From: Owenia fusiformis | Taxonomy: Eukaryota; Annelida; Polychaeta; Sabellida; Oweniidae | Assembly (NCBI GenBank): GCA_903813345.2 | Contig: CAIIXF020000012.1 | Location: 33,740,572 to 33,804,571, forward strand | DNA length: 64,000 bases | Direction of reading: 5' to 3' | Shown: piece after piece, positions 1-64,000 of the stretch | Position numbering within the stretch: the first letter of the stretch is position 1 | How the letters are laid out: every line of letters begins with the position of its first letter | Made by a program: the position numbers and the translations under genes | Notes under the pieces: generated by a model | What the model was told of the DNA's origin: nothing | The model's input: only the letters and a program-made list of their open reading frames with translations | The model's database searches: none

Positions 1-296
1 CACTTTCAGTACAGGAAAATCTTAAATGATCTAATCACCCACAATACTATGGTTAGCTTTCTGCTGGTCACTTTCTCTACAGGTAAATCTTAAATGATCT
101 AATCACCCACAATGCTATGGCTAGCTTTCTGCTGGTCACTTTCTCTAAAGGTAAGTCTTAAATGATCTAATCACCCACAATGTTATGGTTAGCTTTCTGC
201 TGGTCACTTTCTCTACAGGTAAATCTTAAATTATCTAATCACCCACAATGCTATGGATAGCTTTCTGCTGGTCACTTTCTCTACAGGTAAGTCTTA
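1..296. repeat. 68-bp tandem repeat, about four and a half copies
   Basis: Units start at about 1, 69, 137 and 205 with a period of 68 bp and few differences. Each ends in a pyrimidine tract followed by ACAGGTAAATC or close variants, so every unit carries a joined 3' and 5' splice-site-like sequence. It lies upstream of the TLC exons on their strand, so it is probably intronic. No ORF of note is present. Confidence 0.9.
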
Positions 297-815
297 AAGC
301 CTCATAACATCCTTATAAGTCTGAGAATAATATATAGTTTGGACCAAAAATTTAATAAGTTTTGGATTCACTGAAGAATTTTCAAGAGGCTACATCAGTT
401 GATGAGAGTATCCAAAATGTAATATATACACATTTTGGGGATATGTATCTACTAGAGTAGACAATATTGGAAATTATGGGCTTTCAAACCATGGTTTTGA
501 ATTGGTGATATTAATGTAAATTTTACATATGCCACCCCATAGTAACATGAAATTGGGATTGCTTATACAATCATATGTAGTTCTATAATGCATAGCTATT
601 ATAGACAGATATATAAAACCCTTTTGTCATGCCAAGTATCTTACATTCAATTACAAATATGCTTTAAGTGCATTGTATTATACAGGGCATTGTATTATGA
701 ACAGAAACTTCGTAAAGTTATGAATTAAGAATTAGGAAATCCTAACTTCAGGAAGTTTCTGTTAATGGCCCCCAGACATGCCAGACTGATAATGAAACAA
801 TTCTTACGATTTCAG

Positions 816-898
816 GTTATTTCATCTTTGACCTTATAGACTACATACAAAGTGGTCAGGCCCTTAAGGACTGGGAGGTTTGCCTACATCATTTGGTG
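816..898 (+). CDS. TLC gene, penultimate exon
   Basis: 83 nt between TTTCAG and GTAAGC; one base of the first codon comes from the previous exon. It encodes the segment around the conserved TLC His-His pair. It is too short to be found by ORF length and was found by reading the splice sites. Confidence 0.85.
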
Positions 899-1675
899 GT
901 AAGCACAATTTTCTCATGCTGAGTTGATTTAAGTGGAAATTTTGACATTTTAAGTGAAATGTTACATCATTCCCATTAGAGTTTCAAAATTACAACTTCC
1001 AACTATTTCCCTTTTACAAAATGTATCAATTTGAATATAGTTTATGCAGTGAAACCTGTACATCTGAACACCTCTCGATTCAAACATTTTTTCTCAATTG
1101 ACAATTTTGTTCCAATTGACTTCATATTAAGAAACCTTGAAAATTGAACACCTGCTAATCCAAACACTTTGGCATTCTAATGAGACAAGTTTTACTGAAC
1201 TATACAAATTACTTTGTTTATTTTTTATTTTCAGGTGATTTCAATTTTCTCGTATCACATGGCAGCAAACCAATGTATTGGTTATACCACATTTGTGTTG
1301 ATGGTGGAATACAACTCCATCTTTCTGCATGGGAGGAAACTACTCAAACTTGCCAAAAAGATCAGCATCGATCATTGGGTATTTAGATGTAACTCGGTGT
1401 TGAACGTTGTCACATTTGTAATATTCAGATTTGGTGTTGTATTGAAAGTCATGGTTGGAACATATAACAGCAAAACTAGATTTCCAGCTTTGTATTACTG
1501 GTGTCTAGTCATATCAGTATTAATTATGACAATTATAAATGTAGTATTATTTTGGCGGCTTTTAAAGAGTGATTATTACACATATAAGAAAATACAGAAT
1601 CCAGGATCCATGAATGGTAAAGTTTCAAATGGAAATGGTGTTGCCGTTAATAACAATTCGAATAAACACAACTGA
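816..1675 (+). CDS. TLC-domain membrane protein (TLCD1/2-like), last two coding exons
   Basis: Two exons encode the C-terminal half of a TRAM-LAG1-CLN8 (TLC) domain protein, a multi-pass membrane family; TLCD1/2 members are linked to membrane lipid composition. Exon 816-898 follows TTTCAG, starts in phase 1 and ends before GTAAGC. It encodes YFIFDLIDYIQSG and ends with the family's His-His pair (CLHHLV). Exon 1235-1675 follows TTTTCAG in phase 0 and encodes VEYNSIFLHGRKLL, a TLC signature, then two hydrophobic segments and a polar Asn-rich tail ending in TGA at 1673-1675. The phases join without a gap. Upstream exons lie before the window. The TLC call is firm; the TLCD1/2 subgroup is tentative. 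Confidence 0.85.
1235..1675 (+). CDS. TLC gene, terminal coding exon
   Basis: 441 nt from TTTTCAG to the stop at 1673-1675. It contains the E-x-NSIFLH motif, two membrane segments and a 25-residue polar tail with Asn repeats. In-frame codons upstream of 1235 belong to the intron. Confidence 0.87.
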   Translation: MISIFSYHMAANQCIGYTTFVLMVEYNSIFLHGRKLLKLAKKISIDHWVFRCNSVLNVVTFVIFRFGVVLKVMVGTYNSKTRFPALYYWCLVISVLIMTIINVVLFWRLLKSDYYTYKKIQNPGSMNGKVSNGNGVAVNNNSNKHN

Positions 1676-2319
1676 GGGTTATTCGTATTTTTGCATACAA
1701 AATAATGCAATTCACAAAATTTGGAAAAACTAAATTATGATGGAATTGGAATCCTTTTGAATTTTCTTGTGCAGCTGAAATGAGTCGTCAATGTGTAAAA
1801 CTGATGTCTGTTTGAAGGCTTTGATTGGAGAGTATGCTTGTACGTATAACATGGTTACTCAAACTTCGAATCTTGTCAATGCTGTGTCAGTTGGTCACTA
1901 CACGTTGGACACTATCTTCACAAGACAGAGAAAATTATTTTGAATTTGGTGGTATTATTTTTAGTAATCCTGAATCTTTTGATGCATAATGTAAAAATGA
2001 GTTTGAGACAAAATCTAAGCTAGTTTTACAGTTTACTCCGATAATGTTCTCCGGGACTTTCAATTCAATTTATATATTATAAATAGCATATAATAACTCA
2101 GTGGGTTAGTTCGTATACATTATATCATATTTTATTGGTCTCTTGAACACAATTTACAGGATACATTGAAATAAGTCCAGTAAACAAAATTTATATAACT
2201 TAAAATTTATATTATATTACAGTATTATGTAACATATAAAATACCTGACAATTTTAATACAATTTATTTCTCAAAAATCTATAAAGATTCTATCCATAAC
2301 CCAAAAAAACTCGATAAAG
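1676..2319. other. Presumed 3' UTR and AT-rich intergenic DNA
   Basis: No coding sequence seen. AT-rich sequence follows the TLC stop codon. I could not pick a single convincing polyadenylation site. Confidence 0.5.
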
Positions 2320-3515
2320 CTCTTCAACAACCGTTTCAAATTTTAACTAAGGCATGTAAATCTTTGTAACAAGCTCTTCCACAACCATGTCAAATCATAA
2401 GCTAATGTAAATCTTTGTAAGAAGCTCTTCCAAAACCATGTCAAGTTGTAAGCTAATGTAAATCTTTGTAAGAAGCTCTTCCAAAACCATGTCAAATCAT
2501 AAGCTAATGTAATTCTTTGTAAGAAGCTCTTCCAAAACCATGTCAAATCATAAGCTAATGTAAATCTTTGTAAGAAGCTCTTCCAAAACCATGTCAAGTT
2601 GTAAGCTAATGTAAATCTTTGTAAGAAGCTCTTCCAAAACCATGTCAAATCATAAGCTAATGTAAATCTTTGTAAGAAGCTCTTCCAAAACCATGTCAAG
2701 TTGTAAGCTAATGTAAATCTTTGTAAGAAGCTCTTCCAAAACCATGTCAAATCATAAGCTAATGTAATTCTTTGTAAGAAGCTCTTCCAAAACCATGTCA
2801 AGTTGTAAGCTAATGTAAATCTTTGTAAGAAGCTCTTCCAAAACCATGTCAAATCATAAGCTAATGTAATTCTTTGTAAGAAGCTCTTCCAAAACCATGT
2901 CAAATCATTAGCTAATGTAAATCTTTGTAAGAAGCTCTTCCAAAACCATGTCAAGTTGTAAGCTAATGTAAATCTTTGTAAGAAGCTCTTCCAAAACCAT
3001 GTCAAGTTGTAAGCTAATGTAAATCTTTGTAAGAAGCTCTTCCAAAACCATGTCAAGTTGTAAGCTAATGTAAATCTTAATAAGAATCTCTTCCAAAACC
3101 ATGTCAAATCATAAGCTAATGTAAATCTTTGTAAGAAGCTCTTCCACAACCGTGTTAGATTCTAAGCTAAGGCATGTAGATCTTTATAACAAGCTCTTCC
3201 ACAACCATTTCAAATTGTAAACTAAGGTATATAAATCTTTGTAAGAAGCTCTCCCACAAACATGTCAAATTGTGAGCTAAGGCATGTAAATCTTTATGAA
3301 TCTTTATTGTCAAATTGTAAGCTAAGGCATCTCAATCTTTAGAAGAAGCTCTTCGATGACTGTGTCAAATTGTAAGTTGCATGTAACTTTTAAGAAAAGC
3401 TCTTCCACAACTGTGTTACGTTTAAGCTAATGTAAATCTTTATAAGATCTCTTCCAAAACCATGTCAAGTTGTAAGCTAATGTAAATCTTTTGAAGCTCT
3501 TCAACAACCTTGTCC
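2320..3515. repeat. 51-bp minisatellite with two interleaved unit types
   Basis: About 16 well-conserved 51-bp units span 2343-3150, followed by increasingly decayed units to about 3515. Units share CTTCCAAAACCATGTC and fall into two types, with AAATCAT or AAGTTGT after that core, arranged in a mixed order. Because 51 is divisible by three, the - strand stays open for 268 codons as a 17-residue repeat. That is a by-product of the period, not evidence for a protein. Confidence 0.93.
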
Positions 3516-3842
3516 CTCAGCTCAGTGGGACTGAACACTCAGGAAAAAATATTTTGTTGAGACCACCGAATGATACATTGTACATGTATTATGAAACCTT
3601 TAACTGTATTCTATTTATTCACAGTATATCATTATAATACTCAACTATGTTCACTAGAAAAATTAGTCTGATCTATGAAAGAAAGAATAAAAAAGTTACA
3701 GCATTTTTATCAGTACTTATTGAACACCCTTTACATCACAATGATTGAGAATACAAAATTTCGATTTATTTCTAAATCTTCTTCAGATATTCTCAATCAT
3801 TGTTGATGTTTTTAACACTTATTAACATTATACATGGCCTTA

Positions 3843-3947
3843 TATATCTACTGCTGTATTTTAAATATTGTATTGTGATTTTATACAGAAGTACATATAT
3901 CTACTGCTGTATTTTAAATATTGTATTGTCATTTTATACAGAAGTAC
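3843..3947. repeat. 53-bp direct duplication
   Basis: Two tandem copies with a 53-bp period, almost identical (one G/C difference seen). Confidence 0.85.
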
Positions 3948-3970
3948 TGGCCAGACCACATGCTACAATG

Positions 3971-4054
3971 AGCTTGCTTTGTGGTATCATAGCCTTGGAG
4001 CTTGCTTTGTGGTATCATAGCCTTGGAGCTTGCTTTGTGGTATCATAGCCTTGG
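3971..4054. repeat. 28-bp tandem repeat, three copies
   Basis: Three near-identical 28-bp units beginning AGCTTGCTTTGTGG at 3971, 3999 and 4027. Confidence 0.9.
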
Positions 4055-5039
4055 CAAGGGGCTTATCATAGGCTAAAGGCCGATATAAATAATTATAAAT
4101 AAAGAGGTCAGGCCAATCAATTTGTGTTTATTTACTACTGCTGCCACCTATATATTGGCCCAAAATGGTGGGCAGCATGATCCCCTTAACATGCTCATGG
4201 TAAGAAGCAGTCTGGTTAGTAACTGTGTTTATAAATGATTTAAATTATATTGGAAGAGTAGATTTTATATTATATGCTAAATCCATAAAACTGAGAGATT
4301 TCTACCTCTGCATTGTTGCATGATTTATTGTATACATGATTTATTGTATACAAGATTTATTGTATATATTGTAGTGTAGTCTGAATGGGTTTTTTTATGT
4401 ACAGAATACATGTAGTGTAGGGGTAGTGTACAAGGAGGATCCAGTGTGTAGTGTATTTTACTATGAGGTATGTGAACAGTAGAATGGGAACTCTTGAGTA
4501 TATTGAGAATCATATATGTGCAATTTTAGAATCTATTGTATGTGTACAATATGGTATTGTTATTTTATGTACAATAGTACAAATACAATCTCTTACTTTT
4601 GGAGTGCTCATTTTGAGAAATTTTAAAAACATTTTCAAACCTAGTCATACCATGACACCAACTATCCCTACATCATTATAAGATGAGAATTAGACTAAAA
4701 TGACATGACATTGTATTACATATATTGCCTTATTATATACTTTAGAATTTGGTGTATAGTGTTTAGAATTTATCTTTATTGTATCTAGCATTATATATAC
4801 CACATTCTCTCTAATGAGTTCACTTTTCCAAATTGAAAGTTAAAAGGTTGAGATATTGAGAGACTCTAATAAGCGCACATCCAAAAAAATTAGAAAAAAT
4901 ATCACCAATAACAGGTTGTTATCACTGAGGTTTATATACTCTACAGCTCTTGTATTTTTTGCATTAAATATGATCATCAATATATATCTTGTGTAAATAA
5001 TCAAAACAAATTGATTTAATTTCATGTTTTCTTGAAAAT
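4055..5039. other. AT-rich non-coding DNA
   Basis: No gene seen. It contains three imperfect 17-bp units around GATTTATTGTATAC at about 4319-4367. Short ORFs here have no recognisable product. Confidence 0.5.
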
Positions 5040-5324
5040 TTATTCAACTTAAAAGTCGCATGCGCATGCATTAGAGAGAATACGGTACTCCAAATGCAGA
5101 AATATACTCTGTTGATGTCCAACATTTTGATATGGAACATAAACAACACAGGAGAAATTATTAGAGAGATTCATCAGTAAGGGATATACGAGGTACATTC
5201 AAATTATTTTGGATTTTTAGTTGTTGTCTTTAATAATAGGAAGTTAGATAAAGCTATTAATGAAATTGACATGAAATGTTATTTTATATTCAATGATAGT
5301 AAATGTTTTAATATGTTCATTAAT

Positions 5325-5415
5325 CCATTGTGCCTTGCATATTAATATTGTGTCCTGCACATTACTATTGTCCCTTGCATATTTATAATGTGCCTTGCAT
5401 AATATATAGTGTATT
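5325..5415. repeat. Short 20-bp array (copy-1 equivalent of the large array at 25.1 kb)
   Basis: About four or five degenerate units related to TTGTGCCTTGCATATTTATA. Flanking sequence matches that around the expanded array in copy 2. Confidence 0.8.
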
Positions 5416-5964
5416 GTTACTGACATGACTGACTTTATACTTTTACTGAATATTTTATATTATAATAAATAAATATAATATTTACATTTGTGTTACATGT
5501 TCATTTTTACAGCATTGACACCACTTTCCGTTTTATAAAACAAACATTTTTGTCTCAAAGAATTTTCTTAATTTTATTTTAGTTTTAAAAAACTGCCCTC
5601 AGTTTATACACAAAATTCAGAATGTCTCATTTTTTGAACAGTTAGAATATATAAGGGTTATGTGCTGGGAGGTTTTGGATACAGCGTTAATCCCAGGGGA
5701 AATACTCATATTTCCCGAGAGATAAACCTTGTATCCAAAACCGACCGTACATAACAGATGTATTCCATACCTACTGAGGTTCTTGGTACATTATACCTCA
5801 TAAAGTTCCAAAATTCCAAAACTTTTCGAACAACCCTTGTATTTCAATTGATTTTTTGTTTAAAAAACAAAGAATAATAGTAATAAGAAAACTTAGCAAG
5901 TTGATATTTTCAAAGAGAAAATATGGGGGTTACATGGACACGTTATCATGCTATTGTACACCGT

Positions 5965-6035
5965 CAATCTCCAATGATACCGTATGGTACCATACTCTTA
6001 ATATACCGTACGCTACCGCGAAAACGGTACCGTGA
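5965..6035. repeat. Short 26-bp palindromic repeat (copy-1 equivalent of the large array at 26.3 kb)
   Basis: One good unit containing GTATGGTACCATAC plus one or two degenerate ones. The flanks match those of the expanded array in copy 2. It lies about 400 bp upstream of the gene 1 start codon. Confidence 0.8.
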
Positions 6036-6426
6036 TTTCGGAGTGCGGATTGGGGGTGTAAGTGAGCACCGCACACGCGACGATTGAATGGATTATTGAT
6101 CCAGTTGTGGGATTTGGGTACATGAACTCTTTTTAAATTCATAGATTGTTTTATCAAACAAATTAATAAAACACCATGCGACTGCAATTGTTTTCCGCTA
6201 GGCACATCCCATATAAATATTTCATATGTTGATAAAAATAACAGCATTTCTACGACGGCGATTGTTTTTCATAATTTCTCGTAAATATTTAATTTGTTGG
6301 GTGATAAAGTGCATTCTCTAGGAAGGTGTGAAGCCTGGAAGACAATCGCGTCTTCGATAGTATGATGAAGATTGAAAACATTTAAAGCCGTAAGTTCTAC
6401 TCTCTCAACGTAAGAAATAAAGGAAG

Positions 6427-6502
6427 ATGGCGTTCGATCACAGCGTCGTTTGGATGGGACTAGCATGTTTAACTCACGTGGCTTCGTCGTCAGCCTATTA
6501 CG
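6427..6502 (+). CDS. Gene 1 exon 1: signal peptide
   Basis: Encodes 25 residues from ATG, ending in phase 1 before GTATCG. It has a hydrophobic core (VVWMGLACL) and an Ala/Ser-rich cleavage region (ASSSA). It is conserved almost perfectly at 28245-28320, which supports this start. The ATG context is GAAGATGG. Confidence 0.8.
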
Positions 6503-9500
6503 GTATCGTTTTTTACAATACATTATAATATGTACTTATATGTTTTTAACTTCTGCAGTAAATGCAACTGTTTTAAAAGTGAATGCAATATATCAACAAA
6601 AAACTACCTACTTTGTAGGTGCTAAATAATAAAATATTTAGAGTATATATGAGAGAAATTGGTCATTTCGAACCTGTTGAAAAGTTTGTGGCTCTCGGCT
6701 ACACAGGAGAATTTACTTCCATGAGTACACACATAAATGTGGGGTTCCCCAAGAGGTGCGCGACAAGGTGACCTGGCATCAAATGTGCGACTAAATGCTA
6801 CTATCGAGAAGATAAAATAACGAATACGACAATAAGTTATTGCATGTGACAATTCCGAGCCTTCATCTCACTGAAGTATTTTGAAGTCAAAATAGGAATT
6901 TTTGTTTTGATACATGGATTCAGATGAACGTAACTTTATTCTGACAACTAATCAAAACTGAACAAAATTGATTGTACGTAACAGACAATTTATTGTTTTA
7001 CAATGTTTTGATTGGCTAAACGAATGAAACCAACAAATTATGACATGTAAAATGACAATTTTGAAATGTAAAATTTAAAGATCTAATAACAAAGGTTTTG
7101 CAAAAATAAATCAATGCAGTGTAAAACAAATGTATGTATAATGAAGAAATAAATATTTAATGAAAAAAATAGATATGTGTTTGTAATATTGGTATTAACT
7201 TAAGATTAAAAAGTGTCACCATCTCTTTCATTTTTCAACAAATATAGGCTCACGTGACATATGACGCGGGGCAGTCAATTTTGATCTATCGTAGACCATA
7301 TCAGTATCAAACTGCCGATATTTCAACCTCGTCTTGCGAGGCCATTTTTATTTGAAACATCTTGAATTTGGTGTCAAAATAAAGCTGGTCACGCCCACTT
7401 TCAGAGTTATCAATGAATCATTTACTACGACTACTATATTCATTTAGGAGGCGTGTAAAGTTAACCAATCAGAAAGACAATTGCTCCATATATGACAGTT
7501 CATTAACATATTCAGTGTTTACTATTGTTTTTCGCGTCATGACAACACGAGTAGTAACCAATCAAAATGCCGTATTTTATCACGTGAGTTCAGAGTGACA
7601 TGCACGACATGTAAGTTTAGTCTGAGCTGATCGCGATGTTGAACAATTTCTTCTCGGAATTTGTCCAGAGAAATCAGCGATTCTAAATTAAGGTAGGATC
7701 TCCCATTTCTTCCTGTACAAGTTTTAACTTATCTCTATCGAATCCTAAAGTTTTGGATGAAGATATGAAGCATACGTTTAAAAACGAAGCGATTAATTTG
7801 ACGATCTGATTTTGCAATTTGCAATGGCCAATTTACTGCAAGTCTGCGTGTATTTGACAAGAGATAGCGCCAAGTCTTGTATCCGAATGCTTGTTAAGCC
7901 ACTCAAAAACAAGATCCATATTTTCTAAATTTGATAACTTTGCAGAGAGCCCGTTTTCATAACCTGTTTTCCGCGTCTAAATTCAAACTGAGTAGGATTA
8001 AGCTATAGGATCGCTGGGATTCTCAGTCAATGGCAACGGGTCTTCATTCCAGAACGCACATTTTTTTAGTTGATTCTCCGTCATAGTACTTGTCTAAAGT
8101 CCATATCTGCTCTTTTACTGGCATACTTGGACATATTTCCCCTCCTTAAATTGTCCTCCTTAAATAACACCCTCTCGCCGATTTATATATAGCAATTTCC
8201 CAGAACCCGGGAGTCAGAATCGCTGATGTTTGCCATATTGAACATGTTGAAATATGTACTGTAATATCTGTAATACTAGGCATTGCCTGCTACGCGTACG
8301 GGTCACGTGACTAGCGCGATACAGGAAAAATGGGGAATTTCGAAACATCAATTTTTGGGCACTTTTATTGCAAATTTCAGGTATTTATAAGTGTTTGTGG
8401 TATAAAATATAATCCACAGACATAAATGAACATCCAAACTACATATTTTATTACGTTTTGGAGCCTTTTTTGCTTTTAAAATGACATCTTTAAAAGTGAC
8501 AAACACAACCTCCCTATCCACTCTTTGGGAGCCCTAGTAAATTAGTAATATGTACATGCAGCAGTGGTAGTGTACAGCTTATTATCACACTACGCTTTGT
8601 ATTCTAAAGCCTGTTATTTGTAATAACACTGTTCACTCAACGTATGTTTTGTGTGTGGGCAGTCAACGATAATCATTGTTTTATCCCGGTTATATGACCT
8701 CGGCAATTATAACAAAACCGTACTAAACGAAAAAACGCAAATAAGAAAAAGCTTTCACATACATAAAAAAATGAACTAGTCTAATCCGCCAGTATAAACT
8801 CTGTGCTATACGTAGCCGGGTCAGGCGCACACTGTCATGATTGAATTTATAAAATAGTTGCATTGAAAAAGGAGAAAAGATAAAAAAGACAATTTCTCAA
8901 ACTACAGTCTTCCCAGTTTTTCAAACTTTTTGAAAAACTTATTAATATCGGCTTTGAAATTCTAGCACAGAAAATTAAATACTAGAATAGTACTATATAT
9001 ACATCAATATGGTTTTCGGAAAAACGTCTCTACTTTAATGGCAATCTTAACTTTTGTTGAAAACATATGATAGCACTACTAGAGAGCAATGAATCTCCAC
9101 TTTGTATATCTAAAGCCTTTGACACCATTAGTCATAAAATTCTTCTAGATGAATTAAATCTTTATGGAATACAAGAGGCTGAACTTTTTTTTATCTCTTT
9201 AAATCCTATTTTTTTATTAAAATCAATGTAACATATATACAGGTTATAGTGGCTATGACCCCAAAGAGGGAGTATTAGGTGCAATCACTGTGTCATATGA
9301 CAATGTTAACTCTGATTTACAAAGTATATCATGAGGTGTACTCCAGGGTTCGGTCCTTGGGCAAACTTTATTCATATGTAAATGACATGTTTAAGGTCTC
9401 CGATGCTGTCAGATAAAGATTTAAAACCTCTTATAGAGAAGATCTTATGGATGATTGGTTAAAAGCCAATAAATTGTTAATATACTATTCTAAAACAAGA

Positions 9501-12500
9501 CTTATCTTGTCCAATAAACAAAAACGATAAACAACGAATTCTGTAATCGTATATTCAGCAAAACCTGTTAATTGACCGCCATTGGAATCGGCTAAAAGCG
9601 TTCTGATCAGGAAGTGTTCACAGTTTGAGTTTTCCGCATTCGCGAGATTCTGAATTTTGAAGAAATAGGAACACATCAATATTTAAAGTTCTATTGACCA
9701 TCTTTATGACATTCCAATAATTTGAAATCTGAGTTACATGAATTTATAAGTCATGTTAGAAAGACAAATTATTTTTAAGATCATTATAATGTTTTTCCCA
9801 AATTTTGGATATTATAAGAAAACAGCGATTAATATAAAATATTTGAGCAATTTTGTATGAAAACGTGATATTTAAGGAAAACTGTTCATGGGTTAATCTT
9901 TCACATCTGACTGTTCACTGTTCATGAGGTGTTCATGATCAAATTTCAAGTGTTTAGCATAGCAGCCAATGGAAGGAAATGGGTTGGAAAAAGTGTTCAG
10001 ATTGGGAGATTTTCAGATTAGTCCAGTGTTTTAAAATACAGGTTTTAGTGTAATACGCGATTATTTATTTATCTTGTTATAGTTCCAGGGAGCCTACATG
10101 AAGGCGATCGCTTAGAGTTCAGAATCGAAGGCACCAAATATATATTGCGACCATCCAACAGCCCATTGACCTGTATCACAAATGGAAAGAAGATATACGC
10201 GTGCGGTTTAACGGAATCAGAACAATCTTCTTTAAGAGCAAACAATCCCAACAGCTTTGCTTTCACCATCTCAAAGGTAAAAACATTGACCTTGTACGTA
10301 CATATCATAAGGGCAGCATCCGCTTTAAGAGCGAGCAATCCCAAGAGCTTTGCTTTCACCATCTCAGAGGTAATAAAATTGACCTTGGAAGTGCATATCA
10401 TTAGATCGTATGTGTTCATTAACTTCATTACTGCATTAACTTCATTACTGCATCATATGATAAATGGGTCCAAGCTTTCAAAAGACTCCCCTTCCCATCT
10501 TTTGTCAGGTAGAGTATCAGATACTACAGAGTGAGGCTGAAGACGTCCACATTTTAATTTCATTATCAAAAACTTCTGAAGAGGTCAGAAAAGTAAAATT
10601 TTGAAGGTTAAAGTAAGATATTGCTAATTTTCTGTTTTCAGATAACGGGTGGAACGAATCACTCTGCATTGCATTCTGGAGATGCAGTTTACATACGAGC
10701 CAAGCATGACGGTTTCTTTCTTGCTCATTGCGGCGAGTCCGGCCCGTGCTATAATTATCCTCACTCAGGGCCGATAATGATAGACCCCAAAGATTTTGAT
10801 CAGCATACCGATACTTATAAATGGCTGATATGGCAGTTCAACAAGACGACGTCACTTCATAATGAAGGTACATGGTGTCCAAAAAACAGGACCGTAGAAA
10901 AGTTAAATATATATTCTGCCTTGAAATTTCAGAATTATTCAGTTCATTCCATGTGAATTTTGTTGTGAAAGTTTGATGGTAATCTGTCTTTTGAATCAAA
11001 AACTACAGCACTTTACAAAACATGCTCCAAGTGGGCACCTCTCCTCTCTATGCACAATTGAATCGGCTGAACGAAGTGTCCAAAAACAGGACCGTAGAAA
11101 AGTTAGATATATATTCTGCCTTGAAATTTCAGAATTATTCAGTTCATTCCATGTGAATTTTGTTGTGAAAGTTTGATGGTAATCTGTCTTTTGAATCAAA
11201 AACTGCAGCACTTTACAAAACATGCTCCAAGTGGGCACCTCTCATCTCTATGCACAATTGAATCGGCTGAACGAAGTTGTTGATGACCCTCCTACACACA
11301 TTTCCTTTGAATGAACAACTTGATTTGAAGAACAGCTGCTACTGGGACTTACATCTTCCTGAAGAAGTGAAGCGTCTATTGCATTCTGAAAAATTCACTG
11401 TCTTGGTGGCAATACGCAAACATGGAATCATCGGTCCCTATTGATTCGAAGGTGACTGCGGACATGTTCACTTGGAGCATGTTTTGTTAAGAACTGTAGT
11501 TTTTGACTCACTAGTAGATAACCATCAATATTTCACAACAAAATACATATTAAATGAACTAAATAGTTCTGAAATTTCAAGGCAAAATATCCAAAGTTGA
11601 CCGAGTTATTTAACTTTTCTTCGGTCTTAAAAAAAGTAAATAAAAACTCCAGAGCGAAGTGAAGTGGTGGCAGCGATACCAACACGTGTAGGCCCGTAGC
11701 CAGGGGGAGGGGGGGGGGGGGGGGTCGATGGTCGAACCCCCTGGCCAATTTTTTTTTTCATTTTTCTGGCTAGGAACACAGACAGTTCAAGCCAGCACAG
11801 GCCTTTCATCGAGTTAGTATCACTCTAGTAATTATCTTCTCTGGTGTACTATATCTAGTTAGCATACGCTGGCTCCAGTCGCCGCAAGCTGGGATTGAAC
11901 CCAGGATCTTGGCATCAGTAGTCCAGAGTGCTAACCTTTACACCACAGAACCGAAAATCATGCAGTTTTTCACCATTCTGAGCACTTTTAAAGTGATTTT
12001 GGCCATTTTGGACCAAAACTGTCAAAAGTGAACCCGCTGGATTTTTTTTAAACAGTGACCCCCCCCCCCTTGGCAAATCCTGCTACGGGCCTGATGTGTG
12101 CACATTTTTTCTAGAAATGATGCAGTGAGCTTGAGGATATTCACCTTTGTGGATTTCGTTAGGTTTTGATAAATGATGCACACTAATTAACCCACTTCAG
12201 TAAGAATTGTCTTATTTCTTCAGGGACACCTGTATACCAAGGTGATTTGATTCAGTTTCAATCTATGTCGTCATCGAATGGATGGATTGATACATGTGGC
12301 GGTGTAACACTTGATGGATATGGCGGGCACGGAATTCGGGTCATAAATGATGAAAACAATGACAGAGCCGAATCTCTTGTACGTGGTAACAATCAGAGAC
12401 TCACAGCAGAAATCATTGATGGTATGATCTAATTGCTACCAGGCCAAACGTCAACTTTATTTGACTGTATCACTGAAGATTTTAATGTATTTTTATCCCG

Positions 12501-15500
12501 GATTGAAATAGCTTAATTCGCTTACAACCAATCAAATTACTTCGCGCCAAAAGGAAGTAGTGCGCACTCCATTATGATCTCCCCATGAAAAAAATTTTTC
12601 ATATGATTTTTCAAAATGAGCATACTAACGTGTCGCAAAAAGGTCGCGCACGCATTGTTACACATTGTCGCTTTTTAACACCACAGAATGTGACGTTTTT
12701 TGAGAAAAATGTACACATATGGAAATCCTTTCGTCCGCAACATTTGCCTCTATATCTCAAAATATTTAAGGCGAATAGCTCTGATATCGTATATGTAATA
12801 ACAATGGGATAGGAGCATCATAAAACACGAATCAATTGATATTTTAGGTGAAATAAATATACGTGTTGCTGTGCTGGAAAATAGGCGAATGGCGTAAATT
12901 AGCCCTATTTTAATGAATTTTGAAAACATTTCATCCTCCACTTTTCCACATACAACAGAAAACACATACTTTTGCGAACAAAATCAACTATTTATTAATA
13001 AACTATAGTTAAGAGCAAAATAATCATGTGTGATTTATTAAAAATTGATCTCGTATTTTTTGTTTAATGTACATCTTAAAAGTTTAAGGTAACAAAAAAT
13101 GAGCAAAAAGGGTGGCTGTCAACAGATTCTATTTTTCAAACTCTATGACGTCACAATATGGAAACTTACTAAAATTCATCCTTTGAAATAAAACTTCCAT
13201 CTACCTTTATCAAGACGAAAAATAAGTATAATAGTCATATATTGTTTGAGTTATGAGCGTTTAAAGACGAAAAATAATTCAAAATGTAACGTATCAACAG
13301 GGGATATTTGCCAGATGTTTTGGCAAAAAACTCTTTTTTAAAAAAGAACGCGCAAGAATCGTGAACGGAGTGTAGTTGATCTAAAAACCTCATCGAAACA
13401 GCTTTAAAATGGTATATAACTTTAATTAGAATATTATGATCTTAAAATCCGGGGAATCAAAGTTACATTCACGCGATACCCTTAAAAAACAAATGCGCCA
13501 CCTTTTTGCTACACGTCACTTGCTTTTATTATTTCATTTGTATGCAGACAAGTATCTTGTTGACCTATATTGAGCACTGTATTGATGTATGGGCCACTTA
13601 TTAGGGTCATAATTCAATCATGAAGTGTAGAGGCATAGATTCCAAACCAGGAAGTATTTTTGTGCCTGTCAAAATCCATTTGCATCCTACACATCCCTTC
13701 ATCTTATCCAAATATGTTATTAATTAATGAAACATAACAGTATAATCTTTGGATTTACAAATTTGTATGGCATTTCATAAGTGTAAAAGTTGCTTTTGAG
13801 CATTTTTCTATAGCCATTTTGTAAGAAAAAATTGATGAAAAAATGTATAATCTTTTAATTTGAAGTATGACCTGAATCGATTGCAAACTTCATATTTGCA
13901 CATCTGATGTGATATACCATTTGTGTCATATTGTGAAATTATTTAATTTGCAATCGATTCAGGTCATAGTGTATTTTGGTATTTTTGTGAAAATCAATAG
14001 AAACCAATGGCCTTCATTGGAATCTGATGGTATCCATATGTTAAGTCAATGGAGTACATCCAATGTCAAGTCAATACACCCTTGCTGATCTTAATGACCT
14101 CAACCTCAGCCCACGTGGTTCCAAATGCTTAAATATTTTCCAAAGTATTATGTGACATAGTATTCTTTATGTTACACCTAAACATGATTCATTTTGTTCA
14201 TGGGGAAATCATAATGGAGAGTGCACTAGATCCTTTCTTTCTTTTGGCGGGCTCTTCTCTCTTACCTCAGTACTGAAACAAATCTCTAGGTGACCAAACC
14301 TTTAATTTTTACAGGTAAAGTAATTTGGAATTTTTGCTCTTTCCCTTGTATCAGAATTGATAATGTTATTGAATTGTAATTTACTTACTTCATCGAATAC
14401 TAAAGTTATTTAAGAATGTATAAACACGCGGTAGTATCTCTTCGGGACGTATCGAAACCACTCCGTCCCGAAAAAACCGTTAATTTGAATTTAAAACCTA
14501 CCCAGTGTTTGAAAATCAAGGATTGTGAGTCTCACACTTCACCGTTTTTCTTCAAACTTGTTCCGTACAAAGCTTCACAGAAATACCTTTCAGTCGATAC
14601 ATTGTTTTCGTGTACAAAGTACCTCGTTTTAGCGGCGTTTTAGTCCCCAGCTGCGAGATAAAGCAAATTTTCATAACTTTCAACTGTAAGTCAAGTTATC
14701 TCGCCAGTCTTCTACCCATTCTCGCTCATAATTTCAGAATGGACTCCCATTACAACCTTCCATCGCTACGTTTTGATTTTTGGGCATCAAACGCAGCAGT
14801 TTCTAAATCATCCACACATCTCTTAAAATTTGACTAGTACGTCCCGTCACCTTCCACTACGCCCCGCCGAGTCTATGACTACAAACGTGGAGTTGTATTC
14901 TAAAACATTTTGTTCATCGTTGTGTAATTTTACATAGGTTTGCCTTGGTCGATTCTTAACACCAGTCTTAAGTTTAGCATACATACGGAGTATAACTATA
15001 ACTGATTGCATGAAATTGATAATTTAAATGTTTGTGAAGATGTTGCTTTTTAACTTTAATTATATGTAATTGTCCTGTATTTGATTTTGTGAGGAAACCA
15101 AGTGTCTGGTTTGAAACACAATAAAATCTGGAATCTTGTTTTGCTAATGTTCAACATAAATAATTTATAAATAATCGGCCGAGGGCAGATTAGAGCGGAT
15201 CAATCAATGGTGTACAAAAAGTAACATGTAAAAGAAAAAACGCTATACTATTGTGATGACTATTGCTCTCGACAGAAAGCTTCAATTTTCATTGCATCAT
15301 ATTTATTTATTTACCTGTATTTAAACAGAATGGTTTTTATTCATATGCAGTTACTACTTAAATGATAATAACACTATTTGCTTAATTCTATGAAGAATGT
15401 TTTTATAGTTTTTAATATTCTATCGTCCAGCGTATTCTCTCCGAATTATTGATCTGGCTATGAATTTTATGCACTAAACATAAACATGTAATACGTATCA

Positions 15501-18500
15501 GAATGATACTATACAATATTATATCACAAAGAACATTTTGTCATGACTATACATATTTTCTAAGTTCATCATCATGCCACAGTGTAAATGTACTGTATGA
15601 CATCCAAGGCAAAGTACTAACAAAGCCGGTGTGAAAGAAATTATGGTCCCCTGGGGATTATGGTCCCCTTTCCTAACGGCCCTTTCTGGCCCTGACATTC
15701 GAAATTCCCATGTAAACCCATGAGATTTGATATGTTTGTCGCATGTCATACGACAGAATATCCATCAATCTGAGTACTAGCAAAAAGTACAAGTTAGGTA
15801 CAGTAGACAGCTGAATTTGCTATCTTTATTTAACAAAAAGTTGATACGTTTCTTCAGGTTCAACAAAGTTATAGGTTAGGGTTGTCCAAATCTGCAAAAT
15901 TTTCCAAAAATCTATCATCTGATAGATTCTAGTTACAAATTGACTCTTGGTACAAATATTTCCACTCTAGACCCCTGGGAAATTTTGCCACGCGTCTCAC
16001 TTGAAGTTTTGATAATTTTGACAAATATGCCGTTTTCATAAATGGTTTATAACTCAAAATTAAACTGTTGTATTTCAGGAATATGTATTTTTTCTTCATC
16101 ATTTATGATTTTCAATAACCCTACAGGCACCACTTTTTTAGCTAAATCCATCGGGAAACTTTGTCACGCTTAATTTCAAAATAACGGAGATGTTATCAAA
16201 ATTGAGCAATATTGGCACAAAAACGTTTCTAGATTCATATAAAGAATGCATCATCATACAACACTAATTAGTATATAAACAACATCTACTGACTTGGTCT
16301 GATAATGTAATATAAAGATTTTAACTGTTGTGTGTCAACCTTTCTTCTGTATGATTCCATTGGATTACATTATGAAACGTGTACCATATAAAATGATATG
16401 CATGTTTCTAACGTTATGCTGAAAATAATATAATTGACATCACCCATCCTTTCGCATTTTAACATTTTTTCAAGGATAGGGCACTTTAAACGTTTCTTAA
16501 AAATATTTTCAATTGTTCAGTAATTAAAATCTTTATATTGCAATATTGGGAAATCTAAATTTTAGGGAGATTTTGGACCACCCTATTATAGGTATATTGA
16601 AAATGGACAAGAATGGGTAAATCTTAAAACACAATCCGATTGGTATTTAGAATCGACAATGGCAACCTACAAACGGACACATCGATGGACAAATTGTTTT
16701 AGAATGCAACTCTACGTGTATAGTGATAGCCTCGGCGGGGCGTAGTGGAAGATGACGGGACGTACTAGTCAAATTTTAAGAGATGTGTGGATGATTTAGA
16801 AACTGCTGCGTTTGATGCCCAAAAATCAAGACGTAGCGATGGAAGGTTGTAATGGGATTCCATTCTGAAATTATGGGCGAGAATGGGTAAAAGACTGGCG
16901 AGATAACTTGACTTACAGTTGAAAGTTATGAAAATTTGCTTTATCTCACAGCTGGGGACCAAAACGCCGCTAAAACGAGGTACTTTGTACACGAAAACAA
17001 TGTATCGACTGAAAGGTATTTCTGTGAAGCTTTGTACGGAACAAGTTTGAAGAAAAACGGTGAAGTGTGAGACTCACAATCCTTGATTTTCAAACACTGG
17101 GGTAGGTTTTAAATTCAAATTAACGGTTTTTCGGGACGGAGTGGTTTCGATACGTCCCGAAGAGATACTACCGCGTGATAAAGATGTATTTTAATTTGCT
17201 TAAAAAATGTATGTCAAACCTTAATTTGAAGTTTCTTTTGTATCGAAAGTAAAAATTTGAGTTGTCAATTTCATGTAAAGCACCCGTATTCGTTGGTGTT
17301 CGAGCTTCAATTCAACCACCTCAGCTAAAATGGCTGAAGATACGTCCAAAGGTTCTATTTAATGAAAATTTAAAAGAGAAAACCTGGTGTGGGTGTGGTG
17401 GGTGGGTGATTTTATTGATCTGTGAAAATAAAAGGTTTGGTCACCTAGAGCCCGCCAAAAGAAAGAATTTTTTGGCGCGAAGTAATTTGATTGGTTGTAA
17501 GCGAATCAAGCTATTTTAATCCGGTGTAAAACAAATTATTGTCCCCTGGGGATTATGGTCCCCTTTCTTAAAGGCCCTTACTGGCCCTGATTGTGGATAC
17601 GATAATAAGGGAAAGAGTTGTTTTTAGGTCACCATATAAATCAATGGAGTGTAGGAAAATAATTTGATAGGACCTCCTACCCTACACCGGGATAAAAATA
17701 GCCAGAATTCAGGTCACAACCTCATAACATAATTTTAGTAGTGAATGACACTACTTACAACATGAGTACCTAACAATTAATTTCAAAATCTTTATTATTT
17801 GACATTTCATGGCTCATCCAGATAAAACAAATCAGACATTAAGTAGAAATTGAAGTACAAAATTAAAATAACAACATAAGATACGAAACTTAAAATAACC
17901 AAAAATAAAATAAGTCGTATTCTAATAACACAATAAAATAAATATCAATTTGGCTCTAATAAGTATAATAATTTTCATTTTCTTCATCAAGAGAATAACA
18001 AAAACATCTTGAACAGTATGAAGAATTAGGAATCCATGAATATGAAAATGTTAAGCTAAGACGTCAATGTTACAAAAATGAAGCACATGGGAAAGTCGAC
18101 GGGTTTTGAATTCAACGATGATTTTTGTTTTTAGAACAAAAACATTCTAGATCTCTCCATTTGATTAAATGCCAAAATTAAATCACTCAGTTTTCCGTGT
18201 AAAATATAATTAAATAGTCAACTTCCCGATAAGTCAATAGGCCTAATTGTTTATTGTTCAACTAAATTTTACTTGAAAACGTATTTTTAACGCAGGAGAA
18301 TGTAGCGTCTCAGTTTCTTCACGGGTATCATGTGGACCAGTGGGGATCGAAGAATGTCATCGCAGAGGTTGTTGCTATGATAGCCTCAATGGTGTTGTCC
18401 CAGCATGTTACTATGGTGAGTATCTTCACTGAGGCCAAAAAGAGGAAATACAATGTGTTACTTCTAAGATAATGAAAAGGTTGTCATTCATTCTGTGTGG

Positions 18501-19134
18501 TTATCTAATACCATGATGGTAATAAATACAACGAATCTTTTTTTATAACAGACTAATTCACATGGAAACGATTTCATGCTTGACTGTACGCAAGTAGTAG
18601 TCCATCTTCGTTATTTGGGGTTTGCCCCGGGGGTTATCTTTTGTTCTCTGCAAAACAGCTGTATATATTTATTTTACAGCGCCGAGTGGGCCAATCCATC
18701 GACGATTACCGCGGATCACGCTAAAGTGCAGTAACACCGTAAGCACACTCAAATACCACGGAATAGAACTCACCGATGGCGATATGCAGACTTGCTTTCC
18801 TCTGGAGATGATGACCGCATCTTCTGTTTGGTTCGACTTAAATGGATACAGCTCCGATAACTTCACGCTTGAGAGCTTCATGCCTTTACGATCTGCTGGA
18901 CTTTGCAAGCATTTCTACCCCATGGTCGGAGCTACGGCTTCCCAGGATGGGGATGACTTCAAGGAATGCGCTAGACTTGATGAAAGTTTCAACAATGGAT
19001 TGTCCAAGTGTGCATACGTATGTGCGTGCAGTTATGGGAACTGTAACTCATTCACAGTGAACTTTCTGCATATTCAAGCTGATAACATAAAGGTTAAGGA
19101 ACATAAAATTTGCGAAATGGTGATTAAACTTTAA
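6427..19134 (+). CDS. Secreted beta-trefoil-like / P-trefoil / Cys-rich protein, gene 1 (six exons, 422 aa)
   Basis: Exons: 6427-6502, 10083-10276, 10642-10867, 12224-12421, 18296-18415 and 18680-19134. All introns are GT-AG and every phase joins, giving 1269 nt (422 residues plus stop). Residues 1-22 or so form a signal peptide. Residues 26-231 are three exon-sized pseudo-repeats, each opening with a Gly-Asp turn (EGDRLEF, SGDAVYI, QGDLIQF), two of them with a downstream Cys-Gly; this looks like a three-lobed beta-trefoil. Residues 233-271 are a P-type trefoil domain with all six cysteines, including CGPVGI and GCCYDS. Residues 272-422 hold nine cysteines and a weak resemblance to coagulation factor 5/8-like modules (DGDMQTCF, VWFDL). 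Inference: an extracellular carbohydrate-binding or mucus-associated protein. The family was not recognised. Gene 2 has the same structure. Confidence 0.85.
6503..10082 (+). other. Gene 1 intron 1
   Basis: The part from about 6604 to 9085 has no counterpart in gene 2 and no recognisable gene. It includes CACGTGA-containing sequences at about 7252 and 7580 that could mark an old insertion. From 9090 on it matches gene 2 intron 1 and carries a LINE remnant. Confidence 0.6.
9098..9530 (+). pseudogene. Decayed LINE reverse transcriptase fragment
   Basis: Broken frames give SKAFDTISHKILLDELNLYG, then a damaged GSVLG-type block, then DDWLKANKLLIYYSKTRL. These are recognisable non-LTR reverse transcriptase segments in the right order, with stops, frameshifts and a missing middle. 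The same relic occurs at 28685-29110, so it predates the duplication. Confidence 0.75.
10083..10276 (+). CDS. Gene 1 exon 2: first beta-trefoil-like repeat
   Basis: 194 nt from TTATAG to GTAAAA, in phase 1 and out in phase 0. Encodes VPGSLHEGDRLEFRIEG and ends NSFAFTISK. It has two cysteines (TCITNG, YACG); the second is Tyr in gene 2. Confidence 0.83.
10277..10369 (+). other. Duplicated exon-2 end with a second in-frame 5' splice site
   Basis: The end of exon 2 plus the intron start is repeated in tandem here, ending CTCAGAG before GTAATAAAA at 10370. The 93 nt between the first and second donors is open and in frame. Use of the second donor would add 31 residues, the last part repeating SFAFTIS. 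Gene 2 has a single donor, and its GTAATAAAA matches the downstream donor here better than the upstream one (GTAAAAAC). Confidence 0.75.
10642..10867 (+). CDS. Gene 1 exon 3: second beta-trefoil-like repeat
   Basis: 226 nt from TTTTCAG to GTACAT, phase 0 in and phase 1 out. Encodes SGDAVYIRAKHDGFFLAHCG and ends YKWLIWQFNKTTSLHNE. Confidence 0.85.
10868..11640 (+). mobile_element. Decayed mariner-like element with an internal duplication, in intron 3
   Basis: It begins TGTCCAAAAAACAGGACCG at about 10876. A segment of about 200 bp is repeated starting at about 11076. It ends near 11630 with the inverted counterpart of the left end. It is homologous to the better preserved element at 34286-35243, with a relic of the transposase first-Asp region around 11400-11460. 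In gene 2 the same position keeps only about 35 bp of the left end. Confidence 0.75.
11690..12093. mobile_element. MITE with GGCCCGTAGCC ends
   Basis: It starts GGCCCGTAGCCAGGGGG and ends with the inverted GGCTACGGGCC-like end. The middle contains the family's CACCATTCTGAGCACTT segment and runs of G or C. Other copies lie at 30396-30570, 50796-50996 and 63884-64000. It is interrupted by a SINE at 11761-11952. Confidence 0.8.
11761..11952 (-). mobile_element. tRNA-derived SINE inserted in the MITE
   Basis: On the - strand it begins GGTTCTGTGGTGTAAAGG and continues with tRNA-Gln-like sequence. A B-box (GGTTCAATCCC) is present, but the acceptor stem does not close, so it is not a functional tRNA. 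About 110 bp of unrelated body follows. It splits the MITE sequence between TTTTT and AAAATCATGCAG. Confidence 0.7.
12224..12421 (+). CDS. Gene 1 exon 4: third beta-trefoil-like repeat
   Basis: 198 nt from TTCTTCAG to GTATGA, phase 1 in and out. Encodes QGDLIQFQSMSSSNGWIDTC followed by a Gly-rich turn (GGVTLDGYGGHGIRV). Confidence 0.85.
13868..13968. repeat. Perfect 20-bp inverted repeat with about 60-bp loop
   Basis: TGACCTGAATCGATTGCAAA is matched by its exact inverse about 60 bp later. The gene 2 copy (about 31525-31621) differs by one base in the right arm. Confidence 0.85.
14425..17177. mobile_element. 2.75-kb element with about 540-bp terminal inverted repeats and 5-bp target duplication
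   Basis: Termini are CACGCGGTAGTATCTC and its exact inverse. The arms run about 14425-14965 and 16635-17177. It is flanked by ATAAA at 14420-14424 and 17178-17182. The paralogous intron in gene 2 (near 32065) has the uninterrupted GTATAAAGATG, the empty site. The interior shows no intact transposase. Both arms contain a 75-codon open frame in mirror image, a consequence of the repeat. The CAC terminus with 5-bp duplication recalls Transib or RAG-like elements, but no catalytic domain supports this. Confidence 0.88.
15629..15705 (+). repeat. Partial copy of the GGTGTGAAAGAAATTATGG MITE
   Basis: It matches the first about 70 bp of the MITE at 32403-32577 and lies inside the 2.75-kb element, so it arrived independently of the intron-4 copies. 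Confidence 0.7.
17522..17695 (+). mobile_element. MITE nested in the right arm of the intron-4 element
   Basis: It runs from GGTGTAAAACAAATTATTG to CCCTACACC and interrupts the right arm of the larger element between ATTTTAATCCG and GGGATAAAAATAGC. It is present at the same place in gene 2 (32403-32577), so it is older than the duplication. Confidence 0.78.
17711..18295 (+). other. Rest of gene 1 intron 4
   Basis: Matches gene 2 intron 4 closely (32594-33196). No gene or element recognised. Confidence 0.6.
18296..18415 (+). CDS. Gene 1 exon 5: P-type trefoil domain
   Basis: 120 nt from ACGCAG to GTGAGT, phase 1 in and out; one whole trefoil module. Cysteines occur in ECSV, SCGPVG, ECHRRG, GCCYDS and ACYY, matching the six-cysteine trefoil pattern with the usual Arg before the second Cys. 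A symmetric phase 1-1 exon of this kind suits exon shuffling. Confidence 0.9.
18680..19134 (+). CDS. Gene 1 exon 6: Cys-rich C-terminal domain and stop
   Basis: 455 nt from TTTTACAG to TAA. Encodes 150 residues after a split Ala codon. Nine cysteines are present, with a cluster KCAYVCACSYGNC and a final KICEM. DGDMQTCFP and SVWFDL suggest a factor 5/8-like fold, weakly. Confidence 0.87.
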
Positions 19135-19644
19135 AGTTAACTGAACAGCAGTTCAATATCCTGGATGCGAGTAGAAAAAATCTTGATTTACGTCATTAAA
19201 AATTCACAATTCAGTCAAATTGGTATCATATTTGGATACTACATGTAGAATTACATCTAGAAATGTGGTTTTGAAAAGACTTTATCAACTTTGAAAATTT
19301 AATTTTCTTTCAGTGATTTCTAGGTAGGGGAGATTCCCCATAGACCCAATGTTGTAAAACCACAAAAAGTGAAATATCTTTTATTGTGTTGGGCAGATAA
19401 GATTTTATTTTACTGGACATATTTTAATTTGTATAACTATCACATGCATCAGTGTAATATGAAAAGTGAACCACTAAAACTGATGAATATTCAAGTTTAA
19501 GGGAATTTTGTAATACCCTGCCATGTTATTTCCTCCGAATCAGCCGCCTGGTGGCGAAACTGGTAACTACCTACTCGCATCTGAGTAATTGACATTCGGT
19601 GATCAAAATTCACCTTCAAATTTCTTCATCCTTACTGACGAATA
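19135..19644 (+). other. Gene 1 3' flank
   Basis: No coding sequence. 19590-19640 matches 34220-34260 in copy 2. Most of the rest differs between copies. No clear AATAAA signal found. Confidence 0.5.
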
Positions 19645-20520
19645 CAGGGTGTTCAAAAAACGCAACTCAAAGAAATTGCTATATCTTGAAAAATACTGGT
19701 TCAATTATGTTCATATTTTCAGGAAATAATGAAGAGACTGTGTTTGTATAGTTCCTGTAAATGGTTAGTTGTAAAACATGATGCCTTGGACACCTGCTCA
19801 AAAGAAAAGTGTACTAGGAAAATACGAAAAACGCAGTCAGGGGTGACTGCAACCGGAAAAAAATTAATAACCTCCTAACCATAGTGTTTTGGCTCTTCAC
19901 ACAAATCATCTTCATTCACTGTTTGGTAAATCTGTAGAGGGAAATCAAAATCACTTCAGGGACTTTACAGTCATGGTCGAAATGCTTTCAAATCACAGTC
20001 AAACACCCTAGTTCAGGGAGACTTAAGAAGGCATTTTGACCAGGACTGTAAAGTCCCTGGGATGATTTTGATGAGACTCCACAAATTCACCACACATTGA
20101 ATGAGGATAATTTGTGCCAAATCTGAAGTGCCAAATCACTATGGTTGGAAAGTTATTTGGTTTTATTGCTGTGGCAGTCACCTCTGACTCAGGTGTCCAA
20201 GGCATCATGTTTAAAAACTATACTGACAAAAGGAGCTATACATACACAGTCTCTTCTAGTTCTTTCTTTTCCTAAAAAAATGAACATAATTGAATTAGTA
20301 TTTTCCAAGATAAAGTGATTTTTCATTCACGTTTTTCGTATTTTGCTAGTACAACTGTCTTTTGGGCAAGTGTCCAAGGCATCATGTTTTACAACTAACA
20401 AACAACAAGGGCTATACATACACAGTCTCTTTTTTCTTTCCTGAAAATATGAACATAATTTGATTAGTATTTTCCAAGATATAGCGATTTCTTTGGGTTG
20501 CGTTTTTTTTGAACACCCTG
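19645..20520. mobile_element. Mariner-type non-autonomous element, CAGGGTGTTC ends, TA target
   Basis: Left end CAGGGTGTTCAAAAAACGC and right end the inverse, flanked by TA on both sides. The arms are long and imperfect. The middle repeats a segment containing CCAAGGCATCATGTTT in both orientations. No transposase frame survives. Confidence 0.8.
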
Positions 20521-20587
20521 TATTTTACTAATTTTGATTATTCTATTTTTGACAATTATCATAATTCTAGACGTTTTTAGTGTCGTA

Positions 20588-21317
20588 CACTCCCCTCCAT
20601 AAGTTTGGCAACCTTAGCTCCCCCATTGAACTACGTGTTAAAGCCCTTTTTCGTTTGAATTTTTATTTACTTACCCTGCGATGAAATTACTTATAATATT
20701 GGTGGAAACGTAACTTGACTTTATTTCCAATACCTCCAAATTTTCCCAATTTTTCCCCTCAATTACAATAGGTCGAAAATTGATGTTAAATTTGATGATT
20801 TAAAAGAACGTTTTTCCAATGTAAACCAATGGGAAATGGTGGGTTCGGGGCAAATCAGAAATCAGGATATCTATTCAGTAAAAGATTCGCCAAAAAATAT
20901 TTTTATATAGAAAATTGAATTGTCTAACTTTTTGTCTACTAAGTGTTTAGTTTACTTGATGAATACTAAAGTTACAAAGCTTCAAAGTTTAATTGCCTAC
21001 CTAAGTTGTATTATTGCAAGGACGCAGATTGATGTATATTCTGTCAAATGACTTGCGGCAAACCTACCGTTTCCCATTGGTTAACATGGAGATGTTGATT
21101 TTCAAAAATTCATCAAATTTATCATCAATTTTCGACCTATTGTAACTGAGGAAAAAATGAGAAAATTTGGAGGAATTGGAAATAAAGTCAAGTTACGTTA
21201 CCATCAATATTATAAGTATTTTCATCGCAGGTGAAGCAAATAAAAATTCAAACGTAAAGAGGCTTTAACACGTAGTTCAATGGGGGGCTAAGGTTGCCAA
21301 ACTTATGGAGGGGAGTG
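20588..21317. mobile_element. 730-bp foldback element at a TA site
   Basis: Ends are CACTCCCCTCCATAAGTTTG and its inverse; the arms pair over about 270 bp each. TA flanks it at 20586-20587 and 21318-21319. Copy 2 has the empty site (GTGTCGTATATG near 35306), so it inserted after the duplication or was lost cleanly. Confidence 0.88.
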
Positions 21318-21319
21318 TA

Positions 21320-22887
21320 TATGTATTATGTACAGTTTAACTTAACTCTAGGTGTTATGAAGTTCTAAGTTTTATGCAACCATTCTAGTATTGTCTCGAG
21401 CCCTTCTGACCCAATTCCTGCCTACACACCATACCTTACCTTGAGCGACTCTATAAAAGACTGTAACTCAAGGTTCTAACAATGCCATCGGCTTCATTGC
21501 CTCGAGTGTCTGAGCCAAGGAGATTAAATAAAGTGTATATGACGTTCTCTTTTTAGAAGCAAAATCAGACTAGTACTATCTAGTAGTATTGGAAGTGTCT
21601 AGCTTTATGTGATCCTTCAATAGATCCTCCTAGGTCAGTAGGTCATTCTCCTATTCTTGGATATTCTTTCTTAATATATTAGTGCGCCACAGCCAAAGAC
21701 CCCATTTCTGAGTATTTCTTCCAAGTCAATTTCCTCACAAGATAGAAAGTTTCCATGTTTACTTCCTCTTAGATTTATCAAAGGGAGTAAGTTTCCTGAA
21801 TTATTGGTAATGCAAAATCCACTTTTTGGGTGATTTGTCCCAGACCTCGCCAACTGAGGTTACCGATTTATTTTTTGTAGAAAAACTGATTTTTGACTTG
21901 AAAAGGCTCTTTCTTTAACAATTTTCCATGTTTTTTCCTCTCGGATTGACCAGGTTCCATGGTTTATGCCCCAAGCCAAAATTGCCCGTGCTGCACATAC
22001 CTACCCAAATTATTTGTGTGAACCCCGGGGGTACGAGAAGAGGTGGGATAGAGGGTACAGAATGGAAGAACATTTTTATTTCTGTTAATAATCCCAAATT
22101 ATTTCCTCAAACACAAAACGTAAACACACTGATTTTTGTTGTCAAACAATATGCGATCTATGTATGTCCCATTTGCTTATTGTGCCTTATGTGTGGTTAT
22201 ACCCTAAATATAATATCCCTATGTATATAATACCACCCTTGATGTATATAAAACCATTTTCACAATTAATTCAATAATGTTAATGCAAGGGCTATATTAA
22301 AAACAGAAGAAGATTGTGTCCAACATTTTACAGACTCTATCCCTTCTTCTCCATTGGGAAAGTTAAAGAAAAGATAGTAAATGAAAATCGTCCATATAAC
22401 ACATGCACATTTTATGTTTATAGAAGTTATGTTTAATAATTATTAGATTCACGAAAAAAGTGTGACTTTTTAAAAGTCGTCCGTATGATATTTTGAGAAT
22501 TTGAATATTAGGCTAGAGCTCAATACAATATAAGCTTACTGTGACCAAAGAAAACCAATCTATCGATCACTATGAATTACAAAATGATATATTCTACAAG
22601 ACAAGAGTGTAAATAATTTAATATAGGCCTATTGCTAAAAAATTGACTAGACTGCAAATTATATTTTCACAATTAGCCGACTCGATGTATAACATATACG
22701 TCCTTTGTGTTAGAACAATAAAACAACAAAACAATAAAATGCTATTATGTCTAAATATTGGTGACGGCGATATTCTGAAGTATAGTATCATGATGACCGC
22801 GTATGTTGGCAAGTGATACAAATAGTAAAGAAAAAAATTATTATATGACAACACGATAAAAATCATCATAGGACTTTTCAACTTGTA
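21320..22887. other. Duplicated 3' flank, no gene
   Basis: 21320-21550 and 22290-22887 match copy 2 (35310-35430; 37440-38100). 21550-22240 is absent from copy 2 and may be an insertion. No coding sequence recognised. Confidence 0.55.
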
Positions 22888-23550
22888 CAGGGTGTCCAAT
22901 AAATAAAGTGAAATATATTTTAACTTAATATTGCATCAATCTTGATGAAATTTTCGTAGTTTGTAGCCCAAGCCTTTTTACCTTTATTCTGTGAATTAAT
23001 AGCGTCTTCTATTTGATTGGCCAGAGTATTGGTTGCTATAGCAACTGAAACAACAAAAAGGCGGGCAAGTTTGTTTACGTCACAACTTTCCAAAACATAT
23101 CTATTCTTTCTGATAGCTTTATTCATACTCCCAGGTCTATTACTACCACAAATACAATATAAAAACAGTCCTAAAGTACCATTGTCATGAAAATAAGCTA
23201 TTCAACATAATGTCCATCTCTAGCTATACACTTCTTATGCCTATTCATCCACTCTCTAAACACACTTTCAAACCCATTCTTGCCCATTTCCTGAAGTCTT
23301 GCTAAGACATGTGATCTGAGTTCATCAGTGCTTCCAAATGTATTTCCTCTCAAGTCACGCTTGAGTTCTGCATATAAGTAAAATTCTTTGGGTATAAGGT
23401 CTGGGGAATATGGAGGATGTGCAAGTAGGGGTAGCCCCAGTGCCCTAAAAGTTTCACAAGTGAGCATAGCAGGTGTGAACTCAGATCACATGTCTTAGCA
23501 ACTCTGGCCAATCAAATAGAAGACGCTACAATTTCACAGAATAAAGGTAA
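22888..23550 (-). mobile_element. Rearranged mariner element
   Basis: The 3' end on the - strand is CAGGGTGTCCAATAAATAAA next to TA at 22886. A transposase C-terminus is encoded at 23198-23467. Beyond it, about 23485-23545 repeats internal sequence from about 23000-23030 in inverted order, so the element has been rearranged. Confidence 0.75.
23198..23467 (-). pseudogene. Mariner transposase, C-terminal fragment
   Basis: The 89-codon frame contains HPPYSPDLIPKEFYLYAELK, corresponding to the mariner PDLxPxDF region, then KCIARDGHYVE, the usual C-terminal end. The N-terminal DNA-binding part and the first catalytic Asp region are missing. In this element the last acidic catalytic position reads Glu in IPKEFY. 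Confidence 0.8.
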
Positions 23551-24311
23551 GTTTAAGGCATTTTGATGAAAAAATCCCTAGGACTGGGTCTACTTTTTGA
23601 AAAATCCTAAAACTTGGTCCTGTTTTTGAAAAAAATCGCCGGAGGTGGGTCTTTTTTTCAAAATTAATTTGAAGTAGGTCTATTTTTAAAAGAAAAACCC
23701 TAGATGTTGGTAGATATTTTGAGTCTCAGCGGCACCCCCTTGTACAAAAATTTGAACAGTACCCCCTCCCCCGGGTAACAGACTAAGCTTGGAGGAAATG
23801 TAGAATGTTTTTCGACTTTTTGGTTATTTTGCAGTTCACAGTTCAAAATCAATCACCACCTTCTTTGCCTCACTTCTAAAACATATTCTCTCGAAATCAG
23901 GAAATTAGGGTGATGAGCGGGGAAATTTTTAGGGAATTTCAGTCACAAACAACATGATAAGGAGCTTTTTAAATATGAAATGTAATCTAAGTTTATTTAA
24001 ATGATTAGTCTTCATCTAGATTTATTAATCATCACGATATTTATATATACATTTATGCAATAGACCTATCATATCACGCCCGTAGTTACAAAGTCAATTA
24101 CATATTAATGCAATAGAATAAGACTCGATAATTAAAAAATAAACCTCAGTATTCGGGCCTAAAAACCACAGATAAGTGTATCAATACCAAAGGGTAAGCT
24201 CAAATAACCTTCCAAATAAATGTATCAATAATCAAGGATTGCTAGTATTAAGCACCGAGTAAGATGGGTTTAACATTGGTATTGCAAGTTATTCAACACG
24301 ATTTTGTCTTG
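23551..24311. other. Non-coding DNA between the duplication copies
   Basis: No gene seen. 23570-23710 contains a few imperfect repeats of a GGTCTACTTTTTGAAAA-like phrase. Confidence 0.5.
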
Positions 24312-24540
24312 TGTAAGCCATGTATGACTGTCAAATTCAGCCAAGACTGATTGTTTAGTAACTTAAGGTGGAGGACATGTTCAGGAAACACTTGCATTGA
24401 GTAATTTAATGTTGAGCTTGTATATTCATACTTTATTACACATGTTGAAATGGATGGAAAAATGTTCCTGGACATTTCCTCCACCCCTCTGAACAATCAG
24501 TCTGAGCTGTATTTGACAGTCATGCATGGCTTAAATGATA
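24312..24540. mobile_element. Foldback / MITE-like hairpin
   Basis: GCCATGTATGACTGTCAAAT on the left is answered by the inverse near 24532. Further paired blocks (ACTGATTGTTTAG with CTGAACAATCAGT, and the GTGGAGGACATGTTC block) extend the arms to about 80 bp. Confidence 0.75.
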
Positions 24541-25129
24541 GGTTTTGAGACCTATTGTGCCAGATTTGAAAAACAGCTGAGGTCGGTTAAGCATATAAGG
24601 GAGACATGTTTGGCTTCTCTTAGAGATAACTACATAATGTTTTAATTGATGGAAATTAGGTTGAGACAATTTGAAAGGTACATATTGTATAGTATGAAAT
24701 ATTCTGTATTTTCAGCAGTGATATCCTAAGCAGAGAAGATTTGGTTTCCCATGACAAATGCAGAATACAGTATACAAGCCAAAAATATTTAAACATTCAT
24801 ATTTTTATCTTTAATTAACATTTTCACAAATAATCATTTTACGATTATCTGAATTTTTGTGGATTGACTTTGACCCATATTTTGTTGCCCTATGAATAAT
24901 CGGAAATAATGGATTAAACCTCATGATTTGTTAAGACCATATTCAACTTTAAATTCGCATTAGAGAGAATATGGTACTCCAAATGCGGAACTGTAACTGT
25001 GCTAATTTATTAATTATTAAATTATTTTGGATTTCTAGTTGTCTTTGATAATAGGAAGTTAGATAAAGCTATTGATGAAATTGACATGTAATATAAATCT
25101 ATTTTATACTCAATGATACGTTTTAATAT

Positions 25130-25970
25130 GTTCCATTGTGCCTTGTAATTTATATTGTGTCCTGCACATTACTATTGTGCCTTGCATATTTAAATTGTGC
25201 CTTGCATATTAATAGTGTACCTTGCATATTTATATTGTGTCTTGTATATTAATAGTGTGCCTTGCATATTTATATTGTGCCATGCATATTTATTTTGTGC
25301 CTTGCATATTTAAACGTTCTTGCATATTTGTATTGTGCCTTGCATATTTATAGTGTGCCTTGCATATTTATAGTGTTCCTTGCATATTTATAGTGTACCT
25401 TGCATATTTGTATTGTGTCTTGCATATTTATAGTGTGTCTTGCATATTTATATTGTGCCTTGCATATTAATATTGTGCTATGCATATTTATTTTGTGCCT
25501 TGCATATTTATAACGTGCCTTGCATATTTATATTGTGCCTCGTATATTTATAGTGTGCCTTGCATATTTATAGTGTTCCTTGCATATTTATAGTGTGCCT
25601 TGCATATTTGTATTGTGTCTTGCATATTTATATTGTGTCGTGGATATTTATAGTGTGTCTCGCATATTCATATTGTGCCTTCCATATTTATATTTTGTCT
25701 TGCATATTCATATTGTGCCTTGCATATTTATATTGTGCCTTGCATATTTATATTGTGCCTTGCATATTTGTATTGTGCCTTGCATATTTGTATTGTGCGT
25801 TACATATTTATATTGTGCCTTGCATATTTATATTGTGCCTTGCATATTTGTATTGTGCCTTGCATATTAATATTGTACCTTGCATATTAATATTGTGCTA
25901 TGCATTTTTGTAATGTGCCTTGCATATTTATAGTGTGCCTTGCATATCTATAGTGTGCCTTGCATATTAT
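25130..25970. repeat. 20-bp minisatellite, about 40 units
   Basis: Unit TTGTGCCTTGCATATTTATA, with T/A, G/A and C/T variants. Repeat-derived open frames of 71-117 codons on the + strand read as a 20-residue period and are not genes. Copy 1 has only four or five units at the matching place. Confidence 0.95.
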
Positions 25971-26339
25971 GTCTCTTATTTGAAAATAATGTTATTTTTC
26001 TTTTTGGAATAAGTATGTCATCCAATCAAAATCATATTTTCTCCATATGACTTTTTCCCATATGACATAAACAGTTTCAGTTGTTATCTTATTTTAACAC
26101 AATATCTGTGCATTGACCTTATTTAATGCAAGTTATTGTATGGCCCAAAGCAATGTAATTATTTCAGATGTATTGATGTAAATGAAGAATACCACTGTAT
26201 ATGAAATGATGACACTTGATTTTTTATTAAAAAAACCAAGGAATAATAGTAATTGGGAAACTTAGCAAGTTGATATTTTCAAAGAGAAATTATGGGGGTT
26301 ACATGGACACGTTATCATGCTATTGTACACAGTCAATCA

Positions 26340-27490
26340 CCAATGGTACCGTATGATACCATACTCTTAATGTACCGTATGGTACCATACTCTGAATGTA
26401 ACGTATGGTACCATACTCTTATTGTACCGTATGGTACCATACTCTGAATGTACCGTATGGTACCATACTCTTAATGTACCGTATGGTACCATAATTTAAT
26501 GAACTGTATGGTACCATACTCTTAATGTACCATATGATACCATACCCTTTATGTACCGTATGGTACCATACTCTTAATGCACCGTATGGTACGCCATACT
26601 CTTAATGTACCGTATGGTACCATAATTTAATGAACTGTATGGTAACATACTCTTAATGTACCATATGATCCATACCCTTTATGTACCGTATGGTACCATA
26701 CTCTTAATGTACCGTATGGTACCATAGTCTTAATGTACCGTATGATACCATAATTTAATGTACCGTATGGTACCACAGTTTAATGCACTGTATGGTACCA
26801 TAATCTTAATGTACTGTATGGTACCATTCTCTTAATGTACCGTATGGTACCATACTTTTAATGTACCGTATGGTACCATACTCTTAATGTACCGTATGGT
26901 ACCATACTCTGAATGTACCGTATGGTACCATACTCTTAATATACCGTATGGTACCATCCTCTTATTGTACCATATGGTACCATACTCTTAATGTACCGTA
27001 TGATACCATACCCTTGATGTACCGTATGGTACCACACTCTTAATGTACCGTATGGTACCATACTCTTAATTTACCGTATGGTACCATACACTTAATGTAC
27101 CGTATGGTACCATATTCTTAATGTACCGTATGGTACCATACTCTTAATGCACCGTATGGTACGCCATACTCTTAATGTACCGTATGGTACGGCATACTCC
27201 TAATGTACCGTATGGTACCATACTCTTAATGTACCGTATGGTACCACACTCTTAATGTACCGTATGGTACCATACTCTTAATGCACCGTATGGTACGGCA
27301 TACTCTTAATGTACCGTATGGTACGGCATACTCTTAATGTACCGTATGGTACCATACTATTAATGTACCGTATGGTACCATACTCTTTATGTACCGTATG
27401 GTACCATACTCTTTATGTACCGTATGGTACATGTACCTTACTCTTTATGTACCGTATGGTACCATACTCTTAATGTACCATACGGTACCG
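26340..27490. repeat. 26-bp palindromic satellite, about 40 units
   Basis: Unit built around GTATGGTACCATAC, a perfect 14-bp palindrome, plus a spacer like TCTTAATGTACC. A minority of units carry GTACGGCATAC or GTACGCCATAC, which break the palindrome and occur in clusters (27160-27330). Copy 1 has one or two units. Confidence 0.95.
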
Positions 27491-27554
27491 TGATTTCGGA
27501 TTGTGGGTGTAAGTGAGCACGCGCCGATTGAATCTATTATTGATCCAGTTGTGG

Positions 27555-27913
27555 CATCATGATAAACCATGACATCTCAAATCTTCTCAGCCCTGGGATG
27601 CCATGATATAATGAGCTTGATTTGGCCATCCAGGAGAGCCCAAAATTGAGGATTTTTGAGATCCTTCATCCCAGCTCATATTTCATTTAATTGGGGTCAT
27701 TAAACTTGTGTACACGTGCCTGTGCTAATATCTACTGTTAAATACAATGCCTTTTATGTAATGTAATGACATTAGGTAAATGATTACATGATAACAATCA
27801 CACTTATTGACAGTTGTAACTCTTCCCATCTGATGTGCTCAGACCACAGAACATGTCTCATAATATCAGAGCATGTTTCAGGTGAAACAGAAAGATGTTA
27901 TGAGTATCAGAAT
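27555..27913. mobile_element. 359-bp non-autonomous DNA transposon with 9-bp target duplication
   Basis: It begins CATCATGATA and ends TATCAGAATG, imperfect inverted termini of about 22 bp with one indel. It is flanked by CAGTTGTGG at 27546-27554 and 27914-27922. Copy 1 shows the empty site TCCAGTTGTGGGATTT near 6097. A second copy with its own 9-bp duplication lies at 55019-55378. A 9-bp duplication suits Mutator-like or Merlin-like elements; the superfamily is not proven. Confidence 0.92.
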
Positions 27914-28244
27914 GCAGTTGTGGGATTTGGGTAGATAAACTCTTAAAGTGCTTGGATTCATAGATTGTTTTGTCAAACATATTAACAAAACACAATGCAA
28001 CTGTCATTGTTTTTCGCTAGGCAATCCCATATAAATATTTCATATGTTGATAGAAATAATAGCATTTCTATGGCGGCAATTGTTTTTCATAATTTCTCGT
28101 AAATATTTAATTTGTTGGTTGATAAAGTGCATTCTCTAGAAAGGTGCGAAGCCTGGAAGACAATCGCGTCTTTGATAATGTGATGATGATTGAAAACATT
28201 TAAAGCCGTAAGTTCTACTCTCCCAACGTAAGAAATAAAGGAAG

Positions 28245-28320
28245 ATGGCGTTCGATCACAGCGTCGTTTGGATGGGACTAGCATGTATAACTCACGTGGC
28301 ATCGTCGTCAGCCTATTACG
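28245..28320 (+). CDS. Gene 2 exon 1: signal peptide
   Basis: 76 nt, ATG to the GTATCG donor; it differs from gene 1 by one Leu to Ile change. Confidence 0.8.
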
Positions 28321-31300
28321 GTATCGGTTTTTAGAATATACATTATAATATGTACTTTTATGTTTTTAACTTCTGCAGTAAATGCAACTGTTTTAAAAGT
28401 GAATGCAATATATCAACAAAAAATTTCAAAAGTGTGTGCATTAATTTAGGACAATGCCCAAACTACTGGTTTGTTCACTTAAGATTTAGTCATGATTTTA
28501 TTTATATAGCCTAATGCCTGGGTCGCATATGCACATATCCATCGGCCGGCGCCCGGCGGATTGAGTGTTTTGTTCAATACAATATTGTATTCAATTTTGA
28601 ACAACATACTCAATCAGCCGGGCGCTGTAGTGAAAATCGGAGCAAATGTGACCAAGGCATTAGTTATAAAATAATCCTTCACTTTGCGTATCTAACGCCT
28701 TTGACACCATTAGTCATAAAATTCCTCTCGATAAATTAAATCGTTCATGGAATACAAGGGGCTGGCCTTTTTTATCTCTTTAAATTCTATTTTTTAAATC
28801 CATGTAACATATATACAGGTTATAGTGGCTATGACCCCAAGAGGGAGTATTAGGTGAAATCACTGTGTCATGTAACAATGTTGACTCTGATTTACAAAGT
28901 ATATCATGAGGTGTACCCCAGGGTTCGGTCCTTGGGCCAACTTTATTCATATTATATGTAACTGACATATTTAAGGTCTCTGATACTGTCAGATAAAGAT
29001 TTAAAACCTCTTATAGAGAAGATCTTATAGAAGATTGGTTAAAAGCCAATGAATTGTTAATAAACTATTCTAAAACCAGACTTAACTTGTTCAATAAACA
29101 AAAACAATAAACAACGAATTCTGTAATCGTATATTCAGCAAAACCTGTTAATTGACCGCCATTGGAATTGGCTAAAAGCGTTCTGATCAGGAAGTCTTCA
29201 CAGTTTGAGTTTTCTGCATTCGAGAGATTCTGAATTTTCAAGAAATAGGAACACATCAATATTTTAAGTTCTATTGACCTTCTTTATAGCATTCCAATAA
29301 TTTGAAATCTGATTTTCATAATTTTTGTAGTCATGTTAGAAAGACAAATTATTTTTGAGATCATTTAATGTTTTTCCCAAATTTTGGATATTATAAGAAA
29401 ACAGGGATTAATATAAAATATTTGAGCAATTTTGTATGAAAATGTGATATTTTATGAAAACTGTTCATGGGTTAATCTTTCACATCTGACTGTTCACTGT
29501 TCATGAGGTGTTCATGATCAAATTTCAAGTGTTTAGCATAGCAGTCAATGGAAGGAAAATGGGATTGGAGAAAGTGTTCAGATTGGAAGATTTTCAGATT
29601 AGCCCGGTGTTTTAAAATACAAGTTTTAGTGTAATACGCGATTTCATTTATTTATCTTGTTATAGTTCCAGGGAGCCTACACGAAGGAGATCGATTGGAG
29701 TTCAGAATCGAACGCACCAAATATATATTGCGACCATCGAACAGCCCATTGACCTGTATCACAAATGGAAAGTGGATACACGCGTACGGTTTGGCGGAAT
29801 CAGAAGAATCTACTTTAAGAGCAAACAATCCCGACAGCTTTGCTTTCACCATCTCAAAGGTAATAAAATTGACCTTGGACGTGCATATCATTAGATCGTG
29901 TGTGTCAGTTCATTAACTTCATATTACTACATCATATGATAATTGGGTCCAAGCTTTCAAAAGACTCCCCCTCCTATCTTTTGTCAGTTACAGTAGAGTA
30001 TCAAATACTACAGAGTGAGCTTGAAGACGTCCACATTTTTATTTCATTATCAAAAACTTCTAAAGAGGTCAGAAAAGTAAAATTTTGAAGGTTAAAGTTA
30101 AGATATTGCAAATTATCTGATTTCAGATAACGGGTGGTACCAATCACTCTGCATTGCATTCTGGAGACGCAGTTTACATACGAGCAAAACATGACGGGTT
30201 CTTTCTTGCTCATTGCGGCGGGTTCGGCCCGTGCTTTGAATATCCTGACTCAGGGGCGATAATGATAGACCCCAAAGATTTTGATCAGCATACCGATACA
30301 TATAAATGGCTGATATGGCAGTTCAACAAGACGACGTCAATTCATAATGAAGGTACATGGTGTCCAAAAAGCAGCACCGTAGAAAAGTTAAATAACTCCC
30401 CCCCCCCTGGCCAGAATTTCTTCCAAAATCATGGAGATTTTCACCATTCTGAGCACTTATTAAGTGATTTTGGCAATTTTTGGACCAAAATTGTCAAAAG
30501 TGACCCCCCTGGATATTTTTAAAAAGTGACCCCCCCCTCCCCTTGGCAAATCTTGGCTACGGGCCTGATGTGTGCACATTTTTTCTAGAAATGATGCAGT
30601 GAGCTTGAGGATATTCACCTTTGTGGATTTTGTTAGGTTTTGATAAATGATGCACACTAATTAACCCACTCCAGTAAGAATTGTCTTATTTCTTCAGGGA
30701 CACCTATATACCAAGGTGATTTGATTCAGTTTCAATCTATGTCGTCATCGAATGGATGGATTGATACATGTGGCGGTGTAACACTTGATGGATATGGCGG
30801 GCACGGAATTCGGGTCATAAATGATGATAACAATGACAAGGCGGAATCTCTTGTACGTGGTAACAATCAGAGACTCGCAGCAGAAATCATTGATGGTATG
30901 ATCTAATTGCTACCAGGCCAAACGTCAACTTTATTTGACTGTTTCACTGGAACTTGATTATAATGTTCTTGTATTAAGTGTCATATACACTTAAATATGT
31001 CCCAAATTTTCCTAAATCGCCCGAACTGCAAATTGAATAAGAATTCTGGCTATTTTTATCCCCGATTGAAATAGCTTAATTCATTACTTCGCGCCAAAAA
31101 GGAAGTAGTGCGCTCTCCATTATGATCTCCCCATGAAAAAATTGTTCATCTGATTTTTCAAAATGAGTATACTGCTTTTATTATTACATTTATATGCAGA
31201 CTAGTATCTTGTTGACCTATATTGAGCACTGTATTGATGTATGGGCCATTTATTAGGGTCATAATTCAATCATGAAGTGTAGAGGCATAGATTCCAAACC

Positions 31301-34048
31301 AGGAAGTATTTTTGTGCCTGTCAAAATCCATTTGCATCCTACACATCCCTACATCTTATCCAAATAATGTTATTAAATAATGAAACATAACAGTATAATC
31401 TTTGGATTTACAAAGTTGTATGGCATTTCATAAGTGTAAAAGTTGCTTTTGAAGCATTTTTCTATAGCCATTTTGTAAGAAAAAATTGATGAAAAAATGT
31501 ATAATCTTTTAATTTGAAGTATGACCTGAATCGATTGCAAACTTCATATTTGCACATCTGATGTGATATACCATTTGTGTCATATTGTGAAATTATTTAA
31601 TTTGCATTCGATTCAGGTCATAGTGTATTTTGGGTATTTTTGTGAAAATCAATAGAAACCAATGGCCTCCATTGGAATCTGATGGTATCCATATGTTAAG
31701 TCAATGGAGTACATCCAATGCCAAGTCAATACACCCTTGCAGAACTTAATGACCTCAACCTCAGCCCATGTGGTTCCAAATGCTTAAATATTTTCCAAAG
31801 TATTATGTGACATAGTATTATTTATGTTGCACCTAAACATGATTCATTTTGTTCATGGGGAAATCATAATGGAGAGTGCACTAGATCCTTTCTTTCTTTT
31901 GGCGGGCTCTTCTCTCTAATACCTCAGTACTGAAACAAATCTCTATGTGACCAAACCTTTAATTTTTACAGGTAAAGTAATTTGGAATTTTTGCTCTTTC
32001 CCTTGTATCAGAATTGATAATGTTATCCACTTACTTCATCGAAACTAAAGTTATTTAAGAATGTATAAAGATGTATTTTAATTTGCTTCAAAAATGTATG
32101 TCAAACCTTTGAAGTTTCTCTTGTATCGAAAGTAAAAATTTGAGTTGTCAATTTCATGTAAAGCACCCGTATTCGTTGGTGTTCGAGCTTCAATTCAACC
32201 ACCTCAGCTGAAATGGCTGAAGATACGTCTAAAGGTTATTTTTAATGAAAATTTAAAAGAGAAAACCTGGTGTGGGTGTGGTGGGTGGGTGATTTTATTG
32301 ATCTGTGAAAATAAAAGGTTTGGTCACCTAGAGCCCGCCAAAAGAAAGAATTTTTTGGCGCGAAGTAATTTGATTGGTTGTAAGCGAATCAAGCTATTTT
32401 AATCCGGTGTGAAAGAAATTATGGTCCCCTAGGGATTATGGTCCCCTTTCTTAAAGGCCCTTACTGGCCCTGATTGTGGATATGATAATAAGGGAAAGAG
32501 TTGTATTTAGGTCACCATATAAATCAATGGAGTGTAGGAAGATAATTTAATAGGACCTCGTACCCTACACCGGGATAAAAATAGCCAGAATTCAGGTCAC
32601 AACCTCATAACATAATTTTAGTAGTGAATGACACTACTTACAACATGAGTACCAAACAATTAATTTCAAAATCTTTATTATTTGACATTTCATGGCTCAT
32701 CCAGATAAAACAAATCAGACATTAAGTAGAAATTGAAGTACAAAATTAAAATAACAACATAAGAAACGAAACTTAAATAACCAAAAATAAAATAACTCTT
32801 ATTCTAATAGCACAATAAAATAAATATCAATTTGGCGCTAATAAGTATAGGAATTTTCATTTTCTTCATCAAGAGAATAACAAAAACATCTTGAGCAGTA
32901 TGAAGAATTAGGAATCCATGAATATGAAAATGTTAAGCTAAGACGTCAATGTTACAAAAATGAAGCACATGGGAAAATTGACGGGTTTTCAATTTAACGA
33001 TGATTTTTGTTTTCAGAACAAAAAATTCTTGATCTCTCCATTCGATTAAATGCCAAAATTAAATCCCTCCATTTTAACCTCGCCCTGTGGTCTCAGTTTT
33101 CCGTGTAGAATATAACAGGCAGCTTCCCGATGGGTCAATAGGCCTAATTGTTTATTGTCCAACTGAGTATTACTTGAAAATGTATTTTGAACGCAGGAGA
33201 ATGCAGCGTTCCAGTTTCTTCACGGGTATCATGTGGACCAGTGGGGATAGAAGAATGTCATCGCAGAGGTTGTTGCTACGATAGCCTCGATGGTGTTGTT
33301 CCAGCCTGTTACTATGGTGAGTATCTTCACTGAGGCCAAAAAGAGGAAATACAATGTGTTACTTCTAAGATAATGCAAAGGTTGTCATTCATTCTGTGTG
33401 GTTATCTCATACCATGCAGGTATTAAAGACCACGAATCTTTGTTTATATAACAGACTAATTCACATGGAAACGTTTTCATGCTTGATTGTACGCACATAG
33501 TAGTCTTCTCTTCGTTATTTGGGGGTTGCCTCGGAGGTTATCTTTTGTTTAAGGTCTAAAAAACAGCTACGGGTATGTATGTTTATTTTACAGCGCCGAG
33601 TGGGCCAATCCATCGGCGATTACCGCGGATCACGCTCAAGTGCAGCAACACCGTAAGCACCCTTAAGTACCACGGAATGGAACTCACCGATGGCGATATG
33701 CAGACTTGCTTTCCTCTGGAGATGATGATCGCTTCTTCTGTTTGGTTCGACTTAACTGGATATAGCTCCGATAATTTCACACTTGAGATCTTCATGCCTT
33801 TACGATCTGCTGGACTTTGCAAGCACTTCTACCCCATGGTCGGAGCTACGGCTTCCCAGGATGGTGATAACTTCAAGGAATGCGCCAGACTTGATGAAAG
33901 TTTCAACAATGGATTGTCCAAATGCGCATACGTATGCACTTGCAGTTATGGGAACTGTAACTCATTCACAGTGAACTTTCTGCATATTCAAGCTGATAAC
34001 ATTAAGGTTAAGGAACATAAAATTTGCGAAATGGTGATTAAACTGTAA
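28245..34048 (+). CDS. Secreted beta-trefoil-like / P-trefoil / Cys-rich protein, gene 2 (six exons, 422 aa)
   Basis: Exons: 28245-28320, 29666-29859, 30127-30352, 30698-30895, 33197-33316 and 33594-34048. Lengths and phases are identical to gene 1, all introns are GT-AG and the frame is open throughout (422 residues). Domain order is as in gene 1: signal peptide, three beta-trefoil-like repeats, P-type trefoil with all six cysteines, nine-cysteine C-terminal domain. About 28 residues differ from gene 1. Several lie in two short segments, KWIHAYGLAESEEST (exon 2) and GGFGPCFEYPDSGA (exon 3), and one replaces a Cys with Tyr. Introns are much shorter. Its upstream region holds about 2 kb of tandem repeats not found at gene 1, so regulation may differ. 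Confidence 0.85.
28512..28662. mobile_element. 151-bp MITE in intron 1
   Basis: Ends TAATGCCTGGGTCGCAT and the inverse TGTGACCAAGGCATTA. GC-rich inner arms around GGATTGAGT and ACTCAATCAGCCGGGCGC make a long hairpin. Absent from gene 1. Confidence 0.8.
28685..29110 (+). pseudogene. Decayed LINE reverse transcriptase fragment (copy 2)
   Basis: Same relic as at 9098-9530, with independent further damage. Confidence 0.7.
29666..29859 (+). CDS. Gene 2 exon 2: first beta-trefoil-like repeat
   Basis: 194 nt, TTATAG to GTAATA. Only one cysteine (TCITNG) remains; eight residues differ from gene 1. There is no tandem donor duplication here. Confidence 0.83.
30127..30352 (+). CDS. Gene 2 exon 3: second beta-trefoil-like repeat
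   Basis: 226 nt, TTTCAG to GTACAT; seven residues differ from gene 1, six of them within a 14-residue stretch after HCG. Confidence 0.85.
30360..30395 (+). mobile_element. Stub of a mariner-like left end
   Basis: TGTCCAAAAAGCAGCACCGT and a few more bases match the left end of the intron-3 element of gene 1; the rest has been deleted. Confidence 0.7.
30396..30570. mobile_element. MITE with GGCCCGTAGCC ends, left-truncated
   Basis: It matches the MITE at 11690-12093 without the SINE. The left end is lost at the join with the mariner stub; the right end GGCTACGGGCC is present. Confidence 0.78.
30698..30895 (+). CDS. Gene 2 exon 4: third beta-trefoil-like repeat
   Basis: 198 nt, TTCTTCAG to GTATGA; four conservative differences from gene 1. 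Confidence 0.85.
31041..32593. mobile_element. TIR element in intron 4 (copy 2, without the 2.75-kb insertion)
   Basis: Left end GAATTCTGGCTATTTTTATC, right end its inverse at 32574-32593; the arms continue inward as the AGCTTAATTC / GAATCAAGCT blocks. A MITE interrupts the right arm. No transposase found. Confidence 0.75.
32403..32577 (+). mobile_element. MITE nested in the right arm
   Basis: GGTGTGAAAGAAATTATGG to CCCTACACC, the same insertion as at 17522-17695. An inverted copy lies at 38822-39012. Confidence 0.78.
33197..33316 (+). CDS. Gene 2 exon 5: P-type trefoil domain
   Basis: 120 nt, ACGCAG to GTGAGT; six cysteines conserved, two substitutions relative to gene 1 (Ser to Pro, Asn to Asp). 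Confidence 0.9.
33594..34048 (+). CDS. Gene 2 exon 6: Cys-rich C-terminal domain and stop
   Basis: 455 nt ending in TAA; all nine cysteines are conserved, six substitutions relative to gene 1. Confidence 0.87.
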
Positions 34049-34285
34049 AGTTACCTGAACAAAAATTTTCACCACGCTATGTTTTAAACCTATGGGGGAA
34101 AATAAGGAAGCATGAATTTGTCCCTCCGCGAACTGCATCATGGGAAATATTTTCACCTTATAAGGAAAATCTTTCGCGTCTCCTCTTTTGAAGAGGGAAC
34201 AAGGAAAACAATAATTGGCGTTCGGTGATCAAAATTCACCTTTAAATGTCTTCATCCCTATTGACGATGTTTTAGGTCCTAGATA

Positions 34286-35243
34286 CAGGGTGTCCAAAAA
34301 CAGGACCGTAAGAAAGTTAAATAATTTTGCATATTTTGCCTTGAAATTTCAGAATTATTTAGTTCATTCAATGTGAATTTTGTTGTGAAAATTTGATAAT
34401 AATCTGCCAGTTGAGTCAAAATCTACAGTTTCTTACAAAACATACCCAAATGTGCACCTCTCCTCTCTATGCACAATTCAATCCGGCGAACAAAGTTGTT
34501 GATGATCTTCCTCCACACATCTTTCTGAATGGACAAGTTTATTCCAAGAGTAATTGAAACTGGGGCTTACATCCTCCTGATGAAATATTGTAGCATCCAT
34601 TGCATTCTGAACAATGCATTGCCTGGGTGGCTATGAGGAAACGTGGAATCATCTGTCCTTTTTGGTTCGAAGGAGACTGGGGACATGCTTTCACCATGAA
34701 CAAGGACCAGTAAGTTCTCGCTAAGTTTTGGAGGTCACTAATCAACAGAAAGGACATCAAAGGAGATAAGCAGTGGTTTCAACGAGTCAATACCACCCTG
34801 ACACTGCAAATGATATGCTGAAATGGTTTAGGCAATGCTTTGGTGGTCAGCTCATCAGTCGCAGGACGCAAACATATGGTCAGCTTTCGCCAGATCTAAA
34901 TCCCCCAGATTTTTATCTTTGGGGATTTCTCCAAGCCAATGTGTATACTGACAGGCCCCTAACAATCTTAAGATGGCAATAACCACCCCAATATGTACCA
35001 TCCACATTGATGTTTATAGGTTAGGGACATTAACAACTTGGTTCACAGTATTCGTTTGTGTATAGAGGAGAAGTGGCCACTTTGAGCTTGTTTTGTAAAG
35101 TACTACAATTAACAGATTATCCTCAAACTTCTAGAACAAAACTTACATTGAATGACCTAAATAATTCTAAAATGTCAAGGCAAAATATGTGAAATTGACC
35201 GAATTATTCAACTTTCTTACGGTCCTGTTTTTTGGACACCCTG
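34286..35243 (+). mobile_element. 958-bp mariner-like element, decayed, TA target
   Basis: Ends CAGGGTGTCCAAAAACAGGA and the inverse, flanked by TA. Transposase relics on the + strand include FEGDWGHAFTMNKDQ near 34668 and, at about 34845-34965, LSPDLNPPDFYLWGFLQANV, the PDLNPPDF catalytic region. Stops and frameshifts break the gene. It is the best preserved member of the family seen in gene 1 intron 3. Confidence 0.87.
34845..34980 (+). pseudogene. Mariner-like transposase fragment
   Basis: The open stretch contains SPDLNPPDFYLWG followed by QANVYTDRPLTI, typical of the third-acidic-residue region of these transposases. No full-length frame exists. Confidence 0.8.
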
Positions 35244-35439
35244 TATTTTACTAATTTTGATGATTCCATTTTTGACAATTTTATTATGATTCTAGACGTA
35301 ATGGGTGTCGTATATGTATAGTTTAAAAGAGGTTCTCAGTTTTATGCAATCATTCTACTATTATCTCAAGCCCTTCTGATCCTATCCCTACACACCTTAC
35401 CTAACCTTGAGCGACTTAACAAAAGACTGTGGGTTCTAA

Positions 35440-35547
35440 AGCTAAGTTCACACCAACGGCGCCTTTATTGCTCTTTAAAGCAGCGTGCAAAGCGCTTTGC
35501 ACGGTGCTTTAAAGCGCCATCAAAGCGCCGTTTGTGTGAACTTAGCT
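35440..35547. mobile_element. 108-bp palindromic MITE, TAA target
   Basis: AGCTAAGTTCACACCAACGG and the inverse (ending GTGTGAACTTAGCT), almost fully self-complementary, flanked by TAA on both sides. Confidence 0.87.
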
Positions 35548-35719
35548 TAATGTATGTTATATACCCTAAATGCATAAAATATTCAATATCCAAATGTTTG
35601 TAACCCCTACCCCTTTATTAGAGTGCAAGGGCTATATTAAAAAAAGGACCAGGTATCACAGAGACAATCGAATATGGATATCTATAGGTAAAAGGGGGTT
35701 AAATGTGCAACGAAACTAA

Positions 35720-35819
35720 AGCTAAGTTCACACCAACGGCGCTTTGATGGTGCTTTAAAGAAGCGTGCAAGCACGTCGCTTTAAAGCGCCATCAAAGCGC
35801 CGTTGGTGTGAACTTAGCT
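35720..35819. mobile_element. 100-bp palindromic MITE, TAA target
   Basis: Same family as 35440-35547, again with TAA on both sides. Confidence 0.87.
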
Positions 35820-35873
35820 TAACCTAGGATGAAGAAATGCAACGAATGTAGAAGGAATTGAGACAAGCCTTGA

Positions 35874-37229
35874 AGCTACGTTCACACCAACGGCGAATGC
35901 CACGCTTTAAATCGGCGAGAAGAGCGCCGTCATTTTTGTCATTTTTGTTCATACCAACGGCGCTTTGATGGCGCTTTAAAGCGGCTTGTAAAGCGGCACC
36001 AAAGCGTAACAAAGCTTGATTAAAGCGTCGGGGTCGTAATAGGTCGTAGAAAAGCTCGGAGTAAAGCGGGATATTCGGCAAGAGCGCCAAACAATTTTAA
36101 ACTTTTTAACAATTTTAGGCGCTCTGTTACGAATTGATTAAAGCCAGGAGAGCGTATCAAAGCTTAACAAACCGTAACAAAGCTCAGAAAAGCTTGATCC
36201 AAAGCGTAGGAAAGCTTAACATAGCTCTGATAGGTTCCTCACGCTTTGACCAGGCTTTGTTACGCTTAACATCACGCTTTGATAAGCTTTGATATGCATT
36301 ATTACGCTTTGATGCGATAATGACGCTTTAAATCAGGCTCTGATACGATTTCCAAGCTCTGTTGTGCATTGTTACTCTCTGTTAAGCTCTGTCACGCATT
36401 GGAAAATGTCGAGATCGCCGATTTCATGCCGCTTTGACTATGACTATATAAAGATGCAGTAGATCCATAAAACCATTGCATCTTTGACTCGAGAACACGA
36501 TGGCAGAACAACAAGATCCAGAAATTCCAGATGGACCAGAGCATGACCTATCTGAAGAAGACATGATGTTTGTCGCAAGGCGTGATATAGCGTGTGGACA
36601 CTTGTCAAGCGTAACAAAGCCTTGCAAATCGTTTCAATCCTTGATTAAAGCGTCTCAATTCGTTGGAAAGCTTGAGAGTCCTTCATGAAAGTATAACAAA
36701 GAGTGTCAGATATTGATGAAAGCGTCTGACCTCGTGTCAGATCTTGATGCCAGATCGTAGCAAATCTTGAGACATCTTAACGAAGCGTGTCAAGTGGTAA
36801 CAGACAGTGAAGCGACTGGGGTCCCCGCTTTGAACCAAACTCTGTAAAGCTTTCCTACGCTTTGGGTCAAGCTTTGCTGAGCTTTGTTACGGTTTGTAAT
36901 TGAGCGCCCAAAATATTTAAACAGTTTAAAAAATTTTGGCGCTCTTGCCGATTATCCCGCTTTACTCCGAGCCTTTCTACGACCCATTACGACCCCGACG
37001 CTTTAATCAAGCTTTGATACCGCTTTACAAGCCGCTTTAAAGCGCCATCAAAGCGCCGTTGGTGCGAACGTAGCTTGAACAGTTTTAATTTTTGAGCTCT
37101 TGCCGAATATCCCGCTTTACTCCGAGCTTTTCTACTACCTATTACGACCCCGACGCTTTAATCAAGCTTTGTTACGCTTTGGTGCCGCTTTACAAGCCAC
37201 TTTAAAGCGCCATTGGTGTGAACGTAGCT
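35874..37229. mobile_element. 1.36-kb relative of the palindromic MITEs
   Basis: It opens AGCTACGTTCACACCAACGG and closes with the inverse, with a second inverted end at about 36890-37075. The arms and middle are filled with variants of a roughly 10-bp word such as AAAGCGTAAC and AAAGCTTGAT, inverted in the right half. The core at 36440-36690 is different and contains a possible captured gene start. A PIF/Harbinger relationship is suggested only by the 3-bp TWA-type targets of the small relatives. Confidence 0.75.
36500..36688 (+). CDS. Possible captured or relic coding start inside the palindromic element
   Basis: An ATG at 36500 begins MAEQQDPEIPDGPEHDLSEE, and the frame is open for 62 codons. 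The first about 40 residues are acidic and unlike the surrounding word repeats; the rest reads through them. About 55 bp upstream is TATATAAAG (36446), a TATA-like element. It could be an accessory transposon protein or a host exon. Function unknown. Confidence 0.35.
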   Translation: MAEQQDPEIPDGPEHDLSEEDMMFVARRDIACGHLSSVTKPCKSFQSLIKASQFVGKLESPS

Positions 37230-38821
37230 TTAGCAAAAATTAAAGCATAATTAATTAGAGCATAATTTAAGCTCTCGTGCCAATGCCGTGCCAATTTGTT
37301 CAAACATTTTGACATTCTTTCAAGACAATCATCAGGTATCATCAGGTATCTATATAGAGTTATCTTGCAAAAACTGAAAGAGTGGATGTCGATAAAATTA
37401 GGATCGCAAGGGGAACATTTGCATGACTTTCGAGGAGATTTTGCCCAACATTTTACAGACTCTGTACCCTTTGCATTCGTTTGACTTCACTTCTTAAAAG
37501 AGAGCTTCGTCTTCAGTTTAACTAGACTCTGCACGCAGGGTACAGCCTCTGTCCCATCTACTCCCTTGGGAACGTAAAAGGAAAGATAGTAAATGAAAAT
37601 CGTCAACATAACACATGCACATTTTATGTTTATAGAAGTTATGTTTAATAATTATTAGATTCACGAAAAAAGCGTGACTTTTTAAAAGTCGTCCGTATGA
37701 TATTTTGAGAATTTGAATATTAGGCAGCTGGCTAGAGCTCAGTACCATACACTGTGACCAAAGAAAATCAATCTATCGATCACTATAATAAATTACAAAA
37801 GGATATTCTACAAGTGTGTAAATAATTTAAGATATTGCTAAACATTTGACTAGAGGCCACTAGACTGCAATATTTTCACAATTAGCCGACTCAATGTATA
37901 ATATATATGTCCTTTCTGTTAGAACAATAAAACATCAAAACAATAAAATGCTATTATGTCTAATATTTGTGATAACAGTGATGACCTCGTATGTTTGCAA
38001 GTGATACATACATTTTGTATTCGTTGACGATAAACATGTGGTAAAGAAAAATAATTGTTATCTACACGATAAAAATCATCATATGACTGTACAACTATAC
38101 AGGCCCCCGAGATTTCCACGAATGAAATCATCGGTTCCGACCTCGCAAACCACGGTTCTCACAACTCGAAGAATCGATATCTAGGCGCGTTGTGAGAACC
38201 TTGGTTCTTGTGGACGGAACGTTGTTCGCGGAGGTCGGAAGTGATGTTCGCGTTAGTGGAAGTATAGGAAAAGAAATCTTTCCTTCTAGACATATGTATA
38301 AGCTTAGGCCTATATAATATAGACAGCTTTGTCTATAATAATATAGACAACTATAGAAATATTTTCTTCATCCTAGACAAAACAGACCCAATCAAATTAA
38401 AATCATTAGAATAGTCTATTTTAAAAATGAACACTAAATATATAAGCGCAAATGCCAAAAGGGAAGGGTGACTAAAAACTTTAAAGAACAAGAAAAGCAA
38501 ACTGTAAGTGTAAATCTGTCATAAGAAAAGTAAACCCTATATAGGCCTAATATATATCCCAAAACCATGATCATGATCTAACGTGAAAAAAACAATGTCT
38601 GACATCCCCCTTCCCCCTACAATCGAGAACCAATATCACAATCCAGGACCAGAAAATGAACACCAAGGGACATTTCATTCATACTGAAGTCATTACAATA
38701 CATGTTGAAGAAAAATTGAAAAATTGATAGCCAATAAACATCAAAAATAGTTGTAGCTTAGATACTATAGGCCTACTAGACGTACTACTCATAAAAGAAG
38801 TCCATAGGCAATTCAAAGGGT
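37230..38821. other. Duplicated flank and intergenic DNA
   Basis: 37440-38100 matches 22330-22887. 37440-37545 contains the TTTGACTTCACTTCTTAAAA / GACTCTGC repeat also seen at 56343-56724. No gene seen. Confidence 0.55.
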
Positions 38822-39012
38822 CAACATCCGTTCGCAAAGCCGTTGTAAAAGGGTAGGAGGTCCTATCAAATAATGGTCCTACTTTCCATTGATTTATATG
38901 GTGACCTACATGCAACTCTTTCCCTTATTATCGTATCCACAATCAGGGCCAGTAAGGGCCTTTAAGAAAAGGGACCATAATCCCCAGGGGACCATATTTT
39001 CTTTAACACCGT
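38822..39012 (-). mobile_element. Inverted copy of the GGTGTGAAAGAAATTATGG MITE
   Basis: The reverse complement matches 32403-32577, including GGTCCCCTGGGGATTATGG and the GTCCTATC block. Confidence 0.78.
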
Positions 39013-39133
39013 CACCATAATCCATAAAACACAACAATTCACAATGGTCATCAGGAGAAAAGTAGATGAAAAATCAATGTATTTAATAATGTACTACTTT
39101 ATATAAATCTATTAAACTGCATTATATATCGAC

Positions 39134-39206
39134 GGCCTCGTGGCCTAATGGATAAGGCGTCTGACTTCGAATCAGAAGATTGCAGGTTCGAGTCCTGCCG
39201 GGGTCG
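39134..39206 (+). tRNA. tRNA-Arg (anticodon TCG)
   Basis: A 73-nt cloverleaf without an intron. The acceptor stem GGCCTCG pairs with CGGGGTC using two G-U pairs, discriminator G. The anticodon stem TCTGA/TCAGA carries loop CTTCGAA (anticodon TCG, reads CGA). The T-arm GCAGG-TTCGAGT-CCTGC pairs perfectly. A-box TGGCCTAATGG and B-box GGTTCGAGTCC are intact. TATATA lies just upstream; a T-run follows at about 39214. Confidence 0.95.
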
Positions 39207-39248
39207 AATTATTTTTACATCTCAAATTGACGGTATTTTTTTTTCAGC

Positions 39249-40405
39249 GCATTATAAGATTATAAGATTATAAGATTATAAGTGAATTACGATTTATAGG
39301 CATGCTTGCCTGTTAATCGATCATTGCAAGGACCTCATTGTCCTTAGATTGTTGCATAAAAAGTTAAAAAGTCAAGTTTCCCCAACTACCTATGTACATA
39401 GCCATAATCAATGTTGTGGTCTAATTTCATTGGATGATCCATCCAGTGTTTGTCTAGCCTGTTTTTGAAAGTGTTGGTATTATCAGCCCTAATTACGAAT
39501 TCAGGGAGTGCATTCCATTGTCTTATCACTCGCTGGCTGAAGGTGTTTTGTCTGTTTGTCGTTGAGCAGTGGAATTTTCTGAGCATCTGTGTGTTTGCTC
39601 TTCTTAGTGTTGGTCCTGTGTTTCTATTCTGTTGGATTGGGAATATGTCTAGGCTATTCACATCATATAAGTTGTTCATATACTTGAAAGTTTCTATTAT
39701 GTCGCCTCTAAGTCTCCTATAGGCTAGGGTTGTTAGATCTAAAGTTCTGAGCCTTTCTGAATACGATAGTTCTCTCAGGGATGGGATAATACGTGTAGCT
39801 CTTCTTTGCACATTTTCAATAAGTTCTATGTTTTTCTTGGTGAATGGATTCCAGACTGAGTTTGCAAATTCTAATTTTGGTCTTATAAGTCCATTGAAGA
39901 GAAGCTTAAAAGATTCAAGGTCCCAGTATACGTATGTCCTCTTGATCATCCCTACAGCTTGGTTGGCTTTGTTCACTATTTTACTGATGTGTTGGTTGAA
40001 ATTCAGGTTAGAGTCTATAAAGACCCCCAAGTCTCTTTCACAGGTAGAGTTGTTTAGGGGGATTTCTTCTCCTGTGTTTATGTCTTTCATATTGTAACTC
40101 ATGGCCTTGTTGGTTCTGCCTATGTGTAAAACTGAACATTTTTGTGCATTGAACTTTAGGTTCCACTTTTTGGCCCAGTCCTGGATTGAGTCAAGGTCGT
40201 GTTGGAGCATATTTCTATCTGCTGGATCCTTCACTATCCTGTATAGTTTGGTGTCGTCGGCAAATAGAGTGATATTGCTATGTTTTATTGTGTCTGGCAT
40301 GTCGTTTACGTAGAGGACATAGAGAAGCGGCCCGAGCACACTTCCCTGAGCTATACCAGAGCCTACGTGGGTCCACGGGGCTGCTTTACCATTCAGAACT
40401 ACATA
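39249..40405 (-). mobile_element. 5'-truncated CR1-like LINE
   Basis: The 3' end is a microsatellite of ATAAGATT-type units at 39249-39285, a common feature of CR1 and L2 tails. The body encodes the C-terminal half of a reverse transcriptase. It stops abruptly near 40405, as expected for 5' truncation. Confidence 0.87.
39386..40400 (-). pseudogene. CR1-like reverse transcriptase, C-terminal part
   Basis: The open frame starts inside the enzyme with SGIAQGSVLGPLLYVLYVND. It continues through LFADDTKLY, the catalytic Asp-Asp box, and LNFNQHISKIV to a C-terminal region (RVIRQWNALPEFVI) typical of CR1/L2 elements. It is open for over 330 codons without a stop, so the insertion is fairly recent. 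It lacks the endonuclease and the first reverse transcriptase motifs, so it is not autonomous. Confidence 0.9.
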
Positions 40406-40409
40406 ACTA

Positions 40410-41254
40410 CATAATTTTATCGCTTTTTTTATTTGGAAATCATGAAATACCTACCGTCATTCAACCACTGATTTATATCTACGAATTCAAAATTTTCGAA
40501 AACAACTCGTACTTTTAGTTCGAAGTTTCATTTAAAGATGGCATCTTGAAATACATAGTATTACACTATAATCAGACTGTACTTTGAACACTTTGAAGGG
40601 GTCTCTTCATTTCCCTTGGGTCGCATATTAATTACAGGTGAGGTATTTATTTTGGATTTCGATAATCTTATCTTAATTTTGTTAATTAATGACAATTAAG
40701 GATACACGTTATATACGATTGATGAATAAAGCAGGACATCTAACTACGACGATAAAATTATCAATACTGAAGCGATTCAAAATTCGTATCCGATTGAATT
40801 GTTATTAAAAGAAGGGGTCTCAATTTGCTCACTCAGTTGAAAAGTACCTAGAAGCACGAAGATTCAAAATTGGAGATAAGTAGTCAAAATACGAAAATAG
40901 ACGCCAAAATCGTATTAAAATCACCAGAGCATTACAAATATTTATACCTAGATATTGTTGGATAACGGTTACTTCCTTGATTCGGAATAATACAAATAAA
41001 ATGTAAGTACATTTCCTATAAAAGTGTGAACTGAAATATTTTTGTTTTTCAATAATTTCAATGAATTCATACAGCTTCAAATATTTCAACCCTACATGTA
41101 TTTATGCATTTTATTCAGTTTGGATTTTATCATGTTTTATGTTGACCGTTTGGCATTTGAACTGTAACCATGGCTTAGTGGAGTCACCAAGGGTGTGTCA
41201 GAAATAGACTCATTCTCATGGCAATCAAAATTAGTTTCAGATCTGTTGGAATCC
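40410..41254. other. Non-coding DNA
   Basis: Nothing recognised on either strand. Confidence 0.5.
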
Positions 41255-42505
41255 ACAGTATTTTAGAAATGCTGTATTTGAATAGGTTATTTAATGTTCA
41301 CAAGTTTTGTTTATATTTATATTTAATTCTAGCACATACAACTTCTAAAGGTTATTGGTGTTTATTTTAAAGCGTTTGTTGATATATATTTAAGGCTTAA
41401 CCAATGAAAATCTAATAAGAAATGAACGCTTTGCGTCTCAGACTTCAAAGAGAGAGAGAGAGCTTGATCAAACTCCTGTGGTTCAACATTTTTCTGCGGC
41501 GATATTCAACACTGGCCTAACGGTCCCAAAAATGCCCCCCCCCCCATCCGTATTACCACAGCCTGTTTTTGTGGTATCTTTATATCACCTAAGATGAACA
41601 AATAGTTTCAAACTGATTCACAGTTGCTGCATGATTATTTTGCATAATTACTATGAATATCTGTCGGCTTAGCAATGAATATTCCATTCTCCATTGTGAT
41701 AGGTGGATGTGAAATGCCTAATATCTACTGATTAGTATAATGTAATTTTTAAACAGAAACATCTGTCTAAGGTTTCTCGATCTAATCACATTTTATGTTT
41801 GAAAGTCAGTAAACGTTAATCATACGAAAAAACTTAAGTTTTCTTGTCTATTTTCTTGAATATTCATATCCCTAATTGGGAAAAATAGGGATATGTTCTT
41901 GTGTAATAACCACAAACCTAAAATACAAGTAAAGCTTATATTAGAAGTTAAAAAATTGAGTGAGAAAAGTGACAGAAAAATCCTCAGATAGCTTTTTCTT
42001 GTATTGAATTCCCTTGTCTCTAATCAGCAGATATAAGGAAACAATCGCATCAACATTGTCATGTCTCCTTACTCTGTAGCACTTCCTAAAAATCAACAGT
42101 AGACAAGTGAATCAGCAGCAACTGTGAATCAGTTTGAAACTATTTGTTCATCTTAGGTGATATAAAGAAACCACAAAAGCAGGCTGTGGTAATACGGATG
42201 GGGGGGGGGGATTTTCGGCACCGTTAGGCCAGTGTTGAATATCGCCACAGAAAAATGTTTAACCACAGGAGTTTGATCAAGCTTTCTCTCTCTCTCTCTT
42301 TGAAGTCTGAGACGCAAAGCGTTCATTTCTTATTAGATTTTCATTGGTTAAGCCTTAAATATATATCAACAAATGCTTTTAAACAAACACCAATAACCTT
42401 TAGAAGTTGTATGTGCTAGAATTAAATATAAATATAAACAAAATGTGTGAACATTAAATAACCTATTCAAATAAAGTATTCAAATAAAGTATTTCTAAAA
42501 TACTG
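41255..42505. mobile_element. 1.25-kb foldback with about 390-bp arms
   Basis: The arms 41255-41640 and about 42118-42505 are inverse copies. They share a GA/CT microsatellite, a poly-C/poly-G run and the GGTTAAGCCTTAAATATATA block. The spacer of about 480 bp has no ORF. An 11-bp tandem duplication (TATTCAAATAA) interrupts the right arm. No transposase. Confidence 0.85.
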
Positions 42506-44449
42506 TGGAAAATATTTAGAATAAAATCATGGAAACTCAACAAGTCCGAAGAACAAAATAGAGTACTATATATGCAATATCAGAATAGTCATTTCAAAAT
42601 AATATGAGACATCTTAAAAGACGTAAAACTATTTAAACATTAATACAATATAACATTTAATGCTTAAGAACAGCCTACCAGAGTCTAAGTATGTATTGTC
42701 AAATATATATTACTTCTGTTAACAAGATCAAGTCATGTCAAGTATAAAGAAAATATGTAATTCTGCAAAAATGATGTTTTGAAAGACAGGACCAGAACTC
42801 TTTGATTCATGAAACTATTTGTCACCCATGTTTAATGTTATGTTTCCAAATACCCCCCCCCCCCTCGCCACTTACTCTTCAATGTTGAGCCCTGATATCT
42901 TGTATCTACCTTGATTGTCTTGTTGACATAAATGCTCTATACTGAGCAACCCAGTTGAGTTAATTAGATAATTAGACAACTAATTAGATCACTCTGAAGT
43001 AGATGTTTGTCTTAAAAGTGAGCTAATTTTTTTATTGACTACAAGAATCTGTCTATAGATTACATGTGACAGTTTTCTTATCTATTTAGTCTCTGCTGTT
43101 ATCCTATTTGCAATTTTGGCAATCAAGATGGCCTGTTAAGATATGAAGACATGATTGGAACCCTGAGAATCAGATTGCATGAAGCTCTCTTTTAAAGAAT
43201 AAAATTCAAATTTTTGGAAAGTGCAATTTCTTGGTGACTAACAGTGAAAAACAGTTGAAAAATCTTAGAGAATATCATGCTTCGTTTGAAGGTGTTTTGT
43301 TTCGTTAATTTCCGCGATAGCAGTGAAGTCCATCATTAAGGATGAGAGAAAAGTGAAAGAAAACGTTCTTAACAATGTCTGAATTTTCATGTATTTAGAA
43401 TTCTGGATATTAAAAACAAGTTTTGCATGTTGAATACATTGAAAAATGTCATTCTAACCCAGTGTTTCTAAAATAACATATCGGAAATGAAAACAAATTC
43501 AGCAGAGACGAAATTAATCATACTCGAGAAACTAACTCAGATTTTTCCAAAATTGTTTAGTCTTGCGTCCATTCTCTATCTCTGAACAATATCTATTTCG
43601 CAACCAGAACCCCGACCAGAACAGTCTCAACATTTTTGATTCCGATAATTTTCACCATGATATGTTTGATAGAGAGAATGGTAAGATGGATGTTACCTAC
43701 CCTGCGTGCAAAGACAAAGCTCTCTTTTAAGAAGTGAAGTCAAACAAATGCAAAGGATAGATGTTACCTTTTCATGAAAGTACATTTATTCCGTACCTTA
43801 CTGTGGTCACTTTTTGCTCCAATCTTCAATAACAGCACCCTGGCGATATTAAGTATATTCTTAAAATTGAAAGCAGTTTTGAACAAACACTCATCGGCCA
43901 GGATCCTGTACCGAAAATCGGACTTAATTTCACAATGACCATATAGCAATACTCTGAATTATCCTTTCTCAAAAATGTATTTTTGATCAATTTTGGAATT
44001 TTAGATCTATGAATTACTGTTAGCAAAATTCAAAATCCGAAAATGTGGCGGGTACTGTAATTATGAACTATTTCATACAAATCTCAAAAATGGTAGAATG
44101 TGACTGTATAGGTTCAGAGGGATGAAATATACGGAATAATTGTAACTGGATTGGATTGTTTATATCAAATGCTAGCTACAATTGCATATTGGATTCGTAT
44201 CTGTAACAAGTAATATAGGTTCACCTGTATTCGCTTGAAAGTTAAGCCAATATCATACTTGCACACACAATGTTACAATTTATGAAATGATTCAGGTAAA
44301 AATAGATGATATTATGATGGAGAATGTCTATACATATATTTCACATGGTGAAAGCAGATTCTGTATCTAGTACTGTGAAAATACAGGGAAGACATTACAT
44401 TATTGAAGAGAATGTTAAAGTATAAATACCATTACTCCTTTGTGCCCCT
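42506..44449. other. Non-coding DNA
   Basis: No gene seen. 43705-43760 is a short copy of the AAGCTCTCTTTTAAGAAG repeat also found at 37440, 45900, 46310, 46420 and 56360. Confidence 0.5.
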
Positions 44450-45625
44450 AGTTTGGTCCATGTTCCCTACCCATGTCCATGTATCCTAGTCCATTTCCTT
44501 GTACCTCACCCTGTTTTCTTTCATAGTTGTACCCCAATCCAGCCCATCATACCTTAGCCAGGGCCCTATACCCCTGTCTAGTCTATCAATACCTCAAGCC
44601 CACCAGCCCTTTATACCTCAGTCAGTATAGTTTCATATAGTCCACATCTTATGCCTTCATTCAGCCCCCTGTACCCCAGTCGTCCTCCCCTTTACCTGTC
44701 TTACCTCCCCCTGTACCCCAGTCTACCTCCCCATGCACCTGTCTACCACCCCATGTACCCCAGTCTACCTCCCCATGCACCTGTCTACCTCCCCATGCAC
44801 CTGTCTACCTCCCCATGTATCCCAGTCTACCTCCCCATGTACCCCAGTCTACCTCCCCATGCACCTGTCTACCTCCCCATGCACCTGTCTACCTCCCCAT
44901 GTATCCCAGTCTACCTCCCCATGTACCCCAGTCTACCTCCCCATGCACCTGTCTACCTCCCCATGTATCCCAGTCTACCTCCCCCTGTACCCCAGTCTAC
45001 CTCCCCTGTACCCCAGTCTACCTCCCCCTGTACCCCAGTCTACCTCCCCCTGTAGTCTACCTCCCCCTGTACTCCAGTCTACCCCACCGTACCCTAGTCT
45101 ACCTCCCCATGTACCCCAGTCTACCTCCCCATGCACCTGTCTACCTCCCCATGTATCCCAGTCTACCTCCCCCTGTACCCCAGTCTACCTCCCCCTGTAC
45201 CCCAGTCTACCTCCCCCTGTAGTCTACCTCCCCCTGTACTCCAGTCTACCCCACCGTACCCTAGTCTACCTCCCCATGTACCCCAGTCTACCTCCCCATG
45301 CACCTGTCTACCTCCCCATGCACCTGTCTACCTCCCCATGTATCCCAGTCTACCTCCCCATGTACCCCAGTCTACCTCCCCATGCACCTGTCTACCTCCC
45401 CATGTATCCCAGTCTACCTCCCCCTGTACCCCAGTCTACCTCCCCTGTACCCCAGTCTACCTCCCCCTGTACCCCAGTCTACCTCCCCCTGTAGTCTACC
45501 TCCCCCTGTACCCCAGTCTACCTCCCCCTGTACCCCAGTCTACCTCCCCCTGTAGTCTACCTCCCCTGTACTCCAGTCTACCCCACCGTACCCTAGTCTA
45601 CCTCCCCATATACCCCAGCCTGTTT
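44450..45625. repeat. Pyrimidine-rich minisatellite with higher-order structure
   Basis: Units of 20-22 bp such as CTACCTCCCCATGTACCCCA, in 22-bp (TACCCCAGT) and 20-bp (CACCTGT) forms. Units are degenerate at 44450-44690 and homogeneous after that. A longer block containing CTACCCCACCGTACCC recurs near 45080, 45250 and 45585, showing duplication of multi-unit segments. The + strand is strongly C/T biased. Open frames up to 253 codons in all three + frames result from the lack of stop triplets. Confidence 0.93.
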
Positions 45626-48435
45626 CAGAAACCACATGAATTTTATCCCATTATCTTCTAAAGGAGAATGATACGGTCCCCTTACCTAATCTCCACCATC
45701 TCCTCACCTATAGGTATTTATCATACTTCATACATTCACGAGCTGGGATGCACACAGTTAGCTTATGAGCTAATATGAAATTACATTTGACATATTGAGT
45801 ATTTAGTTTTAATTACTTTAACTGTTACAATACAAGATTTCTAATTGTTGAACTTGAAAAATACATGACATGATGTATGCCTTGGACATTAGCTACACGA
45901 AGCTGTCTTTTAAAGGAGTAAAATCAAACTGTATTTTGCCTGATGTTTCACAAAAGCAACTTTGATCAATTGAATATTTATTGTAATTTAGCATCAGGAT
46001 CAAAATGACAAATATTCTTTAGTTAGTATTATTTTTTTAGTTTTATGTTTGTACAAATTACTAATAAACATTAAATATAAAATCAACAAGCCAATTTGCT
46101 GATGACAAAAAAATTATTTCGATTGTCAACTTCCCAGTAGAGAATGTTATTCTTGTACACTATACAAGGTATATGTCCATAAAAGGACAATCTGGACACC
46201 TCCTTTGATGTTATTGATGACAGTTTAAATGTCCCTTTGATGTTACCTGGCCACAGGTGAGTTTGCTTAAAGTTACCCTGTAGGCAAATGCCTTGTACTT
46301 TAGGCAGACGAAGCTCTCTTTTCAAGAGCAAAATTACCTCTATAGAGGTAAAAACTAAAAAATAGAAGTACTTTGTGAGTACTTTTTCCTTAAAGGTGTC
46401 AGGACCTAGTATATAAGATGAAACTCTCTTTTAAAGGGCAAAATCAAACTACTGGAAATAGTAGGTGGTCAAAGGGACAAAAATCAACAAAAAGTGGCCG
46501 CAAAACATGTCATTTTGAATAATGGAAGTTTACTCTGTATTGTAGTAATAATACAATGCTTATTTAGAGTGCTTCTCTTTCTATTTTGTTTACCAAATAC
46601 CGGTATCTTTATTTTTTGACTGAGTTCAGGAAAAATGTACAAAAGTATGAACTCGTTTGAGTTGTCATGCATTTGTGATGTTTAAACATAAACTTGTGAC
46701 AATGTAAGCCCATTAGGTTTTAACCCATTTAGGTTTAACCCCATAGGGCTTTTCCTATAAGCATGGTGAAAATATAAACCCAAAATAATGTGATCATAAA
46801 AATATGAGTTCCAAAATCTGACAATTATTTAGAAATCTTGACTCACTTAGTAGTTTTCACAACAAATAAAAAAAAGGATAAGTGAACTGTTATAATTGAA
46901 AAATTAATACAGGTTATATTTGACCGAGTTGATGCATGCCCGGCTAATGTTTTTTTGTAAGGGTAGATAGATAGGTAGTTATGTAGATGTATGTACAGTA
47001 ATTATGTCATTTTTGCTCTAATTAACTTAAGTTACAATCACTAGAGTTTACATACATCCAATGCTAACTTATGACTCATTAATATTTAAATCAAACTACA
47101 TGTACATGTATATTACCTCAGGTGAGTTTAAGGTAGCTTACATAAATCAATAATATTCAGGACGTTTAATAATACAACAAGAATTTTTTCATCCTTTCAT
47201 ATTTAGACTATTATTGATCGTTAAAATATGCAGTCATCTTGGATGAAATGTCGCTCTAGTTTTGTTTAAGTTTACTAATGTCTCGCAAAAATTAAATGAA
47301 TTTTGAGGCATTTTTGGATTTTTGAACAAGTTGAAACTTTTGCTTTACATCCGAATACTGATTCCTCGTTGATTCGTTTTTTTATTTACTTTGTTTTGAA
47401 TTTTAAAAACATGTCATGGTGATGTTTATTTAAGGGTCTGGTACACCTTCTATTCTGATGCATGTCAAAATATGTACTTGAAAAGGTCTATTCAGTTGAA
47501 ACCTGTGTGTTCTATTTGCACTGTTGAAATTTTAGAAGTTTTTTAAGCGTATAAGTATGTTATATGGAAGTTGAGGTCACAAAACTCTTCGGTTAAATTC
47601 AGCCATTTTAAAATTTAACGATCAAAATTTTGGAGTTATTTCAAGTATAATTTGTTATTTTTGGATTTATTTGAGGAAAATTAAAGGTGAGAAACGGATA
47701 AAAATGATGTTCAATCATTGTAATTGAAATTAAAAAATGTAATTTTTGATTAAATGGAAAATGTAATTAATATTTGTTCATAAATATTGAAAGTGTGAGT
47801 CATTATGGATGCGGGTATCGTAAGTCAGCATATTGCTATTAAATGCACTGGTATCTGTGTGTAACTATGAATGAATCTTCTCATTTTTCATGGATTTAAC
47901 TACTTGTATCTTAACATTTTGTATTTGGTACGTTTAATGTCAAACAGTGAGTCAAATGTTATCCCAAAACTCAAATATTAATTTAAAAGTTTATAACATA
48001 AAACATATCAATGAGTCAAAATCTGTACTTGGTACAAAATACAATATAATCAGCTTTGATGGTTTGGTGACGAAGCCTCGTTTAAGATGCATTTGCCAAA
48101 AATTATAAATAGTATTCTTCTTATTTGTACATGTATATACACATATACCTCATACATTTTATTTTGTCAACTTTCCAAATTATGATCTAGATCCTAGTAT
48201 TGGCAGTTAGTTAAAACTTGCTAAGCACAATCTTAATACTAGATTTAGAGGATAAACTTTGCGTGTAAAATAACGTATGATATACACCTACCATCAATTT
48301 TAGTTCAAATACTATCAAACATACAGCAACAGGTATTTGCAATTCGCTATATTATGTACCACTTTAAAAAAGCAGAATTACGAGGAAATATGTTATAAAT
48401 TTACTTAATAATTATATCGTTTTGTGTTTTTTCAG
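45626..48435. other. AT-rich DNA upstream of the cadherin-like gene
   Basis: No coding sequence recognised. Three short copies of the GAAGCTCTCTTTTAAAG repeat occur at about 45898, 46310 and 46422. It may contain the promoter and earlier 5' UTR exons of the next gene, which I could not identify. Confidence 0.5.
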
Positions 48436-48441
48436 GTGATA

Positions 48442-48456
48442 ATGGCAAAAAGCTGA
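48442..48456 (+). promoter_or_regulatory. Short upstream ORF in the 5' UTR
   Basis: ATG GCA AAA AGC TGA lies 83 bp upstream of the main ATG, just after a likely splice acceptor (TTTTTTCAG ending at 48435). It could dampen translation. This is inference. Confidence 0.45.
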
Positions 48457-48524
48457 AAACGATTTAAAACAGATATTCAAACTCTGGAAGGAGGTTCAGT
48501 AAGTTCAATTCACCAAACACAAGA

Positions 48525-49494
48525 ATGGCGGGGCCAAATTTTACCCTCCTATCGGGGTTACTATTGATGTACATTTCTTTCGAAATTGTGACATCACGAT
48601 CATTGGATCATATTACTATACCACACAATGCCAAAACTGGACACTTAGTCGCAAAATTTGAACAATTCGTGGATGCATCCAAAACAACTCTTCACGAACT
48701 TGGAACACATTTAGGGGATATCTTTCAACTTAGTCCAATGGGGGACCTTACTACAAAGTCTGATATATCTCATTTAAAAGGACAAACTTTGGAATTCCCT
48801 GATAGCCGGGTGTATCCAGTAAAAAGAATACATATAGCAGATACATCTGGATTCCTCAGATCCCAACGTGATCTTTACAAAGGAAGTATATATCAAAGTA
48901 GCCCCAAAGGCTCCACTGTGTGGAGTTCCAATAGTATTTGCTTCGACCAATCAAAAGATTCAGAGCTATCATTTAGGCTAATTGGTGCTGGGAGTGAAAA
49001 GTTTACTACCCAGAAAGTGAAAAATGTCCATAACTGTGTTCAAATTGCAACCACATCTCAAATCGATGACCAACCAAACACCATATATGATCTCACTCTC
49101 ACCGCTAACGATGGATTCCATTCTGCATCGACCAGTATCAAAATCACTGTACACAAATCACCGTTCGCCGTAGAAACCAACGACATCCCAGATGACGATG
49201 ATGACACCAAACCTGAGACCACACAACATTCCAGGAAAAGACGCGCAGTTGATACAACCACGAGGATATTTGTACTCCCCGAAGATGTTGATACAACTAT
49301 GGACCTCTTCATTGTCAAGATTGACCAACAAGATTTATCTCATCGATTCGCTATCAAAGATGCTGTTAACTCAAGCCTCCAAATTGATGATCAGAAGGGT
49401 TCAATTAAGCTGAAGACTACCGAAAGACTAGATATTACAGTACAACCAGAAATCAGCTTCGTTGTCATCGTGACCAAGACAAATGACGCAGACT
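48525..49494 (+). CDS. Cadherin-like surface protein, first coding exon
   Basis: 970 nt from ATG to GTAAGT, ending in phase 1; 323 codons. Signal peptide about 1-24 (LLSGLLLMYISFEIV). Residues 25 to about 230 look like a prodomain with a cadherin-type strand pattern (YDLTLTANDGFHSASTSIKI). An acidic patch (PDDDDD) precedes a furin site SRKRR near residues 239-243. After it, IFVLPEDVDTTMDLF opens like a cadherin repeat, and GSIKLKTTERLD matches the usual cadherin hydrophobic/LD region. Downstream exons were not found before the window ends. The exact family (classical or atypical cadherin, or another protein with cadherin repeats) is open. Confidence 0.72.
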
Positions 49495-50534
49495 GTAAGT
49501 TAAAATAATTTTGTTGATTTCAGTTTCTATATTGTATCTGAAATGCACCCAAAATAATTCTACATTGCTCAGATGAAAGTTTTTAACAAAGTGGGGTTTG
49601 AATTTTTACTAAGACCTTTTGCAATGGTTTCTCCATGTTTGGGTGCCAGGAAATTCTCAAACACGATTCATGTCATTGTTTAAACATAAGACTCGGGCTA
49701 ACACACCACTCTCGACTTGATCAAGTTCAATGTAGAAACCACCATGTCATTGTTGAGAACTAAAGTTTGTTTAACCCAAGATCAACTATAACACACAAAC
49801 ATATACCCAAAATGTTGGCACTATTTATCCCGCCTGAAAGCGTTAGCTATTAGCTGTAGTATATATAGCTTGGGGTTATATGCTATATGTAACCTCGCTG
49901 GTATAATTCCCTCAGTCCACTATTAAATAATCTTAAAGTATTGACCCATAATCCACCTGTGTGCCAATATTATAATCTCCCCTTGTGCAAGATTTCCAAA
50001 AGTTTACAACATGATTGGATATCCCTTGTAAAAAAGTAAGTTTCACACTTTCAAATGACCTAATTACTTGAAGAATTAAAAAAAGGATTTCTTTCTGAAT
50101 CTTCAAATTCTGAATCGTGCGGGAAATTTAGGGTGTTACAATTTGTCCACTCATTCTTAAGCAAACATTGAAATAATCGTGGATAAGAAAGTCTTATACC
50201 AATAAGCTTTGTTATGAGCCCTATTGTTGAGTAAATGGTTCAAAATATGACAACTTAACACAAGTATAATGAATCAATTATACAACATATGTACGTACTA
50301 GGATTTATTTTGGGATACATTATATACATTATTTCTAATCTGAAATACATTTAGGAATGTGTACTTTATTGTGGTATTGATAAATCCTATAGAAATTCAG
50401 TTCAAGATTTAGTCCAAAATTTAGAAATATTTTTAGAAACATGGCGATTGCTTTCTCAAACCAAACATTTATGTTTCAAATGAAATGTATTTAAGAATTT
50501 CAAGCGATACAGTATAATAGTTTTAGGGATATCA
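49495..50534. other. Intron of the cadherin-like gene, no other gene seen
   Basis: AT-rich sequence with nothing recognised. Confidence 0.5.
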
Positions 50535-50795
50535 TTATAGTAATGAGAATTTGTCTAAAATGTTCATATCCTGAGATAGGATGAAGTTCAACATTTCCTT
50601 TGTGAACTGAAATGGTTGCTACATCTTTTTCTTCATATAATTTGGTGCTGCTTGAACAGCATGGTGCAGAGTTGTTCCAATCACCCACTAAATTAAAATC
50701 ATTATTACAGCATCATACTGACTTACAACTTTGATTTCCAATGCGTGATGTGAATGATCATACATGGTTACCAGTTTGATTTTCAATCACAGGTA

Positions 50796-50996
50796 CAGGC
50801 CTGTAGTCAGGGGGTTCATAGGGTTTGGATAAAGCCCCCTTGGCCAAAAATTCTTTCAAAATGATGCAGTTTTCACCATTTTGAGCACTTCTCAAGTGAT
50901 TTTAGCCATATTTGGGCCAAAATATTGGTCAAATGTGAACCCGCTTGGAAATTTTTGAAAACTGAAACTCCTTGGCAAATCTTGGCTACGGGCCTG
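50796..50996. mobile_element. MITE with GGCCCGTAGCC-type ends, 6-bp flank duplication
   Basis: It runs CAGGCCTGTAGTCAGGGGG to GGCTACGGGCCTG, flanked by CAGGTA on both sides (50790-50795, 50997-51002). Same family as 11690-12093, and the most complete copy in the window. Confidence 0.85.
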
Positions 50997-51649
50997 CAGG
51001 TATGAAAACTTCATACCCTGGTAATCTAAGATGTTGAATGACACTTCATGATGACACAAGTCTTAGAATTGCAAGATGTAACATTACTACATTCTGGAAC
51101 TGTTCAGAATATGTCTTTCAATGTATTGCCTGACCTGAGGGGTGAGATATCATGTTTATTACAACATAGTTTACTTTTTATGGCTGTTGTTGATAGGTTT
51201 AATAGTATTTAAAGAATTAGTCTAAATAGTTGATTTTAGTTTTATATAGGGATCAGTTTTTGGTACAATCACAACTAAGATTAAAAAAAACTATTTTCTC
51301 ATTTAGATTTACTTTTTTGACTGAGTGGACTTTTTTGACTGAGTGGGTGGGCATGTTGATATAGGTTTGTTCATACATGAAAGAACTATGAGGTAAAGTT
51401 GATATGAGCTCTTATACAAGGTATTATACATGTACCTTGAACGCCTCATTGTATTTTCTCTTCACTTCTGGCTTTTTACTGTAATCTTTATTGAACTCCT
51501 CATTCTTAGCAATGAGTTTCTTCTGTTCCTCAAGTGGAAGTTTTGCAAATTGTTGAAAAAATGTTTCAAGTTATTTTTCATAAAGGAAATCTCCTCAATA
51601 GGTCATTTATGCCAATTTTGATATGGGTCTTGTGTTTGTCATTTCTTAA

Positions 51650-52481
51650 AGGCCCCGTGTAAAGTTTAAACCACTTTGGCTTATATTGTAGTCTTACCCA
51701 ATGTTATCTAAGTGTGATATGTGATACTTTTTTTTAAATTTCAAAAAGTGGTTTTTGATAGACTTTTTGTTCCAAAATTTGTGAATTTATTTAAAACCAA
51801 CTTTTAGAGGACACTCATATCTTCAAATTAGCCACAATTCATACCAATGCATAGCATTCATCCTCCCATGTTTTTTGCCGAAAAAATTAAGAAAATCGGT
51901 TGATAAACAAGCGAGAAATGAACTTATCAGTGCATGAAAATGGTTCTGAGAAAAATGCATTTCAAAATTTTAGTTCTCATAGAAACAAATGGTACAATGA
52001 TATCTAAAACATAATTTATTCTTCCTTTTAACCTGGTTAGACAATCAACATTGGTTTATTATGAAAGTCTAGCATATTTAGAAAAGATTGACATCAAAAA
52101 AAAAAATTTAATTTTTTTCAAAAAGTTTTTGTTACCTTAGTGACATCACTAATGTTTCAAAATATTTTTGATAAGCTAAAACATTGAAGTGGCCCATTAA
52201 ATATGACATTTTATTATTGAAATAGTGTGTCTTTTGTTCAATCTTTGCATTGGTGTTAAAAAGATAATCTTTTTTGAAATGCATTAAGAAATATTTGATG
52301 ATTAAGAAATTTCAACTTTTTTTGAAAAATGGCGGGAAATTTGAATATTTGAGAAAAGAAATGCTCACAACTTTTTTTTCAAATTTTTTTTTTTGTTCAA
52401 AAATCTCTAAAATCACTTTTTAAATCCTGACAAATAGTAAATGAATGATAAAAAAATATTTTCAAACTTTAGACGGGGACT
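51650..52481. mobile_element. 832-bp element at a TTAA site
   Basis: Left end AGGCCCCGTGTAAAGTTT, right end inverse AAACTTTAGACGGGGACT, flanked by TTAA at 51646-51649 and 52482-52485. TTAA targets are typical of piggyBac and Kolobok. The interior is A/T-rich and has no transposase. It separates segments b and a of the decayed exon trio. Confidence 0.83.
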
Positions 52482-53155
52482 TTAACCATAGTACTTGAAA
52501 TTTAGATCTTAGTATTGATGGAGTTCTTGTTCTATTTACATGGGCAAGTATTCATTGAATATAGAACAAATGAAGAAGCAAAAAGCAACATTGGACATAA
52601 CAAACAACATGTGGCCATTAAGTACAATTTTTAAGATTAAGAAGAGGATATAAAGAAATGTTTAAACCTTTTTTGTTGGAAATTCGGCCTTTTCCTCGAT
52701 GACATCAATTTCCCATTTATGGACTCTACCAGCGGTATCAACTATGACATCAAACATCAATCATGACATCAAACATCAATCATGACATCAATTTCCCATT
52801 TAAGGACTTCATCACTAGTATCAATTTGTTTTGTCATTTTCTCCCATAAATCAGTATTTTTATTTAAAAAGTGGGTCCCATGAAAATCATGTTGTTTTAA
52901 TTCACTGCCAGAGGGTTCTGACCATTCCCACAAATTGTACAGCATCCATGGGTTTCACTAGGGGTATAGAACAAAAGGCACCTAGCCTAATGTACCAGGA
53001 GAAAATATTTCAAAAATAGGACTTTCAACTAGAATGTTGTAACTTTAGTTTCTAACAATAAACCTCTCCTATTCTTGTTTTCAAAATTTTGCCCATTTTT
53101 CCCCTTTGGTAAAAACTTAGAAATGTGTCTATATCAGAAATCAAGTTATGCATAC

Positions 53156-53185
53156 TTTATTTTATTGCTTCATGTATTGTTTATT
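53156..53185 (-). terminator. Polyadenylation signals of the exon-trio gene
   Basis: Three AATAAA motifs on the - strand (53180-53185, 53161-53166, 53156-53161) lie 75-105 bp after the stop codon at 53261-53263, supporting this as the gene end. Confidence 0.6.
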
Positions 53186-53260
53186 TATACTTCATGCAAT
53201 ACAATCAGAAAAATCAGAAAAGTTGATTTTTGAGTTCCTCGATCAAAATCAGTGTCCTCT

Positions 53261-53425
53261 CTATTTTCGGGATTTGAAAGCACTGATCAGAGCTGCTGCT
53301 TCTTCTTCTTCAATAAGAATGAAGTTTAACAAGAACTTTGTGAATTCAAATGGTTCGGCAATCTTCTGTCTCACGTCCTCAGGCACAGAGATCTCAACAA
53401 TGTCCAAAACAGTTGAAATGGAGTT
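53261..53425 (-). CDS. Exon c2, terminal exon with stop
   Basis: 54 codons plus TAG. It matches c1 up to FTKFLLNFILIE, then diverges into an acidic/Ala stretch ending SAFKSRK. The c1 exon instead continues to a splice donor. Confidence 0.75.
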   Translation of the reverse strand, partial: NSISTVLDIVEISVPEDVRQKIAEPFEFTKFLLNFILIEEEEAAALISAFKSRK

Positions 53426-56400
53426 CTGTATGGAACAAATATCAAAATATTAGTTATATATGATGTAAGTTTTATGAAGTCCAAATGATACATAACGGGC
53501 ATATCAGACATTGTAGATTGTTGTCCGTTTAACAAAGATTTGGCCTTTTTTGCTTTGATCAGGTACTTTGCTATTTCACCAAGGCATTCTCAGATATCCT
53601 CATTGTGCTACATTTTGTAACAGGCATTATCACAGTTTTGTGATGTTATATTAAGTAAACCACATGGCCTTTGATTTCATCTCCAAGTCCTTTTACTTTA
53701 CTTTTGCCCTTTATGGTTTCATATGACACAGGTTTTGATTAAACAACAATGACAAGAACATAACTAAATCCTCCTCCAAATGCAGAGATCCAGACATCAT
53801 CCAATCTTCCCTGTAACAGATTGGATGATGTCTCGAACCCTTCATTTGGAGAATGTATATTGCATACCACAACAACAGATGTAATGTCCTTCCTCTTTCT
53901 CCATTCTGCATTCTCCTTGTCATGTTGTGCTTTCTCAGCAATTAGCTTGTTCTGCTCCTCAACAGGAAGTTTCTCAAACTCCTGAATATAACACAACATT
54001 ATGAGTTATGTGTCACTTGCACCAAGTTTTATTTCTCACAAATGGTCAATATGTGTTCTATAATAACTAGTAATTTTAAAGTGACCAGGCTTTAATAAGC
54101 TAAGCTTGCATGTTTCAATTGATGGAAGTTGTGTTTCAAAATGGAAAAAGTGCAGACTTAGTTAGAATTTAGATAGTGAAATGATTCCTTCAGGCGTTGA
54201 ATTTGTGGATGAACAAGCCTGGGCTGATAATAGAGAGGCATGAGTCTGTATTTTATTCAATAAAGGGAAAGGGTTAACAAAATTAGTTGAAACCAGCTAC
54301 TCAAATTGATTTTTACTAACCTTTTCTGCAGCTTCAATCTGTGCTGCTTCATTTGCTTTCGCTTCCTCTGAATCCATGTCTTCAAGGATCTGCATTACCA
54401 ACTCAATGAGTTCAAACGCCATATCAATATCAAATTCTCCCTCACTCACTTCATCGGCCTGCTTCTGAAGTTTCATAACATATGTTTATTTTTAAAAAAA
54501 AATTCTTATGAAACTGTTCTTTTTTACATGGTCCGTCCAAAATATATATCTTGTCAAAGATTGTTATAGATAGTTAAAAGAAAAAGGAAAGCTATCACAA
54601 TTAGGAAGTATGATGAAAAACCTTATAGGCAGCGACTGCTTCATACTTCTCTCCGTCTTCAATAAGTATGAAGTTTAACAAGAACTTTGTGAACTCAAAT
54701 GGTTCGGCAATTTTCTGTCTCACATCCTCTGGTACAGCTATCTCAACAAGGTCCAAAACAGTTGTGATGGACCTCTGTAAATGAGAGTATTTTAATATTA
54801 GTTACTCATGCTGAATATATTTTGATTTTTGTGTATATTGCCATTAATTGATACATGCACATGTCATATATAAATGACACAGTCACCAGCAGCGTTGTTG
54901 GTATCCTTGTAGTTTTTCTAGAGTTCTAAACTGTAGTAGGAATGTCAGATATCGTTGTTCATCATAATTTGTTTTGTCCTCAATGTTATCTTATGAAATA
55001 TGTTTGTCTTTGAATAAGCATCATGATATACCATGACATCTCATTTCTTCTCAGCCCTGAGATGCCATGATATAATGAGCTTGATTTGGCGATCCAGGAG
55101 AGCCCAAAATTGAGGATTTTTGAGATCTTTCATCCCAGCTCATATTTCATTTAATTGGGGCCATTAAACTTGTGTACACATACCTGTGCTAATATCTGCT
55201 GTTAAATACAATGCCTATTATGTAATGTATTGACATTAGGTAAATGATTACATGATAACGATCACACTTATTGACAGTTATAACTCTTCCCATCTGATGT
55301 GCTCAGATCACAGAATATGCCTCATAATATCAGAGCATGTTTCAGGTGAAACAGAAAGATGCTATGAGTATCAGAATGTTGAATAAGTAACAATAAACTT
55401 TACCATCCTCCAGACACAGGGCTTCAGACATTATCCAACTTCCCCATCCCTTACTGAGTAGATGATTCCTTAGCCATGCGTTTGGGGAATGTACTACTTA
55501 GGCCATAAGAAATAGATTCTTTGTTTTGCGTCCTGGTAAAATCCAAATCATGCAAGGGTACAAGGAAAACAAACACAAACTCAGGAAAAAACACAAGCTT
55601 ATTTGCTGAGAAATGTATACATTTCAAGGGCATAAAAAGGGATGACATACCAATTTGTAGTGATTAAAAACATATATCTATACATTTTATACAATACATT
55701 TAAACATATAGCTATTATTCAAGGGTAAAAAATAAGAAAATAAACAATATATGCCAAAGTCATCAATAATACTGTCAATTTTGACACACATCAAATTATC
55801 CGCCATTTCCTCTGATTCTGATTGAACGAAATGCTATGGTACTTTCAGACCCTTGTGATTGCTATTTGAATGTGTTTGTTTTTTCTGATTTACTCAAAAT
55901 CGTGCAAGCAAGGGGACGCAAAACAAAGAATGTATTTCGTATGGCCTTACCACAACAACAGATGTAATGTCCTTCCTCTTTTCCCATTCTGCATTCTCCT
56001 TGTCTTGTTGTGCTTTCTCTGCAATGAGCTTGTTCTGCTCCTCAACGGGAAGTTTCTCAAACTCCTGAATATAAGAAACAATGGTTTTATGTTTGACTGA
56101 GTTTTATATTATATTTTTTTACCATTTGATTTGCAATTTGCCTTGAATTCCTTAATGGTAGAGGTTGTGTTTTCAAAATAAAGGAAGCAAAGAAACTTAT
56201 AAGAAGGGAAAATGAGTAACTCTATATCCTCACCTAAACTGAGGTGTTTCCCTGGGCTTGATTTGATAGATCAACAAGCCTCAGATGATCGATAATAAGA
56301 AGGCATTATAGACAAGCAATTTGAAATTCAGTAACGGAAAAGGTTACCCTTTGCATTCGTTTGACTTCACTTCTTAAAAGAGAGCTTCGTCTTCACTCTT

Positions 56401-57486
56401 TCAAACTAAAATAAACCTGTGAACTCACCGCGCCAATCAGTGTTCGTCGGCCAAATTTGACCGACGTTCTATATATGGTCATTCCTTCTGACGTCATCGT
56501 TGAGCCCGGAATTGACCAATGACATGCGCATATTTAATTAGCAAGCATTTGGCGTATGTTTCTTCAAGCTCAATGATTGATGGAAGAAAGGTCAGCGCGG
56601 AGGTCAGAAGTGATTCATTACCCAAACTGTCACCGGTACCCGTCGTGGAGGCGGAGCTACTAAACTGCAATATGGTCTCTACTAGGCAGAGTGTAGTTTA
56701 ACTAGACTCTGCGCGCAGGGTAGGAAAAGGTTTAACAGAAGAAGTTGATACCAGATATTCAAATGGAGTTTTCCTAACCTTTTCTGCAGCTTCAATCTGT
56801 GCTGCTTCATTTGCTTTCGCCTCCTCAGAGTCCATGTCTTCAAGGATCTGCATTACCAACTCAATGATTTCAAACGCCATATCAATATCAAATTCTCCCT
56901 CACTCACTTCATCGGCCTGTTTCTGAAGTATCATAACATATGGGAATTTAAGTTTTTTCTTCCATTTTGATTTTGATTTTCCTTGTTCTAGCCAAAATAT
57001 ATATCTTGTCAAAGCTTGGTATTAATTCTTCTCTGTTCTTTTTCTTAATCAAGTAAAATTTCAGAAATATTAGATTGCTGAAATCTTTTCTATGTTATAT
57101 GAAACTATTATGGTACTGTAAGTTGAATTATCCTCTCAGATTTTGTTCCAACAGGGTACTCATCCTAATTTAACACGTCCTGGTAAAAATATAAAACTTG
57201 TCAAAGTTTGTTATGGATGGTAAAATCAGGGGTTTCATTAGCAGCAGGCAACAGGCGATTTTCACCAGTTTTCACAAAATTGGCTGTCGTTTTTTAGGGA
57301 CTTTAACTTTTCCATGTACATTTATGGTTTCCATCAATTTTGCCTGTTGTTTTCATATATTTAGCCTGTTGTGAGAAATTCTAGTGAAACCCCTACAATT
57401 ATTGTTGAAGTTCTTACCATTATCATTTCATATTTGGTCGGCTCATCTTCAGATGGCAATGGAACTGCACTAGCAGCCACAATAGT
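53261..57486 (-). CDS. Unrecognised protein with tandem-duplicated exon trio, 3' part of gene
   Basis: Exons in coding order: d 57418-57486, b1 56779-56922, a1 55951-56064, c1 54622-54774, b2 54321-54464, a2 53868-53981, c2 53261-53425 (stop TAG). All are bounded by AG and GT, all are phase 0, and all have lengths divisible by three (69, 144, 114, 153, 144, 114, 162 plus stop). The b, a and c exons occur twice; b1/b2 differ at about one residue and a1/a2 at two. Exon b is very acidic and Ala/Glu-rich (EDMDSEEAKANEAAQIEAAE). Exon a is charged and helical (FEKLPVEEQNKLIAEKAQ). Exon c contains PEDVRQKIAEPFEFTKFLLN. This suggests a helical, possibly coiled-coil, intracellular protein. No family recognised. 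A further upstream exon is probable at 63269-63309. Confidence 0.72.
53792..53833. repeat. Perfect 16-bp hairpin in the intron after exon a2
   Basis: AGACATCATCCAATCT, a 10-base loop, then its exact inverse. It is about 35 bp from the exon a2 donor, so it could affect splicing. That is speculation. Confidence 0.8.
53868..53981 (-). CDS. Exon a2
   Basis: 114 nt, TATTCAG to GTATGC; differs from a1 at two residues (His for Gln, Arg for Glu). Confidence 0.75.
54321..54464 (-). CDS. Exon b2
   Basis: 144 nt, CTTCAG to GTTAGT; 48 codons, strongly acidic, one residue different from b1. Confidence 0.75.
54622..54774 (-). CDS. Exon c1
   Basis: 153 nt, TTTACAG to GTTTTT; 51 codons ending EKYEAVAAYK. 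The donor is weak compared with the others. Confidence 0.7.
55019..55378. mobile_element. 360-bp non-autonomous DNA transposon with 9-bp target duplication
   Basis: Second copy of the element at 27555-27913, with the same termini, flanked by TTGAATAAG at 55010-55018 and 55379-55387. It lies in the intron between exons a1 and c1. Confidence 0.92.
55495..55945. repeat. Inverted repeat next to the exon a1 donor
   Basis: 55495-55570 and 55868-55945 are inverse copies (core GGACGCAAAACAAAGAAT). The right arm runs to within a few bases of the exon a1 donor at 55950, so the intron start could pair with sequence 400 bp downstream. Confidence 0.7.
55951..56064 (-). CDS. Exon a1
   Basis: 114 nt, TATTCAG to GTAAGG; 38 codons. 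Confidence 0.75.
56343..56724. mobile_element. Probable MITE bounded by TACCCT
   Basis: It begins TACCCTTTGCATTCGTTTGA and ends GACTCTGCGCGCAGGGTA. Pieces of its ends recur at 37440-37550 and 43705-43760. It is more GC-rich than its surroundings. Confidence 0.6.
56779..56922 (-). CDS. Exon b1
   Basis: 144 nt, CTTCAG to GTTAGG; 48 codons. Confidence 0.75.
57418..57486 (-). CDS. Exon d
   Basis: 69 nt, TACTAG to GTAAGA; encodes TIVAASAVPLPSEDEPTKYE and MIM, phase 0 on both sides. The acceptor lies at the very edge of the repeat block that starts at 57487. Confidence 0.55.
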
Positions 57487-58539
57487 CTAGTAGGAAGGTA
57501 TGGTCCCCATGCACCCGAAAGATGTATTTTTTTAATGTACATTTTTGTAATCCTAAAGGTCCATACTAAAGATTTTTGCATGTTCCCAGAATGAAATATT
57601 GTCCCATGGTATCCATTGGCGGCCATCTTGTCGGCCATCTTGAATTTTTGAAAGAGTTGGTGTTAATTATCTCAAAGTACAATAACTTCCACAGTTTTGA
57701 GAATTGAAAGCCGTAAGTGGTACCAAAATGAAGCTTTTATAGTATCCTATATTATCAGATACAATAATTATGCAAATTGCCTCATTTGCATAAAATATGA
57801 CATCATCAATCATAATTCTTGCCTCTTTACAATGGTATCGCATTATACCTTTCCGCCTGAGTGATCAATGTTAGTCATTCATGAACATAAATGAATTTAA
57901 ATATATAGGTACATTAATTTTGAACATATTTGCAATTGAAAGTTTTGGAAAACATTGTCAGACACATGATTATGTAACTGAAAAGGGGCGTGGCACTTCT
58001 TGCGAAAGAATTGATGTTAATCATTTCAAAGTACAATAACATCCACAGTTTTGAGAGTTGAAAGCTGTTAGTGGTACCAAACTGAAGCTATCACAATATC
58101 CTTTATTATAAGATACAATAATTATGTTAATTACCATATTTGCATAAAATATGACATCATCAATCATTATTTTTGCCCTTTTTCAACGTAATGCATATTG
58201 CCTTTTCCTCTGAGTGACCATCTATACATTACCATATATTAAATATATACATTCATTTTAAACATATTTGCAATTGAAAGTTTGAACATATTTGCATTGA
58301 AAGTTTTAGAAAAACATTGTCAGAAATTAAGGTATGACCTTTCAAATGATTATTGTTCTGAAAAGGGGCGTGGCACTTGTTGAAAATCTGTAATGTTATT
58401 ATATAGTCAATGTATCATTTGTAAAATACCCAGGGGTTCACTGAATACACAATTTTGTAGGGGTCCTAGGCTGAGCCCTCAGATATCATTATGTTCCCAT
58501 ACCAATCTCAAATTTCAATGTGTTCCCATACCAACCAAA

Positions 58540-58855
58540 ATAATGCCCGAAAGCCATACCAAATATCCAAATATAAGACCAATGCTATATCAAATGTCCA
58601 AATATAGGACTAATGCCATTCCAAATATCCCAAAAATATAAGACCAAGGGAATGCAAAATGTCTAAAGCCCCTGGAAGAAGGCAGAACTTTTAGAAAAAT
58701 GATCCAAAACAACCTCGAATTAAGGACATTTGTAAAAACTAGACCAATCCCATACCACAAGTGAGAGGTAACCTATGATCCAAAATAACCTCGAATTAAG
58801 GACATTTGTAAAAACTAGACCAATCCCATACCACAAGTGAGAGGTAACCTATTCT
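58540..58855. repeat. Local tandem duplications
   Basis: Imperfect 33-36-bp units around CCAAATATAAGACCAATG at 58560-58645, then two near-identical 77-bp copies (ATGATCCAAAA...AGGTAACCT) at about 58700-58853. Confidence 0.8.
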
Positions 58856-59299
58856 CCATGACCATTCTTGTACCACAAAGTAGAAAAATCCGACCATTGT
58901 CATATCTCAAAAGTCATATTTTGGGGGCATTCTCATTCCAGATCCTAAAATTTGGATCCATTGCCATACCAAATGTTAAAAGAGGTACCCCCCATCAAGG
59001 TTTATATATAGTGAACCCCCTGGGTGTAAAATATAGCTTTTGACTTTTAGAAAGTAGCCCAGTGATGTCCCTTATTCCTAGCTTGTTCAGAAATTCTTGT
59101 TGGTCTGTTTGGCAGACATTTAAATTTCAGCCAAAGATATATAAGCTGTATCGCTTTTGAACTAAGTACTGTACAGATACGAATGACCACATATCCCCAT
59201 ATCATTTTAGGATAGGCAATGAACTGAAAAGGGTACCCACAGTATTTAGTTGTTAAAGCTATATAATTATTAACTCAATATGCATTAAGCCTGTACCTC

Positions 59300-61140
59300 A
59301 GTCCAATGTTTTATCCAAGACATCCGACTGGACTCTCAACTGACCTCTTCCAAAAACTCAGTGCTGATGTCAAAACACAGTAGGACCATCATCTTCAATG
59401 AGCTCACGGTACCTTCAGAAGACCAACTAAAATATCTCATCAGCTTAAAAATCCAAAACCTATTTGATGACAAGAGGGTGGTATGCAGTTATGCAACCAA
59501 TAGAAGTGGGATGCAGAGCCCAGCCTCTTCACTATGCTACCTCTTATCCAAGTTAGAACGATTTCCATCCCAGATGCGAGGACAAGGAGTGGAGGAAACA
59601 TCTGTGAAACACCATTGTGTTGGGCCAAGTAGAAGACAAAATCTTCTCTTGGGAAGGAGAGATGAAGCCGGCAGTGTTAGTGGACGGCTTCATCACTGGC
59701 AAGAGAGCTCCAACAGATGCTTCTTAAGAGATTTCTTCATCTTAGTCATCCAAAGATTCTTCTTCCAAAGATAGAAACACTCAGGAAAAGAGAAGCATAG
59801 GACCAGGAAGACATTCTTTGAAAATCTCTATAGGCTCACATCAAACTTGTTAGGGAACCAAAGAGCGCAGCATGTACGCAGGATCAAGCAGAAGCAAATA
59901 CTTTGGCAGCACACAGTGACCCAGATCGAGAGATGCCATTGGGTAATTTTCCAATTGATATCCCACCAGATTTATCGTCAAAACCGTTTGACCAGTCAGA
60001 TTTCAAGCTTGATGAGGTAAGAACAATCATCAGGAAGGCTCAGCCTCAGGTCTAAAAGGTGTGACATACAGGGTCTACAAGAACTGGGGAAAGCTGTTAA
60101 TACATCTATGGCGATTGCTAACAAGCATCCAGAACAAAAAAATCTAGCAAGGACTTGGACTTAGGTGAAAGGTGCTTCATTCCAAAGGAGCTAAAATTTG
60201 AGCGACTGAACCAGTTCAGGTAGACATCATTATTCGATGCTGAGGGAAAGATCTTCCGGGTCATTATGGTCAAGCCTCGAAGTTGTTTCCTAGTGGCCTG
60301 CCAAGCATTCAGAAAAGTGGTCTCCCAAGACATCATGGGGTACATATAGCAGCATAAGCCAACTTGTGAAGGAAGCCAAGAAAGGGAATCAGTAGTTTGG
60401 CTGGACAGAAGGCCTACCTAGTGTCCCTCACCAACTGATACTAGAGGTACAAGTTCACTTTCACGTACCAAAACCAACAGATGTAGTCAATCTGACAATG
60501 GGAAACACAAACTCCTTGAAGTTGCACAATACATTTTGCAATTATACCACTAATTAGCAGAGTTCGGAGAAAGGCATAGTGGCAGACTGCACTGTATCAG
60601 TAGTTCTCTTCGTAACATCCATGAACTTACTGCTAAATGCAGGGATGATGCAGTGTAAGGTTCCACAAGCAAATGAAGGTGCAAAACACCTACCATACAG
60701 AGATTTCATGGATGACATCACAGTTATGACCCGTTCAGTAGTGAGTACCAGATGGGTTCTATTAGCTATGGAAAGAATGGCAAACTGGACTTGCATGAAG
60801 TTAAAAGCCAACCAGGTCAAGAAGCATGGTTTTGGTTGATGGCAAGCTTTCTCCAATGCAGTTCAAAATAAAGGGCAAGCAAATACCAACAGTGCATGAT
60901 AAAAGAATCAAATGTCTAGAGAAGAACTATGACAAAACCTTGCGTGGTTTGAACAATACAGCTGAAGTATCAAGGGACCTGGACAAGTGGCTTAAAGCCA
61001 TTGACTCAAGTCATATATCGGGGTGTTATGACATTACTCCCCAATTTCAGTGGCCTTTCCAGATTTACGACATTACCTGGAAACCCTCACTTCAGCAATT
61101 CTTGAAATGGAATGACCTTTGGTCCATGGACTGAGGGGAG
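59300..61140 (+). pseudogene. Broken non-LTR-type reverse transcriptase gene
   Basis: Pieces in order: a degenerate N-terminal part; ERCFIPKELKFERLNQFR near 60160; FDAEGKIFRVI; TVSVVLFVTSMNLLLNAG near 60590; YRDFMDDITVMTR near 60700, where FMDD is the catalytic box; WTCMKLKANQVKK; then, after a frameshift near 60835, DGKLSPMQFKIKGKQIPTVH and a C-terminal segment. It resembles a reverse transcriptase family common in marine invertebrate genomes. The clade was not determined. Many stops and shifts make it non-functional. Confidence 0.75.
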
Positions 61141-62880
61141 TTCAATTTCCTATTAAGAGCTTTCCTTGACCTGGTCTCAACTCCATCAAACCTCAGACTT
61201 TGGGGCAAGGAAGAAACTGCCAACTGCATGGCAACTGAATGACACGTACATTAAATCATATACTCAGTATTTGGGTTACAGCTCCCACTGATGGACAATA
61301 AAGATGGCATCATGGTTGAGGCTGAGGATGACCATACTTTGATCTGGGCCTATCTTCAATATCTATCTTGCGTTTCTTTGATCTGGGCATAATTAACCAC
61401 TACCACTTCTAACATGTCTCATCAGATCGACTTTTGCATATGTGACAATAAAATAGCCTGACTTGTATTGTGCTGTCATATTGGAATTACACTATCATAA
61501 TGAACACATCATGTACTCATAAGCGGTGCACACAAGCTGCAAAATTTGGCCAACATTTCACCAATAAGCAACATTGAGCTCTATCTACATGACTCTGCTA
61601 GAGCAGCTTCAGCCTTTGAAGTTGACATTAGTGTTTAGAAGTTAACATTTTGAACAAGAAGTGCCCCCCCTTTTTCAGTTACATAATCGTGTGAAGTGTC
61701 AACACTTAATTTCTTATAGTTTTTCCAAAATTTCAATTGCAAATATGTTCAAAATTAATGTACCTATATATTCAAAATCATAAATGCTCATGAATAACCA
61801 AGACTTTAACCCAGAGGGAGAGATATTAGATAGAGCTTGTCACATATTATGCAAATGGGGAAGTTTGCATAATTATTGCATTTTCTATAAGTATATTATA
61901 ATAGCTCCATTTTGGTACCACTTACAGCTTTCAATTCTCAAAACTGTGGAAGTTATTGTACTTTCAAATGATTAACACCAACTCTTTCTCAAGAAATGCC
62001 ACGCCCCTTTTCAGTAACATAATCATGTAAAGTGTTATAACTTAGTGTCTGACAATGTTTTTTCCAAAACTTTCAATTGCAAATATGTTCAAAATTAATG
62101 TACCTATATATTTAAATTCATTTATGTTCATCGATGACTAAGACTGGTCACTCAGGCAGCAAGGTATTGTGCGATACCATTGTAAAGAGGCAAAAATAAT
62201 GATTAATGATGTCACATTTTATGCAAATGAGACTATTTGCATAATTATTAATCTCATAATATGGGATACTATAATAGCTTCATTTTGGTACCACATACAT
62301 CTTTCAATTCTCAAAACTGTGGAAGTTATTGTACTTTGAAATGATTAACATCAATTCTTTCGCAAGAAGTGCCACGCCCCTTTTCAGTAACATAATCATG
62401 TGTCTGACAATGTTTTTCCAAAACTTTCAATTGCAAATATGTTCAAAATTAATGTACTTATATATTCAAATTCATTTATGTTCATGAATGACTAAGACTG
62501 ATCACTTAGGCGGAAAGGTATAATGCGATACCATTGTAAAGAGGCAAGAATTATGATTGATGATGTCACATTTTATGCAAATGAGGCAATTTGCATAATT
62601 ATTGCATCTGATAATATAGGATACTATAATAGCTTCATTTTGGTACCACTTACAGCTTTCAATTCTCAAAACTGTGGAAGTTAATGTACTTTGAGATAAT
62701 TAACATCAACTCTTTCAAAAATTCAAGATGGCCGACAAGATGGCCGCCAATGGATACCATGGGACAATATTTCATTCTGGGAACATGCAAAAATCGTTAG
62801 TTTGGACCTTTAGGATTACAAAAATGTACATTAAAAAAATACATCTTTCGGGTGCATGGGAACCCCTCCTTCCTACCCGT

Positions 62881-63268
62881 CTACAAGCAGGGCACAGATA
62901 ATCACAAACCTCATTTTGCAAGCTAGAAATAATTAAGGATCAGTTGGATTAAATTTTGCAACTCTATCAGTTAATGCAGTGAGTTTTAAGTTGTAGGATG
63001 GCATTCTTTCTTAATAGCACCAGCTATGATTGAATTTGCCAAAATAAGTCATTGCTTTGAGAAATTTTGCAACTGTTCCATGGAATAATCATAATACCAA
63101 TAATTGTGCTTGTTGCTTTAATTCAATTTGTCTTTTGTTAAAAATTCTTTACATGTATGTACATTATATGTGGGAACTGTATTGAAGGACAAATTGACAT
63201 GCAATCAGAGACACATGAAATTGAAACAAAATTAGGTATCTGGAGATTGATTTTGAATGTTTACCTAC
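62881..63268 (-). other. Intron sequence, no gene seen
   Basis: AT-rich, nothing recognised. Confidence 0.45.
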
Positions 63269-63309
63269 CTGTGGAAGTCTCACAATGAGCTGATGTTCCT
63301 TGCAATAGA
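63269..63309 (-). CDS. Probable upstream exon of the exon-trio gene
   Basis: 41 nt between CTTAAAAG and GTAGGT; encodes YCKEHQLIVRLPQ after a split codon and ends in phase 0, matching exon d. It is short, so the call rests on splice sites and phase only. Confidence 0.4.
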
Positions 63310-63883
63310 CTTTTAAGAGAAGATGTTATCTTCATTATCTTAACCACTTGACCATCTTCCCACAAACATAACTAACTCCAAGGCCATGTTATTTAACTAA
63401 ACATGGAATGAAATAAGTTGAAAAAATGAAAAAAGTTGAAAAAATGAAATAAGTTGAAAAAATAAACGGTGGATCAATAGACATTTAGCCAGCACATGTC
63501 ATTGAACAAGGAAATTATTTTTTTGAATTATATAGCATTTTTAATTTGTATGTATGTCTGGCATTATACATATACTTGTATATTCACATTTGGGTTGCTA
63601 TCTTATCTGATAACTTAACATGTCTACCTAGATGTTGTATCATCTTTTATGGTGTGTTATTACTAGATAATGTCTTACTTCTGAATTTGGTTACAAAATT
63701 TATATAATCATATGCATGCATATGTGGACTATTTTCGATGGCTAGGAATCTTTAATTAATGTTTGTTTTTAAGGCTCAATCAATCAATAAGTAAAATGTG
63801 CCATCGATTAAGTGCCTTTTCTGGGGTATTATTGCCTATTTGGAAACAGATACAAATTGTATTTCTAAAGCAGTAATAGTTCA
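63310..63883. other. Non-coding DNA
   Basis: No further exon recognised. It contains three AAAAAATGAAATAAGTTG-like units near 63415-63465. Confidence 0.45.
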
Positions 63884-64000
63884 GGCCCGTAGCCAGGGGG
63901 AGTTCGGGGGGTTCCCTCCCTGGCCAAAATTTCTTTCAAAATCATGCATGACTATTTTTTGAGTGATGACCAAATTTGCCAAAGTGAACCCCCCCCCCCC
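63884..64000. mobile_element. MITE with GGCCCGTAGCC ends, cut by the window end
   Basis: Begins CAGGCCCGTAGCCAGGGGG and runs through TGGCCAAAATTTCTTTCAAA. The window ends in its internal poly-C. Confidence 0.8.

Follow-up and report, generated by a model that had tools for sequence, protein, structure and literature searches.

A tandem pair of Owenia fusiformis genes encoding a candidate secreted mosaic protein with a P-type trefoil module

The window analysed here is a 64,000-nucleotide stretch of the Owenia fusiformis genome, whose published assembly is described in PMC9977687 as comprising 505.8 Mb in 12 chromosome-scale scaffolds. The ambulacrarian or cephalochordate affinity implied by the earlier suggestion for a homologue search is unlikely, as this genome has three above-cut-off matches, one of them with a stop, to the erythrocruorin-linker family, which is not known outside annelids; a COX1 search gave no match. 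It contains two neighbouring tandem gene copies on the + strand, copy A at 6427-19134 and copy B at 28245-34048, each composed of six exons measuring 76, 194, 226, 198, 120 and 455 nt, with intron phases of 1, 0, 1, 1 and 1 common to both. All introns of the pair (10/10) have GT-AG borders, and each coding sequence of 1269 nt encodes 422 residues without an internal stop. A gap-free comparison over the equal-length exons gave 394/422 identical residues, with 28 that differ. This exon and frame check bore out the original prediction of two six-exon genes with matching exon lengths and phases and 422-residue products. In both copies, in-frame stops lie upstream of the ATG and residues 6-16 form a hydrophobic stretch, which makes the signal peptide proposed earlier a plausible candidate. 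The features of the pair, in window coordinates, are the following:

6427..6502, + strand: A exon 1, putative signal peptide, residues 1-25, ending in phase 1 (ATG with upstream in-frame stops, GT donor, 76 nt as in B)
10083..10276, + strand: A exon 2, first repeat of the N-terminal domain, spanning residues 26-90 (flanked by AG and GT; same 194-nt length in B)
10277..10369, + strand: last part of exon 2 duplicated in tandem, followed by another in-frame donor, copy A only (TRF row 10230-10401, period 93; open translation, then GT)
10642..10867, + strand: A exon 3, second repeat of the N-terminal domain, spanning residues 91-165 (flanked by AG and GT; same 226-nt length in B)
12224..12421, + strand: A exon 4, third repeat of the N-terminal domain, spanning residues 166-231, symmetrical 1-1 (flanked by AG and GT; same 198-nt length in B)
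14425..17177, no strand assigned: insertion in intron 4 of copy A (501-nt inverted repeats at both ends; copy B has the empty site)
18296..18415, + strand: A exon 5, P-type trefoil, symmetrical 1-1, 120 nt (PF00088 at C12:33758872-33758988, 42.5 bits)
18680..19134, + strand: A exon 6, C-terminal domain with nine cysteines, residues 272-422, plus the stop codon (96% identical to B)
28245..28320, + strand: B exon 1, putative signal peptide (exon model, upstream in-frame stops)
29666..29859, + strand: B exon 2, N-terminal domain repeat 1, containing the replacement hot spot at residues 62-75 (exon model, replacement clustering)
30127..30352, + strand: B exon 3, N-terminal domain repeat 2, containing the replacement hot spot at residues 122-134 (exon model, replacement clustering)
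30698..30895, + strand: B exon 4, N-terminal domain repeat 3 (exon model)
33197..33316, + strand: B exon 5, P-type trefoil with Ser243 and Ala268 at the sugar-contact positions (PF00088 at 39.4 bits in the whole protein and 43.8 bits at C12:33773773-33773889; TFF3 alignment)
33594..34048, + strand: B exon 6, C-terminal domain with nine cysteines, plus the stop codon (exon model; no Pfam match listed at threshold 10)

Comparison of the two copies revealed coding constraint on the pair overall: the whole-gene dN/dS was 0.20 (dS 0.155, dN 0.031; dS 0.166 and dN 0.031 by the NG86 method of Biopython), and P(Nd<=30 given omega 0.5) was 0.0004. By region, dN/dS fell to 0.08 in the C-terminal domain (P = 6e-5 against 0.5) and reached 0.40 for residues 26-231 alone, indistinguishable from 0.5 (P = 0.36), with the trefoil module alone giving P = 0.06 in the same test.

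Copy A carries two peculiarities. Use of the second donor of its exon 2 would add 31 stop-free codons, so an alternative splice form is possible. The intron 4 insertion is transposon-like, and the A/B alignment breaks there at 14424/17178 in A versus 32069/32065 in B. Both peculiarities, together with the dN/dS of 0.40 in the N-terminal domain, would suit a reading in which one or both copies are decaying duplicates; we regard this as very improbable, given that frames and splice sites are intact, exon lengths are equal and the whole-gene dN/dS differs from 0.5. The earlier argument from intact frames to two functional copies is supported, both by the lack of internal stops and by purifying selection over the whole gene.

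The single P-type trefoil module predicted for each copy was confirmed. PF00088 matched copy B at residues 234-271 well above the cut-off of 21 bits, a genome-wide profile search found the same family in exon 5 of both copies, and the nearest PDB matches of the module were porcine spasmolytic polypeptide, at E 2.4e-8, and TFF3, at ~1e-6. In the account of trefoil factors given in PMC7221086, the mucin disaccharide is contacted by the side chains of Asp/Asn and Trp, and backbone contacts are also reported. When the module was aligned with TFF3, the positions of the contact residues Asp20 and Trp47 (contacts as described in PMC7221086) were occupied by Ser243 and Ala268 in both copies; the Asp/Asn before cysteine 2 and the Trp before cysteine 6, a feature of trefoil factor lectins, are absent from the pair. 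Both contact residues are kept in 24/30 other parsed trefoil modules of the genome (12/42 were unparsed), and four other parsed modules lack both. Compared with trefoil factors, the module also has two residues fewer between its second and third cysteines, a loop length shared by 1/30 of the other parsed modules.

These observations bear on whether the protein could be a trefoil-factor-like lectin whose P-type module binds mucin glycans while the other domains add valency. The module itself is genuine and closest in the PDB to known trefoil factors, but the replacement of both disaccharide-contact side chains in both copies, as judged by the contacts described in PMC7221086, their retention in most other parsed modules of the genome and the shortened loop make such a lectin quite improbable. 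The mucus, digestive or lectin role suggested earlier is weakened likewise, since it was deduced from the presence of the trefoil module.

Two of the four parsed modules without both contact residues, on C4 and C10, were considered as distant paralogues and rejected, as their flanks contained no N- or C-terminal domain of the pair (best E 0.5 and 0.63). Long open frames in these flanks encode cysteine-rich modules, repeated and sushi-like when judged by eye.

The C-terminal domain (residues 272-422) has cysteines at positions 288, 310, 347, 368, 382, 386, 388, 393 and 416, in agreement with the predicted nine. Its 151 residues gave no credible Pfam match at threshold 10 and no PDB profile match. 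An AlphaFold model from the alignment of the two copies was unusable (pLDDT 39.6, pTM 0.36). Of the 1453 matches at E<=10 that a Foldseek search returned for this model, none reached E<=0.001 and the best had E 0.024. The best 50 of the 1453 showed mixed folds, with mostly starch-binding, adaptin-ear, MHC and cytokine-receptor-like chains at the top; any fold assignment from this model would be meaningless and was discarded.

We take the DGDxxTC and ICE motifs of this domain to resemble those of F-type or F5/8 C (discoidin) lectin domains. Assignment to these families (PF00754, PF22633) was rejected: no Pfam match was listed at threshold 10, and no similarity was found to the frames of 16 F5/8 loci of this genome (best E 0.28 with blastp and 0.38 with phmmer). 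PF22633 is abundant in the genome, with at least 147 matches (150 of 311 candidates scored), and the C-terminal domain is not among them. A genome-wide search with a pattern of the C-terminal motif yielded two matches, both corresponding to the pair, while the reversed control pattern yielded one in the forward and two in the reverse direction.

The N-terminal domain (residues 26-231) is encoded by exons 2-4, each of which carries the motif [LI]xxGDxhxh close to its beginning, at residues 30, 100 and 169. Pairwise alignment of the repeats against 3000 shuffles gave p = 0.043 (1 versus 2), 0.011 (1 versus 3) and 0.23 (2 versus 3), which are weak comparisons. No credible Pfam or PDB profile match was found for the 206 residues; the PDB search returned a single chance match for the domain (E 1.3) and another for the repeats (E 0.57). 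Neither Ricin_B_lectin nor Fascin was listed, either for the whole of copy B at threshold 1 or, at threshold 10, for B's N-terminal domain and for exons 2-4 of each copy; in all these scans, filters remove most matches above ~0.1. Of the three exon-encoded beta-trefoil-like repeats originally proposed, the shared GD motif stands in all three exons; the label of a beta-trefoil, a fold of three homologous four-strand repeats, is unproven. Exons 2-4 probably encode a large beta-trefoil, a reading that is plausible but weak.

Amino-acid replacements between the copies cluster in two stretches of this domain, residues 62-75 and 122-134, which together account for 12/28. Twelve replacements in two windows of 14 were reached in 0/5000 shuffles, for windows defined after the fact; the single best window of 20 gave p = 0.09. 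The ratio of replacement to silent changes was 14:1 in these hot spots versus 16:40 elsewhere (Fisher p = 7e-6) and versus 7:14 in the remainder of the N-terminal domain (p = 0.0004). Per site, replacements (14/61) were not significantly more frequent than silent changes (1/20; p = 0.10), and relaxed constraint is therefore possible. The two stretches may be binding loops, and the case for a recognition role now rests on this clustering and no longer on the trefoil module.

The same data are relevant to two other readings. The protein could be a structural component of matrix or mucus without specific glycan recognition, its three domains building the scaffold of a tube, cuticle or egg coat, with hot spots that are simply surface loops tolerant of change. 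Replacement of the trefoil sugar-contact residues in both copies, a hot-spot replacement rate not significantly above the silent rate, and the nine conserved cysteines and low dN/dS of the C-terminal domain all suit this role, but the sharp contrast of the hot spots with the remainder of their domain is more local than general tolerance predicts; we consider a purely structural function possible, though doubtful. As a special case of the explanation that we prefer, and compatible with it, the pair could encode a secreted lectin or agglutinin of immune defence, with pressure from microbes having driven the two paralogues apart. Tandem duplication and clustered radical replacements in the N-terminal domain would fit, and beta-trefoil lectins of chimeric architecture occur in lophotrochozoans according to PMC10744619 and PMC8878817, but only two copies were found in the genome, and we judge a defence role unlikely.

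In our preferred explanation, module shuffling most likely produced a secreted protein with a recognition function. Phase-1 borders enclose the exon 2-4 block, exon 4 alone and exon 5, and shuffling of such class 1-1 exon modules would have joined a signal peptide, the N-terminal domain, the P-type trefoil and the nine-cysteine domain. The N-terminal domain would bind an extracellular ligand, probably a glycan, via putative loops located after the conserved cysteines in the first two repeats; because these loops have diverged between A and B, the preferred ligand probably differs from copy to copy. The trefoil, its sugar contacts lost, may act as a rigid disulfide spacer, and the strongly conserved C-terminal domain may hold the whole molecule in place or oligomerise it, be it in mucus, in the cuticle or tube, or in body fluid. 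That the genes are functional tandem paralogues for a secreted, disulfide-rich mosaic with a ligand-binding N-terminal domain, whose ligand preference differs by copy, is our tentative conclusion, which we rate at slightly less than an even chance.

Single-sequence searches of this genome found no match to the N- or C-terminal domain outside the pair. Peptide patterns of the N-terminal domain selected 26 stretches in IMG/VR and 88 in GTDB genomes, and tblastn detected a relative encoded in none of either set; since the patterns were two seven-residue ones derived from two near-identical sequences, only close relatives could be found in these collections. No Pfam family spans the whole protein (copy B scanned), which supports the original remark that no named family is known to have this domain order, and the literature collection searched contained no paper on trefoil proteins of Owenia or on P-type trefoil modules in invertebrates. 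It is conceivable, if on the unlikely side, that the pair represents a new secreted recognition family, possibly confined to one annelid lineage, in which a divergent beta-trefoil-like domain and a new nine-cysteine domain surround a trefoil without the mucin-binding site, and the copies diverge in ligand specificity via two matching loops.

If correct, this would add to the invertebrate secretome a new domain architecture with two undescribed extracellular domains, and an example of trefoil-module reuse in the absence of the sugar-binding site. The pair would also constitute a natural experiment: A and B lie side by side and diverge chiefly at two candidate binding loops, so that comparing them could test ligand specificity.

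Trefoil factor lectins are small secreted proteins of one or two trefoil modules. The pair shares the six-cysteine P-type module with the trefoil factors (TFF1-3, spasmolytic polypeptide) and differs in placing a single module within a 422-residue mosaic with two further domains. In zona pellucida proteins of the ZP1/ZP4 type, as in the pair, a trefoil module immediately precedes a C-terminal domain rich in cysteine; no ZP match was listed for either C-terminal domain at threshold 10, and this domain has 151 residues only. With invertebrate beta-trefoil lectins (mytilectins, R-type lectins and Hydra PPOD), the pair has in common the proposed threefold repeat and secretion, although it lacks a listed Ricin_B or Fascin Pfam match typical of R-type and fascin-like beta-trefoils. 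Hydra PPOD, as portrayed in PMC3531485, is a secreted glycan-binding coat protein of two tandem beta-trefoils, each with three ~40-residue repeats ending in WExF; compared by description, the pair differs in having one candidate domain with repeats of 65-75 residues without WExF. The layout of mytilectins, a beta-trefoil followed by a C-terminal domain that is usually aerolysin-like as described in PMC10744619, can likewise be likened by description to that of the pair.

The two neighbouring paralogues, copies A and B, constitute a real two-copy gene. As the original prediction proposed, spliced models of both copies comprise six exons of equal length between the copies (76, 194, 226, 198, 120 and 455 nt) with identical intron phases (1, 0, 1, 1 and 1), giving a frame of 1269 nt or 422 residues in each. 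All 10 introns are of the GT-AG type, and in-frame stops are present upstream of the ATG in both copies. The copies differ at 71 nucleotides and 28 amino acids. Intron lengths diverge widely (3580/365/1356/5874/264 nt in copy A vs 1345/267/345/2301/277 nt in copy B), indicating that the conservation of exons and their borders does not merely reflect recency.

6427-19134, plus strand: gene of copy A, six exons, spliced model
28245-34048, plus strand: gene of copy B, six exons, spliced model
14425-17177: intron 4 of copy A, 2.75-kb insertion flanked by a pair of 501-nt inverted repeats with 94% complementarity

Near-colinear homology connects positions ~5845-19147 with 26213-34061; fainter matching segments, repeats among them, lie beyond these limits. 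The pair looks like a tandem duplication. Copy B retains an empty site where copy A carries the 2.75-kb insertion. Copy A also contains a tandem duplicate of the exon 2 end, including its donor (10230-10401); this second donor, if used, would add 31 residues in frame. The surrounding sequence holds a 20-bp repeat array (25135-25968), a 26-bp, partly palindromic unit repeated ~44 times (26346-27489), whose array ends ~755 bp upstream of the copy B ATG, and a reverse transcriptase fragment on the minus strand (39386-40339). One neighbouring frame (1214-1675) matched a TLC domain at 32.5 bits, above the cut-off of 24.6, and another (48525-49508) a cadherin at 28.4 bits, just below the cut-off of 28.8.

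Comparison of the copies by Nei-Gojobori counting yielded a dS of 0.155, a dN of 0.031 and a ratio of 0.20 (0.166 and 0.031 for dS and dN as estimated with Biopython). If one copy had been drifting neutrally since duplication, a ratio of ~0.5 or more would be expected; with the ratio set at 0.5, 30 replacements out of 71 changes, as seen here, have P = 0.0004. The ratio was 0.10 for the trefoil module (exon 5; P = 0.06), 0.08 for the C-terminal domain (residues 272-422, exon 6; P = 0.00006) and 0.40 for the N-terminal domain (residues 26-231, exons 2-4), where constraint was not detected in the domain alone (P = 0.36). Thus, the two-copy gene is constrained as a whole and in its C-terminal domain; since this is a comparison of two copies without an outgroup, the share of each copy is not divisible. 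The proposal that both copies are functional stands to that extent, and does not extend to the N-terminal domain taken alone. Silent divergence in exons (0.155; 0.22 in exons 5 and 6) exceeded mismatch in aligned introns (2-8%), and CpG positions, 143 of 1269 coding positions, carry 15 of the 71 coding differences; intron gene conversion or CpG mutability could underlie this excess.

The borders between the putative signal peptide (exon 1), exons 2-4, the trefoil module and the C-terminal domain are all in phase 1, a classic signature of shuffled extracellular modules. A Pfam scan of whole copy B recovered a P-type trefoil as the sole credible family (39.4 bits, residues 234-271), confirming the single predicted module. 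The next match, DUF7229, fell far short of its cut-off, whether scored on the whole protein (E = 0.27) or on the N-terminal domain (E = 0.12). Separate scans (threshold 10, with filtering that removes most matches above about 0.1) gave no credible match for the N-terminal domain of copy B or for exons 2-4 and the C-terminal domains of both copies; a MazE match (E = 0.17) was attributed to chance. In the PDB, the whole protein and the trefoil module matched trefoil-bearing proteins only, and the N- and C-terminal domains nothing credible. Across the genome (498.3 Mb, 525 contigs), both terminal domains matched these two loci only (E ≤ 1), although with one query sequence each and 4 and 3 candidates scored, distant paralogues may have escaped. 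Set against Pfam, the PDB and this genome, the gene encodes one known and two undescribed domains, and no named family with this domain order was found among these three. F5/8 C (PF22633) matches number at least 147 in the genome (150 of the 311 candidates were scored), with clusters on contigs C8, C235, C481, C338 and C48. Contig C6 carries, inside a 15-kb stretch, three erythrocruorin-linker matches above the cut-off, one of them interrupted by a stop.

A [LI]xxGDxhxh motif, defined post hoc after being seen, lies near the start of each of exons 2, 3 and 4 (residues 30, 100 and 169). Local alignments of these exons against one another gave p = 0.043, 0.011 and 0.23 (3000 shuffles). These comparisons are weak and do not establish the three predicted beta-trefoil-like repeats, and no credible Pfam or PDB match backs the fold; a beta-trefoil is moderately probable for the domain. 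Peptides of Hydra PPOD printed in PMC3531485 close their repeats in a manner reminiscent of LRANNPDSFAFTI of repeat 1, a likeness that serves as a lead only.

The copies differ most at two hot spots, residues 62-75 and 122-134, each with 6 of the 28 replaced residues. Replacement and silent changes number 14:1 there vs 16:40 in the rest of the gene (Fisher p = 7e-6), and 14:1 vs 7:14 within residues 26-231 (p = 0.0004). In shuffles, 12 replaced residues fell within two windows of 14 or of 16 in 0/5000 cases each and within two of 20 in 19/5000, while 11 fell within two of 13 in 1/5000; for the best single window, p was 0.008 with 13 residues and 0.09 with 20. Since replacement showed no significant excess over the silent rate in the hot spots (p = 0.10), positive selection is at most suggested. 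Each hot spot follows a cysteine of its repeat (C56, C120), suggesting corresponding loops of repeats 1 and 2, at positions where the repeat alignments disagree.

According to one study (PMC7221086), Asp20 and Trp47 are the sole TFF3 side chains touching the mucin disaccharide, the remaining contacts being backbone, and TFF1 and TFF2 carry Asn in place of the Asp; in the mucin assay, Trp mutants were inactive, the TFF3 Asp mutant nearly inactive and the TFF1 Asn mutant reduced. On alignment to TFF3, these positions are Ser243 and Ala268 in both copies, which weakens the mucus, digestive or lectin role proposed from the trefoil module; judged by the residues tested, the predicted protein is not a trefoil-factor lectin. 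As a control, we took all 42 other trefoil matches listed for the genome, 30 of which were parsed by the six-cysteine pattern and 12 were not. Both contacts (Asp/Asn and Trp) were kept in 24/30, one in 2/30 and neither in 4/30; 14 of the 24 are near-identical modules of one array, outside which 10/16 keep both. Site loss is thus common to copies A and B, not unique to them, and a minority state among parsed modules. At C6:30547853-30551820, 14 near-identical P-type trefoil modules lie in a row at ~296-bp spacing, all with both contact residues, possibly encoding a highly multivalent mucin cross-linker. Two other trefoil modules, at C4:12816500-12826400 and C10:32403000-32412900, have neither residue and adjoin long frames of repeated cysteine-rich modules, sushi-like by eye.

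Overall, copies A and B probably encode a secreted recognition or matrix protein. They differ from TFF3 at both of its side-chain contacts.
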